From positions 111,493 through 175,492 of the forward strand of contig NZ_WHOL01000077.1 in the NCBI RefSeq assembly GCF_009745975.1: a stretch of DNA of 64,000 nt. The letters are read 5' to 3'. This stretch comes from Actinokineospora pegani (GTDB lineage: Bacteria; Actinomycetota; Actinomycetes; Mycobacteriales; Pseudonocardiaceae). Within the stretch, counting starts at the first letter, position 1. Every line of letters starts with the position of its first letter. Under the pieces are notes generated by a model, which saw only the letters and a list, made by a program, of their open reading frames with translations, was not told the DNA's origin and searched no databases. This document shows positions 1-64,000 of this stretch, piece by piece. Made by a program: the position numbers and the translations under genes.

Positions 1-528
1 GCAGGTGCGTGGCTGTCCGAAGGTGTAGACGCCCTGGGCCGAGAGCCGGGGGTCCTCGAAGTGCAGCCAGGCCGCGGCCAGCATCGCCAGGCCCCCACCG
101 AGGCTGTGCCCGGTGAACCACACCGTCTGCTCGGCGTCGCGCAGTTCCTCGATGGCCGCGCGCACGGACGGCATCACCGCCCGCAGCGCCTCGGCGAATC
201 CGTAGTGGACCAGGCCGGTGTCCGCAGGGCCGGGCCACGGCGGGGTTGTCGTATCCGAGAGCCAGTCCCGCAACTGGACCGGCTCGGTGCCGCGGAACGC
301 GGTCACGACCATCGTCGGGCTGGCCATGGTGTAGGCCTGGGTGTCGCTGAGCGCGAACGGCGGGGAGAACGTCGAGTGGTGGTGGCGCACCCGGTCGAAG
401 CCCCACTCGGCGCCGGCGGACTCGATCCGTTCCCGGTCCTGGTAGGCCAGTTCGGCCGCCTTTGCCATGCAGTACGCCTGACGGGCGTCGTATCCGATGG
501 CTTGGTGGTTCAACGTCGGCGCAGACAT
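1..528 (-). CDS. Class 3 (alpha/beta-hydrolase) lipase, C-terminus outside window
   Basis: Reading the minus strand from an ATG at 528 gives about 176 residues running off the left edge. The start is supported by a purine-rich GTGAGGA stretch about 8 bases upstream. Residues 74-81 carry the oxyanion-type AFRGT motif, and residues 140-144 carry the nucleophile elbow GHSLG with Ser142. The conserved YTFGQPR strand follows just before the edge. This is the standard core of class 3 triacylglycerol/phospholipid hydrolases. No signal peptide is visible, so a cytoplasmic enzyme is likely. It resembles the intact lipase at 49104-50459. The catalytic Asp and His should lie beyond the window and cannot be checked. 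The substrate is unknown. Confidence 0.85.
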   Translation of the reverse strand, partial: MSAPTLNHQAIGYDARQAYCMAKAAELAYQDRERIESAGAEWGFDRVRHHHSTFSPPFALSDTQAYTMASPTMVVTAFRGTEPVQLRDWLSDTTTPPWPGPADTGLVHYGFAEALRAVMPSVRAAIEELRDAEQTVWFTGHSLGGGLAMLAAAWLHFEDPRLSAQGVYTFGQPRTC

Positions 529-1247
529 CGTCCATCCTCACGAAGACATGGCGGCCACGGCTGCCGCCCGCACTCCATGCCTACCTGCGCCACGGCCCGC
601 CCCACCAGGACGCACCCGGTCCGTCACCCCGCCGAGGCGCGTTTCCACTCGTCCTCGCCATGCCCATCCTGACCACGGTGACCGCATCAGCCAGCCCCGT
701 CGGCGAAGGTCCCTGCCCCGGAGTGCAAGCGGCAGGCGTTATCAGTGCACGACGATGCCCGTGCGCTGTTCGGACATATCCGGCATCCACCTGCCCTGTA
801 GGAGCTGCCCAGCACCTACAACGCCGCGTGCGAGCTCGCCTACGCCAACGGCATCGCCCTGACCGCCATCGGCAGGGACAGCTCTCGGCCGGGACGGCGC
901 CGACCGCGACAACTCCATCGCCACCACGGGTGCGGCCCCGGAGAGCGTCGGCTGCGGCCGCGACGCCACCGACTGCGTGATTGGAAGGCACGTCACCCCA
1001 GACGACCGCCTGACCGAGGTCCGCTACGGGCGGCAGACGACCATGGCGAAGTTCCGCTGCCGATGCGCCACGACTCGGCACGACGGAGAAGAGACTTTCA
1101 CGCTCACCTCGTACCGTAGCGGAGCTGGTGACGCGGCGGGCCGCCGATGTCGATGTATACCCGCGCGGAGCAGGCGCCGTCCTCATCGGCCCCGAGCCTG
1201 CGGTGATCACCGGCTGTCCGGGGGATACCTGCGTGCGGTTCCCTCAG
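529..1247. other. Gene-poor stretch, no supportable gene
   Basis: Open frames exist on both strands but have unnatural composition (Arg/Pro/Ala-rich, as expected from off-frame reading of GC-rich DNA), and none shows a recognisable motif. A short plus-strand stretch near 805-880 reads like a piece of real protein (ELPSTYNAACELAY) but lacks a start and is interrupted. The region probably holds decayed coding sequence between the lipase and the phytase. Confidence 0.5.
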
Positions 1248-2342
1248 TCACCAGCGCAGGAAGGCGAACCCGGTGCCGTCAGGGCGTTCGCCGTCGTGGA
1301 CCACCAGCAGGTTCAGCCGCCCGGTCACGATCGCCGCGCCGTCGGAGTGCTCGACGCCCTCGACGCGGAAGTCGCGTAGGGCGTGGAAGGCTCCTGTGCG
1401 TTGGTACAGCACGAATCGCGAGTCGCCCTGGCTCGAGGCGATGAGCTTGTCGCCGGTGATGGTGAGTCCCTCGGCGTCGGCTTCCAGCCAGCGTCCGCCG
1501 AAGCCGGGGTTCGGGCCGGCGGCGACGCACTCATCGGTCTGCGGGTCGTAGGTCTGCGGTGCGCCGAACGTGCGCACCTTGTCCAGCAGTTCGGGTTCGC
1601 CGAAACCGCTGGCGCGCAACGGGATGCGCCAGATTCCGACGTCCTCCTGCGCGGCGTACAGCAGGCCCGCGCGGGAGTCGATGACCATGCCCTCCACCTG
1701 CGGGTCGTCGCCGGGGTCGTCGCACGGGGACCACGTCGTCCCGTCAGGGAGGGTGAAGCGGCTCGGCAGGTCCAGGGTCGCCGCCACGCGCGTGTCGACG
1801 GTGCGGCCCTTGACCACGTGCAGCAGCGCGATGCGGGTCTCGCTGCGCCTGCTGGTGACCACGACGTCGCGGCCCCCGATGGTGCCCGCCGCCAGGCCGT
1901 AGGCGGTGTGCTGGTCGTCCACCTCGGCTTCCGAGGCGGAGAACACCGGGCGGGTGCCGGGGGAGGTCACGTCCCGGACGCCCGCGGCGGACACCCGGTA
2001 GGCCCGGATGCGGTCTCGGCCGCGGTCGCTGACGAACGCCAGGTCACCGAGCACGTCGACGTTGTTGAACCGCCCCGGCTTCGCCTCCGGCGTCGGCGCG
2101 GCAGGCGCCGGGACGACGGCGAGTGTGCGGCCCCGCAGGTCGAACGCCGCGAGGCCGCCCTCCTTCAGCGTGCCGAGGACGACGCTGCGCTCCACCCCCG
2201 CGGGGTTGACCCAGATCGCCGGGTCGTCGGCGTCGGCGGGCTCGGCGAAGGTCTGGGTCACGGAGGTCGGCGTGAGCACCGGGGGCGTGCCGGGCACCCC
2301 GGTCAGCAGCAGTGGGATCACAGCGAGCGCGAGTGCGGCCAT
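1248..2342 (-). CDS. Beta-propeller phytase (3-phytase family)
   Basis: The 364-residue product has the sequence hallmarks of beta-propeller phytases, calcium-dependent enzymes that remove phosphates from myo-inositol hexakisphosphate. Visible signatures are DDPAIWVNP near residue 38, RFNNVDV near 92, QVEGMVID near 215, YAAQEDVGIWR near 228, and a late GLTI-type strand. The first 20-25 residues are hydrophobic and end in small residues, consistent with export, although the n-region has no basic residue, so the signal is not certain. An in-frame TAG four codons upstream fixes the ATG at 2342. It stands alone: the aminotransferase gene lies 98 bases upstream on the same strand. Role: phosphate scavenging from phytate. 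Confidence 0.9.
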   Translation of the reverse strand: MAALALAVIPLLLTGVPGTPPVLTPTSVTQTFAEPADADDPAIWVNPAGVERSVVLGTLKEGGLAAFDLRGRTLAVVPAPAAPTPEAKPGRFNNVDVLGDLAFVSDRGRDRIRAYRVSAAGVRDVTSPGTRPVFSASEAEVDDQHTAYGLAAGTIGGRDVVVTSRRSETRIALLHVVKGRTVDTRVAATLDLPSRFTLPDGTTWSPCDDPGDDPQVEGMVIDSRAGLLYAAQEDVGIWRIPLRASGFGEPELLDKVRTFGAPQTYDPQTDECVAAGPNPGFGGRWLEADAEGLTITGDKLIASSQGDSRFVLYQRTGAFHALRDFRVEGVEHSDGAAIVTGRLNLLVVHDGERPDGTGFAFLRW

Positions 2343-2440
2343 GATCGGAACCTACGAGGTCTCGGTATACGCGGGATGAACGCGGCACGCGCCCCGAGCC
2401 GACCACCCGGTGTCGCTGGTGGGCGGGCGCGCCGCCTGTC

Positions 2441-3445
2441 TCAGCGGAGGTGGCGCGCGGCGACCTCGAGGAACGCGTCGTTGGCCGCCGGGGTGCCGAT
2501 GCTGACCCGGGCGCCCTCGCCGGGGAAGGCCTTCACCGTCAGCGCCGCCGCGGCGCAGGCCTCGGCGAACCCCGCGGTGCGCGGACCGAGGTCGAGCCAG
2601 ACGAAGTTGGCCTGGCTGGGGGGAATGGTCCAGCCCTGGTCGGTGAGCGCGGTGTGGACGCGGTCGCGCTCGGCGGTGATCGCCTCCACCCGGGCGGTCA
2701 GCGCCGGGCCTGCGTCCAGGGAGGCGATGGCCGCCTCCTGGGCCAGGTCGGTGACCCTGAACGGAACAGCGGCGGCACGGGTGGCCGCGGCCACCGGCTG
2801 GTGCGCGACCAGGTAGCCGACGCGCAGGCCCGCGAGGCCGTACGCCTTGGAGAAGGTGCGCAGCACGCAGACGTTCGGGCGGTCGCGGTACAGCTCGACA
2901 CCGTCGACCGGGTCCTCGGCGCGGACGAACTCGAGGTAGGCCTCGTCGAGGACGACGACCACCGTCCGCGGCACGCGGTCGAGGAAGCGCACCAGGGCGG
3001 CGCGGGTGACCACGGTGCCGGTGGGGTTGTTCGGGTTGCAGACGAACACGACCCTGGTCCGCTCGGTGACCGCCGCCGCCAGCGCGTCGAGGTCGTGGGC
3101 CTGCTCGGCGTCGAGCGGGACCGGGATCGGCGTCGCGTGGGCGAGCTCGGTGACCTCGGGGTAGGCCTCGAACGAGCGCCAGGCGTGCACGACCTCGTCG
3201 CCGGGGCCCGCCAGCGCCCGCACGAGCTGTTGGGCCACACCCACCGAGCCCGCGCCCACCACCAGGTGCGCGGGGTCCACCGCGAGCCGGTCGGCGAGGG
3301 CGGAGACCAGCCGCGCGCACGTCGGGTCCGGGTACTGGTTCAGCGAGCTCGCCGCGGCCACGACCCGGTCGAGCACGCCGGGCAGCGGCGGGAAGGGGTT
3401 CTCGTTGCCCGCGAGCCGGTGGGGGGTCGCGATCAGGTCGGTCAC
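2441..3445 (-). CDS. HisC-like PLP aminotransferase (histidinol-phosphate/aromatic aminotransferase family)
   Basis: This is a fold-type I PLP aminotransferase of 334 residues. Motifs include the substrate-loop LAGNENPF near the N-terminus, NPNNPTGT, the DEAYLEF strand, and [14 protein letters not shown], which contains the PLP-binding lysine. I chose the GTG at 3445 because GAGGAG sits four bases upstream, whereas a longer in-frame start at 3502 would overlap the exporter gene. It follows the LysE-type exporter by 28 bases and is probably co-transcribed with it. The family makes histidinol phosphate or transaminates aromatic 2-oxo acids; the motifs do not separate these. Because it lies downstream of the biosynthetic operon on the same strand, it could also supply an amine donor or amino acid precursor there, which is inference. 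Confidence 0.88.
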
Positions 3446-3473
3446 TGCGCTCCTCGGGGCCGGGGGCGGGGCG

Positions 3474-4109
3474 TCACTGGGTGCCGGTGAACACGGCCAC
3501 ACCGGCCAGGGCGATCAGCACGCCGCCGCCGACGTAGCGCTGGGCCTGCAGGAAGCCCCTGCTGCGCTGGGCGCGGCTGCGCAGCAGCAGGCTGAGCGCG
3601 GCCCACGCGCCGTTGGTCAGCACGCCGACCACGACGAAGACCAGGCCGAGCACCAGCGTGGTCGACCAGACCGGCGCCTGGTCGCTGTTGACGAACGCGG
3701 GCAGGAACGCGAGGAAGAACAGCGTGCTCTTGGGGTTGAGCGCGTTCACGACCAACCCGTCGAGGAAGATCCGCCCCCCGGAGGCCTGCGCCACCTGCCC
3801 CTGCTCGGACTCGAGGGGCATGATCGGCGTCATCAGCCTGCGGACGCCCAACCACACCAGGTAGGCCGCGCCCGCGTACTTGACCACCTCGAAGGCCACC
3901 TCGTTGGCCGCCACCAGCGCCGACAGGCCGACCGTGGCGGCCAGGACCTGCACGGTGTCGCCCGCCGCGAGGCCCAGCGTGGACATGGCGCCGCCACGGG
4001 CGCCCAGGTCGAGCGTGCGGCTGCTGACGTAGAGCACCGAGGGCCCCGGGACCAGCAGCAGCACCAGTGACGCGGCCAGGAAGACCCAGATCGTCGTCAG
4101 GTCGGGCAT
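3474..4109 (-). CDS. LysE/RhtB family amino-acid exporter
   Basis: This is a 211-residue hydrophobic protein with about six predicted membrane segments. The family signature VPGPSVLYV lies near residue 20, followed by a GLAAGD motif near 48 and [16 protein letters not shown] near 124, all typical of LysE/RhtB transporters that export amino acids or small amphipathic metabolites. It lies 165 bases downstream of the thioesterase gene that ends the biosynthetic operon and 28 bases upstream of the aminotransferase. It could therefore be the exporter for the cluster product or simply an amino-acid efflux pump; the sequence does not decide. Confidence 0.9.
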
Positions 4110-4274
4110 CCGTCGTGCTCCTCAGACTGTGCGGCAGGCCCCACCCGCCGCGGGGGAGCCCTCGGACACCCCCGGTCCGAGCCACGACGGAGTGTAGTGG
4201 TGCGCCCGCGCCCGCGCGGCTGGTTCCGGCCACCGGCTCGACTTCGCCGCCGCCGAGCCGCCCGGCGGACCGGC

Positions 4275-5033
4275 TCACGGGAGCACGACCTCCCGACCCG
4301 CCCGCAGCGCGGCGCCGAGGTGCCCGAGCAGCGCCTCCCGCTCGGAGTGCAGGAACAGGTGGCCGCCGTCGAGCCGGTGGTGGGTGAACCGGCCCGTGGT
4401 CTGCGCACCCCAGGCCTCGACGTTCGCGGGGGCGACATGCGGGTCGGTCCGGCCGCTGAAGGCGGTGACCGGGCAGTCCAGCGGCGGCTGCGGCCGGTGC
4501 CGGTAGGTGTCGTTGACCCGGAAGTCCGCCCGCAGCCCGGGCGCGAGCAGCGACATCGTGCGCGGGTCGGCCAGCACCTCCTCCGGGGTGCCGCCGAAGT
4601 CCCGCAGCGCGTCGGCGAACTCGGCGTCCGGCAGGTCGTGGATGAGCGGGCGGGTCACCGGCAGTTGCGGCGCCTGCCTGCCGGAGGCGAACAGGTGCTC
4701 GGGCCCGCGGCGACCCGCCGCCCGCAGCAGCCGGGTGAACTCGAACGCCACCAACGCGCCCATGCTGTGCCCGAACAGCGCGAACGGCTCGGCGCAGTAG
4801 TCCTCGGTGACCTCCGCCAGCGCCGCCACCGCGGCGTCCACGTCCTGGAACGGCTTCTGCAGCAGCCGGGACTCGCGGCCGGGCAGCCGCACCGCGCACA
4901 CCTCGACGTCGGCGGGCAGCGCGTCGGCCCAGCCCGCGAACGCCGACGCGCCGCCCCCGGCGTAGGGCACGCACAGCAGCCGCAGCCGCGCGCCGGGCAC
5001 CGGCCGGGTGCGGACCAGCCAGCTCGCGTTCAC
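4275..5033 (-). CDS. Type II (discrete) thioesterase of polyketide/peptide assembly line
   Basis: The 252-residue alpha/beta hydrolase begins with the type II thioesterase pattern LLCVPYAGGGASAF at residues 19-32. It has the nucleophile elbow GHSMG (Ser90), an aspartate in SGRTDPHV, and a late GGHLFL histidine, so the catalytic triad looks complete. Such enzymes remove stalled or wrongly loaded acyl groups from carrier proteins, and some release products. The GTG start at 5033 overlaps the FkbH-like stop codon in a GTGA, showing translational coupling. It is the last gene of the minus-strand operon. Because the polyketide synthase has no thioesterase domain of its own, this enzyme may also take part in chain release. 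Confidence 0.93.
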   Translation of the reverse strand: MNASWLVRTRPVPGARLRLLCVPYAGGGASAFAGWADALPADVEVCAVRLPGRESRLLQKPFQDVDAAVAALAEVTEDYCAEPFALFGHSMGALVAFEFTRLLRAAGRRGPEHLFASGRQAPQLPVTRPLIHDLPDAEFADALRDFGGTPEEVLADPRTMSLLAPGLRADFRVNDTYRHRPQPPLDCPVTAFSGRTDPHVAPANVEAWGAQTTGRFTHHRLDGGHLFLHSEREALLGHLGAALRAGREVVLP

Positions 5034-6082
5034 CTCGGCTCGCCGCGGACGTCGACCACCAGGTGCCCCGGCAGCGGTGGGATGTCGGACAGGTCGTTCT
5101 CCAGCCGCACCAGTTCGCCCTCCCGGGAGATCTCGGAGAACCCGGCGAACCGGTAGGTCACCAGCATCATCCGGTTGCGGCCGTTGGGCAGGAACTCGGC
5201 GAGCAGCCGCACCCCGGCCTCGCGCGCCAGCCGCCGCAGGTGGGTGATGAGCACCCCGCCGACCCCGCGCGACATGACCCGGCAGGACATCAGCAGCAGC
5301 CGGATCAGCCACGCGTCGGCGCCCCGCTCGATCAGCACCAGGCCGATCGTCCCGTACGGACCGTGCCGGTCGGTCAACCGCGCCACCAGCAGCAGGTGGT
5401 CCGGGGACGTGCGGTAGCCGTCCAGCTCCTCGTAGGAGTAGGTGTAGCCGGTGGTGTTGAGCTGGTTCGTGCGGACGGTCAGCTCCTCCGCGCGCTTGAG
5501 GTCGTCCTCACCCGCGGGCGCGATGGTGAACGTCATGCCCAGCGTGGCCAGGAACTCGTCCTGCGGGCCGGTGAACTCCTGCTCGATCCGGGCGCGCTCC
5601 TCGTCGGCGCGGTACATCGCGCGCCGGTGCGCGGAGTCGTCGGTGATGAACCGGGGCGTGAACTCCGGGCGCTCGGCGAGGGAGGCGGCCTCGGCGGCGT
5701 CGATCCGCAGCACCTCGGGCACCTCGTAGCCGACCTCGTCGCGCTCGAAGGCGTCGTCGTCGACGAAGGCGAACGAGTCCAGGCCGAGGTTGAGCGCGGT
5801 GGCGATGGCGCGCACCGACGACGACTTCGCGTTCCAGTTGATCTGCGGGTAGAGGAAGTAGTCGAGCAGGCCGTGCTCGCGCAGCGCGGCGACGGCGGTG
5901 TCGTGGTCGTTGCGGCTGGCCACGGACTGCAGGATGCCGCGCCGGTCCAGCTCGGCGACGACCTCGACGATCCCGGGTCGCAGCGTGACCCGCTCGTCCT
6001 CCAGCAGCACCCCGTCCCACACCGTGTTGTCCAGGTCCCAGACCACGACCTTCACGGTCCGGACGGCGGTCTCCTCGGTCAT
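5030..6082 (-). CDS. FkbH-like HAD-family protein loading a C3 unit on carrier protein
   Basis: The product has 350 residues. The HAD motif WDLDNTVW gives Asp16 and Asp18. The N-terminal HAD-like part is followed by a C-terminal GNAT-like acyltransferase part, with a long conserved stretch around TNQLNTTG near residue 210. FkbH proteins take 1,3-bisphosphoglycerate, dephosphorylate it and attach the glyceryl group to a discrete carrier protein, the first step towards hydroxymalonyl- and methoxymalonyl-ACP. The ATG at 6082 overlaps the upstream dehydrogenase stop codon (ATGA). Direct neighbours are FkbI-, FkbJ- and FkbK-like genes, which supports that pathway rather than tetronate formation. 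Confidence 0.92.
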   Translation of the reverse strand: MTEETAVRTVKVVVWDLDNTVWDGVLLEDERVTLRPGIVEVVAELDRRGILQSVASRNDHDTAVAALREHGLLDYFLYPQINWNAKSSSVRAIATALNLGLDSFAFVDDDAFERDEVGYEVPEVLRIDAAEAASLAERPEFTPRFITDDSAHRRAMYRADEERARIEQEFTGPQDEFLATLGMTFTIAPAGEDDLKRAEELTVRTNQLNTTGYTYSYEELDGYRTSPDHLLLVARLTDRHGPYGTIGLVLIERGADAWLIRLLLMSCRVMSRGVGGVLITHLRRLAREAGVRLLAEFLPNGRNRMMLVTYRFAGFSEISREGELVRLENDLSDIPPLPGHLVVDVRGEPR

Positions 6083-7251
6083 GCCCCTGCCCCCTTGCCC
6101 GCGGCGGCCATGGCCCTGGCCTGGTAAGCGGTGTCCGCGATCGTGGTCTGCTGCAACTCGGTCGCGCCCTCGATGATCTCCATGACCTTGGCGTCGCGCA
6201 GGTAGCGCTGCACCGGGTGGTCCCCGGCGCAGCCCTGGGCGCCGTGCGCCTGGACGGCGTCGGCGGCGGCCTTGAACGCGCTGGTGCTGGCGAAGTACTT
6301 GGCCATCCAGGTCGCGTGCACGCCCTGCTGGTCGCCCGCCTCCCGCAGCAGGCCCGCCTGCTGGCACAGCAGCCGCGCGGCGCTGGCCGCGGTGGCCATG
6401 TCGGCGATCATCCGCTGCACCAGTTGGTGATCGCGCAGCCGCGCCCCGAAGGTCTCCCGGTTCTCGGCGTGCGCCAGGGTGGCGTCCAGGCACGCCTGGA
6501 GCAGCCCGACGCACCCCCAGGCCACGGTGTAGCGGCCGAGCTCGAGCGCGTCGGCGGCGACGGCGACCAGCCCGAAGCCGGGCCTGCCCAGCAGCGCCGC
6601 CCCGGGCACCCGGCACTCGACCAGGCTCAGCTCGCCGAGCATGGACGCGCGGGTGCCGAGGACGGACTCCACCGGGCGCACGGTGAGCCCGGCGCTGTCG
6701 GCGGGCACCAGGAACGCCGTCTCCCGGTCGTCGAGGCGGGCGAACAACAGGAACAGATCGGCGCGCTGCCCGAACGTCGTCCACCGCTTCTCGCCGGTGA
6801 GCACGAACCCGTCGCCGTCGCGGCGCGCGGTGGCGGCCAGGGCCTTGACGTCGCTGCCCGCGCCCGGCTCGCTCAGCGCGAACGCCCCGATGGTGGCGCC
6901 GCGGGCCAGCCGGGGCAGCCAGTGCTCGCGCTGCCCGGTGCTGCCCCAGCGGGCCACGGCGCGGGACACCATGCCGTGCACCGTGATCAGGCTGCGCACC
7001 GACGAGCAGGCCCGGCCGGTCTCCTCGCAGAGCAGGCCGAGTGTGGTCTCGTCCAGGCCCGCGCCGCCGTGCTCGGTGGGGATCGCGCCGCCGAGGTGTC
7101 CGCGCTCGGCGAACTCGGTGATGAACTCCTCCGGCAGCGCCGACTCGCGGTCCCACTCGTCGGCGAACGGCGCGATCCTGGTGCGGGCGAACTCCTCGAA
7201 CCCCCGCCGCGCGGCGTCCTGCGCGGCGGTCAGCCCCACTCGGGTCGCCAT
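6079..7251 (-). CDS. FkbI-like acyl-CoA dehydrogenase family oxidase (glyceryl-ACP pathway)
   Basis: This is a full-length acyl-CoA dehydrogenase family flavoprotein of 390 residues. Its N-terminal helical domain carries PTEHGGAGLD near residue 58, the central beta domain carries ALSEPGAGSD near 125 and GEKRWTTFG near 153, and a C-terminal helical domain follows. Its place between a carrier protein and an FkbH-like gene points to the FkbI role, oxidising the glyceryl-derived unit on its carrier protein towards hydroxymalonyl-ACP. The stop overlaps the FkbH-like start by four bases, and the carrier-protein stop is one base upstream. Members of this family also oxidise other acyl- or aminoacyl-carrier proteins; neighbourhood, not motifs, assigns the substrate. 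Confidence 0.9.
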   Translation of the reverse strand: MATRVGLTAAQDAARRGFEEFARTRIAPFADEWDRESALPEEFITEFAERGHLGGAIPTEHGGAGLDETTLGLLCEETGRACSSVRSLITVHGMVSRAVARWGSTGQREHWLPRLARGATIGAFALSEPGAGSDVKALAATARRDGDGFVLTGEKRWTTFGQRADLFLLFARLDDRETAFLVPADSAGLTVRPVESVLGTRASMLGELSLVECRVPGAALLGRPGFGLVAVAADALELGRYTVAWGCVGLLQACLDATLAHAENRETFGARLRDHQLVQRMIADMATAASAARLLCQQAGLLREAGDQQGVHATWMAKYFASTSAFKAAADAVQAHGAQGCAGDHPVQRYLRDAKVMEIIEGATELQQTTIADTAYQARAMAAAGKGAGA

Positions 7252-7252
7252 G

Positions 7253-7504
7253 TCAGGTTGCCGCCTGCACGCTGCTCTTGCGGCGCACCAGCGCGTCGAT
7301 GGCCGAGATCGAGGCGAAGTTGGCCCGCTCCAGGTCCTCGTCGTCCACCGCGGCGCCGAGCTGGTTCTCCACGAACAGCACGAGCTGCATGACGAACAGC
7401 GAGTTGACCAGCCCGATGGCGAAGAAGTCGTCCTCGTCGCCGAGCGTGTCCGTGGCGAAGAACTGGGTGAGGAAGGCGCGGATGGCGGGCTTGTGATCGG
7501 TCAC
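7253..7504 (-). CDS. Discrete acyl carrier protein, FkbJ-like
   Basis: This 83-residue acidic carrier protein has the phosphopantetheine serine in the motif GLVNSLFVMQLV (near residue 35). The N-S-L/I form is typical of the carrier proteins of the methoxymalonyl/hydroxymalonyl pathway. The GTG at 7504 is preceded by AAAGGAG at good spacing. It lies between the FkbK-like and FkbI-like genes. It should hold the glyceryl unit that is oxidised to hydroxymalonyl and then offered to the polyketide synthase. It needs a phosphopantetheinyl transferase, which is not in the window. Confidence 0.93.
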   Translation of the reverse strand: MTDHKPAIRAFLTQFFATDTLGDEDDFFAIGLVNSLFVMQLVLFVENQLGAAVDDEDLERANFASISAIDALVRRKSSVQAAT

Positions 7505-7524
7505 CGGGGACTCCTTTCGTGGGG

Positions 7525-8397
7525 TCAGGCGAGGGTGCTGGCGTAGTCGAAGAAGCCCTTGCCGCTCTTGCGGCCGAGGTGCCCGGCGTCGACCATCCGG
7601 GTCAGCAGCGGGCAGGGTCGGTACTTGCTGTCGCCGAAGGCCTCGTAGAGCCCCTGGACCGATTGCAGGATCGTGTCGAGGCCGATGAGGTCGGCGGTGG
7701 CGAGCGGGCCCATCGGGTGCCCGAAGCACTCCCGGAAGATCTCGTCCACCTGCGCGGGGGTGGCGACGCCCTCGTGCAGGAGGAAGACCGCCTCGTTGAC
7801 GGTGAGCATCAGCACCCGGTTGGACACGAACCCGGGGGAGTCGGCGACCACGACCGACCGCTTCCCCATCTGCCCCAGCAGCCGGTTCGCGGTGTCGACG
7901 GTGGCCTGGGAGGTGTGGTGGCCGCGGATGACCTCGACGACCGGTTTCATCGGGACCGGGTTCATGAAGTGCATGCCGAGCACCCGGTCCGGCCGGGTGG
8001 TGGCCGCCCCGACCCGGGTGATCGGGATGACCGAGGTGTTCACCGCGAACACGGTGCGCGGGGCGCAGCGCGCGTCGAGGACCTCGTAGACGGGCCGCTT
8101 GACGGCCCAGTCCTCGGTCACGTTCTCGATGACGAAGTCGGCCGCCTCGATGCCCTCGTAGGTCGTGGTGCACGAGATCCGCTTGAGCACCAGCTCCCGG
8201 TCCTCGGTGGGCGCCGGGCCGCCGAGCATCCTGGCCAGCCGCAGGTTCTGCCGCACGGCGTCGACCGCCTCGCCGAGGATGTCCTCGGTGCGGTCGACCA
8301 GCACGACCTCGTGCCCGCTCTGCGCCAGCGACTGCGCCAGGCCCGTGCCCATCACGCCCGCGCCGATCACGCCCACGGTTCGGATGCTGTCCACCAT
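7525..8397 (-). CDS. FkbK-like 3-hydroxyacyl-CoA dehydrogenase family protein
   Basis: The NAD-binding GAGVMG motif begins at residue 12 of this 290-residue dehydrogenase. MHFMNPVPMKP and DSPGFVSNRVL follow in the middle, and a C-terminal GRKSGKGFFDY closes it, all classic for 3-hydroxybutyryl-CoA dehydrogenase relatives. In methoxymalonyl-type clusters the FkbK homologue oxidises the hydroxyl of the glyceryl unit. I used the ATG at 8397. A GTG at 8418 in the same frame would overlap the polyketide synthase stop as GTGA and is a real alternative. No O-methyltransferase (FkbG) is present anywhere nearby, so the expected extender is hydroxymalonyl-ACP, not methoxymalonyl-ACP. Confidence 0.9.
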   Translation of the reverse strand: MVDSIRTVGVIGAGVMGTGLAQSLAQSGHEVVLVDRTEDILGEAVDAVRQNLRLARMLGGPAPTEDRELVLKRISCTTTYEGIEAADFVIENVTEDWAVKRPVYEVLDARCAPRTVFAVNTSVIPITRVGAATTRPDRVLGMHFMNPVPMKPVVEVIRGHHTSQATVDTANRLLGQMGKRSVVVADSPGFVSNRVLMLTVNEAVFLLHEGVATPAQVDEIFRECFGHPMGPLATADLIGLDTILQSVQGLYEAFGDSKYRPCPLLTRMVDAGHLGRKSGKGFFDYASTLA

Positions 8398-8414
8398 CTG
8401 CTCCTGTCCGTCCG

Positions 8415-11400
8415 TCACGACCCCACCGCCGTGGGCTGGGGTGAAAGCCTGGGGCGCAGCGCGTCGGCCAGGCCGCGCACGGTCAGCGCCTCGAAGAGGG
8501 CGGTCAGCGCCAGGTCGACCCCGAAGTGCCTGCGCACCCCGGCGACGACCTGCAGACCGAGCAGCGAGTGCCCGCCCAGCTCGAAGAAGTCGTCGACCAC
8601 CCCGACCCGGTCCAGGCCGAGCAGCTCGGCCCACTGCGCCGCCAGCACCCGCTCGAGGTCGTCGGCGGGCTCGGTGTAGTCACCCGCGGCCGTGGGCCTG
8701 GGGTGGGCTGCGGCTTGCGGGGCCGCCGCGCCGGGGCGCTGCCCGGCGATGTCGGCGATCACCGCGTCGAGGTCCTTGGCGACCACGGCGACGTTCGGGC
8801 CCAGGTCGGCGCCCAGCACCCGGCGCAGCGCCTCGACGCCCTCGGCGGGTCGGATGCCCTCCCGCAGGTGCGCGCGCAGCGCGTTGTCCGCCTCGCCGCG
8901 CGGGAACCGGTACCCGGCGACCTCGGCCGAGGTGCCGTCGCGCAGCGCGGTGAGCCGGTCGGCGAGGTCGTCGACCTTCTTGAGGACGAAACCCTCCACG
9001 GTGGCGACCACCGCGCCGTGCTCGTCGAGCAGCGTGATGTCGGAGACCAGCGTCTGCTTGCCCGGCCGGTCCGCCTCGCGGAAGCGGTGGTGGCTGACCA
9101 TCCGCGCGGGCAGCGGCGCGAACAGGGTGAGCCTGCCGTAGGACAGCGGGATGCGGAACTCCTCGGCGAAGTTCATGCCGTGGAAGCCCGCCGCCAGGTC
9201 CAGCAGCGACGGGTGCAGCCGGATCAGGTCCAGGTCGCCCGCGAACGCGGCGGGCAGCTCCAGCTCGGCGACCGCGGTCCTCGGCCCGAGGTGCACGCGG
9301 CGCAGGCAGTCCGAGCGCGGTCCGAACCCCATCGGCCCGGTGTGCGTCACCGGTCCGCTGTCGCGCAGGCCCTCGACCAGCGCGGCCAGGTCACGCGTCC
9401 CCGGCGCGCCGTCGGGAGCCCGCTCGACGGCGCCGGTGACGTGCACGTGCCAGTCCTCGGTGTCGGCGCCCACCGCCCGGCTGACGACGTGGAACCGCCG
9501 TCCGGCGCCCGCGGGTTCCAGCACCACGCGCAGGTCGCGCCCGTCGTCGTCGCCGACGACGACGGGGGAGAGGAACGTGACCTCGCGCAGTGCGATGCCG
9601 ACCCCGGTGCCGCCGCTGTGGTGCTCGTACGCGGCGCGCACCAGCTCCAGGTGCCCGGTGCCCGGCACGACCGCGTGCCCGACCATCCGGTGCTCGTCGA
9701 TCAGCCAGGAGCCCGCGACGCTCAGCCGCGCCGAGTAGACGGCCAGACCCGGCCGGTCGACCAGGCACGCGTCCAGCAGCGGGTGCGCCACCGGGCCCTC
9801 CCGGCCGCCGCCGATCATCCGCGCGGCCATGCCCACCGACTGCCAGCCGTCCCAGTCGACCGCGACGACGCGGGGGTCGCCGTCGGCCGCGGCGCGGGCG
9901 GCGATCGCGCCGAGCACCGCGTTGGCGGCGACGTAGTCGACCTGGCCGACGCCGCCGGTGATGGCCAGGGTCGACGAGCAGTGCACGGTGAAGTCCGGCC
10001 GCAGCCGCCGGGACAGCGCGTCGACCACCAGCCCGCCGCGCACCTTGGGCGCGAGCACCCGCAGGGCCTCGGCCGGGTCCTTGAGCTGCGCCAGACCCGC
10101 CGCCGGGACACCCGCGGCGTGCACGATGCCGTGCACCGCGCCGAAGCGCGCCACCGCCTCGTCGGCGATCTCGGCCATCCGGTCGGCGTCGGCGACGTCG
10201 CCCGCGGCCACCACCACCTCCGCGCCCAGCTCGGTCAGCTCGCGCACCGCCGGGTGGCCCGGGTCGGCCGTGCGGCCGACGAGCACCAGCCTCGCCGCGT
10301 GGTCGGCGGCCAGCGCCCTGGACAGCTCCAGGCCGACGCCGCCGAAACCGCCGGTGATCAGGTAGACGCCGCCGTGGCGCAGCGGGGGAGTGGACCCCGG
10401 TACCCGCACCGAGCGGTGCCCGCGCCGCCAGCGCCGCCCTCCGCGCACAGCGGTGACGGTCTCGACGCCGGGGTTGAGCAACTCCGACAGCAGCCGCTCG
10501 GCCGCCGCCTCGGGGGCCGCGGCGGGGTCGAGGTCCACCGAACGGCAGGTCGTGTCGAGTTGTTCCAGCGGCAGCACCAGGCACGGCCCGGCCGCCACCG
10601 CCTGCTCGGGCGCGAGCCGCTCGGTGCCGAGCACGGCGTGCGCGCCGGTGGTGACGACGGTCAGGTCGAGCGGACCACCGGCCGCCGCGGCGTTGAACAG
10701 CAGCAGGCTGACGAAACCGCGGTCCAGGAACGCGTCCAGGGCGTCGAGGTCGGTCGGCGGGCCGACGTTCCACAGGTGCACGACCCGGTCCGGGGTCCCC
10801 GCGGCGGCGAGCAGCGCGCGGTGGTGCGCCGGGTCGGTCGGGTCGACCTCGTAGGCCGCCGGGCCGACCTCCCGCCAGTCGGCGCCGGCGCGGGCCGTCG
10901 TCACGGTGTGGCCCGCGGCGATCAACGTGTCGGCGAGCGCGGTGCCGACGCCGTGTTCGTCGACGAACAGCAGCCACGACCGGGGTTCGCCGCTCGGGAC
11001 GGTGGCGTGCGGGGCCAGCGGCTCCCACACCGGCACGTTGAACCACTCGGCGATGTCGTCCTTGCGGTCCAGCGAGGGCGCGGACCTGCCCGCCCGGGCG
11101 GGAGCCGGGTCGATCCAGTATCTCTTGCCCTCGAACGGATACGTGGGCAGCGTGGTTCGCGGGGTGTCGCCGCCGCCGCGCAGCGCGGCCCAGTCCAGGT
11201 CGACGCCCTCGGCCCACAGCCTGCCCGCGGTGGTCAGGAGGAAGGCTTGCTCGCTGCGCGCGTCGTACTCGCCGGGCAGCGAGGACACCGCGCGCAGGCC
11301 GGGGGCGGCCCCCCGTGGCCGGGCGAGCAGGGCCAGGCTGCTCAGCGTCTGCCCCGGCCCCACCTCCAGCAGCAGGTGCTCGGCGCCAGCCCACAGGCGC

Positions 11401-13790
11401 GACACCGCGTCGGCGAAGCGGACCGGCTCCCGCATGTGCCGCACCCAGGCGTCGCGGTCGAGCGCCTGCGCGGGGGTGACCCAGTCGCCGGTCAGCGTGG
11501 ACACGCAGGGAACCCGCGGCTCGGCGAGGGTCACCTCGGCCAGCAGCGCGGTGAACTCCCCGGCGATCGGCGCCATGGCGTGCGAGTGGAACGCGTGCGT
11601 GGTCCGCACCCGGCGGACCGCGACCTCCTCGGCGGTGAGGCGGCGTTCCAGTCCGGACACCGCGTCCTCGTCACCGGCGACGACGCACAGCAGCGGCCCG
11701 TTCACCGCCGCCAGCGACAGCCCGTCGCCGAGCAGTTCGCGGACCCGGGCCTCGGGCAGCGGGACGGCGAGCATCGCGCCCGCGGGCAGGCCCTCGATCA
11801 GCTCGGCCCGCTTGGCCACCAGCAGCAGCGCGTCGGGCAGCGAGAGCACGCCGGACAGGCACGCGGCGACGTACTCGCCGATGCTGTAGCCCAGCAGCGC
11901 GTCGGCCCGCACGCCCCAGGACTCCCACAGCCGGGCCAGGGCGTACTCGACCACGAAGGTGATCGGCTGCGCGAACCGGGTGGCGTCCAGCCCGCTCGCG
12001 CGCCGGGGGCCGCGGCCGAGCATCGCGCGCAGATCGATCCCGCCGGAGTCCGAAGCGGACTCGCCAGCCGGGTAGAGCAGGGTGCGCGGGTCGACGCCGA
12101 GCAGCGGCTCCAGGATCTCCGCGCACCGGTCGACCTCGGCGCGGAACACCGGCTCGGCGTCGTACAGCTCGCGGGCCATGCCCGGCCGCTGCTCGCCGAG
12201 CCCGGGGAACAGCATGGCGACCGGCGGCCGGGTGCCGTCGGCGGTGCCCGAGCGCACCACGCGTGGGTCGCGCAGCGCGTCGACCGCCGCGCCGGTGCTG
12301 TCGGCGACCACGAACCGGCGGTGGGCGAACGGGTGCCTGCCGTCCTGCAGGGTCGCCGCGACCGCCACCAGCGGCAGGTCCGGCGACTGGTCGAGGTGGT
12401 CGGCGAGCCGGGCGACGGCGGCGTCCGCAGCCCCGGCGGTCCGGGCGGAGACCGGCAGCAGTTGGCGGCCCGCGGCTGCGGCCCGCCGCTGCGGCGCCTC
12501 TTCCAGCACGACGTGCGCGCCGGTGCCGCCCATGCCGAAGGAACTGACCCCGGCGCGGCGCGGACCGCCCTCCTCCGGCCAGTCGCGCAGCGCGGTGTTC
12601 ACCCGGAACGGGACGGTGTCGAAGTCGATGTCCGGGTTGGCGGTGTCGAAGTGCAGGCTGGGCGGCAACTGGCGGTGCTGCAGCGCGAGCACGGTCTTGA
12701 TCAACCCGGCCACCCCGGACGCGGCGTGCGTGTGCCCGATGTTGGACTTGACCGCGCCGAGGGCGATCCGACCCGCGGGCACGCCGCGGAAGGCCCGGCT
12801 CAGCGCCTCGACCTCGATCGGGTCACCCACGGGTGTGCCACTGCCGTGGGCCTCCACGTAGGACACCGTGGCCGGGGCGACCTCGGCTGCGGCCAGCGCG
12901 GCCCGGATCACCCGCTCCTGACCGGCCACGCCGGGGGCGGTGAACCCGACCCGCTGCGCGCCGTCGTTGCCGACGGCCGAACCCCGGATGACCGCGCGGA
13001 TCGGGTCGCCGTCGGCCAGCGCGTCGGCCAGCCTGCGCAGCACGACCACCCCCGCGCCGTTGCCCGCGACGGTGCCCTGCGCGGTGGCGTCGAACGGGCG
13101 GCAGTGCCCGTCGGCGGAGAAGATCCCGCCGGGCTGGTGGACGTAGCCGAGCTGCTGGGCGCGCACGGTGACGCCGCCCGCGAGGGCGGTGTCGCACTCG
13201 CCCGCGATCAGCGCCTGGCACGCGGTGTGCACCGCGACGAGCGAGGTCGAGCACGCCGACTGCACGGTCATGGCGGGCCCGGACAGGCCGAGCCGGTAGG
13301 CGATCCGGGTCGCCAGGTAGTCGCTCTCGTTGGCGATGTTCCTGGCGAAGACCCCGGCGGTGTCGTCGGGGTCGATGTGCCCGGCGAGGTTGTCCAGGTA
13401 GGTGTTGTAGTACGAGCCCGCCCAGACGCCGACCGGGCCGGGGGCGTGGCGCGGGTCGAGGGCCGCGTCCTCCAGCGCCGCCCACGCGCACTCCAGCAGC
13501 ACCCGGTGCTGCGGGTCCATCAGCGCCGCCTCGCGCGGGTTGACGCCGAAGAAGTCCGCGTCGAACAGGTCCGCGTCCGCCAGCACCCCCTGCGCCGGGA
13601 CGAAGTCCGGGTTGGCGAGCAGGGCGGGGGACACGCCCCCGGCGACCAGCCGCTCGCGCGGCGCGACGGTGATCGACTCGACGCCGTCGCGCAGGTTGCG
13701 CCAGAACCGGTCCGCGTCGGGCGCGCCGGGGAACCGGCACGCCAGCCCGACGACGGCGACCTCCAGGCCAGTGGGCTCGGCGCTGGTCAC
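8415..13790 (-). CDS. Type I polyketide synthase, one module: KS-AT-KR-DH-ACP
   Basis: The protein is 1791 residues long. The ketosynthase (about 8-430) has Cys180 in SACSTS, His315 in EAHGSGT and His353 in NIGHTHA. The acyltransferase (about 525-820) has Ser636 in GYSIGEY and an HAFH motif at 732-735, the malonyl-type pattern. A ketoreductase follows, with TGGFGGVGL and the catalytic DYVAAN tyrosine. A dehydratase comes after the KR, with an intact HxxxGxxxxP (HRMVGHAVVP) and a later HPSLLD aspartate. The C-terminal ACP has GGHSL. The KR-before-DH order is unusual for modular synthases. There is no N-terminal docking region and no thioesterase domain. The GTG start at 13790 overlaps the upstream ligase stop (GTGA). 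It should add and reduce one C2 unit. Confidence 0.95.
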   Translation of the reverse strand: MTSAEPTGLEVAVVGLACRFPGAPDADRFWRNLRDGVESITVAPRERLVAGGVSPALLANPDFVPAQGVLADADLFDADFFGVNPREAALMDPQHRVLLECAWAALEDAALDPRHAPGPVGVWAGSYYNTYLDNLAGHIDPDDTAGVFARNIANESDYLATRIAYRLGLSGPAMTVQSACSTSLVAVHTACQALIAGECDTALAGGVTVRAQQLGYVHQPGGIFSADGHCRPFDATAQGTVAGNGAGVVVLRRLADALADGDPIRAVIRGSAVGNDGAQRVGFTAPGVAGQERVIRAALAAAEVAPATVSYVEAHGSGTPVGDPIEVEALSRAFRGVPAGRIALGAVKSNIGHTHAASGVAGLIKTVLALQHRQLPPSLHFDTANPDIDFDTVPFRVNTALRDWPEEGGPRRAGVSSFGMGGTGAHVVLEEAPQRRAAAAGRQLLPVSARTAGAADAAVARLADHLDQSPDLPLVAVAATLQDGRHPFAHRRFVVADSTGAAVDALRDPRVVRSGTADGTRPPVAMLFPGLGEQRPGMARELYDAEPVFRAEVDRCAEILEPLLGVDPRTLLYPAGESASDSGGIDLRAMLGRGPRRASGLDATRFAQPITFVVEYALARLWESWGVRADALLGYSIGEYVAACLSGVLSLPDALLLVAKRAELIEGLPAGAMLAVPLPEARVRELLGDGLSLAAVNGPLLCVVAGDEDAVSGLERRLTAEEVAVRRVRTTHAFHSHAMAPIAGEFTALLAEVTLAEPRVPCVSTLTGDWVTPAQALDRDAWVRHMREPVRFADAVSRLWAGAEHLLLEVGPGQTLSSLALLARPRGAAPGLRAVSSLPGEYDARSEQAFLLTTAGRLWAEGVDLDWAALRGGGDTPRTTLPTYPFEGKRYWIDPAPARAGRSAPSLDRKDDIAEWFNVPVWEPLAPHATVPSGEPRSWLLFVDEHGVGTALADTLIAAGHTVTTARAGADWREVGPAAYEVDPTDPAHHRALLAAAGTPDRVVHLWNVGPPTDLDALDAFLDRGFVSLLLFNAAAAGGPLDLTVVTTGAHAVLGTERLAPEQAVAAGPCLVLPLEQLDTTCRSVDLDPAAAPEAAAERLLSELLNPGVETVTAVRGGRRWRRGHRSVRVPGSTPPLRHGGVYLITGGFGGVGLELSRALAADHAARLVLVGRTADPGHPAVRELTELGAEVVVAAGDVADADRMAEIADEAVARFGAVHGIVHAAGVPAAGLAQLKDPAEALRVLAPKVRGGLVVDALSRRLRPDFTVHCSSTLAITGGVGQVDYVAANAVLGAIAARAAADGDPRVVAVDWDGWQSVGMAARMIGGGREGPVAHPLLDACLVDRPGLAVYSARLSVAGSWLIDEHRMVGHAVVPGTGHLELVRAAYEHHSGGTGVGIALREVTFLSPVVVGDDDGRDLRVVLEPAGAGRRFHVVSRAVGADTEDWHVHVTGAVERAPDGAPGTRDLAALVEGLRDSGPVTHTGPMGFGPRSDCLRRVHLGPRTAVAELELPAAFAGDLDLIRLHPSLLDLAAGFHGMNFAEEFRIPLSYGRLTLFAPLPARMVSHHRFREADRPGKQTLVSDITLLDEHGAVVATVEGFVLKKVDDLADRLTALRDGTSAEVAGYRFPRGEADNALRAHLREGIRPAEGVEALRRVLGADLGPNVAVVAKDLDAVIADIAGQRPGAAAPQAAAHPRPTAAGDYTEPADDLERVLAAQWAELLGLDRVGVVDDFFELGGHSLLGLQVVAGVRRHFGVDLALTALFEALTVRGLADALRPRLSPQPTAVGS

Positions 13791-15682
13791 GACCGGCCGT
13801 CCTCTCTCGCGTCCGCGCGCAGTCGGCGACCGCGCAGCACGCGGTCGCGGTCCCGGCCGCGCGGGGCGGCGACGGGGGCGGTGTCGGTGCCCGCGAGGTG
13901 CTCGGCGAGCGTGGCCACCGTCGGGCACATGGTCAGCGTCACGACCGGCACGTCGTGGCCGAGCTCGACGCGCAGCAACTCACGCATCCTGGTGAGCAGC
14001 AGCGAGTTGCCGCCGAGGTCGAAGAAGTTCTCGTCCTCGCCGATCCGGTCGCGGCCGAGCACCCGGCACCACAGCCCGGCGATCCGCCGCCGCACCGGGT
14101 CCCCGATCTCGGCGGCAGGCGCGCCCTGCTCGGCGGCCACCCGCTCGGCGATCTGCTCGGCCAGCGCCAGCCTGCGCACCTTGCCGGTGGGGCTGCGCGG
14201 CACGTCGTCGACGCGGAACACCCGGCTCGGCACCTTGTGGTCGGCCAGCCGCTCGGCCACGTGCGCGCGGATGTCGCGCTCGACGACCACGGCGCCCTCC
14301 CGCGCGACGACGGCCACGGCGACGTCCTCGCCGAGCGTCGGGTGCGGCAGGCCGAAGGCGACGGCCAGCTTGACCGCCGGGTGGTCGGCGAGCGCGTCGT
14401 CCACCTCGACCGGGGCGACCTTCATCCCGCCCCGGTTGATGATCTCCTTGCTGCGCCCCACGATGTGCAGGTGGCCGTCGGCGTCGAGGCGGCCCTCGTC
14501 GCCGGTGCGCAGCCACCCGTCCGCGGTGAACGCGGCCAGGTTCGCCTCGGGGTTGTCCTCGTACCCGGCCGTGACGTTCCCGCCGCGGATGGCGATCTCA
14601 CCGGACTCACCCGTCGGGACGCGCTCCCCGGCCCGGTCGAGGATGATCACCGGCTCGCCGACGGGCACCCCGACCGAGCCGGGCTTGCGCAGACCGGGCG
14701 GCAGCGGGTTCGCGGTGACCAGCGACCCCGCCTCGGTCATGCCGTACGCCTCGATGACCGGCGCGCCGAAGGTCTGCTCCAGCGCGCCGAGCAGCGCGAG
14801 CGACAGCGGCGCCGAGGCGGAGCGGATGAACCGCAGCCCACCGCCCGCCAGCAGGTCGGCGTGCCCGGCCGCGGCGCTGACCAGTGCCTGGTGCATGGCC
14901 GGGACCGCGCTGTACCAGGTGGGGCGGAAGTCCCGGTACCAGTCGAAGAACCCGGTGTCGGAGAAGCCGGGCGCGCAGACGATCCCGCCGCCGCCGAGCA
15001 GCACGGCGATCAGCGTGCTGGTCAGCCCGTGCGCGTGGAACAGCGGCATCATGTTCAGGCACAGGTCGTGCTCCCCGATGGCGAACCAGGCGCGGGTGTT
15101 GCCCGCGGCCGTGCGCAGCCCGGCGTGGGTGTGTGGCACCAGCTTCGGGCGCGAGGTGGTACCCGAGGTGTGCAGGATCAGCGCGGTGTCGTCGTCCCCG
15201 GCCGGACCGCGGCGCGCCTGGTCGAGGTCGCCGGGGTCGCCGCGCAGGTCGAAGTGCCCGGCCGGGGCCGAGTCGTCGGAGACCAGTTCCAGCACGCGCA
15301 CCCCCCGCGACCGGGCCACGGCCACGGCGGGGGAGTCCGAGCCGGCGGGCACCAGCAGCGCGTCGGCGCGCATGTCGGCGAGGTAGAAGGCGAACTCCCG
15401 CTCGCGGTAGGCGGGGTTGAGCGGCGCGGCGGTGGCGTGCGCGGCGACGCCGGTGAACGCCACCGCCAGGTCCGGGCCGTTGGGCAGCACGATGGCGACC
15501 CGGTGCCCGCGGCCGATCCCGAACCCGTTGAGGGCGCGGCCGATCTCGGCGACCCGCCGGTCGAGACCGAGGTAGTCCAGCGGTGCGCGGCCGGGGGCGA
15601 GCACCGCCGACGCGGTGGGCCGGACCTCGGCGTGCAGGCGGACCGCGCCCGCGAGGCCTGGCGTCAGGTCTGTCGGTGTCAC
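13787..15682 (-). CDS. Acyl-AMP ligase fused to a carrier protein (loading didomain)
   Basis: This 631-residue protein begins with an adenylate-forming ligase: LHTSGTTSRPK (P-loop-like), AYGMTEAG, LRTGDEG, INRGGMKVAP and SPTGKVRR, all intact. A carrier domain (about 530-600) follows, with GGNSLLL holding the phosphopantetheine serine. The sequence is closer to fatty-acid/acyl-CoA synthetases than to amino-acid adenylation domains, so a carboxylic acid substrate is likely. It sits directly before the polyketide synthase with a GTGA overlap, so it probably activates and presents the starter unit or an intermediate. A low-complexity Arg-rich tail of about 25 residues ends the protein. GTG start at 15682, overlapping the DapB-like stop. 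Confidence 0.92.
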   Translation of the reverse strand: MTPTDLTPGLAGAVRLHAEVRPTASAVLAPGRAPLDYLGLDRRVAEIGRALNGFGIGRGHRVAIVLPNGPDLAVAFTGVAAHATAAPLNPAYREREFAFYLADMRADALLVPAGSDSPAVAVARSRGVRVLELVSDDSAPAGHFDLRGDPGDLDQARRGPAGDDDTALILHTSGTTSRPKLVPHTHAGLRTAAGNTRAWFAIGEHDLCLNMMPLFHAHGLTSTLIAVLLGGGGIVCAPGFSDTGFFDWYRDFRPTWYSAVPAMHQALVSAAAGHADLLAGGGLRFIRSASAPLSLALLGALEQTFGAPVIEAYGMTEAGSLVTANPLPPGLRKPGSVGVPVGEPVIILDRAGERVPTGESGEIAIRGGNVTAGYEDNPEANLAAFTADGWLRTGDEGRLDADGHLHIVGRSKEIINRGGMKVAPVEVDDALADHPAVKLAVAFGLPHPTLGEDVAVAVVAREGAVVVERDIRAHVAERLADHKVPSRVFRVDDVPRSPTGKVRRLALAEQIAERVAAEQGAPAAEIGDPVRRRIAGLWCRVLGRDRIGEDENFFDLGGNSLLLTRMRELLRVELGHDVPVVTLTMCPTVATLAEHLAGTDTAPVAAPRGRDRDRVLRGRRLRADAREDGRS

Positions 15683-16401
15683 CCGGGTTCAGTCCCTTCC
15701 ATGACGTCTTCGAGGGTGTGCAGGCCGGGTGGCGCGGCGGCGGCGAAGCGGACGGCCAGCAGGACGCCCGGCAGGAACGCCCGGCGGTCGGCGACGCGGT
15801 GCAGCACCTCGACGTGCTCGCCGGGGCCCGCGGCGAGCACCCGGTGCTCGCTCACCGCGTCGCCGAGGCGGAACGACGCCGTCTCCGGCGCGGTGGCCGT
15901 CCCACGCGGCCGGCCCCACTGCTCGGCGAGCATCCCGGCGGTGCCGCTCGGCCGGTCGCGCTTGCCCGCGAAGTGCACGTCGAGCACGCCCGCGTCCCAC
16001 TCCGGGCCGGTCGAGGCGGCCAGTTCGCGGACGAACCGGGCCACCGACAGCAGGGCGAGGCTGAAATTGGCCGCCGCGACCACGGCCCGCCGCCGCGCCA
16101 CCTCGGCGAGCAGCGCGCGCTCGTCGGCGTCGAGGCCGCTGGTGCCGAGCACGAGCGGGCACCCGGTGCCGGGCAGCGCCGCCAGCAGCGCGGCGGTGGC
16201 CCCGGCGCCGGTGAAGTCGACGATCACGGGCGCGCGTCCGGCGACCGGGGACAGGTCGACGGCGGTCTCGCCGTCGGCGCGGCGGGTGCTGAGCCTGCCC
16301 AGCGCATCGAACCCCGGCGTGGTCTGCACGGCGTCGGCGACGAGGTCGGACATCCGGCCCCGCACGCCGCAGACGGCCACCGGCACGGTCGGCGCGGTCA
16401 C
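15679..16401 (-). CDS. DapB-like (4-hydroxy-tetrahydrodipicolinate reductase family) reductase, diverged
   Basis: The product of 240 residues matches DapB length in actinobacteria. Visible family features are the N-terminal nucleotide-binding CGVRGRMS, VLGTSGL, ANFSLAL, and GKRDRPSGTA. Compared with bona fide DapB, the usual paired histidines before the conserved lysine read as H-F, and the last glycine of the nucleotide-binding loop is serine. This suggests a specialised reductase acting in this cluster rather than lysine biosynthesis. Flanking genes overlap by four bases on both sides, so it belongs to the operon. A role reducing a cyclic imine or enamine intermediate is inference from DapB chemistry. 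Confidence 0.85.
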   Translation of the reverse strand: MTAPTVPVAVCGVRGRMSDLVADAVQTTPGFDALGRLSTRRADGETAVDLSPVAGRAPVIVDFTGAGATAALLAALPGTGCPLVLGTSGLDADERALLAEVARRRAVVAAANFSLALLSVARFVRELAASTGPEWDAGVLDVHFAGKRDRPSGTAGMLAEQWGRPRGTATAPETASFRLGDAVSEHRVLAAGPGEHVEVLHRVADRRAFLPGVLLAVRFAAAAPPGLHTLEDVMEGTEPG

Positions 16402-17264
16402 CGGTACGCCCCGCCGGTGACCAGGCCCATCCGCCTGGCCAGTTCGGCCTCGACCATCCGCCTGCCGCCGAAGTGCGCCAGCACCGCGCGGCCGGGCCAG
16501 CCGGGCCGGGTGACCGGGGTGTCGGCGAGCCCGAGGTCGGCCGTCATGTCCTCGGCGACCACGACGGTCCGGTGCAGCAGGTCGGTGCACGCCAGCAGCA
16601 CCGCGGCCACCGCCTGACCGCCGGTCGCCTCGGCGCGGGACCCGGCGCCGTGCTCGGCGGCGAGCCCGGCCAGGTTCACCTCGATCTCGAGCTTGCTCAG
16701 CTCGTGCGCCAAGTACTGCGACGTGCTCAGCGCCCGCACACCCGCCCCGGTGACGGCCAGCGTGCGGCGCAGGTCCGCGATCACCCCGGCGCACCAGCGG
16801 GCGCCGAACGCGGCGAACCGCCAGGCGTGGTCGGCCAGCGCGGCCCGCACCGGACCCGCCTCGGTCAGCGACACCGGCTCGGACAGCGCGTCCCCGCGCA
16901 GCACGGCGCCGACCGCCGCACCCACCCCGCCGTCGACCCGCACACCCGCGGCGTCGCTCGGCAGCAGCGCCAGCCGGACCCCGCCGTCGAGGGCGACGGC
17001 CACCAGCGCCACCTCCGCACCGGGCGCGGTGAGCTGGAAGCCGCCGTCGAGCACGACATCCGCGCCGTCGCGGATGCCCTGCAAGGGGTTCTGCGACAAG
17101 GAGAACAGCGCGTTCGGCCGGAACAACCCCACCGCGGCGGAGGTGGCGCCCGAGCGGACCCGGCCCACCAGCTCGTCCTCGGCGAACAGCGCGAGCAGCG
17201 GGTGGATCGTGTGCTCGGCCTCCAGGTCGGCCGCGACCTCGGTGAACGACCGGCCGGCGGTCAC
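16398..17264 (-). CDS. Shortened acyl-CoA dehydrogenase-like protein
   Basis: This 288-residue protein resembles the middle beta domain and C-terminal helical domain of acyl-CoA dehydrogenases. Near residue 70-105 it has a VLDGGFQL...ALLPSDAAGV pattern, and near 195 it has TSQYLAHELSKLEIEV, a typical helix of the C-terminal domain. The N-terminal helical domain of normal members (about 110 residues) is mostly missing, and none of the usual flavin-binding SEP/TEPxAGSD segment is visible. It may be a regulatory or partner subunit for one of the two full-length dehydrogenases in the operon, or a non-redox enzyme. GTG start at 17264, with GTGA overlaps at both ends. Confidence 0.7.
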   Translation of the reverse strand: MTAGRSFTEVAADLEAEHTIHPLLALFAEDELVGRVRSGATSAAVGLFRPNALFSLSQNPLQGIRDGADVVLDGGFQLTAPGAEVALVAVALDGGVRLALLPSDAAGVRVDGGVGAAVGAVLRGDALSEPVSLTEAGPVRAALADHAWRFAAFGARWCAGVIADLRRTLAVTGAGVRALSTSQYLAHELSKLEIEVNLAGLAAEHGAGSRAEATGGQAVAAVLLACTDLLHRTVVVAEDMTADLGLADTPVTRPGWPGRAVLAHFGGRRMVEAELARRMGLVTGGAYR

Positions 17265-17542
17265 CGCCCGCCCCCGACGAACTCGGCGATCGAGTCGACC
17301 GTCGCCAGGTGCTGCGGGTCGGCCTCCGGGTCGATCGCCACGCCGTAGCGCGCCTCCAGCGCCTCCAGCAGGTTGATGTAGCCGATGGAGTTCACCCCGG
17401 CCGCGTCCAGCGCGCCGCCTGCCGCCCGCAGGTCGGCCACGGTGACGACCCGGCCGGTGGCGACCTCGATCAGCCGCTCGATCTCCGCCCGCCGGTCGGT
17501 CGCCCCGACCGGGGCGACGGCCCCGACTGCCTCGTTGCTCAC
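17261..17542 (-). CDS. Discrete acyl/peptidyl carrier protein
   Basis: This 93-residue protein has the carrier-protein fold pattern. The phosphopantetheine serine is in GVNSIGYINLLEALE, near residue 52, followed by a typical TVDSIAEFV helix at the end. The GTG at 17542 has AGGAG about ten bases upstream. It lies one base downstream of an AMP ligase gene and next to dehydrogenase genes. This matches the ligase/carrier/dehydrogenase trio used in other clusters to activate an amino acid or acid and oxidise it on the carrier. It is distinct from the FkbJ-like carrier at 7253-7504. Confidence 0.9.
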   Translation of the reverse strand: MSNEAVGAVAPVGATDRRAEIERLIEVATGRVVTVADLRAAGGALDAAGVNSIGYINLLEALEARYGVAIDPEADPQHLATVDSIAEFVGGGR

Positions 17543-17543
17543 G

Positions 17544-19007
17544 TCAGCTGCTCCTGTCGCTCTCGGTCGTGCCGACCAGGGCCCGCAGCTCCGCCATCCG
17601 GACCTTGCCGGTGGTCGAGCGCGGGACGGCGGCCAGGTACGACACCCGGCCGGGGACCTTGTAGGCGGCGAGCCCGGCGCGGCAGTGCCGGATCACCTCG
17701 TCGCGGCTCGGCGGCCGCGGCCCGCCGAGCACGGCGTGCAGCACCGCCTCCCCGTTGGCGTCGGCGTCGGCGAACACCACCGCCTCGGCGACGCCGTCGA
17801 GCACCCGCAGCACCTGCTCGACCTCGACCGGGTCGACCTTGCGGCCCGCCAGGTTGATCGGACCGCCGAGGCGGCCGGTGACGAACAGCCGCCCGTCCTC
17901 GACCCGTCCCCGGTCGCCGGTCCGGTAGTACCCGTCCGCGTCGACCCGCTCGGCGAGCAGGTCGGGGGCGTTGAGGTAGCCGCTGGACATGGACTCGGTG
18001 CGCACCCGGACCTCGTGCTCCCCGGTGGGCAGCTCCACGATCCGCAGCGACACCCCGGGCAGCGCCGTGCCCAGGCCCTCGCCGCGGTCGGCGTCGCGCT
18101 CGTAGGTGCACGGGCCCGCCTCGGCGATGCCGTAGTAGTCGGCGATCGGGACGCCGTAGACCCGCTCGAAGTCGGCGCGGACGCCCGGCGCCAGCACCGA
18201 GGCGGCCGACACGGCCCTGCTCAGCGTGGCGAACGGGGCCACGTCCGGCGCGGGCGCCTCGCCGAGCACCCGGTAGGCCAGCGGGAAGGCGACCAACCGG
18301 GTGGGGCGGGCCGCGGCCACGGCGCGGGTGATCCCCCGCGACGACGGGAGACCGCGGTAGAGGTGCAGTTCGCCACCGACGAGCAGCACCGGCAGCAGGG
18401 AGGTGTTGAAAGCCAAGCCGTTGCTGAACGACGCCAGGCACAGCACCCGGTCGTCCGCGCCCAGCCCGGTCCCGGCGACCCAGTTGCGGGCCGCGGCGAG
18501 CACCGCCCGGCCGGAGAACTCCAGGCACTTCGGCTCGCCGGTGGTGCCGGAGGTGAACCGGCAGGTCGCCGTGTCCGGCCGGGGACGCGGCGCGGTGGCG
18601 GGCGGGTCGTCGAGAGCGGCGATCGACAGCGCGCTGTCGGCCACCGGGCGGATCTCGGCGGGGAGCGGGAACTTCGCGGGCGCGGCGGTCAGGAAGTCGC
18701 CGACCCCGCACCCACTCGCGATCGCGGCCAGCTCCACGGCCCCGAACTTCGCGTCCACGAGCATCGGCAGCCTGCCGGACCGGATCAGCGCGTAGTAGGA
18801 GACCAGGTACTCCAGGCTGTTGTCGGCGTGGATGCCGACCCGGCGGCGGTCCGGGCCGAGCACCGCGTCGAGCTCCGCGGCGCGCGACCGGACCCGCTCG
18901 GACAGCTCGGTGTAGCTGACCCGGTCGGCGCCGTCGACGACGGCGGTCCGCCCGGCGTGCTCGGCGCAGGCGGCCGCGAGCACCTCGGCCAGGTCGACCT
19001 CAGCCAC
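17544..19007 (-). CDS. Stand-alone acyl/aminoacyl-AMP ligase
   Basis: A 487-residue adenylate-forming enzyme with FTSGTTGEPKCLEF, YYGIAEAGP, YRTGDRG, NLAGRKVDP and the late lysine in STTGKVRM. All core motifs are present, so it should be active. The partner carrier protein is the next gene downstream, and a full-length dehydrogenase is the next gene upstream (8-base overlap). The arrangement is like that of enzymes that activate proline or similar amino acids for oxidation on a carrier protein, but the specificity pocket cannot be read reliably by eye. The GTG at 19007 is the only start consistent with the neighbours. Confidence 0.9.
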   Translation of the reverse strand: MAEVDLAEVLAAACAEHAGRTAVVDGADRVSYTELSERVRSRAAELDAVLGPDRRRVGIHADNSLEYLVSYYALIRSGRLPMLVDAKFGAVELAAIASGCGVGDFLTAAPAKFPLPAEIRPVADSALSIAALDDPPATAPRPRPDTATCRFTSGTTGEPKCLEFSGRAVLAAARNWVAGTGLGADDRVLCLASFSNGLAFNTSLLPVLLVGGELHLYRGLPSSRGITRAVAAARPTRLVAFPLAYRVLGEAPAPDVAPFATLSRAVSAASVLAPGVRADFERVYGVPIADYYGIAEAGPCTYERDADRGEGLGTALPGVSLRIVELPTGEHEVRVRTESMSSGYLNAPDLLAERVDADGYYRTGDRGRVEDGRLFVTGRLGGPINLAGRKVDPVEVEQVLRVLDGVAEAVVFADADANGEAVLHAVLGGPRPPSRDEVIRHCRAGLAAYKVPGRVSYLAAVPRSTTGKVRMAELRALVGTTESDRSS

Positions 19008-20187
19008 GGCCGACCCCGCTCGGCGCCACCGGCGCGGCGGGCTGGGCCAGCTCGGCCCGGCAGGCCAGGCTGTGGTTGGCGATGGTCAGCATGGTGGTCT
19101 GGCTGCCGCCGGACATCCGGAACCCGCGGGCCTGCGCGTGCGCGGCCAGCGAGGCGCTGCCCCACATGTAGCCCGCGCCGCCCTCCAGGTCGGTGCACAG
19201 CGCGGCCAGCTCAGTGGCCTTCTCCACGCAGAACCACTTCAACTCCGCGACCTCCGGCACGCTGCTGCCGCCCTCGGTCAGCCGCAGGTAGCCGTCGACG
19301 ACCCCGGCCGCCATCAGCTCCTGGTCGGCCCTGGCCCTGGCCAGCGCGTGCGCGTTGACCGGCCACGCGGCCAGCGGCCTGCCGCCCAGCTCGCGGCCGC
19401 CGGTGTGCCCGACGATGTGGTCGAGCAGCCGCCGGTGCAGCTGCCAGGCGTCCGCGGCGATCAGGAACCGCATCCGCGACATCACCCGGTTCCAGCGCAT
19501 GAGCTGGCTGACCCCGCCGCGCGAGACGACCTGGTCGCGCGGGACCCGGGCGCCCTCGAAGGACACCGTGGCCGAGTCGATCGCGCGGGTGCCGAGCTTG
19601 TCGTGCACCTCCACCACCTCGACCCCGGGGGTGTCCTTGCCCACCAGCACGATCGCGGGCGCGCCGTCGAGCTGCGCGCTGACGAAGCACAGGTCGGCGT
19701 TGGCGCCGTTCACGACGTACTTCTTGCGCCCGGTGACCACGACGGAGTCGCCGTCGGTCGTGGCGGTCGTGGGCTCGGCGGCGGACGGGTCGGTGTCGCA
19801 CTGGCAGGCCACCGACTCACCCGAGACCACCGCGGGCAGGTGGCGGGCGCGCAGGCCCGGATCGGCCGCCGAGACCAGCCAGTCGGCGGCGATCTCGGTC
19901 TGCACGTGCAGACCCAGGGCCAGGCCGCCGTCGCCGACCCCGGCCACGGCCTCGCCGAGGACGAGCGCGCCGAGCAGGCCGAGGCCCTGGCCGCCGTGCT
20001 CGCGCGGCAGCGACACCCCGAGCAGCCCGTGCTCGGCCATGTCCCGCCACAGCTCCTTGCGCACGTGCCCGCCGGGGGTGGTGCGCCAGCGGTCGAGCAG
20101 GTCGGGGGTGAAGTACGCGGACGCGCGGGTGGCGAGCGCGCGGTGCTCGTCGGTCAGGCGTGCGGACAGGACGGTGTTGCTCAGCAT
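19000..20187 (-). CDS. Acyl-CoA dehydrogenase family flavoprotein
   Basis: This 395-residue full-length dehydrogenase has LPREHGGQGLG near residue 59, CQCDTDPSAAEP in place of the usual T-E-P-xx-G-S-D flavin loop, GRKKYVVNGANAD near 152, and a complete C-terminal helical domain ending in FRMSGGSQTTMLTIANH. The altered flavin loop suggests adaptation to an unusual substrate, probably an acyl or aminoacyl group on the adjacent carrier protein. The ATG at 20187 lies about 34 bases after the SagB-type gene. Only a weak ribosome-binding sequence is visible, so the start is moderately certain. Confidence 0.9.
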   Translation of the reverse strand: MLSNTVLSARLTDEHRALATRASAYFTPDLLDRWRTTPGGHVRKELWRDMAEHGLLGVSLPREHGGQGLGLLGALVLGEAVAGVGDGGLALGLHVQTEIAADWLVSAADPGLRARHLPAVVSGESVACQCDTDPSAAEPTTATTDGDSVVVTGRKKYVVNGANADLCFVSAQLDGAPAIVLVGKDTPGVEVVEVHDKLGTRAIDSATVSFEGARVPRDQVVSRGGVSQLMRWNRVMSRMRFLIAADAWQLHRRLLDHIVGHTGGRELGGRPLAAWPVNAHALARARADQELMAAGVVDGYLRLTEGGSSVPEVAELKWFCVEKATELAALCTDLEGGAGYMWGSASLAAHAQARGFRMSGGSQTTMLTIANHSLACRAELAQPAAPVAPSGVGRG

Positions 20188-20221
20188 GGACTGGTCACCA
20201 CTCTCCGGGTGGGCACCCGGC

Positions 20222-21724
20222 TCAGGAGTCGATGCGGGAGGCGAGGCCGTGGCTGTGCGCGACCGGGGCGCGGTCCCACTTGACCGCGCTCTCGTCGGCG
20301 ACGCCCGCGGCGAGGACGTAGAGCACCTCCTCGGCGGGCTCCAGCCGCACCAGGTCGGCGACCAGGTGCTCGTCGAAGCCGCCCAGGCAGGTGATGCCCA
20401 GGCCGTGCGCGGTGGCGCCGAGGCACAGCCGCTGGGCCGCGGCCGCGGCGTGGAAGTGCAGTTCCGCCAGCCCCTGCGTGCCGTGCTCGGCGAGCACCCG
20501 GCGGACCGGGGCGTGCAGCGCGATGACCACCGCGGCCGAGCGCACCACGTCCTGGCGCATACAGGCCGTGATGACCTCCTCGCTCGTCCCGGCGTCGCCG
20601 CCGAGCGGGCGCAGGCCGTGCTCGTCGGGCAGGTAGGCGTAGGCGCCAGGCGAGGTGCCCGACACCTCGCGCAGCAGCAGCCGCACGCCGACGGCGACAC
20701 CGTCGGCGCAGTCCACCGGGGTCGTGGCCCGCAGCGCCGCCAGCGCCCGGCCGAGTTCGTCGGCGGGACTGGCTGAGGGCAGGAACCCCTTGGCCGACTT
20801 GCGACGCAGCACCGTCGACCGCAGCGGGGCGGTCCCGAGCGGGTCCGGCACGGCCAGCGGCACGCCCGGTTCGCCACCCGCCGTCGCGACCACCGAGCGC
20901 ATCGACCCGAGGACCGGCTTGGACCGGGGCCCCGCGTGGTAGGTGCTGATGGAGTCGATGCTGTGCCAGCCCGCGCGCTCCTCGTCGTCGGTCGGCTCCA
21001 GACCGCCCTCCTGGTCGTCGCGCCAGACCGGTACGGCGAACGGGTTGGCGGCGCGGTCCGGCCCACCGGTCGGCTCGGCCGACCCGTGCAGCGTGATCAG
21101 CGTCTGCGGCTCGCGCCCCACCGGGTCGATCCCGAGCACCCCGGCCGCCGCGGTGCGGTCGAACCGCAGGTGCACCCTGGTGTCGAAGCCCGCGTCCTCG
21201 GCCACGACGGCGATGTTGTTCGCCACGTGACCGCCGTCGAGGTGGGTGTAGAGGTAGCCCCGCCTGCCGTACTTGCGCATGGACAGCCACGGCCTGCCGA
21301 CGACGACCACCACCGCGGACGGCTGCTCCTGGACCTCGGGCAGGAGCGCGTTCAGCGCACCTCCGGCGATCGGCCGCAAGTAGCGCAGACAGCAGCCCGC
21401 GACGTCGTAGTGGTGCAGCTCGTACCCGTCGGGTCCGCCCAGCGCGACCAGCACCTCAACCGGGTACAGCGCCCCGGCCGACGGGGTGGTGCGGGCCCGG
21501 ATCAGCGATCGGCCTTTGGTGATCGAGGTGCCCGAACGTTCGCCGTAGCCGACGCAGAGCACCTCCGACACCGCCGCCCAGGAGCGGGCGAACAGGCCGC
21601 GCCGCGTCGACGTCGCCACCGGGGCGGCGATGGCGGTGGCGGCCCGCAGCCTGGTCTCGTCCCAGAACCTGGTCAAGGTGGGGTTGGCCTGCTCGTCGAC
21701 GTCCACGCCCCACGGCAGGTTCAC
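20222..21724 (-). CDS. SagB-type flavin dehydrogenase with tandem nitroreductase domains
   Basis: This 500-residue protein has two nitroreductase-fold FMN domains in a row. The first (about 50-270) contains RTTPSAGALYPVEV and a YLYTHLDGGHVANNI segment. The second (about 300-500) starts with a LRRKSAKGFLP motif and contains HAAAAAQRLCLGATAHGLG. This is the SagB/ThcOx group, which dehydrogenates azolines in RiPPs and also oxidises carrier-bound residues in assembly lines (for example the oxidase domain of indigoidine synthetases). No RiPP cyclodehydratase is nearby, so a carrier-bound substrate is more likely. I chose the GTG at 21724. An ATG at 21880 would pull in AT-rich DNA with unlikely coding content. 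It is the first gene of the operon. Confidence 0.85.
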   Translation of the reverse strand: MNLPWGVDVDEQANPTLTRFWDETRLRAATAIAAPVATSTRRGLFARSWAAVSEVLCVGYGERSGTSITKGRSLIRARTTPSAGALYPVEVLVALGGPDGYELHHYDVAGCCLRYLRPIAGGALNALLPEVQEQPSAVVVVVGRPWLSMRKYGRRGYLYTHLDGGHVANNIAVVAEDAGFDTRVHLRFDRTAAAGVLGIDPVGREPQTLITLHGSAEPTGGPDRAANPFAVPVWRDDQEGGLEPTDDEERAGWHSIDSISTYHAGPRSKPVLGSMRSVVATAGGEPGVPLAVPDPLGTAPLRSTVLRRKSAKGFLPSASPADELGRALAALRATTPVDCADGVAVGVRLLLREVSGTSPGAYAYLPDEHGLRPLGGDAGTSEEVITACMRQDVVRSAAVVIALHAPVRRVLAEHGTQGLAELHFHAAAAAQRLCLGATAHGLGITCLGGFDEHLVADLVRLEPAEEVLYVLAAGVADESAVKWDRAPVAHSHGLASRIDS

Positions 21725-22574
21725 GACAAGACCGTCACGGGGTGACCGGGAAACGAAACGCAGAACAAAACCTGGTAGACAGCGGAAAAAGAAGACAAGA
21801 ATCCACTCCAGACAACTCGGATTGGCTCTGCCGAATCTATTCCAGACGTGCAGGCCCCCGGCCTGTCGGTCGTCAACCATGCAACCCGACGCCTATATTC
21901 GTGTCCACCCCATTGTGAGTCGGATCACGATTGATCTCATTGTGGCCGCTTCTTCGCTGGTACTGGATTTTTCGCCGTGATCACCGAATCGTCCCGCCCG
22001 AATGGAGCAATGCGCCGTTCGTGATCGGGGGTGTGATTGTAGGAGAATTCCAGTTCAGCGCAAGAATGGTGGTGTCAGGATTACCGGTTCGGCCCAGTGG
22101 GGTTCCGTCCAGCGATGACCAGTTCGGTCGTCCATAGGGTGCGTGCCTCGTTCGGAGTATCCAGCCGTGCATTCGAGTGAACGAGAATGGCAAGTCGGTC
22201 ATTTTCCAACCGGTCGGACAATTGCCCGGTTGCGGCGCCGCGCTGTCCTGACCCCCGCTGCGTCGTGCCCCGGTGAATGGAGCTCCGCCGCGTGTGCGGG
22301 TGAGTCCGAACGCCCAGTGCAGCCCTTTCCCGCATTGTGGTCCGAGATTGACATTGCCCGGCGGTCGAGTTCACGTCGGCGGTTCTGGGCGAAATGTCCA
22401 TGCCGCCGCCTTGTCCGGTAGGGCGATCCAGGACGCCGCGTCGACGGCGCCCAGGATCGGCACAGCGCGAACGCCCGGACCGATCAGCTCGGCCCATCGG
22501 CGTGCTGGGCCGGACTGCCGGCCGGCAGGCCGCGCCAGGGTTCGACGCTGGTGTCTATCTGGCCCCGGGCCGGC
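21725..22574. other. Gene-free, AT-richer region upstream of the biosynthetic operon
   Basis: This 850-base stretch is clearly richer in A and T than its surroundings, especially 21730-22200, and holds no open frame with protein-like composition. It must contain the promoter of the minus-strand operon that begins at 21724. On the other side lies the 3' end of the MerR gene. A minus-strand frame at 22081-22497 reads partly protein-like near its end but has no recognisable motif and no convincing start. Confidence 0.55.
21851..21865. promoter_or_regulatory. Perfect palindrome upstream of the biosynthetic operon
   Basis: CAGGCC, a three-base CCC centre and GGCCTG form a perfect inverted repeat about 130 bases before the GTG start of the first operon gene. 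It could be an operator for a pathway regulator, since none is encoded inside the operon, or a small hairpin in the leader. The function is inference. Confidence 0.3.
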
Positions 22575-22982
22575 TCAACGTTCAGACGGGACCTGGGCGA
22601 GCCGGGCGCGCAGGGTCGCGGCGAAGTCCTCGGCGCGGTCGAGTTGCGTGCGCAGTTTGGCGATCTGCGCCAAGGCGTCCCGCTCGTAGCCGCGCACGCG
22701 GTCGAGCAGCGCCTGCCGCTCCCCGGCGTCGAGGTCGGCGGCGTCGAGGCGGTCGGTGGTCTCGAGCAGGTCGCGCATCTGCTCCAGGGAGAAGCCGAGT
22801 GGTTTCATGCGCCGGATCACCATCAGGCGGGTGACGTCGTCCTCGGTGTAGAGGCGGAAGCCGCCTTGGGAGCGGGCGGAGGGGATGACCAGGCCGGTCT
22901 CCTCGTAGTGCCGGATGGTGCGAAGGGACAGTTCGGTGCGCGCGGCGACCTCACCGATCTGCATGTGCCCGTCGCCCACCAT
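22575..22982 (-). CDS. MerR family transcriptional regulator
   Basis: This 135-residue regulator has an N-terminal winged HTH (MQIGEVAARTELSLRTIRHYEETGL), followed by the wing motif RSQGGFRLYTEDDVTRL, then a long coiled-coil dimer helix with QLDRAEDFAATL. There is no cysteine cluster, so it is not a typical metal sensor. The ATG at 22982 follows AGGACACC. It is divergent from a SulP transporter gene. A palindrome of the MerR-operator type lies between them, 47 bases upstream of this start, so it probably controls itself and the transporter. Confidence 0.9.
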   Translation of the reverse strand: MVGDGHMQIGEVAARTELSLRTIRHYEETGLVIPSARSQGGFRLYTEDDVTRLMVIRRMKPLGFSLEQMRDLLETTDRLDAADLDAGERQALLDRVRGYERDALAQIAKLRTQLDRAEDFAATLRARLAQVPSER

Positions 22983-23028
22983 GGTGTCCTGTCCCTCCGG
23001 TGGGATGTCCGGCACACCCCGCGCGGAT

Positions 23029-23048
23029 CTACCTTAACGTCAGGGTAG
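23029..23048. promoter_or_regulatory. MerR-type operator palindrome
   Basis: The 20 bases start with CTACC and end with GGTAG around the core TTAACGTCAG. The arms match at 15 of 20 positions on the opposite strand. This is the size and style of MerR operators (ACCTTAACGT... type), which usually lie within a stretched promoter spacer. It lies between the divergent MerR and SulP genes, close to the MerR start. Confidence 0.6.
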
Positions 23049-23364
23049 AGTTTCGACCGGTGCGGGGAGACCCGTCCGTCGCCGCGCCGTCGTATCGGGG
23101 TCAGTGCCGTCTCCGGTGAAGAGTCGATTCCCCGCGGGAGACGAGTGTGTGCGAGCCCCTGACGCCCAGCGCCGCGGCCTGTCCGCCGTAACGCCCCGCT
23201 CCGGGAAGTCGGTGCCGTGCCCCGTCGCGGCCCGTCTCGCTTCGCCCACCTGGGTCCCGCCACCGCGGAACCGTCCTCGCGGGGCGCCGTCCGGCGCCGC
23301 CGTGTCCCGCCGCACGCCCCTGGCCTCGACCGGGCGTGCCCGAGCATGACAGGTACCTGCTCCG
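23049..23364. other. Leader/intergenic region before the SulP gene
   Basis: This is 316 bases with no supportable gene. It should contain the SulP leader. Open frames here on both strands have the biased composition of off-frame GC-rich DNA. Confidence 0.5.
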
Positions 23365-24885
23365 TTGCCCTCTCCCGACTCCATCCCGCCCCCGTCGTCG
23401 CCAGTCGCCCGCTTGCGCGGGCTCTCACCTGACTGGCTCCGCGACCCGAAGGTGTGGCGCACCGAGATCCTCGCCGGGCTCGTCGTCGCGCTGGCGCTGA
23501 TCCCCGAGGCGATCTCCTTCTCCATCATCGCCGGGGTCGACCCGGCGGTGGGCCTGTTCGCCTCGTTCACCATGGCCGTGGTCATCTCCGTCGTCGGCGG
23601 GCGCCGGGCCATGATCTCCGCCGCCACCGGCGCGGTCGCGCTGGTCATCGCCCCGCTCAACCACGCGCACGGGCTGGGCTACCTGGTCGCCGCCGTCATC
23701 CTCGCCGGGGTGTTCCAGATCGTGCTCGGCGCGCTCGGCGTCGCCAAGCTGATGCGCTTCATCCCCCGCTCGGTGATGGTCGGCTTCGTCAACGCCCTGG
23801 CCATCCTGATCTTCCTGGCCCAGGTGCCGGAGATGCGCGACGTCCCCTGGGCGGTCTACCCGCTGATCCTCGGCGGGCTGGCGCTGATGGTGTTCTTCCC
23901 GAAGATCACCACCGTCGTGCCCGCACCGCTGGTGTCCATCGTCGTGCTCACCCTCATCACCGTCGGCGCGGGCATCGCCGTCCCGTCCGTCGGCGACAAG
24001 GGCGCCCTGCCGTCGTCGCTGCCGGTGCCGGGCCTGCCGGACGTGCCGTTCACCCTGGACACCCTCGCCATCATCGCCCCCTACGCCTTCGCGGTGGCGC
24101 TGGTCGGGCTGATGGAGTCGCTGATGACCGCGAAGCTGGTCGACGACATCACCGACACCCACTCCAACAAGACCCGCGAGTCCATCGGCCAGGGCGTCGC
24201 CAACATCGTCACCGGCTTCTTCGGCGGCATGGGCGGCTGCGCCATGATCGGCCAGACCATGATCAACGTGAAGGTCTCCGGCGCCCGCACCCGCGTGTCG
24301 ACCTTCCTCGCCGGGGTCTTCCTCATGGTCCTGTGCATCGCCTTCGGCCCCGTGGTCTCCGACATCCCGATGGCCGCCCTGGTCGCGGTGATGGTCATGG
24401 TGTCCTTCGCGACCTTCGACTGGCACTCCATCGCCCCCAAGACCCTACGCCGGATGCCCCTCGGGGAGATCACGGTCATGGTGGTCACGGTCGCCTGCGT
24501 GGTGATCACCGACAACCTCGCCATCGGCGTCGTCGTCGGCTCGGTCACCGCCATGGTCATCTTCGCCAAGCGCGTCGCCCACCTCGCCGAGGTCACCGCC
24601 GTCATCGACCCCGACGGCACCACGGTCGTCTACCGGGTCACCGGCGAGCTGTTCTTCGCCTCCTCCAACGACCTCGTCGGCCAGTTCGACTACGCGGGCG
24701 ACCCGCCCCACGTCGTCATCGACCTCAGCGTCGCCCACATCTGGGACGCCTCCTCCGTCGCCGCCCTCGACGCCATCGAGACCAAGTACACCCAACGCGG
24801 CAAGACCGTCGAGATCACCGGCCTCAACCCACCCAGCGCCCACCTGCACGGCAAACTCTCCGGCGCGCTCACCGCAGGCCACTGA
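23365..24885 (+). CDS. SulP family anion transporter with STAS domain
   Basis: The protein has 506 residues: a membrane part of about 10-14 helices (residues 30-400) followed by a C-terminal STAS domain (about 415-500). The SulP signature is visible in LAGLVVALALIPEAISFSIIAGVDPAVGL-type sequence near residue 30. The VIDLSVAHIWDASSVAALD segment marks the STAS domain. Family members carry sulfate, bicarbonate or other anions. The best start is a TTG at 23365, since no in-frame ATG exists at the right place. It is divergent from a MerR regulator, which likely controls it, and is followed by a strong hairpin terminator. Confidence 0.93.
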   Translation: MPSPDSIPPPSSPVARLRGLSPDWLRDPKVWRTEILAGLVVALALIPEAISFSIIAGVDPAVGLFASFTMAVVISVVGGRRAMISAATGAVALVIAPLNHAHGLGYLVAAVILAGVFQIVLGALGVAKLMRFIPRSVMVGFVNALAILIFLAQVPEMRDVPWAVYPLILGGLALMVFFPKITTVVPAPLVSIVVLTLITVGAGIAVPSVGDKGALPSSLPVPGLPDVPFTLDTLAIIAPYAFAVALVGLMESLMTAKLVDDITDTHSNKTRESIGQGVANIVTGFFGGMGGCAMIGQTMINVKVSGARTRVSTFLAGVFLMVLCIAFGPVVSDIPMAALVAVMVMVSFATFDWHSIAPKTLRRMPLGEITVMVVTVACVVITDNLAIGVVVGSVTAMVIFAKRVAHLAEVTAVIDPDGTTVVYRVTGELFFASSNDLVGQFDYAGDPPHVVIDLSVAHIWDASSVAALDAIETKYTQRGKTVEITGLNPPSAHLHGKLSGALTAGH

Positions 24886-24889
24886 CCCG

Positions 24890-24925
24890 GCGCCGCCAAC
24901 CGACCCCGTCGTCGGTTGGCGGCGC
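24890..24925 (+). terminator. Hairpin terminator after the SulP gene
   Basis: A 15-base perfect stem (GCGCCGCCAACCGAC paired with its complement at 24911-24925) and a six-base loop start five bases after the SulP stop codon. There is no T-run, as is common in actinomycetes. Confidence 0.85.
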
Positions 24926-25073
24926 TCGTGGCGAAGGCCGTGGCGGCGACGCCAGGGCTGGCCGAGGCATTCACTCTGGATCACCCGAAAGGTTCGGGCA
25001 GTTTCGGAACTACTCCGGCTCCCACTCGACTGACTGGGGGAGGAACGTTCCACAACCAGAGGTGACCCACTCC

Positions 25074-25802
25074 ATGCCCAGCAAGGACCGTAGTTCGGCG
25101 GCCGCGCGCCGCGGCCTGTCCCTGAACGTGATCTTGACCGCCGTTGTCGTCGTGGTCGCCACCGCCGTGATCGCGGCGGTGCTGCTCGCGGGCCGCCCCG
25201 ACACCGCGGGCGGCAGCACGAACGAGACGCTCCGGCCTCCAGGCAGCCACACGCTGTCGCAGGGGGCGGGCGACGAGGTCACGGTGGTGGAGTTCCTGGA
25301 CTTCCAGTGCCCGGCCTGCGCCTCGTTCTACACGAACGTCACCAAGAAGTTGGAGCAGGACTACATGGGGCGGTTCACCTTCGTCCCCCGCCACTTCCCG
25401 CTTCTGAGCCACCCGCTCGCCGTTCCGGCCGCCCGGGCCGCCGAAGCCGCGGGCAAGCAGGGAAAGTACGCGCAGATGTACCACGCCCTCTACGACGAGT
25501 ACGCGTCCTGGGCGCTGACCGAGGACGGGAAGTCCACCAGCGACGACCTCGCGAGGGCCACCGCGCGGTTCGAGGCGTTCGCCACCGCGGCAGGCCTCGA
25601 CCTGGCCCGCTTCCGCGTGGACGTGGCCGCACCCGAGGTGCAGGCGATCGTCGACCAGGACATCGCCGACGGCCGCGAGCTCGGTGTGGACAGCACCCCG
25701 ACGTTCTTCATCAACGGCGAGAAGTTCCAGCCGCGAGGCAGCACCGCCGCCGAGGTCGACCGGGAACTGCGCGCGAAGATCGACGCCGGGACCACCGGAT
25801 GA
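25074..25802 (+). CDS. Membrane-anchored DsbA-like thiol-disulfide oxidoreductase
   Basis: The 242-residue protein has a short basic N-terminus, one membrane segment at about residues 17-40 (LNVILTAVVVVVATAVIAAVLLAG), and then a thioredoxin-fold domain with the active site CPAC in DFQCPACASFY. It ends with the cis-proline segment STPTFFINGEKF. The topology places the active site outside the membrane, so it oxidises exported proteins. It overlaps the following VKOR gene by ATGA, so the pair forms a unit. I used the ATG at 25074; an in-frame GTG at 25062 is possible. Confidence 0.92.
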   Translation: MPSKDRSSAAARRGLSLNVILTAVVVVVATAVIAAVLLAGRPDTAGGSTNETLRPPGSHTLSQGAGDEVTVVEFLDFQCPACASFYTNVTKKLEQDYMGRFTFVPRHFPLLSHPLAVPAARAAEAAGKQGKYAQMYHALYDEYASWALTEDGKSTSDDLARATARFEAFATAAGLDLARFRVDVAAPEVQAIVDQDIADGRELGVDSTPTFFINGEKFQPRGSTAAEVDRELRAKIDAGTTG

Positions 25803-26347
25803 GCCGCGCACTGCTCTGGCTGTACACCATCGGCGGCGGCCTCGGCCTCGCCGCGGCGATCGCGTTGACCCTGGAGAAGATCGCCAAGCTCACCGACCCC
25901 ACCCACGTGCCGATCTGCTCGCTGAACCCGGTGATCTCCTGCGGGTCGGTGATGGACAGCGCCCAAGCCGCCGCGTTCGGCTTCCCCAACCCGCTCATCG
26001 GCATCGCCGCCTTCGCCGTCGTGGTCACCACCGGGGTGGCCGGGCTCGCGGGGTTCCAACCGCCGCGCTGGTACCAGGTCGGCCTCGCCGCGGGCACCAC
26101 GTTCGGCGTGGTGTTCGTGCACTGGCTCATCGCCTCGAGCCTCTACGACATCCACGCCCTGTGTCCGTACTGCCTCGTCGTGTGGATCGTGACGATCCCG
26201 CTGTTCTGGTACACCGCCCTCGCGACCTGGCCCGTGCTCGCACCCCTGCGCAAGGTCCACAGCGCGGTCTTGGCGCTCTGGTACGTGGTGATCGTGGTCC
26301 TCGTGCTGATCGCCTTCTGGGACTACTGGACCAGCCTGTTCGCCTGA
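25799..26347 (+). CDS. Vitamin K epoxide reductase (VKOR) family protein
   Basis: This 182-residue membrane protein has about five membrane segments. The loop cysteines appear in PICSLNPVISCGSVMDS near residues 40-55, and the quinone-site CPYC motif appears in HALCPYCLVVW near residue 120. Bacterial VKOR proteins reoxidise DsbA-like proteins with quinone. It is translationally coupled to the DsbA-like gene (ATGA overlap), so the two form a complete disulfide-generating pair. Confidence 0.94.
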   Translation: MSRALLWLYTIGGGLGLAAAIALTLEKIAKLTDPTHVPICSLNPVISCGSVMDSAQAAAFGFPNPLIGIAAFAVVVTTGVAGLAGFQPPRWYQVGLAAGTTFGVVFVHWLIASSLYDIHALCPYCLVVWIVTIPLFWYTALATWPVLAPLRKVHSAVLALWYVVIVVLVLIAFWDYWTSLFA

Positions 26348-26365
26348 CACCGCCCGCGGTTCGGC

Positions 26366-26406
26366 GGTCCCGTTCGCGCTCTGGATCGGCGAGCGCGAAC
26401 GGGACC
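26366..26406. terminator. Bidirectional hairpin terminator
   Basis: GGTCCCGTTCGCGCTC (26366-26381) pairs perfectly with 26391-26406 around a nine-base loop. It lies between the convergent VKOR and TIM-barrel genes, 18 bases after one stop and 22 after the other, so it can end transcription from both sides. Confidence 0.85.
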
Positions 26407-26428
26407 GGAAGCGGGCACTGACCGCTTC

Positions 26429-27433
26429 TTACCTGTCCGAACTGAACGCCGCGTCGAAAGCCGCGGCGGGCGGGTCGAAAGCCATGCGGCGGACGAACTC
26501 CAACGCCTCCGGCGCGCCCACGAGGCGGTCCATGCCCGCGTCCTCCCACTCCACCGAGACCGGGCCGTCGTAGCCGATGGTGTTGAGCATGCGGAAGCAA
26601 GCCTCCCACGGTACGTCGCCGCGGCCGGTGGAGACGAAGTCCCAGCCGCGGCGCGGGTCGGCCCACGGCAGGTGGGAACCCATGCGGCCGTTGCGGCCGT
26701 TGCCGATCCGGCGCTTGGCGTCCTTGCAGTCGACGTGGTAGATGCGGTGGCGGAAGTCCCACAGGAAATCGGCGGGGTCGAGGTCCTGCCACACGAAGTG
26801 GCTGGGGTCCCAGTTGAGCCCGAACGCGGGTCGGTGCCCGATCGCGTCGAGCGCGGCGACGGTGGTCCAGTAGTCGTAGGCGATCTCCGACGGGTGCACC
26901 TCGTGGGCGAAGCGCACCCCCACCTCGTCGAACACGTCGAGGACCGGGTTCCAGCGGTCGGCGAAGTCCTGGTACCCGGCGTCCACCATGGACTGCGGCA
27001 CGGGCGGGAACATGGCCACGGTCTTCCAGATGCTGGACCCGGTGAACCCCACCACCGTGTCCACGCCCAGTGCCGCGGCCGCCCGGGCGGTCACCTTCAT
27101 GGCCTCCGCCGCCCGCTGCCGCACACCCTCCGGCTCGCCGTCGCCCCACACCCGTGCGGGCAGGATCGCCCGGTGCCGTTCGTCGATGGGGTCGTCGCAC
27201 ACAGCCTGGCCGGTGAGGTGGTTGGAGATGGCGAACACCCGCAACCCGTGCTCGTCCAGGATCGCGCGTCGACCGGCCACGTAGGACGGGTCCGCCACCG
27301 CCGCCCACGGGTCGAAGTGATCACCCCAGCAGGCGATCTCCAGCCCGTCGTAGCCCCACTGCCCGGCGAGGCGCGCCACCTCCTCGAACGGCAGGTCGGC
27401 CCACTGCCCGGTGAACAACGTGACGGGCCTCAT
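26429..27433 (-). CDS. Sugar phosphate isomerase/epimerase family (xylose isomerase-like TIM barrel)
   Basis: The 334-residue TIM-barrel protein belongs to the AP-endonuclease-2 / xylose-isomerase-like group. Visible features are [17 protein letters not shown] near the N-terminus, VGFTGSSIW, an [10 protein letters not shown] metal-binding strand, [21 protein letters not shown] and [11 protein letters not shown], the last being the usual metal-ligand glutamate. Such enzymes isomerise or dehydrate keto-inositols and sugars. The ATG at 27433 overlaps the dehydrogenase stop (ATGA), and both are in the operon of a sugar importer, which suggests catabolism of an imported sugar or inositol derivative. 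Confidence 0.9.
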
Positions 27434-28611
27434 CCGATCTCCTCCCAGCCACTGCCCTGGCTCGATGACCGCGCCACCGCGTCGAGGACGAGCTGCACCT
27501 GCAGCCCGTCGGCGAACGACGGCGTCGGGTCGACGCCGTCGGCGAGGTCGCGCACGAGATCGGCGACCTCGTGGGTGAACGTGTGCTCGTAACCCAGGCC
27601 GTGCCCGGGCGGCCACCACGCCCCCGCGTAGGGGTGCCCGGGCTCGGTGACCAGGATCCGCCGGAAGCCCGCGGTGGCCGGGTCGTCGGCGCCGTCGAAG
27701 AACGACAGCTCGTTCATCGACTCGAAGTCGAACGCCAGCGACCCGAGGCTGCCGTTCACCTCCAGCCGCAGCGCGTTCTTGCGCCCCGTCGCGAACCGCG
27801 TGGCCTCGAAGCTCGCCAGCCCGCCGCCTGCGAACCGCCCCAGGAACAGCGCGGCGTCGTCGACGGTGACCCGACCGCGGCCCACTGGGCCCGAATCAGC
27901 CGAGTCGCCCGCCGCCACCGGCAGGGGGCGCTCGCGCACGAACGTCTCCATCAGCGCGGTCACACCGGTGAGCCGGTCACCGACCACGAACTGCGCCAGG
28001 TCGACCGCGTGGGCGCCGATGTCGCCCAGCGCTCCCGATCCCGCCCGCTCGGCCCGCAGCCGCCACACCAGCGGGAACTGCGGGTCGACGATCCAATCCT
28101 GCATGTAGGTGCCGCGCACGTGCCGGATCTCGCCCAGCCGCCCGTCGGCGACCAGCTTGCGGGCCAGCGCCACGGCGGGCACCCGCCGGTAGTTGAAGCC
28201 GACCATGCTGTGGACACCCCGTTCGCGGGCGCGCTCGGCGGCGGCGGCCATCGCCCTGGCCTCGTCCACGGTGTTGGCCAGGGGCTTCTCGCACAGCACG
28301 TGCTTGTCGGCGTCCAGCGCGGCGATGGCGATCTCGGCGTGGCTGTCGCCGGGTGTGCAGATGTCGACGAGCGCCACGTCGTCGCGGCGCAGCAGCGCCT
28401 TCCAGTCGGTCTCGGTGTCGCGCCAGCCCAGCCGGTCGGCCGCGGCGCGGGTGCGGGTGGCGTCGCGGCCGCAGAGGACGGCCAGGTCGGGGGTGAGCCG
28501 CAGGTCGAAGAAGTGGGCGGCGGTGCGCCACGCCTGCGAGTGGACCGCGCCCATGAAGGCGTGCCCCACCATCGCGACCCCGAGGCGCCGCGAGGTGCTG
28601 CCCGCCGTCAC
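27430..28611 (-). CDS. Gfo/Idh/MocA family oxidoreductase
   Basis: The protein has 393 residues, with an N-terminal Rossmann fold ([11 protein letters not shown] near residue 10), then [13 protein letters not shown], the conserved CEKPLANT motif near 115 with the catalytic-type lysine, and a C-terminal substrate domain containing [13 protein letters not shown]. These NAD(P)-dependent enzymes oxidise sugars or cyclitols. The GTG start at 28611 overlaps the stop of the binding-protein gene. It works with the downstream TIM-barrel enzyme and upstream ABC importer. The exact sugar is not readable; myo-inositol-like or aminosugar substrates are possible. Confidence 0.92.
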
Positions 28612-29651
28612 GACTCGAACCCGAGCGGCAGGTAGGTGTCCACGTTGTCCTTGGTGATCGTGGCGGAGGCGAGGGTCAGCGACATCGGGACCTCCTTCTC
28701 GACGAGGTCGCCCATACCCCGGTTCTGCGCGACGAGCCGCGCCAGGGCCACGGCCGACGACGCCATCGACGGGCTGTAGGTCACGGTCGCCTTGAGGACG
28801 GTGTCGTCGGCCTTGATCGCGCGCATGGCGTTGGCCGAGCCCGCGCCGCCGACCATGAGGAACTCCCCGCGCCCGGCCTGCTGGATCGCGGCGAGGACGC
28901 CGATGCCCTGGTCGTCGTCGTGGTTCCACAGCGCGTCGAGCCGCGGTGCGGCCTGCAGCAGGTTGGCCGCGATGCGCTGCCCGCCTTGTGCGGTGAAGTC
29001 CGCGGCCTGGCGCGGGCCGACCGAGTAGCCGTAGGAGGACAGCGCGTCGACGAAGCCCCTGCTCCGGTCCTGGGTCAGCGGCAGGTTGTCGATTCCCGCG
29101 ATCTCGCCGATCACCGGGTTGCTGACCCCCTTGGCCTTGAGCTGCTCGCCGATGTAGGTGCCCGCGGCGACGCCCATGCCGTAGTTGTCGCCGCCGATCC
29201 ACGTGCGGTAGGCCAGCGGTGAGTCGAACACGCGGTCGAGGTTGATCACCGGGATGCCCGCGTCCATCGCCTTGCGGCCCAGGGCGGTGAGCTGGCTGCC
29301 GTCGTTGGGCAGGATCACCAGCGCGGAGACCTTCTTGGTGATCAGCGTGTCGACGGCCGCGATCTGCTGGGTGATGTCGGTGGTCGGGTTAACCGCCTCG
29401 AACGTGACGTCCGGGTAGCGCGCCGCCTGGGCCTGGGCGTTGGCGGCGATGGCGGCGATCCACCCGTGGTCGGCCGCGGGGCAGGAGAAGCCGATGGTGA
29501 CGGGCTTGCCGGGCTCGGCGTTGTCGCCCGCGGGGGCCGCCCCCGCGGCGTTGTTCGCCGGGGCGGCGTTGCTGGTGCAGGCGGTCAGCGCCGCTACGGC
29601 GCCGATCCCGAGGGCGCCGGAGAGGAACCCGCGGCGGGAGTGGTCGGACAT
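28608..29651 (-). CDS. Sugar ABC transporter substrate-binding lipoprotein
   Basis: The product is a 347-residue periplasmic-binding-type protein. Its leader has both a twin-arginine (SRRGFLSGALG) and a lipobox (LTAC, Cys25), indicating a Tat-exported lipoprotein. The body follows the ribose-binding type I fold: GFSCPAADHGWIAAI, ISALVILPNDG-like strand, INLDRVFD, WIGGDNYGMG and LDALWNHDDDQGIG. AGGAG precedes the ATG at 29651. It delivers the sugar to the permease and ATPase encoded just upstream. Confidence 0.93.
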   Translation of the reverse strand: MSDHSRRGFLSGALGIGAVAALTACTSNAAPANNAAGAAPAGDNAEPGKPVTIGFSCPAADHGWIAAIAANAQAQAARYPDVTFEAVNPTTDITQQIAAVDTLITKKVSALVILPNDGSQLTALGRKAMDAGIPVINLDRVFDSPLAYRTWIGGDNYGMGVAAGTYIGEQLKAKGVSNPVIGEIAGIDNLPLTQDRSRGFVDALSSYGYSVGPRQAADFTAQGGQRIAANLLQAAPRLDALWNHDDDQGIGVLAAIQQAGRGEFLMVGGAGSANAMRAIKADDTVLKATVTYSPSMASSAVALARLVAQNRGMGDLVEKEVPMSLTLASATITKDNVDTYLPLGFES

Positions 29652-29677
29652 GGTCGCGCTCCTGTTCGGGGGAGGGG

Positions 29678-30683
29678 TCATGGGGTTGAGCGGCGCGCCC
29701 GGGCCTGGACGAGCACCGCGGCGACGATGATCGCGCCCTTGGCGATGTTCTGGACGTCGGTGTCGAGGTTGTTCAGCACGAACAGGTTCGTGATGGTGGT
29801 GAAGACCAGCACGCCGAGGATCGAGCCGACCAGCGTGCCGCGGCCGCCGGACAGCAGCGTGCCGCCGATGATCACCGCGGCGATGGCGTCGAGTTCGTAG
29901 AGCGTGCCGTGGGTGCTCGACCCGGTGGTGGTGAGCGAGGCGATCATGATCGCGGCGACGCCGCAGCACAGCCCGGACACCACGTAGAGCGCCGCGGTGT
30001 GCCTGCGCACGTCGAGCCCGGCCAGCCGGGCCGCCTCCGGGTTGCCGCCGATGGCGAAGGTCCGGCGACCGAAGGTCGTGCGGTTGAGCACCACCCACCC
30101 GATCGCGACGACGGCGGCGAACAGGTAGACCAGCAGCGGGATCCCGAGCAACCGCGTGGTGGCGATCGCGGCGATCGTCGGGTCGGTGACGATCTGGCTG
30201 CGCCGCCCGGAGATCCGCTCGGCCAGCCCCTGCGCGGATATGAGCATCGCCAGGGTGACGATGAACGGCACGATCCGCCCGTAGGCGATCAACAGGCCGT
30301 TGAGCAGCCCACCGGCCGCGCCCACGGCCAACGCGCACAACACCATCACCCACGGCCCGAACGACTGCGTCGCCACCGTCGTCGCCCAGACCGAGGCCAA
30401 CGCCATCAGCTTGCCGACCGAGAGGTCGATCCCCCCGCCGATGATCACGAACGTCGCCCCGACGGTGATCACCCCGATGATCGACGCCGAGGTGAGGATC
30501 GTCAGCAGGTTCGCCGTGGTCGCGAACGTGTCGGCCGTCGCGACACCGACCACGGCGAGCAGCGCGAGCACGGCGACGAGCCCGAGGTTGTGGCCCACTC
30601 CGCCGAGGAACAGCCTGCTCCACGGCGACGGGCCCGCGGCGGGCTCCTCCGTCGCCATCGGCTCCGCAGAGACGGTGGTCTGC

Positions 30684-30691
<8 letters not shown>
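29678..30691 (-). CDS. Sugar ABC transporter permease (RbsC family)
   Basis: This 337-residue membrane protein has about eight to ten helices. The family pattern GGGIDLSVGKLMALAS is near residue 82, and the EAARLAGLDVRR coupling segment is near 218. GGTLLSGGRGTLVGSILG follows near residue 275. It matches RbsC/XylH-type permeases for pentoses, hexoses or inositols. Its start overlaps the ATPase gene end by eight bases, and the binding-protein gene follows 26 bases later. Confidence 0.93.
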
Positions 30692-32180
<1,489 letters not shown>

Positions 32181-32216
32181 GCGAGGACGGTAGGAGTGTT
32201 GACCAGCGCCGTACAA

Positions 32217-32253
32217 CGTCGCAATAATGTCTTTTCCCGGTAATAATCCGACG
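32217..32253. promoter_or_regulatory. Putative operator between importer operon and ROK repressor
   Basis: CGTCGCAATAAT (32217-32228) and AATAATCCGACG (32242-32253) form an imperfect inverted repeat in an unusually AT-rich 83-base gap between divergent starts. It is well placed for the ROK repressor, but the match is only about 9 of 12. Confidence 0.45.
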
Positions 32254-32263
32254 ATATTGGTTC

Positions 32264-33472
32264 GTGATGCTGCTGCCGATCCCGCCGTTGCGCCTCGCCG
32301 CACCGCCGCCGTCCGGCCGCGCTGACGCGGCCACCACGCTGAGCGCCGTCGCCCGGCTCGTCGCGTCCGGCACGGCCGTGAGCAAGGCCGACCTCGGACC
32401 GGCCGCCGGGCTGGCCCGCACCACCGTCAGCGGCGCCGTCGACGAGCTGCTGGCCCGCGGCGTGCTCCAGCTCGACGGCACCCGCCCGACGGTGGGCCGC
32501 GGCCGTCCGGCCGACCGGCTCGCCCTGTCCCCGGACAGCGGGGTGGTGCTGCTCGCCGACGTCGGCGCCCACGGGGCGCACCTCGCCGTCGTCGACCTCA
32601 GCCAGCGGGTGCTCGGCCACACGCACCTGACCGTCGACGTGCGGGACGGACCAGAGGTCGTCCTCGGCCTCGTCGAGGCCGCGTTCGACGCGCTGTGGCC
32701 GGGCGGGGCGGTGCGCGCGGTCGTGATCGGCCTGCCCGGCCCGGTCGACGGGCAGCTCGGGCAACCGGTCCGGCCGCCGATCATGCCCGGCTGGCACGCC
32801 TACCCGGTCGCCGAGCGGCTGCGCCGCCGCCACGGCTGCCCGGTCGTGCTGGAGAACGACGTCAACCTGCGCGCACTCGGCGAAGCCCGCGCGCTGCCCC
32901 CCGACCAGTCACCACTGCTGTTCGTCAAGGTCGGCACCGGCATCGGCGGCGGACTGATCACCCAGGACGGCGCCCTCCACCACGGCGCCGACGGCGCGGC
33001 GGGCGACATCGGGCACATCCGCGTCCGGGGCGCCCCCGACGTCGTCTGCGTGTGCGGCAACGTCGGCTGCATCGAGGCCGTCGCCTCCGCCCACGCCATC
33101 GCGCGCAGCCGAGGCGTCGACGTCCCCGGCCTGCGCACGCTCATCGCCCACGGTGACGCCGAGGCCCTGGCGCTGGTCCGCGAGGCGGCAGGCCTCGTCG
33201 GCGAGGTCGTGGCCACCCTGGTGCACTTCGCCAACCCCGCCCGCGTCACCATCGGCGGATCGGTCACAGCGGCCAGCGACGAACTGCTCGCAGGCGTGCG
33301 CAGCGTCGTCTACCAGCGCGCGCTGCCCCTCGCCACCCGCAACCTCGTGCTCACCGGCAGCACCCTGGGGGAGTACGCGGGCCTGGCGGGCGCCGTGGTC
33401 CTGGGCATCGAGCAGGTCCTGAGCCCCGCTGTCCTCCCAACCCTGAGCCCCATCCCGCGCGCCGGCATGTGA
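32264..33472 (+). CDS. ROK family transcriptional regulator
   Basis: This 402-residue regulator has an N-terminal winged HTH (KADLGPAAGLARTTVSGAVDEL, residues 40-65), followed by the ROK sugar-kinase-like fold with ADVGAHGAHLAVVD, VGTGIGGGLI and a CVCGNVGCIEAVAS zinc-type cysteine motif. Such proteins repress sugar uptake operons and release DNA on binding a sugar. It is divergent from the sugar importer operon, its likely target. The GTG at 32264 and ATG at 32267 are adjacent and both are possible starts. Confidence 0.92.
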   Translation: MMLLPIPPLRLAAPPPSGRADAATTLSAVARLVASGTAVSKADLGPAAGLARTTVSGAVDELLARGVLQLDGTRPTVGRGRPADRLALSPDSGVVLLADVGAHGAHLAVVDLSQRVLGHTHLTVDVRDGPEVVLGLVEAAFDALWPGGAVRAVVIGLPGPVDGQLGQPVRPPIMPGWHAYPVAERLRRRHGCPVVLENDVNLRALGEARALPPDQSPLLFVKVGTGIGGGLITQDGALHHGADGAAGDIGHIRVRGAPDVVCVCGNVGCIEAVASAHAIARSRGVDVPGLRTLIAHGDAEALALVREAAGLVGEVVATLVHFANPARVTIGGSVTAASDELLAGVRSVVYQRALPLATRNLVLTGSTLGEYAGLAGAVVLGIEQVLSPAVLPTLSPIPRAGM

Positions 33473-33483
33473 ACGACGGTGAA

Positions 33484-33530
33484 CACGCCCATATGGGGTT
33501 GGTTGTGGACGGGGATACAACATGTAGTGT
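33484..33530 (+). promoter_or_regulatory. Candidate NrdR boxes and nrd promoter
   Basis: On the minus strand 33516-33530 reads ACACTACATGTTGTA, close to the NrdR box consensus (ACACwATATwTTGT). About 31 bases upstream, centre to centre, lies the palindrome CCCATATGGG (33488-33497), the usual spacing of paired NrdR boxes, though it is a weaker match. The same stretch has a possible promoter, TTGTGG and TAGTGT 16 bases apart. NrdR represses ribonucleotide reductase genes in response to ATP/dATP. Confidence 0.55.
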
Positions 33531-33536
33531 CTCGCA

Positions 33537-33735
33537 CGTCGATGGTTCCGACGCTCCCGCCGGGGGCGGAGGAGGCAAGAGGGAACCCGGTGTGATTCCG
33601 GGACTGCCCCGCAGCGGTGAGTGGAAACGACAGCCGTCACAGAGCACTGAGGGCTCGCGCCCTTGGGAAGCGACGGCCAGTAGGTCCGGCTGGGAGCCGG
33701 GTGTCCGCGAGTCCGAAGACCTGCCGTCGACGCGT
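33537..33735 (+). promoter_or_regulatory. Cobalamin (B12) riboswitch
   Basis: The conserved parts of the AdoCbl aptamer are visible in order: GAGGCAAGAGGGAA (33571-33584), CCGGTGTGATTCCGGGACTG, CCCCGCAGCGGTGAG and finally the B12 box as GAGTCCGAAGACCTGCCG near 33710-33727. It lies upstream of class Ia ribonucleotide reductase genes, which do not need B12. In Streptomyces coelicolor the same arrangement switches off the class Ia enzyme when B12 is available for the class II enzyme. About 125 bases separate it from the nrdA start. Confidence 0.93.
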
Positions 33736-33860
33736 GCGCCGTCCGGCGCACGCGTGTCCGGGGCCTCGTGGGCGGGCCGACACGGATGGCGCGCCGGTTG
33801 TGCGCGCCCCTGTGTGGTCGCCTCGTGCCCCGGGCCGCTCCAGGCCGCGAGGAGAGGGCT

Positions 33861-36683
33861 GTGACGACCACAACGACGACCACGCCGACGAACCCGACCA
33901 CGGGTGGCGGCGGCGCGCAGGTGCGGGTCATCCGCCGCGACGGGACCGTTTCGGAGTTCGACGCCACCAAGATCCAGGTGGCGGTGACCAAGGCGTTCCT
34001 GGCGGTGGAGGGCGGCGCCGCGGCGTCCTCGTCCAGGCCGCGCCCGCTGGTGGCGGAGCTGACCGACCAGGTGCGGCAGGCGGTGCTCGAGCACGCCGGC
34101 CCGGGGAACCCGCTGCACATCGAGCAAATCCAGGACCAGGTCGAACTGGCGCTGATGCGCGACGGTCACCACCAGGTCGCGCGCGCCTACGTGCTCTACC
34201 GCGAGGAGCACGCGCGGGCCCGGGAGACCGCGCCCGTCGCGCCCGGGTTCCGCGTGAAGGGCACGGACGGTGGATTGCGCCCGGTCGATTGGGACCGGAT
34301 CGGGGTGGTGGTCGCCGAGGCGTGCGGGGGGCTGGCCGACGTCTCGCCCGCGGCTGTGCTGGGCGAGGTGCGCCGGGTCCTGCACGACGGGATCACCGCC
34401 GACGAGCTGGCCGTGGCGCTGGTGATGGCGGCGCGGGCGCTGGTGGAGACCGAGCCGAACTACTCCTCCGTCGCCGCCCGCCTGCTGCTGGACCGGCTGC
34501 GGCGGGAGGTGCTGACCAGGGTCGAGGGGCGTCCGGTGGAGGCGACCGGGGCGGAATTGTCCTACGCCGAGCACTTCCCGGCGTACGTGCGGCTGGGCAT
34601 CGAGCTGGGGCGGTTGGACCCCGAGTTGGCCGGGTTCGACCTGGACCGGTTGGCCTCGGCCATCCGCCCGGAACGGGACCGGCAGTTCGACTTCCTGGGG
34701 ATGCAGACGCTCTACGACCGCTACTTCCTGCACGACCGCGGTGTGCGCTACGAACTGCCGCAGTCGTTCTTCATGCGGGTCGCGATGGGGCTGGCGCTGC
34801 GCGAGGACGACCGCGAGGCGCGGGCGATCGAGTTCTACGAGCTGCTGTCGTCGTTCGACTTCATGTGCTCGACCCCGACCCTGTTCAACTCCGGTACCAC
34901 CAGGGCGCAGTTGTCGTCGTGCTTCCTGACCACGGTCGACGACGACCTGCGCGGCATCTTCCAGGGCTACCAGAACAACGCGCTGCTGGCGAAGTTCTCC
35001 GGCGGGCTGGGCAACGACTGGACACCGGTGCGCGGCATGGGCGCGCACATCCGGGGCACCAACGGCGAGTCGCAGGGGGTCGTGCCGTTCCTCAAGATCG
35101 CCAACGACACCGCGGTGGCGGTCAACCAGGGCGGCAAGCGCAAGGGCGCGGCGTGCGCGTACCTGGAGACCTGGCACGTCGACGTGGAGGAGTTCCTCGA
35201 CCTGCGCAAGAACACCGGTGACGACCGGCGGCGCACGCACGACATGAACACCGCGAACTGGGTGCCGGACGAGTTCCTGCGCCGGGTCGAGGCCGATGCC
35301 ACGTGGACGCTGTTCTCCCCCGACGAGGTGCCCGACCTGCACGACCTGCACGGGCTGGCGTTCGCCGAGCGCTACCGCGCCTACGAGGACGCCGCGGAGC
35401 GCGGCGAGGTCCGCGTGGTCAAGCGGGTGCGGGCGGTGGAGCTGTGGCGGCGGATGCTGACCGTGCTGTTCGAGACCGGCCACCCGTGGATCACCTTCAA
35501 GGACCCGTGCAACCTGCGCTCGCCCCAACAGCACGCCGGGGTGGTGCACTCGTCGAACCTGTGCACCGAGATCACCCTCAACACCAGCGTGACCGAGGTG
35601 GCCGTGTGCAACCTCGGCTCGGTGAACCTGGCCCGGCACGTCACCGCCGACGGCCTCGACGCCGAGCGGCTGCGGCGGACGGTCCACACCGCCGTGCGCG
35701 TGCTGGACAACGTGATCGACCTCAACTACTACACGATCCCCGAGGCCGAGCGGTCCAACCTGCGCCACCGGCCGATCGGCCTGGGCCTGATGGGGTTCAG
35801 CGACGCCCTGCTCACCCAGCGGCTGGTCCCCGGTTCGCCGGAGGCGGTGGAGTTCGCCGACCGCAGCATGGAGCACATCAGCCACCACGCGCTCTCGGCC
35901 TCGGCGGACCTGGCCCGCGAGCGCGGCAGCTACGAGAGCTTCGAGGGCTCGCTGTGGAGCCGCGGGGTGCTGCCGATCGACTCGATCGCGCTGCTGGCCG
36001 AGGCCCGCGGGGGAGACCTCGACATGGACACCTCCTCCACACTGGACTGGGACGCCCTGCGCGCCAAGGTGCGCGGCGGCATGCGCAACTCCAACACGAT
36101 GGCCATCGCCCCCACCGCGACCATCTCCAACATCTGCGGTGTGGGCCAGTCCATCGAGCCCTTGTTCCGCAACCTCTACGTCAAGTCCAACATGTCCGGC
36201 GACTTCACCGTCCTCAACCGCCGCCTGGTCGCCGACCTCAAGGAGCGCGACCTCTGGGACGAGGCGATGGTGTCGGACCTGAAGTACTTCGACGGCTCGC
36301 TCGCGCCGATCGACCGGGTCCCCGACGACCTCAAGGCGCTCTACGCCACCGCGTTCGAGGTGGACCCCGCGTGGCTGGTCGAGGCCGCCTCCCGCCGCCA
36401 GAAGTGGATCGACCAGGCCCAGTCGCTCAACCTCTACATCGCCGCCCCCAACGGCCGCAAGCTCGACAACCTCTACCGGCTGGCCTGGCGCAAGGGCCTC
36501 AAGACCACCTACTACCTGCGCTCCACCGCCGCCACCAGCGTGGAGAAGTCCACGCTGCGCGGCACCGACGGCAAGCTCAACGCCGTGCGCCCGGTCCCCG
36601 CGCCGCCCCCGACCCCGGCGGCGATCGCCGATGACGCGCTCGTCTGCTCCGTCACCGACCCCGACTGCGAGGCCTGCCAGTGA
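33861..36683 (+). CDS. nrdA: Ribonucleoside-diphosphate reductase class Ia, alpha subunit
   Basis: This 940-residue enzyme reduces ribonucleoside diphosphates to deoxyribonucleotides. An N-terminal ATP-cone (residues 15-110, [14 protein letters not shown]) points to allosteric control. The barrel carries [21 protein letters not shown] (active-site Cys), [18 protein letters not shown] and the MPTATISNI-like [10 protein letters not shown] phosphate loop. The C-terminal tail ends with [12 protein letters not shown], whose cysteines shuttle electrons. The GTG at 33861 has AGGAGAGG upstream. It is coupled to nrdB by a GTGA overlap. Expression is likely controlled by the cobalamin riboswitch and NrdR boxes upstream. 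Confidence 0.96.
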
Positions 36684-37753
36684 CCACGGACGCCACCAGC
36701 ACCAGCAGCGGCCTGGGCTCCATCGACCGCGGCGCGGGCCGCGTGCACGTGGACGACAAGGCGATGATCAACGCCCGCGCCGACGTCAACCAGTTGCTGC
36801 CGCTGAAGTACCACTGGGCGTGGGAGAAGTACCTGGCAGGCTGCGCGAACCACTGGATGCCGACCGAGGTGTCCATGCAGGCCGACATCGCCCTGTGGCG
36901 CACCCCGACCGGCCTCACCGACGACGAGCGCCACACGATCAAGCGCAACCTGGGCTTCTTCGCCGCATCGGAGTCCCTGGTGGCCAACAACGTCGTGCTC
37001 GCGGTGTATAGGCACCTGACCAACCCCGAGTGCCGCCAGTACCTGCTGCGCCAGGCGTTCGAGGAGGCCGTGCACACGCACACCTTCCAATACGTCTGCG
37101 AGTCCCTGGGCCTCGACGGCGGCGAGCTGTTCAACATGTACCGCGAGGTGCCGTCCATCACCGACAAGGCGGCGTGGGCGCTGGACCACACGCAGAACCT
37201 GGAGGACCCCGGGTTCCGCACCGGCACACCGGAGACCGACCGGGCGTTCCTGCGCGACCTGGTGGCGTTCTACGTCGTGTTCGAGGGCATGTGGTTCTAC
37301 ACCGGCTTCGCCCAGATCCTGTCCTTCGGCCGCCGCAACAAGATGGTGGGCGTCGCCGAGCAGTACCAGTACATCCTGCGCGACGAGTCCATCCACCTCA
37401 ACTTCGGCGTGGACGTGATCAACCAGATCAAGGCGGAGAACCCGCACCTGTGGACCGACGCCTTCCAGGCCGAAGTCCGCACCATGCTCGGCGAGGCGTG
37501 CGAGCTGGAGGTGGCCTACGGCCGCGACACCATGCCCAACGGGCTGCTGGGGCTCAACGCCGGGCAGTGCGAGCGGTACATGCGCTTCATCACCAACCGG
37601 CGCTGCGCCCAGCTCGGGCTGGCACCGGTGTTCGGCGCGGTGGACAACCCGTTCCCGTGGATGTCCGAGGCCATCGACCTGAAGAAGGAGAAGAACTTCT
37701 TCGAGACCCGCGTCACCGAGTACGCCTCCGGCTCCTCGCTCGACTGGGACTGA
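36680..37753 (+). CDS. nrdB: Ribonucleoside-diphosphate reductase class Ia, beta subunit
   Basis: This 357-residue ferritin-like protein houses the diiron-tyrosyl radical cofactor. Metal ligands are visible in [25 protein letters not shown] and [10 protein letters not shown]. The radical tyrosine lies in the LAVYRHL helix near residue 110. The GTG at 36680 overlaps the nrdA stop. A strong terminator follows the stop codon, so nrdA-nrdB is a two-gene operon. No nrdS-type regulator follows, unlike in Streptomyces. Confidence 0.96.
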
Positions 37754-37765
37754 GCACCGGACGGC

Positions 37766-37801
37766 GTGTGAGGGGGCCCGGTGCGCCGGGCCCCCTCACA
37801 C
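37766..37801 (+). terminator. Terminator after nrdB
   Basis: GTGTGAGGGGGCCCGG (37766-37781) pairs perfectly with 37786-37801 around a TGCG loop, 13 bases after the nrdB stop. The 16-base stem is one of the strongest hairpins in the window. Confidence 0.9.
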
Positions 37802-37807
37802 GGCCCC

Positions 37808-38027
37808 CTACGCGGGATCGCCCACCACGACGATCCCGTCGTGGCCGCTGTAGCCGACCTGACCCCGGGATGAACAACACCCCGCCGAAGCGCACGACCA
37901 TGTCCACGTACCCCGAGCCGGTCTTGCCGCCGCGCCGGGAATTGGTGCCCAGGGCCTTGATCCCGATGTCGAAGGACCGCAGCGCCACCGCGTCGGCGAG
38001 GTCCGCCGTCGTCCAGGCCACGGTCAC
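37808..38027 (-). pseudogene. Small unidentified gene, frameshifted
   Basis: A GTG at 38027 overlaps the stop of the malate synthase remnant (GTGA) and starts a protein-like stretch ([20 protein letters not shown]...) of about 55 residues up to FIPG. After a one-base shift the frame continues as [17 protein letters not shown] and stops at 37808. I do not recognise the family. The overlap suggests it once followed malate synthase in an operon, and both are now broken. Confidence 0.5.
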
Positions 38028-38390
38028 GGCTTCGCCGCGAGGTGGACGGCGTAGGCGCGGGCGGTGAAGAACGGCGACAGGTCCTCGGCGAGCGGGGTGA
38101 TGTGGTGCAGCCACTGCCAGACCTGGCAGCGGGCGATGTCGGCGGTGGCCGCGTCCTCCATCAGCCCGTCGATCGCCACGGCGCCGGTCCCGCCCAGCCA
38201 GGCGTCGAGGTAGCGGACCGCCACCGACACGTCGGCGCGCAGTCCCGGCCAGGGGTTCGGTCCACCGCCAGCAGGTCGGCGGCGGTCACGCCGACGTCGG
38301 CCCGGTCGAGCTGGTCGGGGCAGTCGAACGCCACGGCGCAGACCGCCACCAGGCCGGGGTGTCCACCGCCGCCTCCGACCAGTCGAAGGG
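38024..38390 (-). pseudogene. Malate synthase remnant (C-terminal part)
   Basis: Minus-strand frames give the malate synthase A C-terminus in two pieces. One is [11 protein letters not shown]...[12 protein letters not shown] (about 38385-38260). After a frameshift comes [19 protein letters not shown]...[21 protein letters not shown] (about 38255-38090). The [10 protein letters not shown]-type motif is highly specific for this glyoxylate-cycle enzyme. The N-terminal three quarters of the gene are missing, so the remnant cannot be functional. Confidence 0.8.
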
Positions 38391-38460
38391 CTCCACGCGA
38401 TCCCGCAACGCATCCGGCATCAACCGACCTGACAATGTGCCCACGAGGTGGCGGGGTCCG

Positions 38461-38862
38461 TCACCGCGCGGGACTACGACTGCTGGCACTTCGCCCGCCG
38501 GGACGTGCGGTCTCCAGGTTTCGGGAGACGCTCTGTTCGAGGTCGCGTTCGATGCGGGTCATGGTGGCCGCATAGGCGCTGCCCAAGTCGATGCCGAGCC
38601 GATCGGCCAGGACGAAACACCACCAGACGCTCTCGGCGAGCTTGTGCTCCAGCTCGGCGGTGGGGTTTCCGGACATGGTCCAGGTCCCGTCGTGGGCCAG
38701 CAGCAGCCTGCCGATGTGGCCGACGTCGTTGCCGAACCCGAGCATGAGCTCGTGCAGCGTCCACGTCCTGCCGTTGAGGTGTTGTTCGAGCTGTTCGTAG
38801 AGCGCGCGAACCCGCAGGGCACGGTCGTTCGCCGCTGACAGCTCTGTCTCGCGTCCAGTCAT
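38461..38862 (-). CDS. MazG-like nucleotide pyrophosphohydrolase-type protein
   Basis: This 133-residue helical protein resembles the MazG/all-alpha NTP pyrophosphatase group. LMLGFGNDVGHIGRLLLAHDG is near residue 40, and HKLAESVWWCFVLADRLGIDL near 75 has the E-x-x-D-x-x-x-x-x-D type helix that binds magnesium. It may hydrolyse non-canonical NTPs or simply be a regulatory relative. The ATG at 38862 has AAGGAG upstream and lies 11 bases after the oxidoreductase gene, so the two are probably co-transcribed. Confidence 0.8.
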   Translation of the reverse strand: MTGRETELSAANDRALRVRALYEQLEQHLNGRTWTLHELMLGFGNDVGHIGRLLLAHDGTWTMSGNPTAELEHKLAESVWWCFVLADRLGIDLGSAYAATMTRIERDLEQSVSRNLETARPGGRSASSRSPAR

Positions 38863-38873
38863 GGGGTGCTCCT

Positions 38874-39899
38874 TCACAGGTCGGTGATGCGGCTGTCCGC
38901 GATGGTCGCGAGCAGTTCGGGGCCGTAGGCGGAGGCGGGCGACTGGAATCCGGGCTTGAGGTCCCCGTCCAACACCCGTCGTGCGATCTCGACGGTCGAG
39001 AGCTGGGTGAAGCCGTAGCCGGTCGGGGTGTCGACGAACGATCGCGCCACGGTGCCGTCGCGATCGGTGACCTCGGCGGCGGCGCGGCTCCTGCCCAGTG
39101 CGCGCTGCTGCTCGGTGGGGCCCTCGGGCAGCACCGCCAGGTCGCTGGGAGGGACGGGCAGCGCCCTGCCGTTCTCGAAGTACACCTCGATGTTCGGCAC
39201 CCCGGTCGAGCGCCAGGCGGTGACGAGGTCGCCCATGGGCAGCAGCACGGAGCTTTCCGGGCCGTCCCCGTAGTCGAGGAGGGAGGTGGTCGGTTCGGGC
39301 AGTGTCGTGATGCGACCGTCTGCTCGCACCAGCGCGCCCAGCTCGCCGATCGAGCCGTTGCTGGCCAGGGAACCGCGCGAGAACATCGATCCGCCCGTGA
39401 ACGCCTCCTCCGGGTCCGGGCCGCGGTAGAGCTTGAGGCCGATCTTGAGGGTGTGCGGTCGGGAGACCCTGCGCGCGGTGTGGGCGGCGAGGCAGTCGCT
39501 GGGTACGACGTCCCACCCGGCGCCGGGCAGCAGCATCACCCCGGCCGCCGTGGCGGCGTCACCGAGGGACTCCGCGAACGCGAAGGTGGCGTACTCGGCG
39601 GTGGTGTCGAGGTAGTGCGCACCAGAGCGGACGCAGGCGCGCATCATCGGTTCCGCGGTGCGGCCGAACGGGCCCGCCGCGTTCAACACCACCGCGGCCC
39701 CCGCCAGGCCGGCGCGCAGCTCGCGGTCATCGCCGATGGGGAACACCGCGGCGGGCACGCCGAGTTCGTCGGCGAGTGCCGCGACCCGCGCGGCGTGCCT
39801 GCCCGCGACGGTGAACTCGAGCCCGGCCTCCTTCGCCCGGTGGGCGATCAGCCGCCCGGTGTAACCGGTGGCCCCGTAGATCAGCAGGTGTCCGTCCAT
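38874..39899 (-). CDS. Saccharopine dehydrogenase-like NAD(P)-binding protein
   Basis: This 341-residue protein starts with a Rossmann motif (LLIYGATGYTGRLIA) and continues with VAGRHAARVAALADELG, LNAAGPFGRTAEPMM and YLDTTAEYATF. This is the pattern of the saccharopine-dehydrogenase-like / trans-acting enoyl reductase group. Substrate unknown. It is divergent from a WYL regulator whose start is 108 bases away, suggesting control by that regulator. Confidence 0.85.
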   Translation of the reverse strand: MDGHLLIYGATGYTGRLIAHRAKEAGLEFTVAGRHAARVAALADELGVPAAVFPIGDDRELRAGLAGAAVVLNAAGPFGRTAEPMMRACVRSGAHYLDTTAEYATFAFAESLGDAATAAGVMLLPGAGWDVVPSDCLAAHTARRVSRPHTLKIGLKLYRGPDPEEAFTGGSMFSRGSLASNGSIGELGALVRADGRITTLPEPTTSLLDYGDGPESSVLLPMGDLVTAWRSTGVPNIEVYFENGRALPVPPSDLAVLPEGPTEQQRALGRSRAAAEVTDRDGTVARSFVDTPTGYGFTQLSTVEIARRVLDGDLKPGFQSPASAYGPELLATIADSRITDL

Positions 39900-40007
39900 C
39901 AGTCCTGTCTCCGCTTCGGCTCAGTGTGCGCACCAGTGCGTTCGGAATGGACGGTAGGAAGAGTCCAGGACGATTTCTGTCCGGGTCGTGCCGTAGCATC
40001 CGAAGGT

Positions 40008-40967
40008 GTGATCAGCACCTCCGCTCGACTGCTGCGGCTGATCTCTTTGCTGTCCGCACGGCCGTCGTGGACGGCGGGGGCGCTCGCGGAGCGGATGGGG
40101 GTCACCGAGCGCACGGTCCGGCGCGACGTGGCGCGGCTGCGGGAGCTCGGGTACGGCGTCGAGTCCGACCCCGGGCCGTGGGGTGGGTACCGGCTCGGCG
40201 AAGGCAGTCGCGCCCTTCCGCTGGTGCTCGACGACGAGGAGTCGCTGGCGGTCGCCGTCGCCCTGCGCGAAGCGGCGCAGACCGGTTTGCTGGGCGGCGA
40301 CCAGGCGGTGCTGTCGGCGCTGCTGAAGCTGAGCAGGCTGCTGCCCCCGGGCGTCGCCACCCGGCTGGCCGCGATGGACACCGCCTTCGAGCACACCTCA
40401 CGGCCCGATGAGCAGCCGCTGTCCACGAGCCTGCTGGCGGCGTTGGCCAACGCGTGCCGCCGCGGTGAGCGCGTCCGGCTGTCCTACCGCGACCGGCAGG
40501 GCCGGGAATCGGCACGGGAGGTGGACCCGCACCGCTTGGTGTTCACCGGCCACCGTTGGTACCTCGTGGCGCTCGACGTCGCCAGGGGGCACTGGCGGAC
40601 CTTCCGCGCCGATCGCGTGGTCGACGCGCGTGCGACCGGTCGGCCGGTCGACATCGCGGACCCGCCGGACGCGGCCCGGCTGGTGGCGCGCATGCTCACG
40701 AGCGACTACCCGGTGTACGCGCGGGTCCTGCTGGAGCAACCGCCCGACGAGGCGCGCCGCCTGGTCCCACCGACGGCGGGGACGTGCGAGGACGACGGGG
40801 CCGGGAACACGGTCGTCACCATCGGTGGTGTGGACGCCGAGTCGCTTGCGGAACGGCTGTTCCAGCTCGGCACGCCCTTGCGCGTGCTGTCGCCGCCCGC
40901 GGTGCGCGAGGCGGTCCACCGGCGGGCGGTGGCGCTGGCCGAGCACAACCCGCTCGCCACCCCATGA
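40008..40967 (+). CDS. HTH and WYL domain transcriptional regulator (YafY family)
   Basis: This 319-residue regulator has an N-terminal DeoR-like HTH (SWTAGALAERMGVTERTVRRDVARL), a linker, and a WYL ligand-binding domain around RRGERVRLSYRDRQG and a WYLVALD motif. A WCX-like C-terminal extension follows. The GTG at 40008 follows a GAAGG stretch and directly precedes ISTSARLLRL. It is probably the regulator of the divergent saccharopine-dehydrogenase-like gene. Confidence 0.9.
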   Translation: MISTSARLLRLISLLSARPSWTAGALAERMGVTERTVRRDVARLRELGYGVESDPGPWGGYRLGEGSRALPLVLDDEESLAVAVALREAAQTGLLGGDQAVLSALLKLSRLLPPGVATRLAAMDTAFEHTSRPDEQPLSTSLLAALANACRRGERVRLSYRDRQGRESAREVDPHRLVFTGHRWYLVALDVARGHWRTFRADRVVDARATGRPVDIADPPDAARLVARMLTSDYPVYARVLLEQPPDEARRLVPPTAGTCEDDGAGNTVVTIGGVDAESLAERLFQLGTPLRVLSPPAVREAVHRRAVALAEHNPLATP

Positions 40968-40991
40968 GGCGCCCAACCGCCCTGCTCCGGG

Positions 40992-41444
40992 TCAACCCCG
41001 GAGGCCGGTCTCGTACTCGGCGACCGCGTCCCGCAGGACATCGGCGATCGTCGTCCCCTTCAGCGACGCGCAGAGAGCTCGGGACGCCTCGGCGTACACC
41101 CTGCTCAACACCGGCTGGATGCCGTAGCCGACGTAGCACTCCGCGTCCGGCGGGGCCGCGGGCATGGCGAAGATCTCCTCGCCTCCCACCGCCAGGTAGA
41201 CGTCCAGCAGCGTGATCGACGCCGCACCGCGGGTCAGCTCCCACCCGCCGCCGCGGCCGCGGGTGGATTCCACCAGGCCCGCCGCGCGCAGCTCGCCCAG
41301 GCAACGCCGGATGACCACCGGGTTGGTGTTCACGCTGGTCGCGATGCGCTGCGAGGTGGCGATCTCCTTGTCGGTGCCGCGCCGGTCGAACGCGATCCAC
41401 GCCAGCACGTGGACGGCCATGCTCATCCTGGTGTTCGCGCTCAT
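40992..41444 (-). CDS. Rrf2 family transcriptional regulator
   Basis: This 150-residue protein has the Rrf2 winged HTH: MSMAVHVLAWIAF, TSQRIATSVNTNPVVIRRCLGELRAAGLVESTRGRGGGWELTR. It has three cysteines (near 62, 113 and 137), but they are not in the compact spacing of iron-sulfur Rrf2 proteins such as IscR, so a cluster is uncertain. The ATG at 41444 is chosen for its GGGGGTGA region. Two tandem palindromes lie between this gene and the divergent SDR gene. Confidence 0.9.
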   Translation of the reverse strand: MSANTRMSMAVHVLAWIAFDRRGTDKEIATSQRIATSVNTNPVVIRRCLGELRAAGLVESTRGRGGGWELTRGAASITLLDVYLAVGGEEIFAMPAAPPDAECYVGYGIQPVLSRVYAEASRALCASLKGTTIADVLRDAVAEYETGLRG

Positions 41445-41474
41445 CCCATCACCCCCGGAGTGCGTCGACTTGAC

Positions 41475-41521
41475 TGTAACCGTCATGATTACATATGTTG
41501 AATGCAACCACTCCGGTTACA
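41475..41521. promoter_or_regulatory. Two tandem Rrf2-type operators
   Basis: Site 1 (41475-41493) is TGTAAC, seven bases, ATTACA. Site 2 (41503-41521) is TGCAAC, seven bases, GTTACA. Both are 19-base inverted repeats of the form TGyAA-N9-TTACA, both followed by TAT, with centres 28 bases apart. They lie in an AT-rich gap between the divergent Rrf2 and SDR starts, which is ideal for autoregulation and control of the SDR-hydrolase pair. Confidence 0.75.
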
Positions 41522-41576
41522 TATTATTGCGCCGCCCGCGGGCTACCCGTTCGGCGCCGCTGCGAGGAGACGTGCG

Positions 41577-42317
41577 ATGGGACAGCTCGACGCGAAGGTG
41601 GCACTCGTCACCGGGGGGACCGAGGGCATCGGCCTGGCGACCGCCCGGCGCTTGGCGTCCGAGGGGGCGACGGTGTACGTCACCGGACGCCGTCAGGACA
41701 AGGTGGACGCCGCGGTCGCGGGAATCGCGGGCGACGTCACGGGGTTCACCGGCGACGTGGCCGACCTCGGTAGCCTCGACCGCCTGTTCGCCCTGATCGG
41801 GGAGCGCGAGAACCGGCTCGACGTGATCGTGGCGAACGCGGGCAGCGGGGACTGGCTCGGTCTCGCCGATGTGACCGAGGAGAAGTACGACGCGACGTTC
41901 GACGTCAACGTCAAGGGCATGTTCTTCACCGTGCAGAAGGCCCTTCCCCTGCTCACCCGGGGCGCGTCGGTGGTCCTCGTCTCCTCCATCGCCGGCATCA
42001 AGGGCTCTCCGGGCATGAGCGTCTACGCCGCCACCAAGGCGGCGATCCGCAACTTCGCCCGTTCGTGGGCGCTGGAGTTGGCGCCTCGCGGCATCCGCGT
42101 CACCGCCCTGTGCCCCGGGCCGGTCGAGACCCCCGGGATGAAGGGCGTGCTGGGGCAGCTCGCGCGATCCGGCGACAGCGGGCGGGGCATGGAGGTCCCC
42201 ATCGGTCGCATGGGTCACGTCGACGAGATCGCCGCGGCCGCGCTGTTCCTCGCGACGACCGAGTCCTCGTTCGTCACCGGTTCCGACCTCGTCATCGACG
42301 GCGGTGCTGCCGCGTGA
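41577..42317 (+). CDS. Short-chain dehydrogenase/reductase (SDR)
   Basis: This 246-residue classical SDR carries TGGTEGIG for the nucleotide, NAGS, the catalytic serine in VSSIAGIKG and the catalytic YAATK. A typical GPVETPGM loop follows, then GSDLVIDGG at the C-terminus. GAGGAG precedes the ATG. The presence of TGRRQD after the second strand suggests NADP use. Likely regulated by the divergent Rrf2 protein and co-expressed with the downstream hydrolase. Confidence 0.93.
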   Translation: MGQLDAKVALVTGGTEGIGLATARRLASEGATVYVTGRRQDKVDAAVAGIAGDVTGFTGDVADLGSLDRLFALIGERENRLDVIVANAGSGDWLGLADVTEEKYDATFDVNVKGMFFTVQKALPLLTRGASVVLVSSIAGIKGSPGMSVYAATKAAIRNFARSWALELAPRGIRVTALCPGPVETPGMKGVLGQLARSGDSGRGMEVPIGRMGHVDEIAAAALFLATTESSFVTGSDLVIDGGAAA

Positions 42318-42472
42318 GCAGCCCAGCGGACCGATCCGTCCCCTGCCCACCGAGTGCCGATCGGACTCCGCACGAACAGCTTCGGCCGCGGGCGCGTCAC
42401 GCGGTGCGGCCGACTCCGCGGCAGCGCTGACCGCCTGCACCGACCACTACCACCGAGATGAGGACAGAACCC

Positions 42473-43390
42473 GTGAACACCCTCGTGTCCGAGACCCCGT
42501 TGAGCGAGAACCACGACGCCGCGACGCGTGACGACCGGGAGTTCGCCCGGCACTTCGAGCACCGCTTCACCACCGTCGACGGCGTGCAGATGCACTACGT
42601 CGTCGGAGGCGACGGGCCCCAGCCCATCGTGCTCCTGCACGGCTTCGGCGAGACCTGGTTCGGGTGGCGGGGCATCCTGGAGGACCTGCTGCCGGGGCAC
42701 ACCGTCATCGCGATCGACCTGCCGGGTCTCGGCGACAGCACCGGCGAGTTGCCCTCCCACGACAAGGTGACCCTCGCGGGCTACATCCACCGCCTGCTCG
42801 ACGAGCTCGGCCACACCGAGGGCGTTCGGCTCGTGTCGCACGACGCGGGCGGCGGCATCGCCTTCGCCCTGGTCACGCGGTGGCGGCAGCAGTTCTCCGG
42901 CCTGCTCATGCTGGACTTCCCCGTCACCGGGGGCTCCCTCACCTACGAGCAGCTCAGGGCACTGTCCTACCACTTCTCCTTCCACGAGCAGGAACCGCTG
43001 TTCGAGCAGCTCGTCGCAGGACGGGAACGGCTGTACCTGGAGTATTTCTACCGGGCGATGTCACCCGGTGTCGACGAGCCGATGCCGCCGCACGTCGTGG
43101 AGGAGTACGTCCGCGTCTACTCGCGGCCCGGCGCGTTCCACAACGGCTCCCGCTACTACCAGGCGTGGCCGCAGGACGAACTGGACAACCGCGCCGCCAT
43201 GGCCGACCCGATCACCATGCCCGTCCACTTCCTCGGCCAGGCCCCGTTGTTCGAGGCGTTCCTGACCGCCATCCGCGGCGCGGCCCCACAGGCCACCGGC
43301 GCCCCGCTCGAGACCGGGCACTGGATGCTGCACGAAGCCCCTGAGCGCGTCCTGCGCGAGATCAAGTCCTTCTTCGGCTACGACGGCTGA
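42473..43390 (+). CDS. Alpha/beta hydrolase, epoxide hydrolase/haloalkane dehalogenase-like
   Basis: This 305-residue hydrolase has the oxyanion-side HGFGETW, a nucleophile in SHDAGGG (aspartate in place of serine, as in epoxide hydrolases and dehalogenases), and the late catalytic histidine in TGHWMLHE. I prefer the GTG at 42473, with GAGGACAG upstream, over the ATG at 42458, which lacks a ribosome-binding site. Its 3' end overlaps the convergent AlkC-like gene by 13 bases. Confidence 0.88.
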   Translation: MNTLVSETPLSENHDAATRDDREFARHFEHRFTTVDGVQMHYVVGGDGPQPIVLLHGFGETWFGWRGILEDLLPGHTVIAIDLPGLGDSTGELPSHDKVTLAGYIHRLLDELGHTEGVRLVSHDAGGGIAFALVTRWRQQFSGLLMLDFPVTGGSLTYEQLRALSYHFSFHEQEPLFEQLVAGRERLYLEYFYRAMSPGVDEPMPPHVVEEYVRVYSRPGAFHNGSRYYQAWPQDELDNRAAMADPITMPVHFLGQAPLFEAFLTAIRGAAPQATGAPLETGHWMLHEAPERVLREIKSFFGYDG

Positions 43391-44514
43391 GCGGGTGGCG
43401 GCGCGTCCGTCCCGGCGGGGAGCAGGTCGAAGTCGGCCCGACCCGAGCGCACGCCGTTGACCTGGAGTTCGACGGCGTGCGTGCCGGGGTGGTACCGCCG
43501 GGTCGTCAGGACCCGGAACGAGTGCTGACGGGTGAGGTCCAGGCTCTCGCCCGGACCGAGGACCCGCGTCGTGAGCTTGAAGACCTTGGCGCTGCTGCTG
43601 CCGTCGGCCTTGCGGTGGTGCACGACGTAGTCGATCGCCAGCCGTGCGGGTTCCGGCTCCAGGTTGCGGACGGACGCCGTGAACGTCAGCGTCGCCCCGA
43701 TCGGCAGCGCGGTGGGCGTGGCTCGCGGTCCGGTGACCTCGACGCGCGCCGGGGTGAACCCGAGCAGCCGCAGGGCGCCGGGGTGCCCCTGCTTGACCAG
43801 GGTGCGCAGGCCGTGCCGCACGACCCGACCGGTGTTGGCGTCGGGTTCGGCGAGCCAGGCCGACGCGGTCGCCACCGCGAGGTCGGCGTGGTGGCGGCTC
43901 AGGTCGTTGAGGTGGTTGGCGACCGACCGCCGGACGTACTCGCTGTCGTCCCGATACAGCGCGTCGAGGACCGGCAGGGTCGACGACGGGGCGGCGAGGA
44001 TGCCCGGCACCCGCACCGCCCAGGGCAGCAGCGGGCGCGTGCCCTCGGAAGCCAACCGGCGGACGTCCTCGCTGTCCGCCGCCGTCCAGCGCACGACGGC
44101 GGACAGTGCCCGGTCGAGGTCGTGGTCGAGCAGCGGGCGCAGCGCGAACTCCGAAGTCAGCAGGTGGGTCAGCTCGGCGAGCAGGGCGAGCGCGTCGTCG
44201 AACGCCGCCGTCGTGCGCTCCGCGATGGCCTTGACCGCGATCGCGCTGGTCACCGGCCAGATCAGCCATCCGGTGAAGGGCGGAGCGCCGTCCTTCGCGG
44301 TGCGGATGACGCTCGCGAACGAGGCGTAGTCACCGGGCAGGTCCGCCAGCAGGGCATCGCGCAGGAGGTCGCTGCGCGCACGCAGCGCCAACGGCGGCAG
44401 CGCCCCGGCGGCCGCGCGCAGCCGTGGCAGCCCCGCGCCGGGGACGGCCGCGCGCAGGGCTGCCACGAGGGCGCGCACGGTGTGCGCGCCGATGAGTTCT
44501 TCGGCAAAGGGCAT
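43378..44514 (-). CDS. DNA alkylation repair protein, AlkC-like (HEAT-repeat glycosylase)
   Basis: This 378-residue protein has an N-terminal alpha-helical HEAT-repeat domain (about 1-240, with VRRLASEGTRPLLPW and YVRRSVANHLNDLSR helices typical of AlkC/AlkD). After TGPRATPTALPIGATL a C-terminal Ig-like beta domain follows (about 255-365). AlkC proteins remove 3-methyl-adenine-type lesions from DNA. The gene is the last of three minus-strand genes after the aldo/keto reductase and XRE regulator and is convergent with the hydrolase. Confidence 0.88.
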   Translation of the reverse strand: MPFAEELIGAHTVRALVAALRAAVPGAGLPRLRAAAGALPPLALRARSDLLRDALLADLPGDYASFASVIRTAKDGAPPFTGWLIWPVTSAIAVKAIAERTTAAFDDALALLAELTHLLTSEFALRPLLDHDLDRALSAVVRWTAADSEDVRRLASEGTRPLLPWAVRVPGILAAPSSTLPVLDALYRDDSEYVRRSVANHLNDLSRHHADLAVATASAWLAEPDANTGRVVRHGLRTLVKQGHPGALRLLGFTPARVEVTGPRATPTALPIGATLTFTASVRNLEPEPARLAIDYVVHHRKADGSSSAKVFKLTTRVLGPGESLDLTRQHSFRVLTTRRYHPGTHAVELQVNGVRSGRADFDLLPAGTDAPPPAQPS

Positions 44515-44548
44515 GGTCGACCCTCCAGGTCGGTGGTGGAGCCGGACG

Positions 44549-45379
44549 TCACCCCGACGCGTGCAGGGAAGCCAGGTAGACCAGCGCCTCCGCGCTGCGG
44601 CTGCCCGGTTCCGCGGTGCCGACCAGGAGCTGCTGGCCGGGCGCGTCGTGCACGTCGAAGGTCTGGTAGGTCAATTCGACGCGGCCGGCCTCGGGATGCG
44701 CGAACACCTTGAACGCCCGGCTCAGCCCACCCACGGACTGGTCCTCCCAGAGCCGCCGGAACTCCGGGGAGACCCCCACCAGCTCGTCGACCAGCTCGGC
44801 GATCTCCGGATCGTCCGGGAACCGGCCCGCGTTGAGCCGCAACGCGAACACCGTGGCACGGGCCACCGTGGGCCACTCCACGAACACCGCCCGCGCCCGC
44901 GGGTGCCGGAACAGCACGCGCACCATGTTGCGGGTGCCCGCGAAGGGCGCCAGCAGGGCGGCGGCCACGGTGTTGGTGGCCAGCACGTCGAACGACGGCC
45001 CCAGCACGTAGGCGGCCGAGGCCGGGAACGCGTCCAGCAACCGCAGCAGCGACGGGTGCACGAGATCGCGGGAGCTGTCCGGTCCCAGGCGCGGGTTCAG
45101 CCCGGCCAACCGGTACAGGTGCTCCCTGGCGTCCGCGCCCAGCCGCAGGGCACGTCCGATCGCCCCCAGCACCTGCGCCGAGGGGTTGCGCTCCCGGCCC
45201 TGTTCGAGGCGGGCGTAGTAGTCCGCGCTCACCCCCGCCAGGACCGCCACCTCTTCCCTGCGGAGACCGGTCACACGGCGGCTCCCACTCGCGCCGATCA
45301 GACCGGCGTCGGCCGGGTCGAGTCGCGCACGGTTGGCCCGGAGGAAGTCGCCGAGTGGGTTGTCCTGGTCAGCGGGCAT
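44549..45379 (-). CDS. XRE family regulator with MmyB-like ligand-binding domain
   Basis: This 276-residue protein has an N-terminal HTH with the characteristic GLRREEVAVLAGVSADYYARLEQGRE, then a PAS-like MmyB domain with PSFDVLATNTVAAALL and the late SPEFRRLWEDQSV segment. Such regulators are widespread in actinomycetes, often next to an oxidoreductase whose gene they control. Two starts are possible: ATG 45379, or ATG 45445, which would overlap the aldo/keto reductase stop. Confidence 0.9.
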   Translation of the reverse strand: MPADQDNPLGDFLRANRARLDPADAGLIGASGSRRVTGLRREEVAVLAGVSADYYARLEQGRERNPSAQVLGAIGRALRLGADAREHLYRLAGLNPRLGPDSSRDLVHPSLLRLLDAFPASAAYVLGPSFDVLATNTVAAALLAPFAGTRNMVRVLFRHPRARAVFVEWPTVARATVFALRLNAGRFPDDPEIAELVDELVGVSPEFRRLWEDQSVGGLSRAFKVFAHPEAGRVELTYQTFDVHDAPGQQLLVGTAEPGSRSAEALVYLASLHASG

Positions 45380-45441
45380 GTCCTGGACGGTACCGGCGGC
45401 CCGTGCCGAGGTGCCCGGCACGGGTACCGTCACGCTGCGGC

Positions 45442-46503
45442 TCATGCCCGCTGGAACGCCGTCGAGCTGAGCCCGTTGATGGTGGTGCTTCCCTGCTGGT
45501 AGCCGATGCCGACCTCTTCGGAGAACGGACGCGGGTACTCCAGGCTCGGGGTGGTGAGGGCGCCGAGCTCGGTCAACTGCTCGTCGGACAGGGTCACCGC
45601 GATCGAGGCGAGGTTGTCCGTGAGCTGCCGCGGCGTGCGCGCGCCGACGAGCACCGAGGTGACCTCCCGCTGCTGGCGCACCCAGGCCAGCGCCACCGCC
45701 GCCACCGTGGTGCCCAGCTCGCGTGCGATCCGCTCGAGCACGTCGAGCAGGGCGAACGTGCTCTCGGTCAGCATCGGCGCGGCGTAGCCGCTCCGAGCGG
45801 AATCGGCCACCTCGGTCCTCGAGCGCGAGTACTTGCCGGACAGGACACCGCTGGCCAGCGGACTCCACGGGGTGACCCCGAGTCCGAAGGCGCGGGCGGC
45901 CCCGAACTGCTCCCCCTCCGCGGTCCTGGCCAACAGCGAGTACTCCACCTGCAGGGCCGCGACCGTCTCCCACCCGCGGAACGCCGCGGTGGTGACCGCT
46001 TGGGCGATCCACCAGGCCGGGGTGTTGGACAGCCCGATGTGCCGGACCTTCCCGGAACGCACCAGGTCGTCCAGCGTGGACAGCGTTTCCTCCGGCGGCG
46101 TGTGGCGGTCCCACTGGTGCATCCAGTAGAGGTCGACGTAGTCCGTACCCAGCCGCCGCAGCGATCCCTCCAACTGCGCCACGACCGCCTTGCGACCGGC
46201 GCCACCTGCGTTCGGGTCATCGGGGAACAAGGTCCCACCGAACTTCGTCGCCAGCACCACCCGGTCCCGCCGACCGGGGTGCTGCGCGAAGTAGGCGCCC
46301 AGGGTCTCCTCGGACGCGCCGCCGTTGTACTGGTTCGCGGTGTCGAGGAAATTGCCGCCCGCGTCGAGGTAGTGGTCGATGATCGTGAACGAATCCCGGG
46401 GTGCCGAGCCCCAACCGCCGTCGTCGAAGGTCATCGTGCCCAGCGCGAGCGGGCTGACCCGCAGACCGGAGCGACCGAGCGTGCGGTACGAGTCGAGTTG
46501 CAT
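45442..46503 (-). CDS. Aldo/keto reductase
   Basis: This 353-residue enzyme is an (alpha/beta)8-barrel NADPH-dependent reductase. The catalytic tetrad is visible: Asp and Tyr in DTANQYNGG, Lys in ATKFGG and His in WMHQWD. The barrel continues with HIGLSNTPAW and VTPWSPLASGVLSGKY. I chose the ATG at 46503, with AGGGGA upstream, over a TTG at 46521. It heads a minus-strand unit with the XRE regulator. Confidence 0.92.
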   Translation of the reverse strand: MQLDSYRTLGRSGLRVSPLALGTMTFDDGGWGSAPRDSFTIIDHYLDAGGNFLDTANQYNGGASEETLGAYFAQHPGRRDRVVLATKFGGTLFPDDPNAGGAGRKAVVAQLEGSLRRLGTDYVDLYWMHQWDRHTPPEETLSTLDDLVRSGKVRHIGLSNTPAWWIAQAVTTAAFRGWETVAALQVEYSLLARTAEGEQFGAARAFGLGVTPWSPLASGVLSGKYSRSRTEVADSARSGYAAPMLTESTFALLDVLERIARELGTTVAAVALAWVRQQREVTSVLVGARTPRQLTDNLASIAVTLSDEQLTELGALTTPSLEYPRPFSEEVGIGYQQGSTTINGLSSTAFQRA

Positions 46504-46908
46504 GAGCGGGTGTCCCCTCAAGAGCGGAAGTCGCAGTGGCTGTGCTCCTGAGACTTCCGCAGGTGACCACCGGTGAGAAGGGCGCAGCTTCCTGGGTGCG
46601 CCACACCCAGGAAGCGCCTGCGTGAGCCGTGAGAAGGCGCCGGGTCGCGGGTCAGCCTTTGAGCAAGACCATTCGAACGCCCCGGCTGGAGCGAATTCCT
46701 ACAGGGGACGCACTGCGGCGGCAAGCAGTGACCACGGGTGTTATCCGCCTTTCGTCGCGACGGCCTGCAATGGCTCGGTGGAACCCGGATGGCCTATTGC
46801 GAACCGCTTGAAATTCTGCAAGGGAAATCGCCCGTCAAACGCGTCGATCTTCATTAGAACGGATGACTCTCCTATCTTGCGGCCGATGGCGCACGCGACA
46901 CTGGCCAT
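46504..46908. other. Divergent intergenic region
   Basis: This is 405 bases between divergent aldo/keto reductase and propeller-lipase genes. It holds a strong palindrome at 46587-46615 and AT-richer DNA from about 46660 on. No open frame here looks like a protein. Confidence 0.5.
46587..46615. promoter_or_regulatory. Long perfect palindrome
   Basis: GCTTCCTGGGTG pairs perfectly with CACCCAGGAAGC around a five-base centre. It lies 84 bases upstream of the aldo/keto reductase start and 294 bases before the propeller-lipase gene. No convergent gene end is near, so it is more likely an operator or leader hairpin than a simple terminator. Confidence 0.5.
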
Positions 46909-49089
46909 ATGACGCGCAGCCACTCACAGTCGACAGTGCGTAACGGACTTGGTGTCAAGGCGTGGGACAATTGGTACCTCCAGACACCGGACGGCCGGTA
47001 CCTGGCCCAGTCGTCAGAGCACGACAACCAGGGCTCGCCATTCGTCACCGTCGTCTCCGAACGGGCGGCCGCGATCGCCTTCGAGCTCGTCGACCTCGGC
47101 GAGCACGAGGTGGATTCCTATCTGGTGCGACTGCGGGATCCCGAATCCGGGCGGGTGATCCGGCTGGCCCCGTCGGGCATGCTCGTGCTCGACGACATCG
47201 CCGACGACTGGACGGTCTTCACCACCCGGCAGATCCAGCCCGCGCAGCTGCGGTTGTCCTCGTCGGTGGTGGCGAAATCCGATCCGGACAACATCTACCT
47301 GGTCGAGGCCAGCCGTCGCTTCATGGTCGGGACGAAGCCCCCCACGCCCATGCAAATGCTCGGTGAACCGGCCGAGGGGAACAGGCTGTGGTCCCGGCGA
47401 TTGGCGGGTGCCGCGGTCGGCGGGCCCGCCGCCTTCGGCGAACACCAGGTGGTCGCCGGGAACCCTCCCCTGGTGTGCGCGCAATCGTTGACCGGGCAGG
47501 TCGAATGGACCTTCCAGGGCAGGCAGGCCACGAGCCCCGCCGCCGTCAGCCTCGTCCAGCGCACGGCGGTCGTCGCCAGCGATGAGGAGATCTACGCGGT
47601 CTCCCTCGACACCGGGGCCGGGCGTTGGTGGTCGGTCGTGTCCGGCATGGTGTCCGCGGCGCCAGTGCTGTTCGAGGACACGGCCTACATCGTCACCAAC
47701 GCAGGAGTCCTGCACGCGTTGAGTCTCCGTGACGGCGCGGAGCGGTGGTGCTACCCGAGAGCGGAGGAGGCGCGCACCCCCACCTCCACCTCCACCTCGG
47801 TCGCGCTGGGCGAGCAGACCCTCTATTTCGGTTCGGGGGACGGCACCGTGCGCGCGGTGAACCTGAACACCGGCCGGGAGATCTGGGGCAAGGACCTCGG
47901 GTCGGCCGTGCACGCGACTCCATTGCTCGTCGACCGGACGATCGTGGTCGTGTGCACCGAGGCTGGCGTGGTCATGGCCATGGACGCCGCCATCGGCGCC
48001 CAGTGCTGGGTCGTGGACCTCGGGTCGGCGGTGCGCGCCCGACCCGTGGTGCGCGACGGGGTCGTCCTCGTCGGCACCACGAGCGGTCGCGTGCACTCGA
48101 TCGACCTCGCCACCGGGGCCGAGGCCGGTTCTCCGGTCTCCGTCGAGGGCGCGGTCGAACACGACCTCGTGCTCGCCGATGGCGTCGCCTACGTGACCGC
48201 CGGCCACAAGCTGTACGCGCTGAGTGCCGGGGAGACGAGCGATGTCACGTTCCCGGCGCAGCGCAGGCCAGCCGGCCCGCCACGGGTGTTCTCAGGAACG
48301 GTGTGCACCGCCACCACCGACGGCACCCAGATCGCGTTCACTGCCGGGCTGCGGGATGGGGGCCCGTACACTGATCTGGCTTGCTACTTGCGCGCGTGCA
48401 TGCTGGCCGACGCGGTCGTCGACCCGGCCCACCGCTCCGCGGTCCCGGCGAACTGGCAGCTGATCGCCACGCGGCAACCCGTCGAGGGCACGAAGCTCTA
48501 CGGCACCGCGGCGATCTTCCACCTGCGTAGACCCTCCGATGATCGGCCGGTCCTGGTGATCGCCTTCGGCGTCGACCAGCGCCGCAACCTGACGGCGTAC
48601 GGCCCGGCAGCCGCGACGTTGGCCCGGGTGCCGAAAGAAGTCGGCGGACTCGGCAGCGGGATGGTCAACGCCCAGGCGCTGGCCGACTACCAGGCCATCT
48701 GGAAGAAGATCGAGTTCTATACGCAGTTCTTCAAGACCGCCACCATCGTGGTGACCGGGCAGGGGTGGGCGGGACCGTTGGCCACGCTCTGCGCGCTCCA
48801 GCTCGCCACGCGCCCAACGGGCCCCCAGCCATCCTGTGTCACATTCGGCGCCCCCGCCCCCGGCGACGCCGAGTTCGCCACTCGCTGTGAGAGCAGGGTG
48901 CCCTCCTTGGTCCGGATGGTCGTTCCCGGGGACACCGTCGTGGACTCCATGGCCGCGAGGTCGACACCAGGCGAACCGAGCCGCTGGGAGCACGCCGGCA
49001 TCGAGGTGACTATGGGCGACGGCCACCGCGACCCCGTGGCCTTCGGCTCGACCGCTTGGTACGCGCAGACCCTGGCCGGTTCGATCTGA
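46909..49089 (+). CDS. PQQ-type beta-propeller fused to a catalytically dead class 3 lipase-like domain
   Basis: The product has 726 residues and no signal peptide. Residues 1-150 have beta-rich repeats (DNWYLQTPDGRYLAQS, NIYLVEASRRFMV) suggesting a trefoil-like fold. Residues 155-470 form a PQQ/quinoprotein-like propeller with repeated L-T-G-x-x-x-W blades. Residues about 480-726 align with class 3 lipases, including CVTFGAPAPGDAEFA, GDTVVDS and a late WEHAGIEV histidine. The nucleophile elbow reads TGQGWAG (residues 616-622) instead of TGHSLGG, so the serine is Gly619. The domain should be inactive. It lies 14 bases before an active lipase gene, so it may bind or regulate that enzyme, or bind its substrate. 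Confidence 0.8.
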   Translation: MTRSHSQSTVRNGLGVKAWDNWYLQTPDGRYLAQSSEHDNQGSPFVTVVSERAAAIAFELVDLGEHEVDSYLVRLRDPESGRVIRLAPSGMLVLDDIADDWTVFTTRQIQPAQLRLSSSVVAKSDPDNIYLVEASRRFMVGTKPPTPMQMLGEPAEGNRLWSRRLAGAAVGGPAAFGEHQVVAGNPPLVCAQSLTGQVEWTFQGRQATSPAAVSLVQRTAVVASDEEIYAVSLDTGAGRWWSVVSGMVSAAPVLFEDTAYIVTNAGVLHALSLRDGAERWCYPRAEEARTPTSTSTSVALGEQTLYFGSGDGTVRAVNLNTGREIWGKDLGSAVHATPLLVDRTIVVVCTEAGVVMAMDAAIGAQCWVVDLGSAVRARPVVRDGVVLVGTTSGRVHSIDLATGAEAGSPVSVEGAVEHDLVLADGVAYVTAGHKLYALSAGETSDVTFPAQRRPAGPPRVFSGTVCTATTDGTQIAFTAGLRDGGPYTDLACYLRACMLADAVVDPAHRSAVPANWQLIATRQPVEGTKLYGTAAIFHLRRPSDDRPVLVIAFGVDQRRNLTAYGPAAATLARVPKEVGGLGSGMVNAQALADYQAIWKKIEFYTQFFKTATIVVTGQGWAGPLATLCALQLATRPTGPQPSCVTFGAPAPGDAEFATRCESRVPSLVRMVVPGDTVVDSMAARSTPGEPSRWEHAGIEVTMGDGHRDPVAFGSTAWYAQTLAGSI

Positions 49090-49103
49090 GAAGAGGTGCC
49101 TCG

Positions 49104-50459
49104 ATGACCACGACAGCGACCACTCCTTCAGCAGTGCGTCCCGCGACCGCGGGGGAGACCTTTGTTCCTCTGGCGGCGCAGTACTTCAACCTGCGGGCCG
49201 CGCTGCGGATGGCGAACCTGGCCCAGGACGCCTACATCGCCTACTTCAGTGACGACGAGTTCCAGGACGGCTACGCCAACCTCGATGGGACCTGGCAACA
49301 GGCGGACAGCCGGGAACAATGGTTGCAGCGCAACCACTACCAGTTGATCGTGGACCCGAACTCCGAGACGCCCTCAAGCAGGTGCTTCGGGATCATCGCG
49401 GAGACCGCGACCGAGATCGTGGTGGCGTTCCGGGGCACCGCGGTGCTCGAAGACCTGAAGACCGACCTGGGGGAGGGGTGGGCCAGCTTGGGCAAAACCC
49501 AATACCCGTTCGAGAAGTGGAATGTCGGAAAGCAAGAGGTCTGGGCGCACCGCGGGTTCCTCTCGGCCTACCAACGGCTGCGGGCGTCGGTCATCGCGAC
49601 CGTCGAGACAGCGCTGGCGCGAAATCGGAATGCGACTGTCTATACCACCGGCCACAGCCTCGGCGCCGCACTGGCGACGCTGTGCGCGGTGGACCTGAGA
49701 GCATCGGTGCGGGGTCCCTGGCCCCGACTGTGGACCTTCGCCTCACCGCGTGTCGGCAATGAGAAGCTGGCCGCACTGGTCCAGAACAGCACCGATGAGT
49801 GCCATCGCGTGGTGAACACCCGCGATTGGGTGCCGTCCGTACCGGATCGGGGCTGGACCCCGGCGTACTACAAGTGGTATTACGGCGGCCAGCACGGACC
49901 CGCGCCCACACCTACCTTCGTCGACTACCAGCACGTCATCGGCAACATCATCGAGGTCGAGTTCGGCTCCGCGACATCCCCGCTCGAGGCGCACCGGCTG
50001 CGCAACTACTACCTCGCCTCGTTGGAGCACGCAGCCGTCAAGGGCAGCTCACGGTTGCCCAAGGCCACGCGCATCGACAGCTTGCAGGTGGTGCTGCGCA
50101 CCAGTAACCGGATCGACGCGGGTGGTGCCGATGACGCTGTCGTCCGACTCCTGGGAGTGAAGTGGGGGCCGCTGACCAACACTGACCTCGGCTATGCGGC
50201 CGGTTCGCAGCACCGGTACGACCTGTTCGCGCGTTGGCCCGAAAACAAACCGTACAACCCCATCGTCGGCGATCTGACCAAGTTGGTCCTCACTACGTCC
50301 GCCAATCCGCTCAACCTGGTCGAGCCGTCGGGCTGGCGGCCGGACTCGATCACTGTGGTGGTCAACGGGATCGAGTTCGCCACCGTCGACCTCCACGGCT
50401 ACGCGATGTCCTGGGCCACCACCCGGACCATCACCTGCCCACTGCGACCCGCACCTTGA
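49104..50459 (+). CDS. Class 3 lipase with C-terminal PLAT-like beta domain
   Basis: This 451-residue lipase has AFRGT near residue 109, the nucleophile elbow GHSLG with Ser185, FASPRVGNEKLA, an aspartate in NTRDWVP and the late VDYQHVIG histidine, so the catalytic triad is complete. Residues about 330-451 form a separate beta domain (IDSLQVVLRTSN, DSITVVVNGIEFATVDLHG) that resembles PLAT/C2-type lipid-binding domains. No signal peptide is seen, so it acts inside the cell or is exported by an unknown route. AAGAGGTG precedes the ATG at 49104. It is the middle gene of a three-gene cassette. Confidence 0.88.
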   Translation: MTTTATTPSAVRPATAGETFVPLAAQYFNLRAALRMANLAQDAYIAYFSDDEFQDGYANLDGTWQQADSREQWLQRNHYQLIVDPNSETPSSRCFGIIAETATEIVVAFRGTAVLEDLKTDLGEGWASLGKTQYPFEKWNVGKQEVWAHRGFLSAYQRLRASVIATVETALARNRNATVYTTGHSLGAALATLCAVDLRASVRGPWPRLWTFASPRVGNEKLAALVQNSTDECHRVVNTRDWVPSVPDRGWTPAYYKWYYGGQHGPAPTPTFVDYQHVIGNIIEVEFGSATSPLEAHRLRNYYLASLEHAAVKGSSRLPKATRIDSLQVVLRTSNRIDAGGADDAVVRLLGVKWGPLTNTDLGYAAGSQHRYDLFARWPENKPYNPIVGDLTKLVLTTSANPLNLVEPSGWRPDSITVVVNGIEFATVDLHGYAMSWATTRTITCPLRPAP

Positions 50460-50485
50460 CCGCCGACCACGCAGGAGCCGCCGGT

Positions 50486-52483
50486 ATGACAGAAAGCGTT
50501 CTCCCAGCGCTGTGCTGGACACCGTCTGTCGACATCACCGAACAGGTGGGCGGGCTGACCAGTCGCGCCCCCGCGCTGGTGAACTTCAACTCCGTCGTCT
50601 ATCTGTTCTACCAATCTGACAAGAACGTCGACCAGTACACGTCCTCTTTCGACGGACAGATGTGGTCGGCCACGTCCGAGTTCAAAACCGCGTCGTCGGT
50701 CACGTCGTTCACCGGACTGTCGCCGGTGGTCTTCGGTGGCCGGCTGTACCTCTTCTACCGTCCCTCGGATGACCACACGGGCATCACCTATGTCAGCTCA
50801 TCGGACGGTGCGCGGTGGTCGGAGCCGCGCTCGATCTTCGATGGGATCGCGGGACGCACCTCGATGGCGCCCACCCCGGTGGTGTTCGGCGCCCGGCTCT
50901 ACGTCTTCTTCCGCGGCGAGCACAAGCATGACCATGTCTACGCACGGTCCACCGCAGACGGTGTGAACTGGGACGGTGCTGTGGACCTCGTGAAGGAAAC
51001 CGGCATAAAGATCAAATCTGTTCCGGTGCCGATCGGCTTCGCCGGTCGGTTGTGGGTGTTCTGCCGCACCAGCGAGCACGACGGGCACGGGGTGGCCGTC
51101 GCCAGCATGAACACGCAGGGCGGGTGGAGCAAGACCGACCTCACCAAGATCTCCGGTATCCGGACCTCCGCCGATCCAGCAACGGTCGTCTACGGCAACG
51201 AGTTGTACGCGTTCCTGGTGGGCAAGTCGAAGGACGGCAACCTCTACACCTGCAAGACCGGCGCGGACGGTGCGTGGCAGAAAGCCACGGCGGTGCCGCA
51301 CAGCACCAAGGCGCACACCACCGATACACCAACCCCCATCGTGCATGACGGCAACCTGTACGTCTTCTTCCGGGGGCGTTCCGACCGCCAGCACGTCAAC
51401 GTCTTTCTCCTCAACTCGCCCAGCGAGTACGTTCGCCTCTCCGGCAAAAACCTTCCTGATGTGGCCAGTGCGGACGGGTCGATCCAGGCTGTGGCGACCG
51501 ACAACCGGCTGATCGTGGCATACCGGTCCAAGCAGCACCACGAGCGGGGACTCACCTCGTTCGGCATGCCAGTCGAGCAGAACTGGGGCGGCCGGGTGCA
51601 GGACGCCATGCGGGCGTTCGAGGGTGTGCCGAAGACCGGTACCCGGGACCGGTTCCACGTGAGCACCTATGTTGATGGTTCGGTACGTCCATTCTCGGTC
51701 TACCGGGACTGGATCCTCTGCACATCCGACGAGAACCCGGCGCACCTGTACGTGATCGATCAGTCCAGCCGTGTGCCGGTCCAGGTGCACGAACTCGCCC
51801 AAGGCCCGTACACGTCCTGCGTTGGCGCCCAGGTGATCGGGGACTTTCTCGTGGTGGCGCTCAACAGCGCCACGGGTTCCCGGATCAGCTGCTACGACCT
51901 CGGCCCCGTGACCGCGATGGGGGCACCCACCCTGTTGCCCGCCAACATCGAGTTCCCTGAGCCGCTCGATGGAGTGGGAATCACCGACGCGCAGTCGGGC
52001 GTCAAACGACACTACGTGCTGGGGGCGTACGCACGGGGCCGGTTGTTCGCCTTCCGGTCGAACCCGGGACCGCTGAGCGACGTGACGTTCACACCCTCCT
52101 TCTTCTGCTCGATCGGTGCGCCCGCGGACACCGCCCACCTCCTGACCGATCAGTACGGAGACCTGTTCCTGCTGACACTCGGCACTCCCGATGCCGACCG
52201 GGCGAGCCTGTTCGCCCTCCACCCCTCCGAGGTGCGAGCCCGCATGCTTGCCCAGCGCGTGTTCACTCCGACTCAGGACAGCTTCCCGCACTTCAAGTTC
52301 GGAGCGGGAACATGCTTGGTCACGCCGACGACCATGGCCCTGTACGCCACCGCCCCAGGAATCGGCCAGTACCTCTCTTACGACGTGTTCGAGGCCCCAC
52401 GCCGGGAGTCACAGCAAGCCGAGCTCGGCACCTACTTGGATGCGGCTATCCGAGAGGCCGGTGCCCATCCGGTGGGCGGCTGA
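50486..52483 (+). CDS. BNR/sialidase-like multi-blade propeller protein
   Basis: This 665-residue protein is built of repeats of about 45-50 residues with the pattern PVVFGGRLYLFYR...SSDGARWSE. At least six copies lie in the first 350 residues (for example near 27, 78, 131, 185, 234 and 283), which suggests a BNR-type or lectin-like beta-propeller. The C-terminal half is less regular and contains a second propeller-like section. No catalytic residues of sialidases are evident and there is no signal peptide. It may bind sugars or proteins. AGGAG lies eight bases before the ATG at 50486. It follows the lipase by 26 bases. Confidence 0.72.
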   Translation: MTESVLPALCWTPSVDITEQVGGLTSRAPALVNFNSVVYLFYQSDKNVDQYTSSFDGQMWSATSEFKTASSVTSFTGLSPVVFGGRLYLFYRPSDDHTGITYVSSSDGARWSEPRSIFDGIAGRTSMAPTPVVFGARLYVFFRGEHKHDHVYARSTADGVNWDGAVDLVKETGIKIKSVPVPIGFAGRLWVFCRTSEHDGHGVAVASMNTQGGWSKTDLTKISGIRTSADPATVVYGNELYAFLVGKSKDGNLYTCKTGADGAWQKATAVPHSTKAHTTDTPTPIVHDGNLYVFFRGRSDRQHVNVFLLNSPSEYVRLSGKNLPDVASADGSIQAVATDNRLIVAYRSKQHHERGLTSFGMPVEQNWGGRVQDAMRAFEGVPKTGTRDRFHVSTYVDGSVRPFSVYRDWILCTSDENPAHLYVIDQSSRVPVQVHELAQGPYTSCVGAQVIGDFLVVALNSATGSRISCYDLGPVTAMGAPTLLPANIEFPEPLDGVGITDAQSGVKRHYVLGAYARGRLFAFRSNPGPLSDVTFTPSFFCSIGAPADTAHLLTDQYGDLFLLTLGTPDADRASLFALHPSEVRARMLAQRVFTPTQDSFPHFKFGAGTCLVTPTTMALYATAPGIGQYLSYDVFEAPRRESQQAELGTYLDAAIREAGAHPVGG

Positions 52484-52502
52484 CGGTCTGCGGCCCGACT
52501 GA

Positions 52503-52560
52503 TCGCGCCGAAGTTCGGGCTGACCCGGAGACACTGCGCAAGTGGATCAGGCAGGGCTGA
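52503..52560 (+). pseudogene. IS3-family transposase orfA remnant
   Basis: The stretch reads APKFGLT in one frame and, after a one-base loss, PETLRKWIRQG with a stop in another. This is the highly conserved HTH of IS3-family OrfA proteins. Only about 20 codons remain, so it is dead. It marks an old insertion just after the propeller-lipase cassette. Confidence 0.75.
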
Positions 52561-53122
52561 GGTCGACCACGGTGTCTGGCCACCCCCGAGAACTTCGCCA
52601 GCGTGACCAGATTCGCGCGGAGTCCGGTCGGCGCGCTGTTCGGCGCGCCGGGTCACGGCTACGAGGACCTGACCACCGAGCGGTTCCCCTCCAGCCAGTA
52701 CATCATGGTGGGCGCCGGGCTGATGGGCCTGCTCGCCGCCGCCCGGACCGCAGCGGTGATGGCGACCTTCGAGGGCGTCACGGCGATCACTGCGCAGGCC
52801 ACCTGCCCGCACGGGCACGGCGGCCCCCGGGCGCGGACAGGGGGACCGGGTGCTGTTGGTCGCTGACCTCGACGCCGGGGCCATCACCGCGTTCATCAGG
52901 CACGCTCTGGCCGTGCACATCGGCCTTGCGGCCTGGCGACAGCCGCGCGCGCGGTCGGCCCGCCGCTGACTCCGGTTCCGCGCCGCCGGGTCTTCGGCTC
53001 CGCCGCCTGCGCCCCTGATTCGTTCGACCGAACCTCCCGCCGCGACGTATGCGCCCGCGCAGGCTCCGCGCCGGAGATGGTGGGTGACGACGAGGCGGTA
53101 GCTGGGCGTCATCCTGTGAGGA
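52561..53122. other. Gene-poor decayed region
   Basis: This is 562 bases with no supportable gene. Plus-strand fragments near 52600-52800 and 52850-52960 look partly protein-like (DLDAGAITAFIRHALAVHIG) but lie in different frames without starts, so they are probably debris next to the IS3 remnant. Confidence 0.45.
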
Positions 53123-53740
53123 TCAGCTCGTGGTACCGAGGATGCCATTGACGAAAGTACCCGGGCGGGTGGCGGAGTCCTGTCGCAGAACAGGGGTGCC
53201 CGACGGCCAAGGGGCGGTCAGCTGAGTCGTCTGGCCAGGAGGGGTCGTGACGATAGTGGTCGGGATCCACGTCTCAGCGGGGCCGTCGGGCACCAGAAAG
53301 GTGATTGAGGCGGATGCCGCCGACCCCGAGGGCACCTCGTTGTGCTTCACGCCGTTGTCGACGCGGGGGAGGTGGTACACCGACCCATTGGGGTTCTCAG
53401 GGCCCTCGAGATCCACTCCCGGGACCCCGTAGAGGGCGCAGGTCGCGCCCGAGGTGTTCCGGTAGGTCAGATCCAACTTGAACTGTCCGGGGGAGTCCTG
53501 GTTCTCGACCGGCTTACCCACCTCCAGCGCGAGGTCGGAGGTGGCACAGCGGTTGGTCTCGGCGTTCTCCGTGGTGGTGGTCGCAGTAGTCCCTGGGATC
53601 GACGTGCTTGTGGTGCTGCCTGGTGCGGGCTGGGTCGGGCTCTGCGCTTGGCTCTCGGGAACGGATGACTCGGTGCCGCAGGCGGTGAGCGCGGCCATGC
53701 CCGCCAATACGGTGGCTCCGGAGGCGAGGCGCTTGATCAT
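53123..53740 (-). CDS. DUF4232 lipoprotein
   Basis: This 205-residue protein has a lipoprotein signal with a lipobox LTAC (Cys21), then a Ser/Thr/Pro-rich linker (residues 25-62), and a DUF4232 beta-sandwich domain with CATSDL near residue 65 and TYRNTSGATCALYGVPGVDL near 92. The two cysteines probably form a disulfide. DUF4232 proteins are secreted actinobacterial proteins of unknown role. AGGAG lies before the ATG at 53740. Confidence 0.9.
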   Translation of the reverse strand: MIKRLASGATVLAGMAALTACGTESSVPESQAQSPTQPAPGSTTSTSIPGTTATTTTENAETNRCATSDLALEVGKPVENQDSPGQFKLDLTYRNTSGATCALYGVPGVDLEGPENPNGSVYHLPRVDNGVKHNEVPSGSAASASITFLVPDGPAETWIPTTIVTTPPGQTTQLTAPWPSGTPVLRQDSATRPGTFVNGILGTTS

Positions 53741-53986
53741 GCGTTCTCCTGTCTCTGATCGAGAACTGGTTCTTCTGGTCCTCTGTGAAGACGCCCACCC
53801 GGGAGTCTAGGTGCAGACGAAGCGACTCGCGCCACAAGCGCACCGGGATCCCGGTGCGCGCCCCGCGCTTCTGGTCCGATGACGGAGGTCAAGGCCGTTC
53901 TCCGGCAAGGCCTTGGGTCCTGTACGGCCTCATTGTCGATCCCGCGAGGAGATCAGGGGGCAGGTTCGAAGACCCGTCACAGCAGG

Positions 53987-54484
53987 TCAGTGTCCTTCGC
54001 GGACGTCTTTGCCCTGCTCGGCGAAAGCCTTGAAATCCTCCATGTGCTGTCGCGACTGCTTGCGGAAGGCGCCGGGCATCAGAGGCGCCACCAGTCGCAT
54101 CAGGAAGCCGCTGAACCGGTATTCGCTCTCGCTCACCCAGAGTGTCGTCTCCGGACCGGCTTCGGTCAGCTGATCGCGCACGGCGTTCCACATGCCTTCG
54201 GCGACGATCTCGCGGTCGAAGTGAACGACGCTCTCCGTCGGGATCCCGTGCAGGTCTGCGGGTTCTCGGCGCGTGATGGTCTCGGTGCACTCCATCTTCC
54301 GCTTGCCCATCTGCAGCACGACCCGCGACTTGGTGCCGACCGCGCCGTGCACCCCACTCAGCGGCTCGTGCAGCACCAGGCCCCGCAGCCACTGAGGCAG
54401 GTGTGCCGGGTCGGCGAGCATCTGGACCACGCTCTCCCGGGGCAGGGCGATCTCGATCGAGACGGTGTACTTCATGGCGCGCAT
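53987..54484 (-). CDS. SRPBCC family protein
   Basis: This 165-residue protein has the START/SRPBCC helix-grip pattern: EIALPRESVVQMLADPAHLPQWLRG at the start, a beta sheet in the middle, and a long C-terminal helix from FRKQSRQHMEDFKAFA. These proteins bind hydrophobic ligands. The ATG at 54484 has AGGAAGAG upstream. It lies 50 bases after the AHSA1-type gene and is probably part of the same ArsR-headed operon. Confidence 0.85.
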   Translation of the reverse strand: MRAMKYTVSIEIALPRESVVQMLADPAHLPQWLRGLVLHEPLSGVHGAVGTKSRVVLQMGKRKMECTETITRREPADLHGIPTESVVHFDREIVAEGMWNAVRDQLTEAGPETTLWVSESEYRFSGFLMRLVAPLMPGAFRKQSRQHMEDFKAFAEQGKDVREGH

Positions 54485-54534
54485 CGCTCTTCCTGCTGGG
54501 TGTGGTTGTGCTCCTCGATCGCGGAGCAGGAATG

Positions 54535-55179
54535 TCAGGCTGGGTCGGGCACGTAGAACTTGGTGGTGGCCTCGACCGCGGCCGTGACGTGCTCAGGTTC
54601 GCCACCGGCGGCCAGGTGGGCCTGGCCCCAGGCCGCAGCGCTGCGCCTGCTGAACTCGCGCCCCTCGGGCGACTTCCCGAACTCCTCGTGGTCGGCGCTC
54701 TCGCCATCGGCGATGAGTCGGGCCAGGGCGAGTAGAGCCAGGTCCCAGCCGACGCCGCCGGCGCCGGGGCCGTAGGTCGGGAAGGAGGGCTCCCCGACGG
54801 CCGCGGCGTGGATCAGCTCGAACTCGGTGTCGCCGTTCGGGCCCGGGGCCAGCCGCACCTCCACCTCGCTCGTGCCGGGCCAGGCGTCGGCGTCCGGTCC
54901 GTAGAGCCAGGACACCTTGAGCAGGCGCGGCGGCTCGCACCGCAGGATCTCGCCGTGCTCACCACCGTCCAACTCGTACTTCCCGCCAAGCCGCAGGTCC
55001 CCGGTGACCGGCTTCAACCAGCGCTGCAGCCGCTCGGGGCTGGTGATGGCGTCCCAGACGTCGCCGATCTGCGCGTCGTATCGACGCCGCAGCTCCACGG
55101 TGTACGCCTCGCCGGCGGGCACGCTGCCCTTGCCCATCGCCCGGTGCGCGGCGGCCAGCTCTTCCAAGACGTCCTTCAT
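54535..55179 (-). CDS. SRPBCC/AHSA1 (Aha1-like) family protein
   Basis: This 214-residue protein has AQIGDVWDAITSPERLQRWLKPVTGDLRLGG near residue 36 and VSWLYGPDADAWPGTSEVEVRL, the typical AHSA1 pattern. The ATG at 55179 overlaps the ArsR stop (ATGA), so the two are translationally coupled. ArsR-AHSA1 pairs are common in actinomycetes; their ligands are usually unknown. Confidence 0.9.
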   Translation of the reverse strand: MKDVLEELAAAHRAMGKGSVPAGEAYTVELRRRYDAQIGDVWDAITSPERLQRWLKPVTGDLRLGGKYELDGGEHGEILRCEPPRLLKVSWLYGPDADAWPGTSEVEVRLAPGPNGDTEFELIHAAAVGEPSFPTYGPGAGGVGWDLALLALARLIADGESADHEEFGKSPEGREFSRRSAAAWGQAHLAAGGEPEHVTAAVEATTKFYVPDPA

Positions 55180-55553
55180 GTGTCATGTCCCTTTCGGTGA
55201 TGGCCCGCATCGGTGCCTCGGGAGGGCGCCCCGCGGGCACGCTTGCCCCGGGCCAGCTCGGTTCCCAGGGCATCGAGGCGTTGTTCCCAAAGCAGGCGGA
55301 ACCGGCCCAGCCACGCGTCGACCTCGCTCAGCGGCGCGGGCTCGATGGCGTAGAACCGGCGGGTGCCCTCGGCCCGGACCGACGCGAACCCGCTGTCACG
55401 CAGCACGCGCAGATGTTGGGAGACAGCGGGTTGGGATATCGCGAACTCCGCCCGGATGACGTCGGTGATCGCCCCGGAGGTCTGCTCGCCGTCGGCGAGC
55501 AGCTCCAGAACGCGCCGGCGCACGGGGTCGCCGAGGATGTCGAACGCGTGCAC
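55176..55553 (-). CDS. ArsR family transcriptional regulator
   Basis: This 125-residue winged-HTH regulator has the pattern MHAFDILGDPVRRRVLELLADGEQTSGAITDVI and ISQPAVSQHLRVLRDSGFASVRAEGTRRFYAI. No metal-binding cysteine motif is seen, so it is of the non-metal AHSA1-linked type. The GTG at 55553 has no ribosome-binding site; a promoter ending seven bases before it suggests a leaderless mRNA. Confidence 0.92.
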   Translation of the reverse strand: MHAFDILGDPVRRRVLELLADGEQTSGAITDVIRAEFAISQPAVSQHLRVLRDSGFASVRAEGTRRFYAIEPAPLSEVDAWLGRFRLLWEQRLDALGTELARGKRARGAPSRGTDAGHHRKGHDT

Positions 55554-55560
55554 GACGGCG

Positions 55561-55590
55561 ACAATACCGGTCTTCGCTTATATAAGTCAA
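55561..55590 (-). promoter_or_regulatory. Leaderless promoter and ArsR operator
   Basis: On the minus strand TTGACT (55585-55590) and TATTGT (55561-55566) are 18 bases apart, followed seven bases later by the ArsR GTG. The perfect palindrome CTTATATAAG (55577-55586) overlaps the -35 element, as expected for autorepression by the ArsR protein. Confidence 0.6.
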
Positions 55591-56091
55591 TCCTGGTGTT
55601 TTGGCGCAGTGTCGGCTTGGTGATCTGTCCAGTGAGGCCGTCGGCCCTTTCGCTGGCGGTGAGGGCTGTCGTCGCTGGGGGCTGGTGCTGGCGTCGATCA
55701 GGTCGGTCTGGACCGGCGCGCCGCGGTAGTCGTTGGGCGGCCTCGCACCGGCACCAGTCCACCCCGCACCAAACGGCAGCACCAGGCCCACCGCGCTGCC
55801 GAGGAGCAACTCCTCTGAGACCAGACCGCCGACCTGCGGTCTTGTGGGCGCCGTGGCGACAGGGGCTCGAATTCTCTGGCTGACCAGCGACCAGCCCACG
55901 ACACCCCACCATGGCCGACGTGCTCATCGAACCGGCCTTGAACGCGGCGCGAACCATCGCCCGCCTCGACCCGTCTGTCGACATCCCCGAGCTGTGGGCG
56001 AACGCACCGCACCCGGCCAGGACGCGACCATCGCGAACCGGGCCGTGCCGTGCCGGACCTGGGAACTCCGCGATCGAGATTCGACCGGCGC
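55591..56091. other. Region without a supportable gene
   Basis: This is 501 bases between the ArsR promoter and the SDR stop. A minus-strand stretch near 55720-55830 reads GGLVSEELLLGSAVGLVLPFGAG, and a plus-strand ATG at 55911 starts a short frame, but neither has a motif or ribosome-binding site that I trust. Confidence 0.45.
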
Positions 56092-56886
56092 CTACCTGCG
56101 CAGGTCGTGGGTGCGCGCCGCGAGCCGGGCCAACGCCGCCGGGGTCAGCAGGCGGCGGAGGGCGAAGGCGGCGGGGGCCTTGCTGCCGGTGGCGTAGAGC
56201 GCGCGCGGCGACTTGGCGCGGATCGCCCTGACGATGGTGGCCGCGACCCGTTCCGGGCCGACGCCCTTGGCTTCGTTGCGCCGCAGGGCGCGCAGGACCG
56301 TGTCGAAGTCCTCGCGGTGGGGCGAGTCGGGGTTGAGGTAGGTGGTGCGGCGGGCGCTGAGGCCGGTGTTGATGGAGCCGGGTTCGACGGTCGTGACGGC
56401 GATGCCGAAGGGGGACAACTCCTCGCGGGCGGCGTCGGAGAACCCGCGGATGGCGGCCTTGGTCGCGACGTAGGAGGACCGGTAGGCCAGGGGGAAGCTG
56501 GCGAGCATGGATCCGATGAAGACGATCCGCCCGCTCCGCCGTTCGCGCATCCCGGGCAGCAGGAGCTGGGTGAGTTCGACGGGGCCGAGGACGTTGGTGG
56601 TGAACAGGCGCTCGAGCGCGTCGAACGGCAGTTCCTCGAAGGGGCCCGCCTGGCTCTCGCCCGCGTTGTTGACCAGGACGTCGACCGGACCCGCCTCGGC
56701 GGCGAAGGAGGTGATGGAGTCGGGGTCGGTGAGGTCGAGGGTTCGGAGGTCGACCCCGGGGACGGGGTCGGGGACGGTGGCCGGGTCGCGGGCGGTGCCG
56801 ATGACGGTGAACCCGGCGTCGCGCAGGGCCGCGGCTGTGGCGCGGCCGATGCCGGAGGACGCGCCGGTCACGACGGCGGTGGTCAT
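56092..56886 (-). CDS. Short-chain dehydrogenase/reductase in the aromatic operon
   Basis: This 264-residue classical SDR contains TGASSGIG at the N-terminus, LVNNAGES, the catalytic serine in IGSMLASF and YVATK. It lies 58 bases after the FAD hydroxylase gene and is the last gene of the four-gene operon. It may act on a ring-cleavage product or a side chain; the substrate is unknown. Confidence 0.9.
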   Translation of the reverse strand: MTTAVVTGASSGIGRATAAALRDAGFTVIGTARDPATVPDPVPGVDLRTLDLTDPDSITSFAAEAGPVDVLVNNAGESQAGPFEELPFDALERLFTTNVLGPVELTQLLLPGMRERRSGRIVFIGSMLASFPLAYRSSYVATKAAIRGFSDAAREELSPFGIAVTTVEPGSINTGLSARRTTYLNPDSPHREDFDTVLRALRRNEAKGVGPERVAATIVRAIRAKSPRALYATGSKAPAAFALRRLLTPAALARLAARTHDLRR

Positions 56887-56944
56887 GTCTGGTCTCCTGA
56901 GACGTGTGGCGGGGTGCTGGTGGGCGCGGACAGGGCTGCTGTCA

Positions 56945-58432
56945 TCACCGGGGCCGCGCGGGGTGGGTACGGGCGGCGGGGAGCAGGCTCAGCCACCGGG
57001 GCGATGCCCGGGCGGGCAGGCTCGTCAGGACCACCCGGTCCGGGCGGATGACGGCGGCGTGGGCCTTGCCGAGCCACCGGCGCAGTTCGGGGACGTCGTC
57101 GGCTGGGACGGCGACCGCGTCGAGGCGGTGGGCGATCACGGCCGCGCCGGGGTCGAGGGGGCCGGCGTGGATCAGGCCGAACGAGTCGCCGAGCACGTCG
57201 TCGAGCCTGCGCCCGGATCCCGGGAGACGCGGCTGGGGGCACAACGTGCCCGCGAGGCGGTCGCGCCGCCCGCGCACCAGGGGGCCGGGGCGCAGGCGGG
57301 GTGTGGCCGTCCTGAGCACGAGGTCGACGAACCGGGGCACCCGGCCGAGCGCGCGCAGCGCCCGTTCCCGCACGGCCGCCACGCCGTTGTCGCCACCGGT
57401 CATCACGCGGCCCAGGCCGACGGCGACGCGGATCAGGTGCGTGACGTGGGGGCGCCGTTCGGCCTGGTAGGTGTCGAGCAGCCGGTCGTCGGCACCTTCG
57501 TCGAGCACCGCGGCGAGCTTCCAGGCCAGGTTGGCCGCGTCGCGCAGCCCCGAGCCCATGCCCTGGCCGATGAACGGCGGGGTGAGGTGGGCGGCGTCGC
57601 CGAGGAGGAAGACCCTGCCCTGACGCCAGCGGTCGGCGACCTGCGCGCGGAAGGTGTACTCGGCCCGGCGCAACACCTCGACCTCGACGCCGCCGGTCCA
57701 CGGGTGCAGGAGCGCTGCCAGGTCCAGGTCGTCGGGGGCCTCGGTGTCGGTCAGCCGGAACTCCCAGCGGTGGCGCTGCGCCCCGATCTGCATGTAGGTG
57801 GCCGCCCGGCGCGGGTCGCACACCTGGTGCACGCCGTTCCAGGTGCCCAGCGGTGCCCCGCAGCGCACGTCGACGACCAGCCAGCGCTCAGCGGGTCCCA
57901 GGTCGCGCATCCGCGCGCCGAGGTGCCCCCGGGTCAGGCTGTTGGCCCCGTCGCAGCCGAGCACCGCCCGAGCGTCGACGTGACCCTCGCGCAGGCGCAC
58001 CCGGATGAGCCCGTGCCCGCCCGGCGGGGGTTCGATCCCGGTGGCCTCGGTCCCCGCGCGCAGGCTGATCGCTGGGTGGCGGGCCACCGCCGACCGTAGC
58101 AGCCGCTCGAGGTCGGGCTGGTCGAACAAGTTCGCCTGCGGCCAGCCGTGCACGCCCACGAGGCTGTCGCGGCGGAACTCGACGATCGTGCGGAGTTCGC
58201 TGTCGACCAGCCGCAGCCCCGCCGCGGGCCTGCTGATCGCGCTGAACCGCTCGGCCACCCCCACCTGCTGCAGCACGCGCATGACCTCGTCGTCGAGGTG
58301 CACCGCGCGGGGCAGCGGGTACACGTCGCGGTGCCGTTCGAGCACGACCGTGCCGATCCCGTGCCGCGCCAGCAGCAGGGCCGCGGTCAGCCCGGTCGGC
58401 CCAGCGCCGAGGATGACCACGGGTGCGCTCAT
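56945..58432 (-). CDS. FAD-dependent aromatic hydroxylase (MhpA/PheA-TfdB type)
   Basis: This 495-residue class A flavin monooxygenase has GAGPTGLTAALLLARHG at the N-terminus, the DG motif in GCDGANSL near residue 160, and LLGDAAHLTPPFIGQGMGSGLRDA near 290. The pattern of this middle segment matches MhpA-like hydroxylases that add a hydroxyl ortho to a phenolic hydroxyl. The ATG at 58432 overlaps the FAH-type gene (ATGA). It should make the catechol that the extradiol dioxygenase cleaves. Confidence 0.9.
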   Translation of the reverse strand: MSAPVVILGAGPTGLTAALLLARHGIGTVVLERHRDVYPLPRAVHLDDEVMRVLQQVGVAERFSAISRPAAGLRLVDSELRTIVEFRRDSLVGVHGWPQANLFDQPDLERLLRSAVARHPAISLRAGTEATGIEPPPGGHGLIRVRLREGHVDARAVLGCDGANSLTRGHLGARMRDLGPAERWLVVDVRCGAPLGTWNGVHQVCDPRRAATYMQIGAQRHRWEFRLTDTEAPDDLDLAALLHPWTGGVEVEVLRRAEYTFRAQVADRWRQGRVFLLGDAAHLTPPFIGQGMGSGLRDAANLAWKLAAVLDEGADDRLLDTYQAERRPHVTHLIRVAVGLGRVMTGGDNGVAAVRERALRALGRVPRFVDLVLRTATPRLRPGPLVRGRRDRLAGTLCPQPRLPGSGRRLDDVLGDSFGLIHAGPLDPGAAVIAHRLDAVAVPADDVPELRRWLGKAHAAVIRPDRVVLTSLPARASPRWLSLLPAARTHPARPR

Positions 58433-59364
58433 GCGACCGTGCAGCGCTGGCTGCCCAGGTCCAGCGCGCCGTCCGGGGTGGCGATGCGGGCGGTCACGAC
58501 GTCGCCCGCGCGCAGGTAGTGCGGGTTCTTGGCCTGGCGGGCGAAGAAGACCTTCCACTTGAGGGTGGGCGGGACCAGCGAGCCCGCCTTCTCCACCAGC
58601 TTCGGCGGCGCCTTGAGCGCGGTGCCCCCGGGTGTGCCGGTCAGGACCAGGTCGCCGGGGGAGAGGGTCTGGAACCGCGCCAGGGCGGTCAGCGCCTGGG
58701 CTGGTCGGACGATCATGTCCGCCGTGGTGCTGTCCTGGCGGAGCTCGTCGTTGACCCACAACCGCAGCCGCAGGTTCGGCAGGTTCGCGAGATCGCCTGG
58801 TCCGAGCAGGGTGAGCCGCGGGCCGACCGGTGTGAAGGTCGGGTAGGACTTGCTCTCGTAGAACTGGCCCTTGGTGAGCTGCACGTCCCGGGCCGAGACG
58901 TCGTTGGCGACGACCAGACCGGCGATGTGGTGGGGGAGGTCGTCGTCGGTCACCACCGCGCCGACCGGGAGTTCGGCGCCCAGGACCAGCCCGAGTTCGA
59001 CCTCGTAGTCGAGCAGCCGGACGTGCTCTGGGGTGGTGATCGCACCGTGCGGGCCGGTGATCGACCCGGACGCCTTGCGGAAGAACGTGGGCCCGCCGGT
59101 GTTCGGGGCGACCCCGGAATCCTTGGCGTGCGAGCGGTAGTTGATCAGCTGGGCCACCACCCGGCACGGCGCGGTCACCGGCGACTCCAACGCCAGGTCG
59201 CCGACCGGGACGCCCTCCTCCGACGAGTCCGCGGCGTTGTCCACCGCACGGCGGTCGGCGAGCAGTGCGGCGGTGTCCGCGGCGGCGGTGTCCACTCGAA
59301 CCGCTCGACCGCCGGGACGCTCGACCCACCAGGAGTCGTTGGTGCGCAGGATATCGGTGCTCAT
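58429..59364 (-). CDS. Fumarylacetoacetate hydrolase (FAH) family protein
   Basis: This 311-residue FAH-family protein has INYRSHAKD near residue 75, the metal ligands in LLDYEVELGLVLG (D-x-E-x-E) near 120, and the TGTPGG loop near 250. Family members hydrolyse or decarboxylate beta-diketo acids from ring cleavage, or act as 2-hydroxypentadienoate hydratases. The ATG at 59364 overlaps the dioxygenase stop, which places it in the ring-cleavage pathway. Confidence 0.92.
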   Translation of the reverse strand: MSTDILRTNDSWWVERPGGRAVRVDTAAADTAALLADRRAVDNAADSSEEGVPVGDLALESPVTAPCRVVAQLINYRSHAKDSGVAPNTGGPTFFRKASGSITGPHGAITTPEHVRLLDYEVELGLVLGAELPVGAVVTDDDLPHHIAGLVVANDVSARDVQLTKGQFYESKSYPTFTPVGPRLTLLGPGDLANLPNLRLRLWVNDELRQDSTTADMIVRPAQALTALARFQTLSPGDLVLTGTPGGTALKAPPKLVEKAGSLVPPTLKWKVFFARQAKNPHYLRAGDVVTARIATPDGALDLGSQRCTVA

Positions 59365-60479
59365 GTGCTCATCGCTTTCATCAGGCCCAACAGGCGGGCG
59401 GGGTCGAGTTCGTTGTCCGCGCGCAGGGCGCGCAGGGCCGAACGCACCCGGTCCGGTGAAGGGGTGTTGCCCAGGAACCGGCGGGTGACCGGAGGCCCCC
59501 ACTGGGACAGGCCGCTGGCGGACATGGACGCCCAGCCGGGCTCCACGGAGCTGTCGAACAGGTCCCCGTCGGCGAAGTGCTCGACCATCAGCCGGTCGGG
59601 GTCGTGCCAGTAGTCGAAGATCTGGCTGCCCTGCACGTGGCGGCCGATGCCCCAGACCCGGCGGTACCCCTGTTCGGTCAGGTACTCCCCGCCCGCGGCG
59701 ATCGCGTCGAGGTCGGCCACCTGGTAGGCGGAGTGGACGTACTGGGTCGTGGGGCCCAAGTGCATCGCGAGCGTGTGGTGGTCGGCCGGTTCGGAGCCGC
59801 GGTCGCACCGCAGGAACGCCATCGTCGGACCGCGGTCGCGCTGCCCGGGCAGGAACAGGAAATCGCTCGTGATCAGGCCGAGGACGTCGAGGTACCAGTC
59901 CAGCGCCCTGCGGAAGACGGGGGTCTCCAGCACCACGTGCCCCAGGCGCTGCACCCGCGCGGGTTCACGCGCGGGTCGCTGCGTCCGGTTGACCCGGGGG
60001 CGGTCCACGCCGAAGTTCAGCGCGTGCGCCTGTTGACCGGGCAACCCCGGCAGCACGGGCACGCCGTGCACCACCCGGACGGCGAACCCGCTCGGGTCGC
60101 GCAGGTTCACCACCTCGCCCTCGTCGGCGTCGCCGAACCGGCGCACCGGGGACCCCGTGGCCGCGGCGAGGCGGACGAGGTCGCCGCGCTCGGCGGCGTG
60201 GAAGGCCAACCCGGCGAACCTCGACACCGGGCCGCGCCTGAGCACCACGCACGGCGCCCCGGGGAACGAGCCGCGCAGGCGCAGCAGCTCCCCGGTCCGG
60301 TCGGCGACGGAGAAACCGAAGTCGTGGGCGAACGACGCCGCCCTGGGCAGGTCGGTCTTGTCGAACTCCAACCAGGCCAGGTCGAGCACCTTGATCACCG
60401 GGTCGAGAGCGCGGCCCGGGTGCTCGTGCCGCCGGGCGCCCCGCTCGCTGTGCAGGCCCGCATGGGCAGCGTCCGCCAT
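59361..60479 (-). CDS. VOC family extradiol ring-cleavage dioxygenase
   Basis: This 372-residue protein contains two VOC modules (about 30-155 and 180-330). The second module has iron-ligand-type residues: His in RLGHVVLETP near 181, His in a YVHSAYQV strand near 240, and Glu in MVEHFADGD near 300. It resembles 2,3-dihydroxybiphenyl-type dioxygenases. I chose the ATG at 60479, with GGAGGGTGGGAG upstream. It is the first gene of the operon and is divergent from the TetR regulator. Confidence 0.87.
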   Translation of the reverse strand: MADAAHAGLHSERGARRHEHPGRALDPVIKVLDLAWLEFDKTDLPRAASFAHDFGFSVADRTGELLRLRGSFPGAPCVVLRRGPVSRFAGLAFHAAERGDLVRLAAATGSPVRRFGDADEGEVVNLRDPSGFAVRVVHGVPVLPGLPGQQAHALNFGVDRPRVNRTQRPAREPARVQRLGHVVLETPVFRRALDWYLDVLGLITSDFLFLPGQRDRGPTMAFLRCDRGSEPADHHTLAMHLGPTTQYVHSAYQVADLDAIAAGGEYLTEQGYRRVWGIGRHVQGSQIFDYWHDPDRLMVEHFADGDLFDSSVEPGWASMSASGLSQWGPPVTRRFLGNTPSPDRVRSALRALRADNELDPARLLGLMKAMST

Positions 60480-60502
60480 CTCCCACCCTCCACCCGCTTG
60501 TC

Positions 60503-60526
60503 TGATGTTTTCATCAATTACGATGA
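60503..60526. promoter_or_regulatory. Overlapping inverted repeats, probable TetR operator
   Basis: TGATG-TTTT-CATCA (60503-60516) overlaps TCATC-AATTAC-GATGA (60511-60526). Both arms are perfect. They lie in an AT-rich stretch between the divergent dioxygenase and TetR starts. Confidence 0.6.
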
Positions 60527-60604
60527 CACATGCCAAACGGTCGAGGCAACCAGCTGGCGCGGGAGCGACGGGTCCACCCCGTCCGGTGCCGCTAGAGTTC
60601 GGCC

Positions 60605-61282
60605 ATGAGCACGGCCCCCCAGGGCGCTGAGACCGCGAGCTCCGGTGCGTCGCGGCACGACCGGCGCAGGACGCGCACCAGGCAGGCGCTGATCGACGCC
60701 GCGCGCGAGTTCCTGGCCACCCGCGGGAACCTGGACATCAGCATCCAGGAGATCACCGACGCCGCGGACGTCGGCTTCGGCTCGTTCTACAACCACTTCC
60801 CCACCAAGGACGACCTGCTCCAGGCCGCCATCGAGGACGCCCTCGAAGAGCACGCCGACATGCTCGACCGGCACACCGCCCACTTCCAGGACGCGGCGAC
60901 CGTCTTCGCGGCCAGCCTCCGGGTCACCATCCGCCTGGCCGACAGCCACCCGCAGATCGCGGGCATCCTGTCCAGGACCGGCATGCGCTACCTCAACTCC
61001 GACCGCGGCCTGGCACCCAGGGCCCTGCGGGACATCACCCGCGCCGTCACCGACGGGCAGTTCGACGCCACCACCCCACCCCTCGCCCTCGCGATCACCG
61101 GCGGGTCCCTGCTCGGCCTCATCCACCTCCGCCTCGAGCACCCCGAGCTGTGGACCCCCGACACCCCGGAGCGGTTCACCGAACAACTGCTGGTCGGCTT
61201 CGGCATGCCCCGCGGACTCGCCCGCGCCACCGCGCGCAAACCCCTCCCCGACCTCACGACCGGGCCGATCAGCGGCCCGTGA
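60605..61282 (+). CDS. TetR family transcriptional regulator
   Basis: The 225-residue regulator has an N-terminal HTH from TRQALIDAAREFLATRG through IQEITDAADVGFGSFYNHFPTKDDLL (residues 28-75) and a helical ligand-binding part. It is divergent from the aromatic ring-cleavage operon, with two overlapping inverted repeats in between, so it is the probable repressor. The effector may be a phenolic substrate or ring-cleavage product, which is inference. Confidence 0.92.
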   Translation: MSTAPQGAETASSGASRHDRRRTRTRQALIDAAREFLATRGNLDISIQEITDAADVGFGSFYNHFPTKDDLLQAAIEDALEEHADMLDRHTAHFQDAATVFAASLRVTIRLADSHPQIAGILSRTGMRYLNSDRGLAPRALRDITRAVTDGQFDATTPPLALAITGGSLLGLIHLRLEHPELWTPDTPERFTEQLLVGFGMPRGLARATARKPLPDLTTGPISGP

Positions 61283-61442
61283 GAAGGGCCTCCGCCCGCA
61301 CACCACGGGCCCGACCGTGACCTGGTGGTCTGCCGCACAATCGACTTGAGGCAGTGCGACCACCAGCCTCGCGACGAGGGATCGGCGAGCTTCCGCTTAC
61401 GGCTCTGACGGCCCCTCGGGGTCCGCTGAAGAATCTTCGCTG

Positions 61443-61592
61443 AAACAGACAGTCGAAGCCTGGGAAGTCCCGGCCAACAGCCGACTCCCTGTCGCCGAGG
61501 TCCGCCGAGCAGTGCACGAGTTCGCTTACACCGGTCAGCGCCCGACCGCCGTGGCCTGGCAGGCATGGGAAGGTCCCGAGATGCAGCACTAG
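61443..61592 (+). pseudogene. Imm1-type immunity gene fragment
   Basis: A 49-codon stretch ending in TAG reads VEAWEVPANSRLPVAEVRRA, then VHEFAYTGQRPTAVAWQ. This matches the C-terminal pattern of Imm1 family immunity proteins (a V-R-R-A-V-x-E-F then T-G-x-R-P-T motif before a V-x-W). It has no start codon and the upstream part of the gene is missing. The matching toxin is not in view. The remnant ends exactly at the lasso B2 stop codon on the other strand. Confidence 0.55.
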
Positions 61593-61978
61593 CCTCGGGC
61601 AGCGGCCGGCGCCCGCAGCCGGACCGCCTGGCTGACGACGTACTCGGAGATCTTCGGCGGTTCGCCGACCGGCGTGCCGTCCACCTCCACCCAAGCGTGC
61701 GCGGTGAACGGGTCCAGTGCGAAACCGGTGCACCAGTCCGGCGCGCGCCCGTGCAGGCGGCAGTACACGACCACGGCCACCGAGCGCGGCAGGCAGCCCT
61801 GGCCGGTGCACCGCGCACTCGTCGCGCAAACGGTGTTCCGCGCCCGCTGGGCGAGTTCTGCGGACGCCGGGCGCGCACCGCGGTGCAGGAACGCCACCGC
61901 CCGCGCCAGCCGCTGGGGCGAGAGCGCGATTAGCAGCCGGGCGACGCCCACGGCGAGCCGGGCCCGTGTGTCGATCAT
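61589..61978 (-). CDS. Lasso peptide B2 protein (transglutaminase-like leader peptidase)
   Basis: This 129-residue protein has the cysteine-protease-type signature: the catalytic Cys in GQGCLPRSVAVVVY near residue 64 and the catalytic His in FTAHAWVEVDG near 98. B2 enzymes cut the leader from lasso precursor peptides with help from the B1 protein. The ATG at 61978 overlaps the B1 stop (ATGA). It is the last gene of the lasso cluster here; no ABC transporter follows. Confidence 0.9.
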   Translation of the reverse strand: MIDTRARLAVGVARLLIALSPQRLARAVAFLHRGARPASAELAQRARNTVCATSARCTGQGCLPRSVAVVVYCRLHGRAPDWCTGFALDPFTAHAWVEVDGTPVGEPPKISEYVVSQAVRLRAPAAARG

Positions 61979-62241
61979 CCGGCGTCCTCTGCGAGCTTCG
62001 CGTCCAGCAGTGCCGTCACGAGGTTCTCCACGTCGCGGCGGACCACGGCGGCGTCGGCCGCCACCACCGCGGTGGTGGCCGTGACGACGGTCTCGACGTC
62101 GCGGCCGTCGAGCAGGAGGGTCACCATCTGCTTGGCGGTCCCGTTGAGGCGCCAGTAGGCGGCGTCGCGGCCGGTGCCGAGCAGGATCGCTTGGTCGCCG
62201 GACTCGTGGATGGTCACGCCGGGGCGCAGGCGCAGTGTCAT
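61975..62241 (-). CDS. Lasso peptide B1 protein (PqqD-like leader recognition element)
   Basis: This 88-residue PqqD-like protein starts with the beta pattern MTLRLRPGVTIHESGDQAILLGTG and ends with a helix DVENLVTALLDAKL, the normal leader-binding fold that guides B2 and the cyclase to the precursor. The ATG at 62241 overlaps the cyclase stop (ATGA), as in typical split-B lasso clusters. Confidence 0.92.
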   Translation of the reverse strand: MTLRLRPGVTIHESGDQAILLGTGRDAAYWRLNGTAKQMVTLLLDGRDVETVVTATTAVVAADAAVVRRDVENLVTALLDAKLAEDAG

Positions 62242-64000
62242 CTGGTGCTCCTCGTCTCGTTGTCGATCGCCCGCAGCCACCGCTCGGCGCCGACGACCCG
62301 CTCCAGCTCCAGCAGGCCCACGTCCGCGAGCGCGGGGGACTCCAAGTGCGGCAGCAGGCGGTGCGGGTCGACCAGCCCGAGGTCGGCGAGGCGGGCGGTG
62401 GCGAAGCCCGCCACCAGGTCGTGCCTGCGCCTGCGGTGCTCGGCGTAGATGGCGGCGGTGAAATCACCGCGGTCCCGCTTGGCGAACAACGCGCGCGGCA
62501 TGAACGGGGCCACCGCCTCGGCCAGCAGCCGCTTGTCCTCCCGGGCGTCCAGGCGCGCCGACACCGGCGCCCGCAGCGCCGCCTCGACCACGCGGCGGTC
62601 GGTGAACGGGGCCTGCCAGGTGATGCCGGTGCCCGCGAACACTACGCCGAACTGCCGGAGGATCTGCCCCTGGTAGCTGATCGACTCGACCACCTGGTGC
62701 GGTCGGGTCCGCGCCGAGCGGCTCGGGGTCCCCGGCCGCCACCTCCTCGAGCGCGCCCACCACCAGCGCGCGCCCCTCGGCGGTCAGCCAGCCGGGCAGC
62801 ACCGGCGGCGGGAACCACGAGTAGGAGTCCGATCGCCGCGCGGCGCGGCCCGTGGCCACCGCGGCCACCACCGACCGCAGGTGCGCTGCGTAGGAGCGCC
62901 GGTCGGTGACCCCGGAGACGAACGGGCGCAACGGGACCTTGCCGGACAACTGGTGCCGGCGCAGGACCCCGAGCGCGCCCAGGCCGCGCTCTGCCCACAC
63001 CGACCGGTACGCGCCGGGCACGATGTCGAAGAGCTCGTCACCGCCCAGACCGGTGAAGTGCACCCGCGACCCCGTCTCGGCCACCGCCGGGGCCAGCACG
63101 TCCAGGTAACCGCGCGAAGCCGACCACACCACCGGGCCCTCGGCCAGCTCTGCCGGGTCGGCGCGGGCGTCCAGCGTGAACGCCGTGCTGGTCTCCGACA
63201 GCGGCGGGAACTCGACCAGGTCGACCCCCAGGTCGGCGGCGGCTGCCCTGGCCCGCCCGGTCTCGTCGTTCCACGGGCTGGTCGAGGAGGTGCGGAAGGT
63301 GCGCAACCGCTGGCCGAGATCGCTGAGCGCGTAGCAGATGCTCGTCGAGTCCAGGCCGCCCGACAGGTCCGCGGTCACCAGGTCGGCCGACCGCGACTGC
63401 GCGCGCAGGACGTCCCGCAACGCGTCGCGCACACCGGCCGCGGCGTCCGCGACCGGGAGCGCGGACCCGCCGGCGGGTGACCACCAGCGATGCGTGCTCG
63501 GGGGCAGCCGCAGCCACCGCCCGATCTCCACCGCGGCGACCCCTGACCACATCGTGCGGTGCGCGAACGGCTGAATCGGCATCGCCTTCGCCAGCGCCAC
63601 CGAGGTCAGGTCGGGCGCGGCACCGGTCATGGCGCGCAGCACGGCGGGTGAGTCCGACACGAGTGGCAGGTTGTTGTCCAGCGTCCAGAAGAATCGACAG
63701 GAACCTGACAGGTTTCCCTGCAAACGGGTTCCGCCCGGCCCTTGCCCGATAAAATGGGCGTGCGCAGAAATGTGTTCAGCGACGAAATCCCAAGAATGAT
63801 GACCAATGGAATTGCCGGCCACCCGGTCGATGTCGAGCGCGGTCGCCGGGGGAGTGGTGCAAACAATGCGAGCACCGGGCGGGGACGCGATCTCGTGCCA
63901 CTGCGCGTCCGGTGCCGAGACGATCCACCGGTTCTTCGCGCAGCCAAACCTGTGACCGGTGCCCCCGGTCGCGACAACGTCGGCGATGTTCTCGGCAGCC
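62238..64000 (-). pseudogene. Lasso peptide macrocyclase (asparagine synthetase-like, C protein), frameshifted and cut by window edge
   Basis: Two frames together give a nearly complete lasso cyclase. From the window edge to about 62705 the protein reads through AHFIGQGPGG, DLSGGLDSTS (the ATP-pyrophosphatase motif), FTGLGGDELFD and SWFPPPVLPGWL. Then one extra base shifts the frame, and the C-terminus continues from RTRPHQVVESISYQGQ through AKRDRGDFT to the stop at 62238. C proteins activate an Asp/Glu side chain and close the lasso ring. Without correction the main frame would end in about 80 wrong residues, so either the cluster is inactive or the base is a sequence error. The N-terminus lies beyond the window. 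Confidence 0.85.

Follow-up and report, generated by a model that had tools for sequence, protein, structure and literature searches.

What could be made by thirteen near-touching genes that combine a hydroxymalonyl-ACP set, a single polyketide synthase module and two AMP ligases? The preliminary description of this DNA placed these genes in a one-strand operon running from 21724 to 4275. In the window, that is, the whole stretch of 64,000 nucleotides from Actinokineospora pegani that was analysed, ORF listing and GC3 frame analysis give thirteen open genes tiled along 21724-4275 on the minus strand, and, given the starts chosen, neighbours either overlap by 4-8 bp or lie 1-34 bp apart at each of the 12 junctions, which upholds that operon. 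Family assignment bears out the parts list given with it, and the idea of a hydroxymalonyl-derived, amino-acid-like product holds. Sequence comparison points to 2-aza-L-tyrosine (azatyrosine, 3-(5-hydroxypyridin-2-yl)-L-alanine) as the probable product, with a probability of roughly 0.65, and the whole explanation, an azatyrosine cassette with the assembly proposed below, has slightly better than even odds.

The gene set

The first gene, g01 (20222..21724, on the minus strand like all those that follow), encodes a two-domain SagB-type flavin oxidoreductase (TIGR03605, 109.2 bits, cut-off 78.4; two Nitroreductase matches) with 42-53% identity to its counterparts in eight other operons. No cyclodehydratase of a SagB system for thiazole/oxazole peptides (TOMM) is found among the 13 genes. 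Pfam domains give g02 (19000..20187) the acyl-CoA-dehydrogenase (ACAD) fold, the usual C-terminal catalytic Glu being absent and the EG motif replaced by (S/A)GGS in 9/9 copies. An AMP ligase, a carrier protein and an ACAD-type dehydrogenase are also combined in the prolyl/pyrrole carrier-protein pathways (RedW/PltE), but a pathway of this pyrrole type was set aside, g02 reaching 83.6 bits, under the RedW cut-off of 650. The operon also differs from these pathways in its extra DapB and SagB proteins.

The free-standing AMP ligase g03 (17544..19007; Pfam AMP-binding) carries in its A4 region the segment NGLAFNTSLL, invariant in the nine operon copies and in eight relatives from Streptomyces paulomycin-like subclusters, and is followed by the free-standing carrier protein g04 (17261..17542; PP-binding), whose Ser in GVNSI is kept in every one of the nine copies. 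Although g05 (16398..17264) has no Pfam match, hhalign relates it to the g02 family (E=8.6e-7) and to glutaryl-CoA dehydrogenase of the PDB (E=3e-4), which by sequence makes it a divergent ACAD and possibly the partner of g02. The DapB-like NAD(P)H reductase g06 (15679..16401) matches both DapB Pfam halves (DapB_N and DapB_C) over cut-off and PDB DapBs with up to 84 bits, its NCBIfam dapB score of 106.9 bits lying below the cut-off of 122, and the motif H...K.DxPSxTA is present in 9/9 copies. In g07 (13787..15682) an AMP ligase is fused to a carrier protein; its best PDB matches are oxalate/oxalyl-CoA ligases (386, 362 and 320 bits), against 193 bits for the best other enzyme, a 4-coumarate ligase.

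The polyketide synthase module g08 (8415..13790) shows by Pfam the order KS-AT-KR-DH-ACP, and the C-H-H residues of KS, the GYS(I/L)G of AT, the Tyr of KR, the His/Asp of DH and the Ser of ACP are retained in every copy covering them. Since the DH domain is placed after KR, the extended unit would leave as a 2-hydroxy-enoyl (alpha-keto) thioester and not as a saturated hydroxy acid. The flow first proposed, in which an acid or amino acid is oxidised on its carrier, the ligase-ACP loads a second acid, the module extends and a thioesterase releases, is compatible with azatyrosine.

Genes g09-g12 form the hydroxymalonyl set. The FkbH-type glyceryl loading enzyme g12 (5030..6082) scores 263.9 bits with TIGR01686 (cut-off 146.7), and it is accompanied by the adjoining 3-hydroxyacyl-CoA dehydrogenase g09 (7525..8418; PRK05808, 323.5 bits, under the cut-off of 408), carrier protein g10 (7253..7504; PRK07081, E=2.7e-9; Ser of NSL kept in 9/9 copies) and acyl-CoA dehydrogenase g11 (6079..7251; NCBIfam ACADs up to 255 bits, under their cut-offs), which has its catalytic Glu and shows the EG motif in 9/9 copies. 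As both dehydrogenases of the hydroxymalonyl route are present, a use of FkbH for glyceryl-ACP, as in tetronates, was set aside. The last gene of the core, g13 (4275..5033), encodes a thioesterase-like alpha/beta hydrolase, recognised by weak family matches and a GHSMG motif.

The set resembles the zwittermicin-type hydroxymalonyl-ACP pathway (ZmaD and ZmaA-AT) in its FkbH, its carrier protein, its two dehydrogenases, the lack of a methyltransferase (none occurs among the 13 genes) and the GYSxG of the AT. It differs in feeding a single KR-DH module, with an alpha-keto acid as the probable product. GYS(I/L)G is found in 9/9 copies that show this part of the AT; in the available text of PMC4207774, the ACP-specific ZmaA-AT has GYSFG and ZmaF has GYSLG, the CoA-specific ATs tabulated there having GHSxG. 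At the YASH position the operon ATs have HAFH (8 copies) or QAFH (1 copy), whereas ZmaA has GAAH, HAFH being the motif of a malonyl-CoA AT in the same source (PMC4207774).

Conservation and genomic settings

The preliminary description proposed that the same gene order be sought in other actinomycetes; in this comparison, all 13 genes keep their order in eight further genomes (Streptomyces, Kitasatospora, Micromonospora, Actinomadura and a member of the window's family), some of which carry small insertions. The operon is conserved across at least five actinomycete genera and is not a product of chance. In A. logoneensis it is split inside g08 over two contigs, one of which ends in g13, so that this gene, found in all eight, is clipped there. 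A Hyphomicrobiaceae locus (L020, 25% identity), one of eight loci given by one of the searches, was dropped. In a family search, 18 of the 20 genomes with a match had E between 9.8e-8 and 9.4e-6; these matches were assumed to be ordinary acyl-CoA dehydrogenases and were not counted. No relative appeared in the viral contigs scanned, and a plasmid home was set aside, no plasmid record having at least 60% identity to g02 and the 15 best matches lying at 26-31%.

The operons occur in two genomic settings, one flanked by an exporter and the other an aminomutase/NRPS/enediyne-type neighbourhood. The window belongs to the first: g13 is followed by g14 (3474..4109), a LysE/RhtB-type amino-acid exporter (TIGR00949, 112.4 bits, under the cut-off of 184), and by g15 (2441..3502), an aminotransferase probably of aromatic type. 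The unit is therefore longer here, by these two genes, than the thirteen-gene extent first given, and some relatives keep both genes with it; a terminator and promoter scan of 1100-5000 found nothing. A LysE exporter follows the operon in six of the nine genomes, the window's included (5 of the 7 other genomes with a readable flank), and an aromatic-type aminotransferase lies beside it in four of the nine, again counting the window's (3 of the 7 readable others). No g15 is seen beside 5 of the 8 other operons, one of them unreadable; the other four are the operons of genome G837 and Micromonospora chaiyaphumensis and two of the five loci from Streptomyces and Kitasatospora. The NCBIfam name of g15 is 'histidinol-phosphate transaminase' (PRK03321, 476.9 bits, over cut-off), but in the PDB it comes closest to a 'putative phenylalanine aminotransferase' (4r2n, 315.5 bits), histidinol-phosphate enzymes reaching 143.5 bits; a further copy (55%) lies at another place in this genome. 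Taken together, an exporter and a phenylalanine-aminotransferase-like enzyme by the operon suggest that an alpha-keto acid is converted to an aromatic alpha-amino acid.

In the second setting, a tyrosine 2,3-aminomutase over cut-off is found, only in the three of the nine operon genomes where no exporter was seen. In G837 it scores 869.5 bits and lies about 5 kb from g01 with NRPS genes between, and in M. chaiyaphumensis it scores 901.8 bits and lies about 8 kb past g13, so that aminomutase and NRPS genes stand 5-8 kb from both operons; that of A. logoneensis (881.5 bits) is on a contig other than the operon's. Some 3.5 kb beyond g13, G837 additionally carries a gene of tryptophan-halogenase type. 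The operon's contig also bears enediyne-type genes, DUF1702 genes next to a KS-AT-KR-DH PKS, about 30 kb away in M. chaiyaphumensis and 60-70 kb away in G837; Pfam shows no carrier or PPTase-like end domain in these PKSs. Two genomes of the exporter setting, S. uncialis and Kitasatospora SolWspMP-SS2h, have DUF1702 as well, though not on the operon's contig. Kedarcidin is an enediyne with 2-aza-3-chloro-beta-tyrosine, and its aminomutase uses 2-aza-L-tyrosine. The window's genome differs in this respect, having no aminomutase over cut-off (best 385.8 bits, cut-off 501) and no DUF1702 gene, and the product identity is therefore carried over from its relatives. Self-resistance through an additional tyrosyl-tRNA synthetase was also considered: all nine genomes have a single match exceeding the family cut-off, and in four of them another match scores under it.

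Partial kinship with paulomycin and, indirectly, kedarcidin

No description of this operon, or of a gene cluster for azatyrosine biosynthesis, was found in the open-licence literature searched. Partial relatives exist in the paulomycin cluster and, by an indirect link, probably in the kedarcidin cluster. The table available from PMC4425429 compares pau33 (oxidoreductase), pau34 (acyl-CoA synthase) and pau35 (ACP) with kedarcidin AFV52193 (KedU31), AFV52195 and AFV52196 (KedU34), at 26, 43 and 24% identity, and paulomycin-like Streptomyces loci show the three pau genes to be g01-, g03- and g04-like. By way of this table the KedU31-KedU34 region would contain relatives of g01, g03 and g04, and the consecutive accessions suggest for kedarcidin the order SagB, one further gene, AMP ligase and carrier that is present as g01-g04. 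This link to kedarcidin passes through paulomycin at 24-43% identity, and its indirectness lowers the odds of the explanation, as do the 30-70 kb between enediyne-type genes and operon and the unreadable flank in A. logoneensis.

The paulic acid genes pau33-pau39 share with the operon an oxidoreductase, an AMP ligase, a carrier protein and a DapB-like reductase, as far as the available text of PMC4425429 goes, and the ligase of paulomycin-like Streptomyces is 40-45% identical to g03 and keeps NGLAFNTSLL. In contrast to the operon, the paulomycin cluster has, in the same text, ThiF, a cysteine desulfurase, an AraD-like protein and KASIII. ThiF-like and cysteine-desulfurase genes are present by sequence in a 20-kb paulomycin-like stretch (L060) and absent from the 13 genes, and g05, g07, g09 and g12 have no match in that stretch. 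The available text lists pau33 and pau36 among the genes left unassigned (PMC4425429).

A proposed route to azatyrosine and its alternatives

In the route that we propose, g01-g07 would assemble, bound to carrier proteins, the thioester of a hydroxylated pyridine-2-carboxyl unit (5-hydroxypicolinyl). The ligase g03 would load a small amino acid onto g04, the flavoenzymes g02/g05 and g01 and the reductase g06 would tune the oxidation state of the g04-bound unit, and g07 would supply a small C2-type acid. The module g08 would then condense the aryl thioester with the hydroxymalonyl-ACP made by g09-g12, and its KR and DH would take Ar-CO-CH(OH)-CO-S to Ar-CH=C(OH)-CO-S, an arylpyruvoyl thioester in its enol form, which g13 would hydrolyse; g15, or a host enzyme, would transaminate the acid and g14 export the amino acid. 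In the enediyne-type relatives, the amino acid would pass instead to the aminomutase and the NRPS. The assembly order is less certain than the product identity. No gene clearly fits the ring-closing C-C bond.

Oxalate as the certain substrate of g07 was set aside, as homology does not establish specificity and C6 would be over-oxidised if oxalate entered the ring; the acid cannot simply be oxalate in this route. Azatyrosine could also arise in another order, in which a C4 beta-amino-acyl unit on g04 and hydroxymalonyl form the ring C4-C5(OH)-C6 and oxalyl-ACP from g07 acylates the methyl carbon, giving the pyruvyl side chain. This order, which we consider unlikely, uses oxalate as the homology of g07 suggests, explains the ring hydroxyl by hydroxymalonyl and obtains the right unsaturation from KR and DH, but C6 then remains at the acid level and a domain for reductive release is lacking, and the nitrogen is placed beta to the thioester. 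In paulic acid, whose ligase has the identical segment, the nitrogen is alpha. No report of a polyketide from hydroxymalonyl and oxalyl was found in the open-licence literature.

It might be argued that the aminomutases of the enediyne-type loci act on ordinary tyrosine, the operon making a separate acyl group there and, where it stands alone, a small hydroxy-keto acid or lactone. Aminomutase and operon are apart in most genomes: TIGR03832 exceeds its cut-off in 24 of 397 genomes from the order, and a single one of these 24 (G098) has an operon match; the aminomutase alone therefore says little. Moreover, G837 carries an HpaB-type hydroxylase gene, a kind seen in C-1027-type tyrosine tailoring. 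Nevertheless, the three operon-linked aminomutases form a single clade (support 0.999) and share 8 substitutions where 20 others all have one and the same different residue; among 1771 triples the runner-up has 3. Under a looser criterion another tight triple outscores them, 17 against 12. The 20 are the best from 25 other places, five weaker ones being left out. Six of the eight substitutions are in or beside the TTGYG, NLVRSH, AVQY and SNSDNQ motifs, and this, together with the exporter and aromatic-type aminotransferase adjoining stand-alone operons, makes a role of ordinary tyrosine improbable.

Another aromatic or cyclic amino acid assembled along the same lines, for instance 5,6-dihydroxypyridyl (pyridone) alanine or an analogue whose ring is not aromatic, would suit the kinship of g07 with oxalate ligases, which would give a 6-oxo ring, and aromatisation by the SagB protein is itself putative; the chlorine that the aza-tyrosine of kedarcidin bears at that ring carbon points to a hydrogen there before chlorination, and we regard this alternative as quite improbable. 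Finally, a small hydroxymalonyl-containing polyketide that is never aminated, as first proposed, is very improbable: it fits all 13 core genes and the loci named above where g15 does not adjoin, but not the exporter at 6/9 loci and the aminotransferase at 4/9. That proposal had been drawn up without the exporter/aminotransferase tail, the aminomutase/enediyne setting of the relatives and the kedarcidin and paulomycin kinship.

If azatyrosine is the product, the operon would account for its biosynthesis and for that of the pyridine amino acid in enediynes of the kedarcidin type, an origin not found described in the open-licence literature searched. It would also connect portions of two published clusters: the KedU31-34 region and, as listed in the paulomycin source, pau33 and pau36. 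Making an alpha-keto acid would be a new use of hydroxymalonyl units. Tentatively, and at less than even odds, a carrier-protein line of this kind would bypass the shikimate route to an aromatic alpha-amino acid: one PKS module would add hydroxymalonyl to an aryl thioester, KR and DH would give the arylpyruvoyl thioester, and in this way any aryl acid might be converted to the matching aryl-alanine. The operon would also be a portable gene set for a tyrosine analogue with nitrogen in the ring.

Gene content and distribution of the operon

The preliminary description had proposed a thirteen-gene operon on the minus strand, and this is borne out: thirteen genes tile 21724 to 4275, each of the 12 junctions being an overlap of 4-8 bp or a gap of 1-34 bp. 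In order, they encode a two-domain SagB-type oxidoreductase (g01), an ACAD-fold protein (g02), an AMP ligase (g03), a carrier protein (g04), a protein without a Pfam match (g05), a DapB-like reductase (g06), a fused AMP ligase and carrier protein (g07), a KS-AT-KR-DH-ACP polyketide synthase (g08), a 3-hydroxyacyl-CoA dehydrogenase (g09), a second discrete carrier protein (g10), an ACAD (g11), an FkbH protein (g12) and a thioesterase-like hydrolase (g13). In g08, KR and DH were recognised with Pfam, which gave no match to an enoylreductase. Both its alignment to the g02 profile (hhalign E=8.6e-7) and its best PDB match make g05 a divergent ACAD, and g02 and g05 may thus form a mixed enzyme. The usual C-terminal catalytic glutamate is absent from g02 in 9/9 copies, and is present in g11 in 9/9.

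The same gene order, which had been suggested as a check in other actinomycetes, occurs with some exceptions in Streptomyces, Kitasatospora, Micromonospora chaiyaphumensis and Actinomadura logoneensis. When 397 genomes of the order were searched with g05, two gave a match: that of the window and that of M. chaiyaphumensis, the latter carrying all 13 genes in the same order at 42-68% identity. Scanning genome contigs with g02 gave seven loci at 63-75% identity (S. fragilis, S. uncialis, three Kitasatospora, M. chaiyaphumensis and A. logoneensis) and one unrelated; gene-by-gene comparison found the 13 genes in identical order at the seven, apart from a break within g08 in A. logoneensis, where the operon is spread across two contigs and the second stops in g13, a PPTase-like gene between g06 and g07 in two Kitasatospora, and an opposite-strand reading frame between g11 and g12 in Kitasatospora sp. 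MAA19. A search of the window's family (390 genomes) added one further operon-bearing genome, G837. In 392 Streptomyces genomes drawn around S. fragilis, no g01 exceeds 36% identity except that of S. fragilis; the operon is therefore rare and patchy in distribution.

In some relatives, PPTase-like genes lie in or directly after the operon: at L016:14798-15493 (called with Pfam), and in K. aureofaciens (229 aa) and S. uncialis (245 aa), these two being judged by eye. The paulomycin cluster likewise has a PPTase-like gene, pau38 (PMC4425429). On another contig (G399:C10:470790-471815), S. uncialis has a further FkbH-type stretch, which shares 61% identity with g12. Elsewhere in the window, lasso-peptide-type genes occupy 61589-63999 on the minus strand. 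They comprise an asparagine-synthase-like cyclase (PF00733), with an apparent shift of its reading frame around 62464-62693, and two proteins assigned by eye, one small and PqqD-like and the other resembling a transglutaminase. Class I ribonucleotide reductase genes (large and small subunits; 33768-37753, plus strand) adjoin a ROK-family gene and genes for a sugar-type ABC transporter.

Links to kedarcidin and paulomycin

Kedarcidin contains 2-aza-3-chloro-β-tyrosine, and its aminomutase uses 2-aza-L-tyrosine. In Streptomyces loci with paulomycin-like gene content, genes of the pau33, pau34 and pau35 kinds resemble g01, g03 and g04, with identities, where matched, of 31-35%, 40-45% and 29-39%, respectively. 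The segment NGLAFNTSLL of the ligase is identical in nine operon copies and in eight paulomycin-like Streptomyces relatives, two of which (L060 and L062) show a ThiF-like gene; this identity suggests a common first substrate. Paulic acid has four carbons, with a nitrogen on C2.

In PMC4425429, pau33, pau34 and pau35 are compared with the kedarcidin proteins AFV52193 (KedU31), AFV52195 and AFV52196 (KedU34), at 26, 43 and 24% identity. Since the accessions AFV52193-AFV52196 are consecutive, we infer through paulomycin that the kedarcidin genes would run SagB, one further gene, AMP ligase and carrier protein, which is the order of g01-g04.

Further relatives, the Streptomyces loci L056-L059, are subclusters that combine genes for SagB, ligase, carrier, DapB and ACAD proteins. 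Of these, L058 was followed along its length; it showed no ThiF gene, and its neighbours appear to be of condensation and deacetylase types.

Aminomutases and enediyne-type genes in operon genomes

Exactly three of the operon genomes have a tyrosine 2,3-aminomutase that passes the curated cut-off: G837, about 5 kb from g01; M. chaiyaphumensis, about 8 kb past g13; and A. logoneensis, on another contig than the operon. In the six genomes with a LysE gene after the operon, the window's included, matches reach at most 420 bits, the cut-off being 501. The three enzymes, from three genera, form one clade (support 0.999), and at eight positions they agree on a residue where 20 other aminomutases of the order, the best-scoring of 25 other places over the cut-off (five left out), are invariant for a different one. 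Six of these eight fall within or next to the TTGYG, NLVRSH, AVQY and SNSDNQ motifs, which we take to line the active site, as in SgcC4. Among all 1771 triples, the next best had three such positions; with the criterion relaxed, the operon-linked triple had 12 and came second to a tight cluster of near relatives, which had 17. Our reading of this signature is that the operon-linked aminomutases probably take a substrate other than tyrosine.

NRPS genes (condensation-adenylation) adjoin the aminomutase in G837 and M. chaiyaphumensis. In G837, the operon contig also bears an HpaB-type hydroxylase and, about 3.5 kb beyond g13, a gene of the tryptophan-halogenase type. On the operon contigs of both, DUF1702 genes lie beside a KS-AT-KR-DH PKS, about 30 kb off in M. 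chaiyaphumensis and 60-70 kb in G837, a set presumably forming an enediyne core; Pfam gave no match to a carrier or PPTase-like domain in these PKSs. Neither operon contig could be assigned to a named compound. The window's genome has no DUF1702 gene; two exporter-type genomes have one, on contigs other than that of the operon.

Proposed route and release of the product

From this context and the indirect comparison with kedarcidin, the product would be azatyrosine or a very close analogue, with a probability of about 0.65. No account of azatyrosine biosynthesis was found in the open-licence literature searched. The eight carbons of azatyrosine would derive from the acid shared with paulic acid (four), the g07 acid (two) and hydroxymalonyl (two). 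The paulic-type C4 unit and the g07 unit would give a 5-hydroxypicolinyl thioester, helped by g01, g02, g05 and g06; g08, with hydroxymalonyl, would then form Ar-CH=C(OH)-CO-S, the enol of an arylpyruvoyl thioester, whose hydrolysis would provide the substrate for an aminotransferase. The PKS, release and amination steps follow from established domain chemistry; the ring closure we infer. The complete scheme is less likely than not to be correct.

The AT of g08 has GYS(I/L)G in all nine copies showing that region, resembling GYSFG of the hydroxymalonyl-ACP-specific ZmaA-AT and GYSLG of the aminomalonyl-ACP-specific ZmaF, and differing from GHSxG of the CoA-specific ATs tabulated in PMC4207774. 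However, the YASH position is occupied by HAFH in eight copies, as in a malonyl-CoA AT of the same table, and by QAFH in the ninth; the AT signature is therefore mixed. By sequence comparison, g07 is closest to oxalate ligases, which does not by itself fit the proposed route, because oxalate would over-oxidise ring C6; in a rival order, oxalate would go into the side chain instead.

With respect to the fate of the product, the LysE-type exporter gene (g14) follows the operon in the window and five other genomes, and an aminotransferase gene (g15) also does so in the window and three others, counts that cover all flanks but that of A. logoneensis, where the contig ends before it. Neither gene occurs in the stretches read in M. 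chaiyaphumensis and G837 (40 and 80 kb). The aminotransferase, which the window's genome has in addition to a copy of 55% identity at another place, falls in the NCBIfam class of histidinol-phosphate transaminase, although in the PDB it comes closest to a putative phenylalanine aminotransferase (315.5 bits versus 143.5 for histidinol-phosphate enzymes). Taken together, the predicted amino-acid exporter and the aminotransferase of aromatic type suggest that the cell would release an aromatic amino acid.
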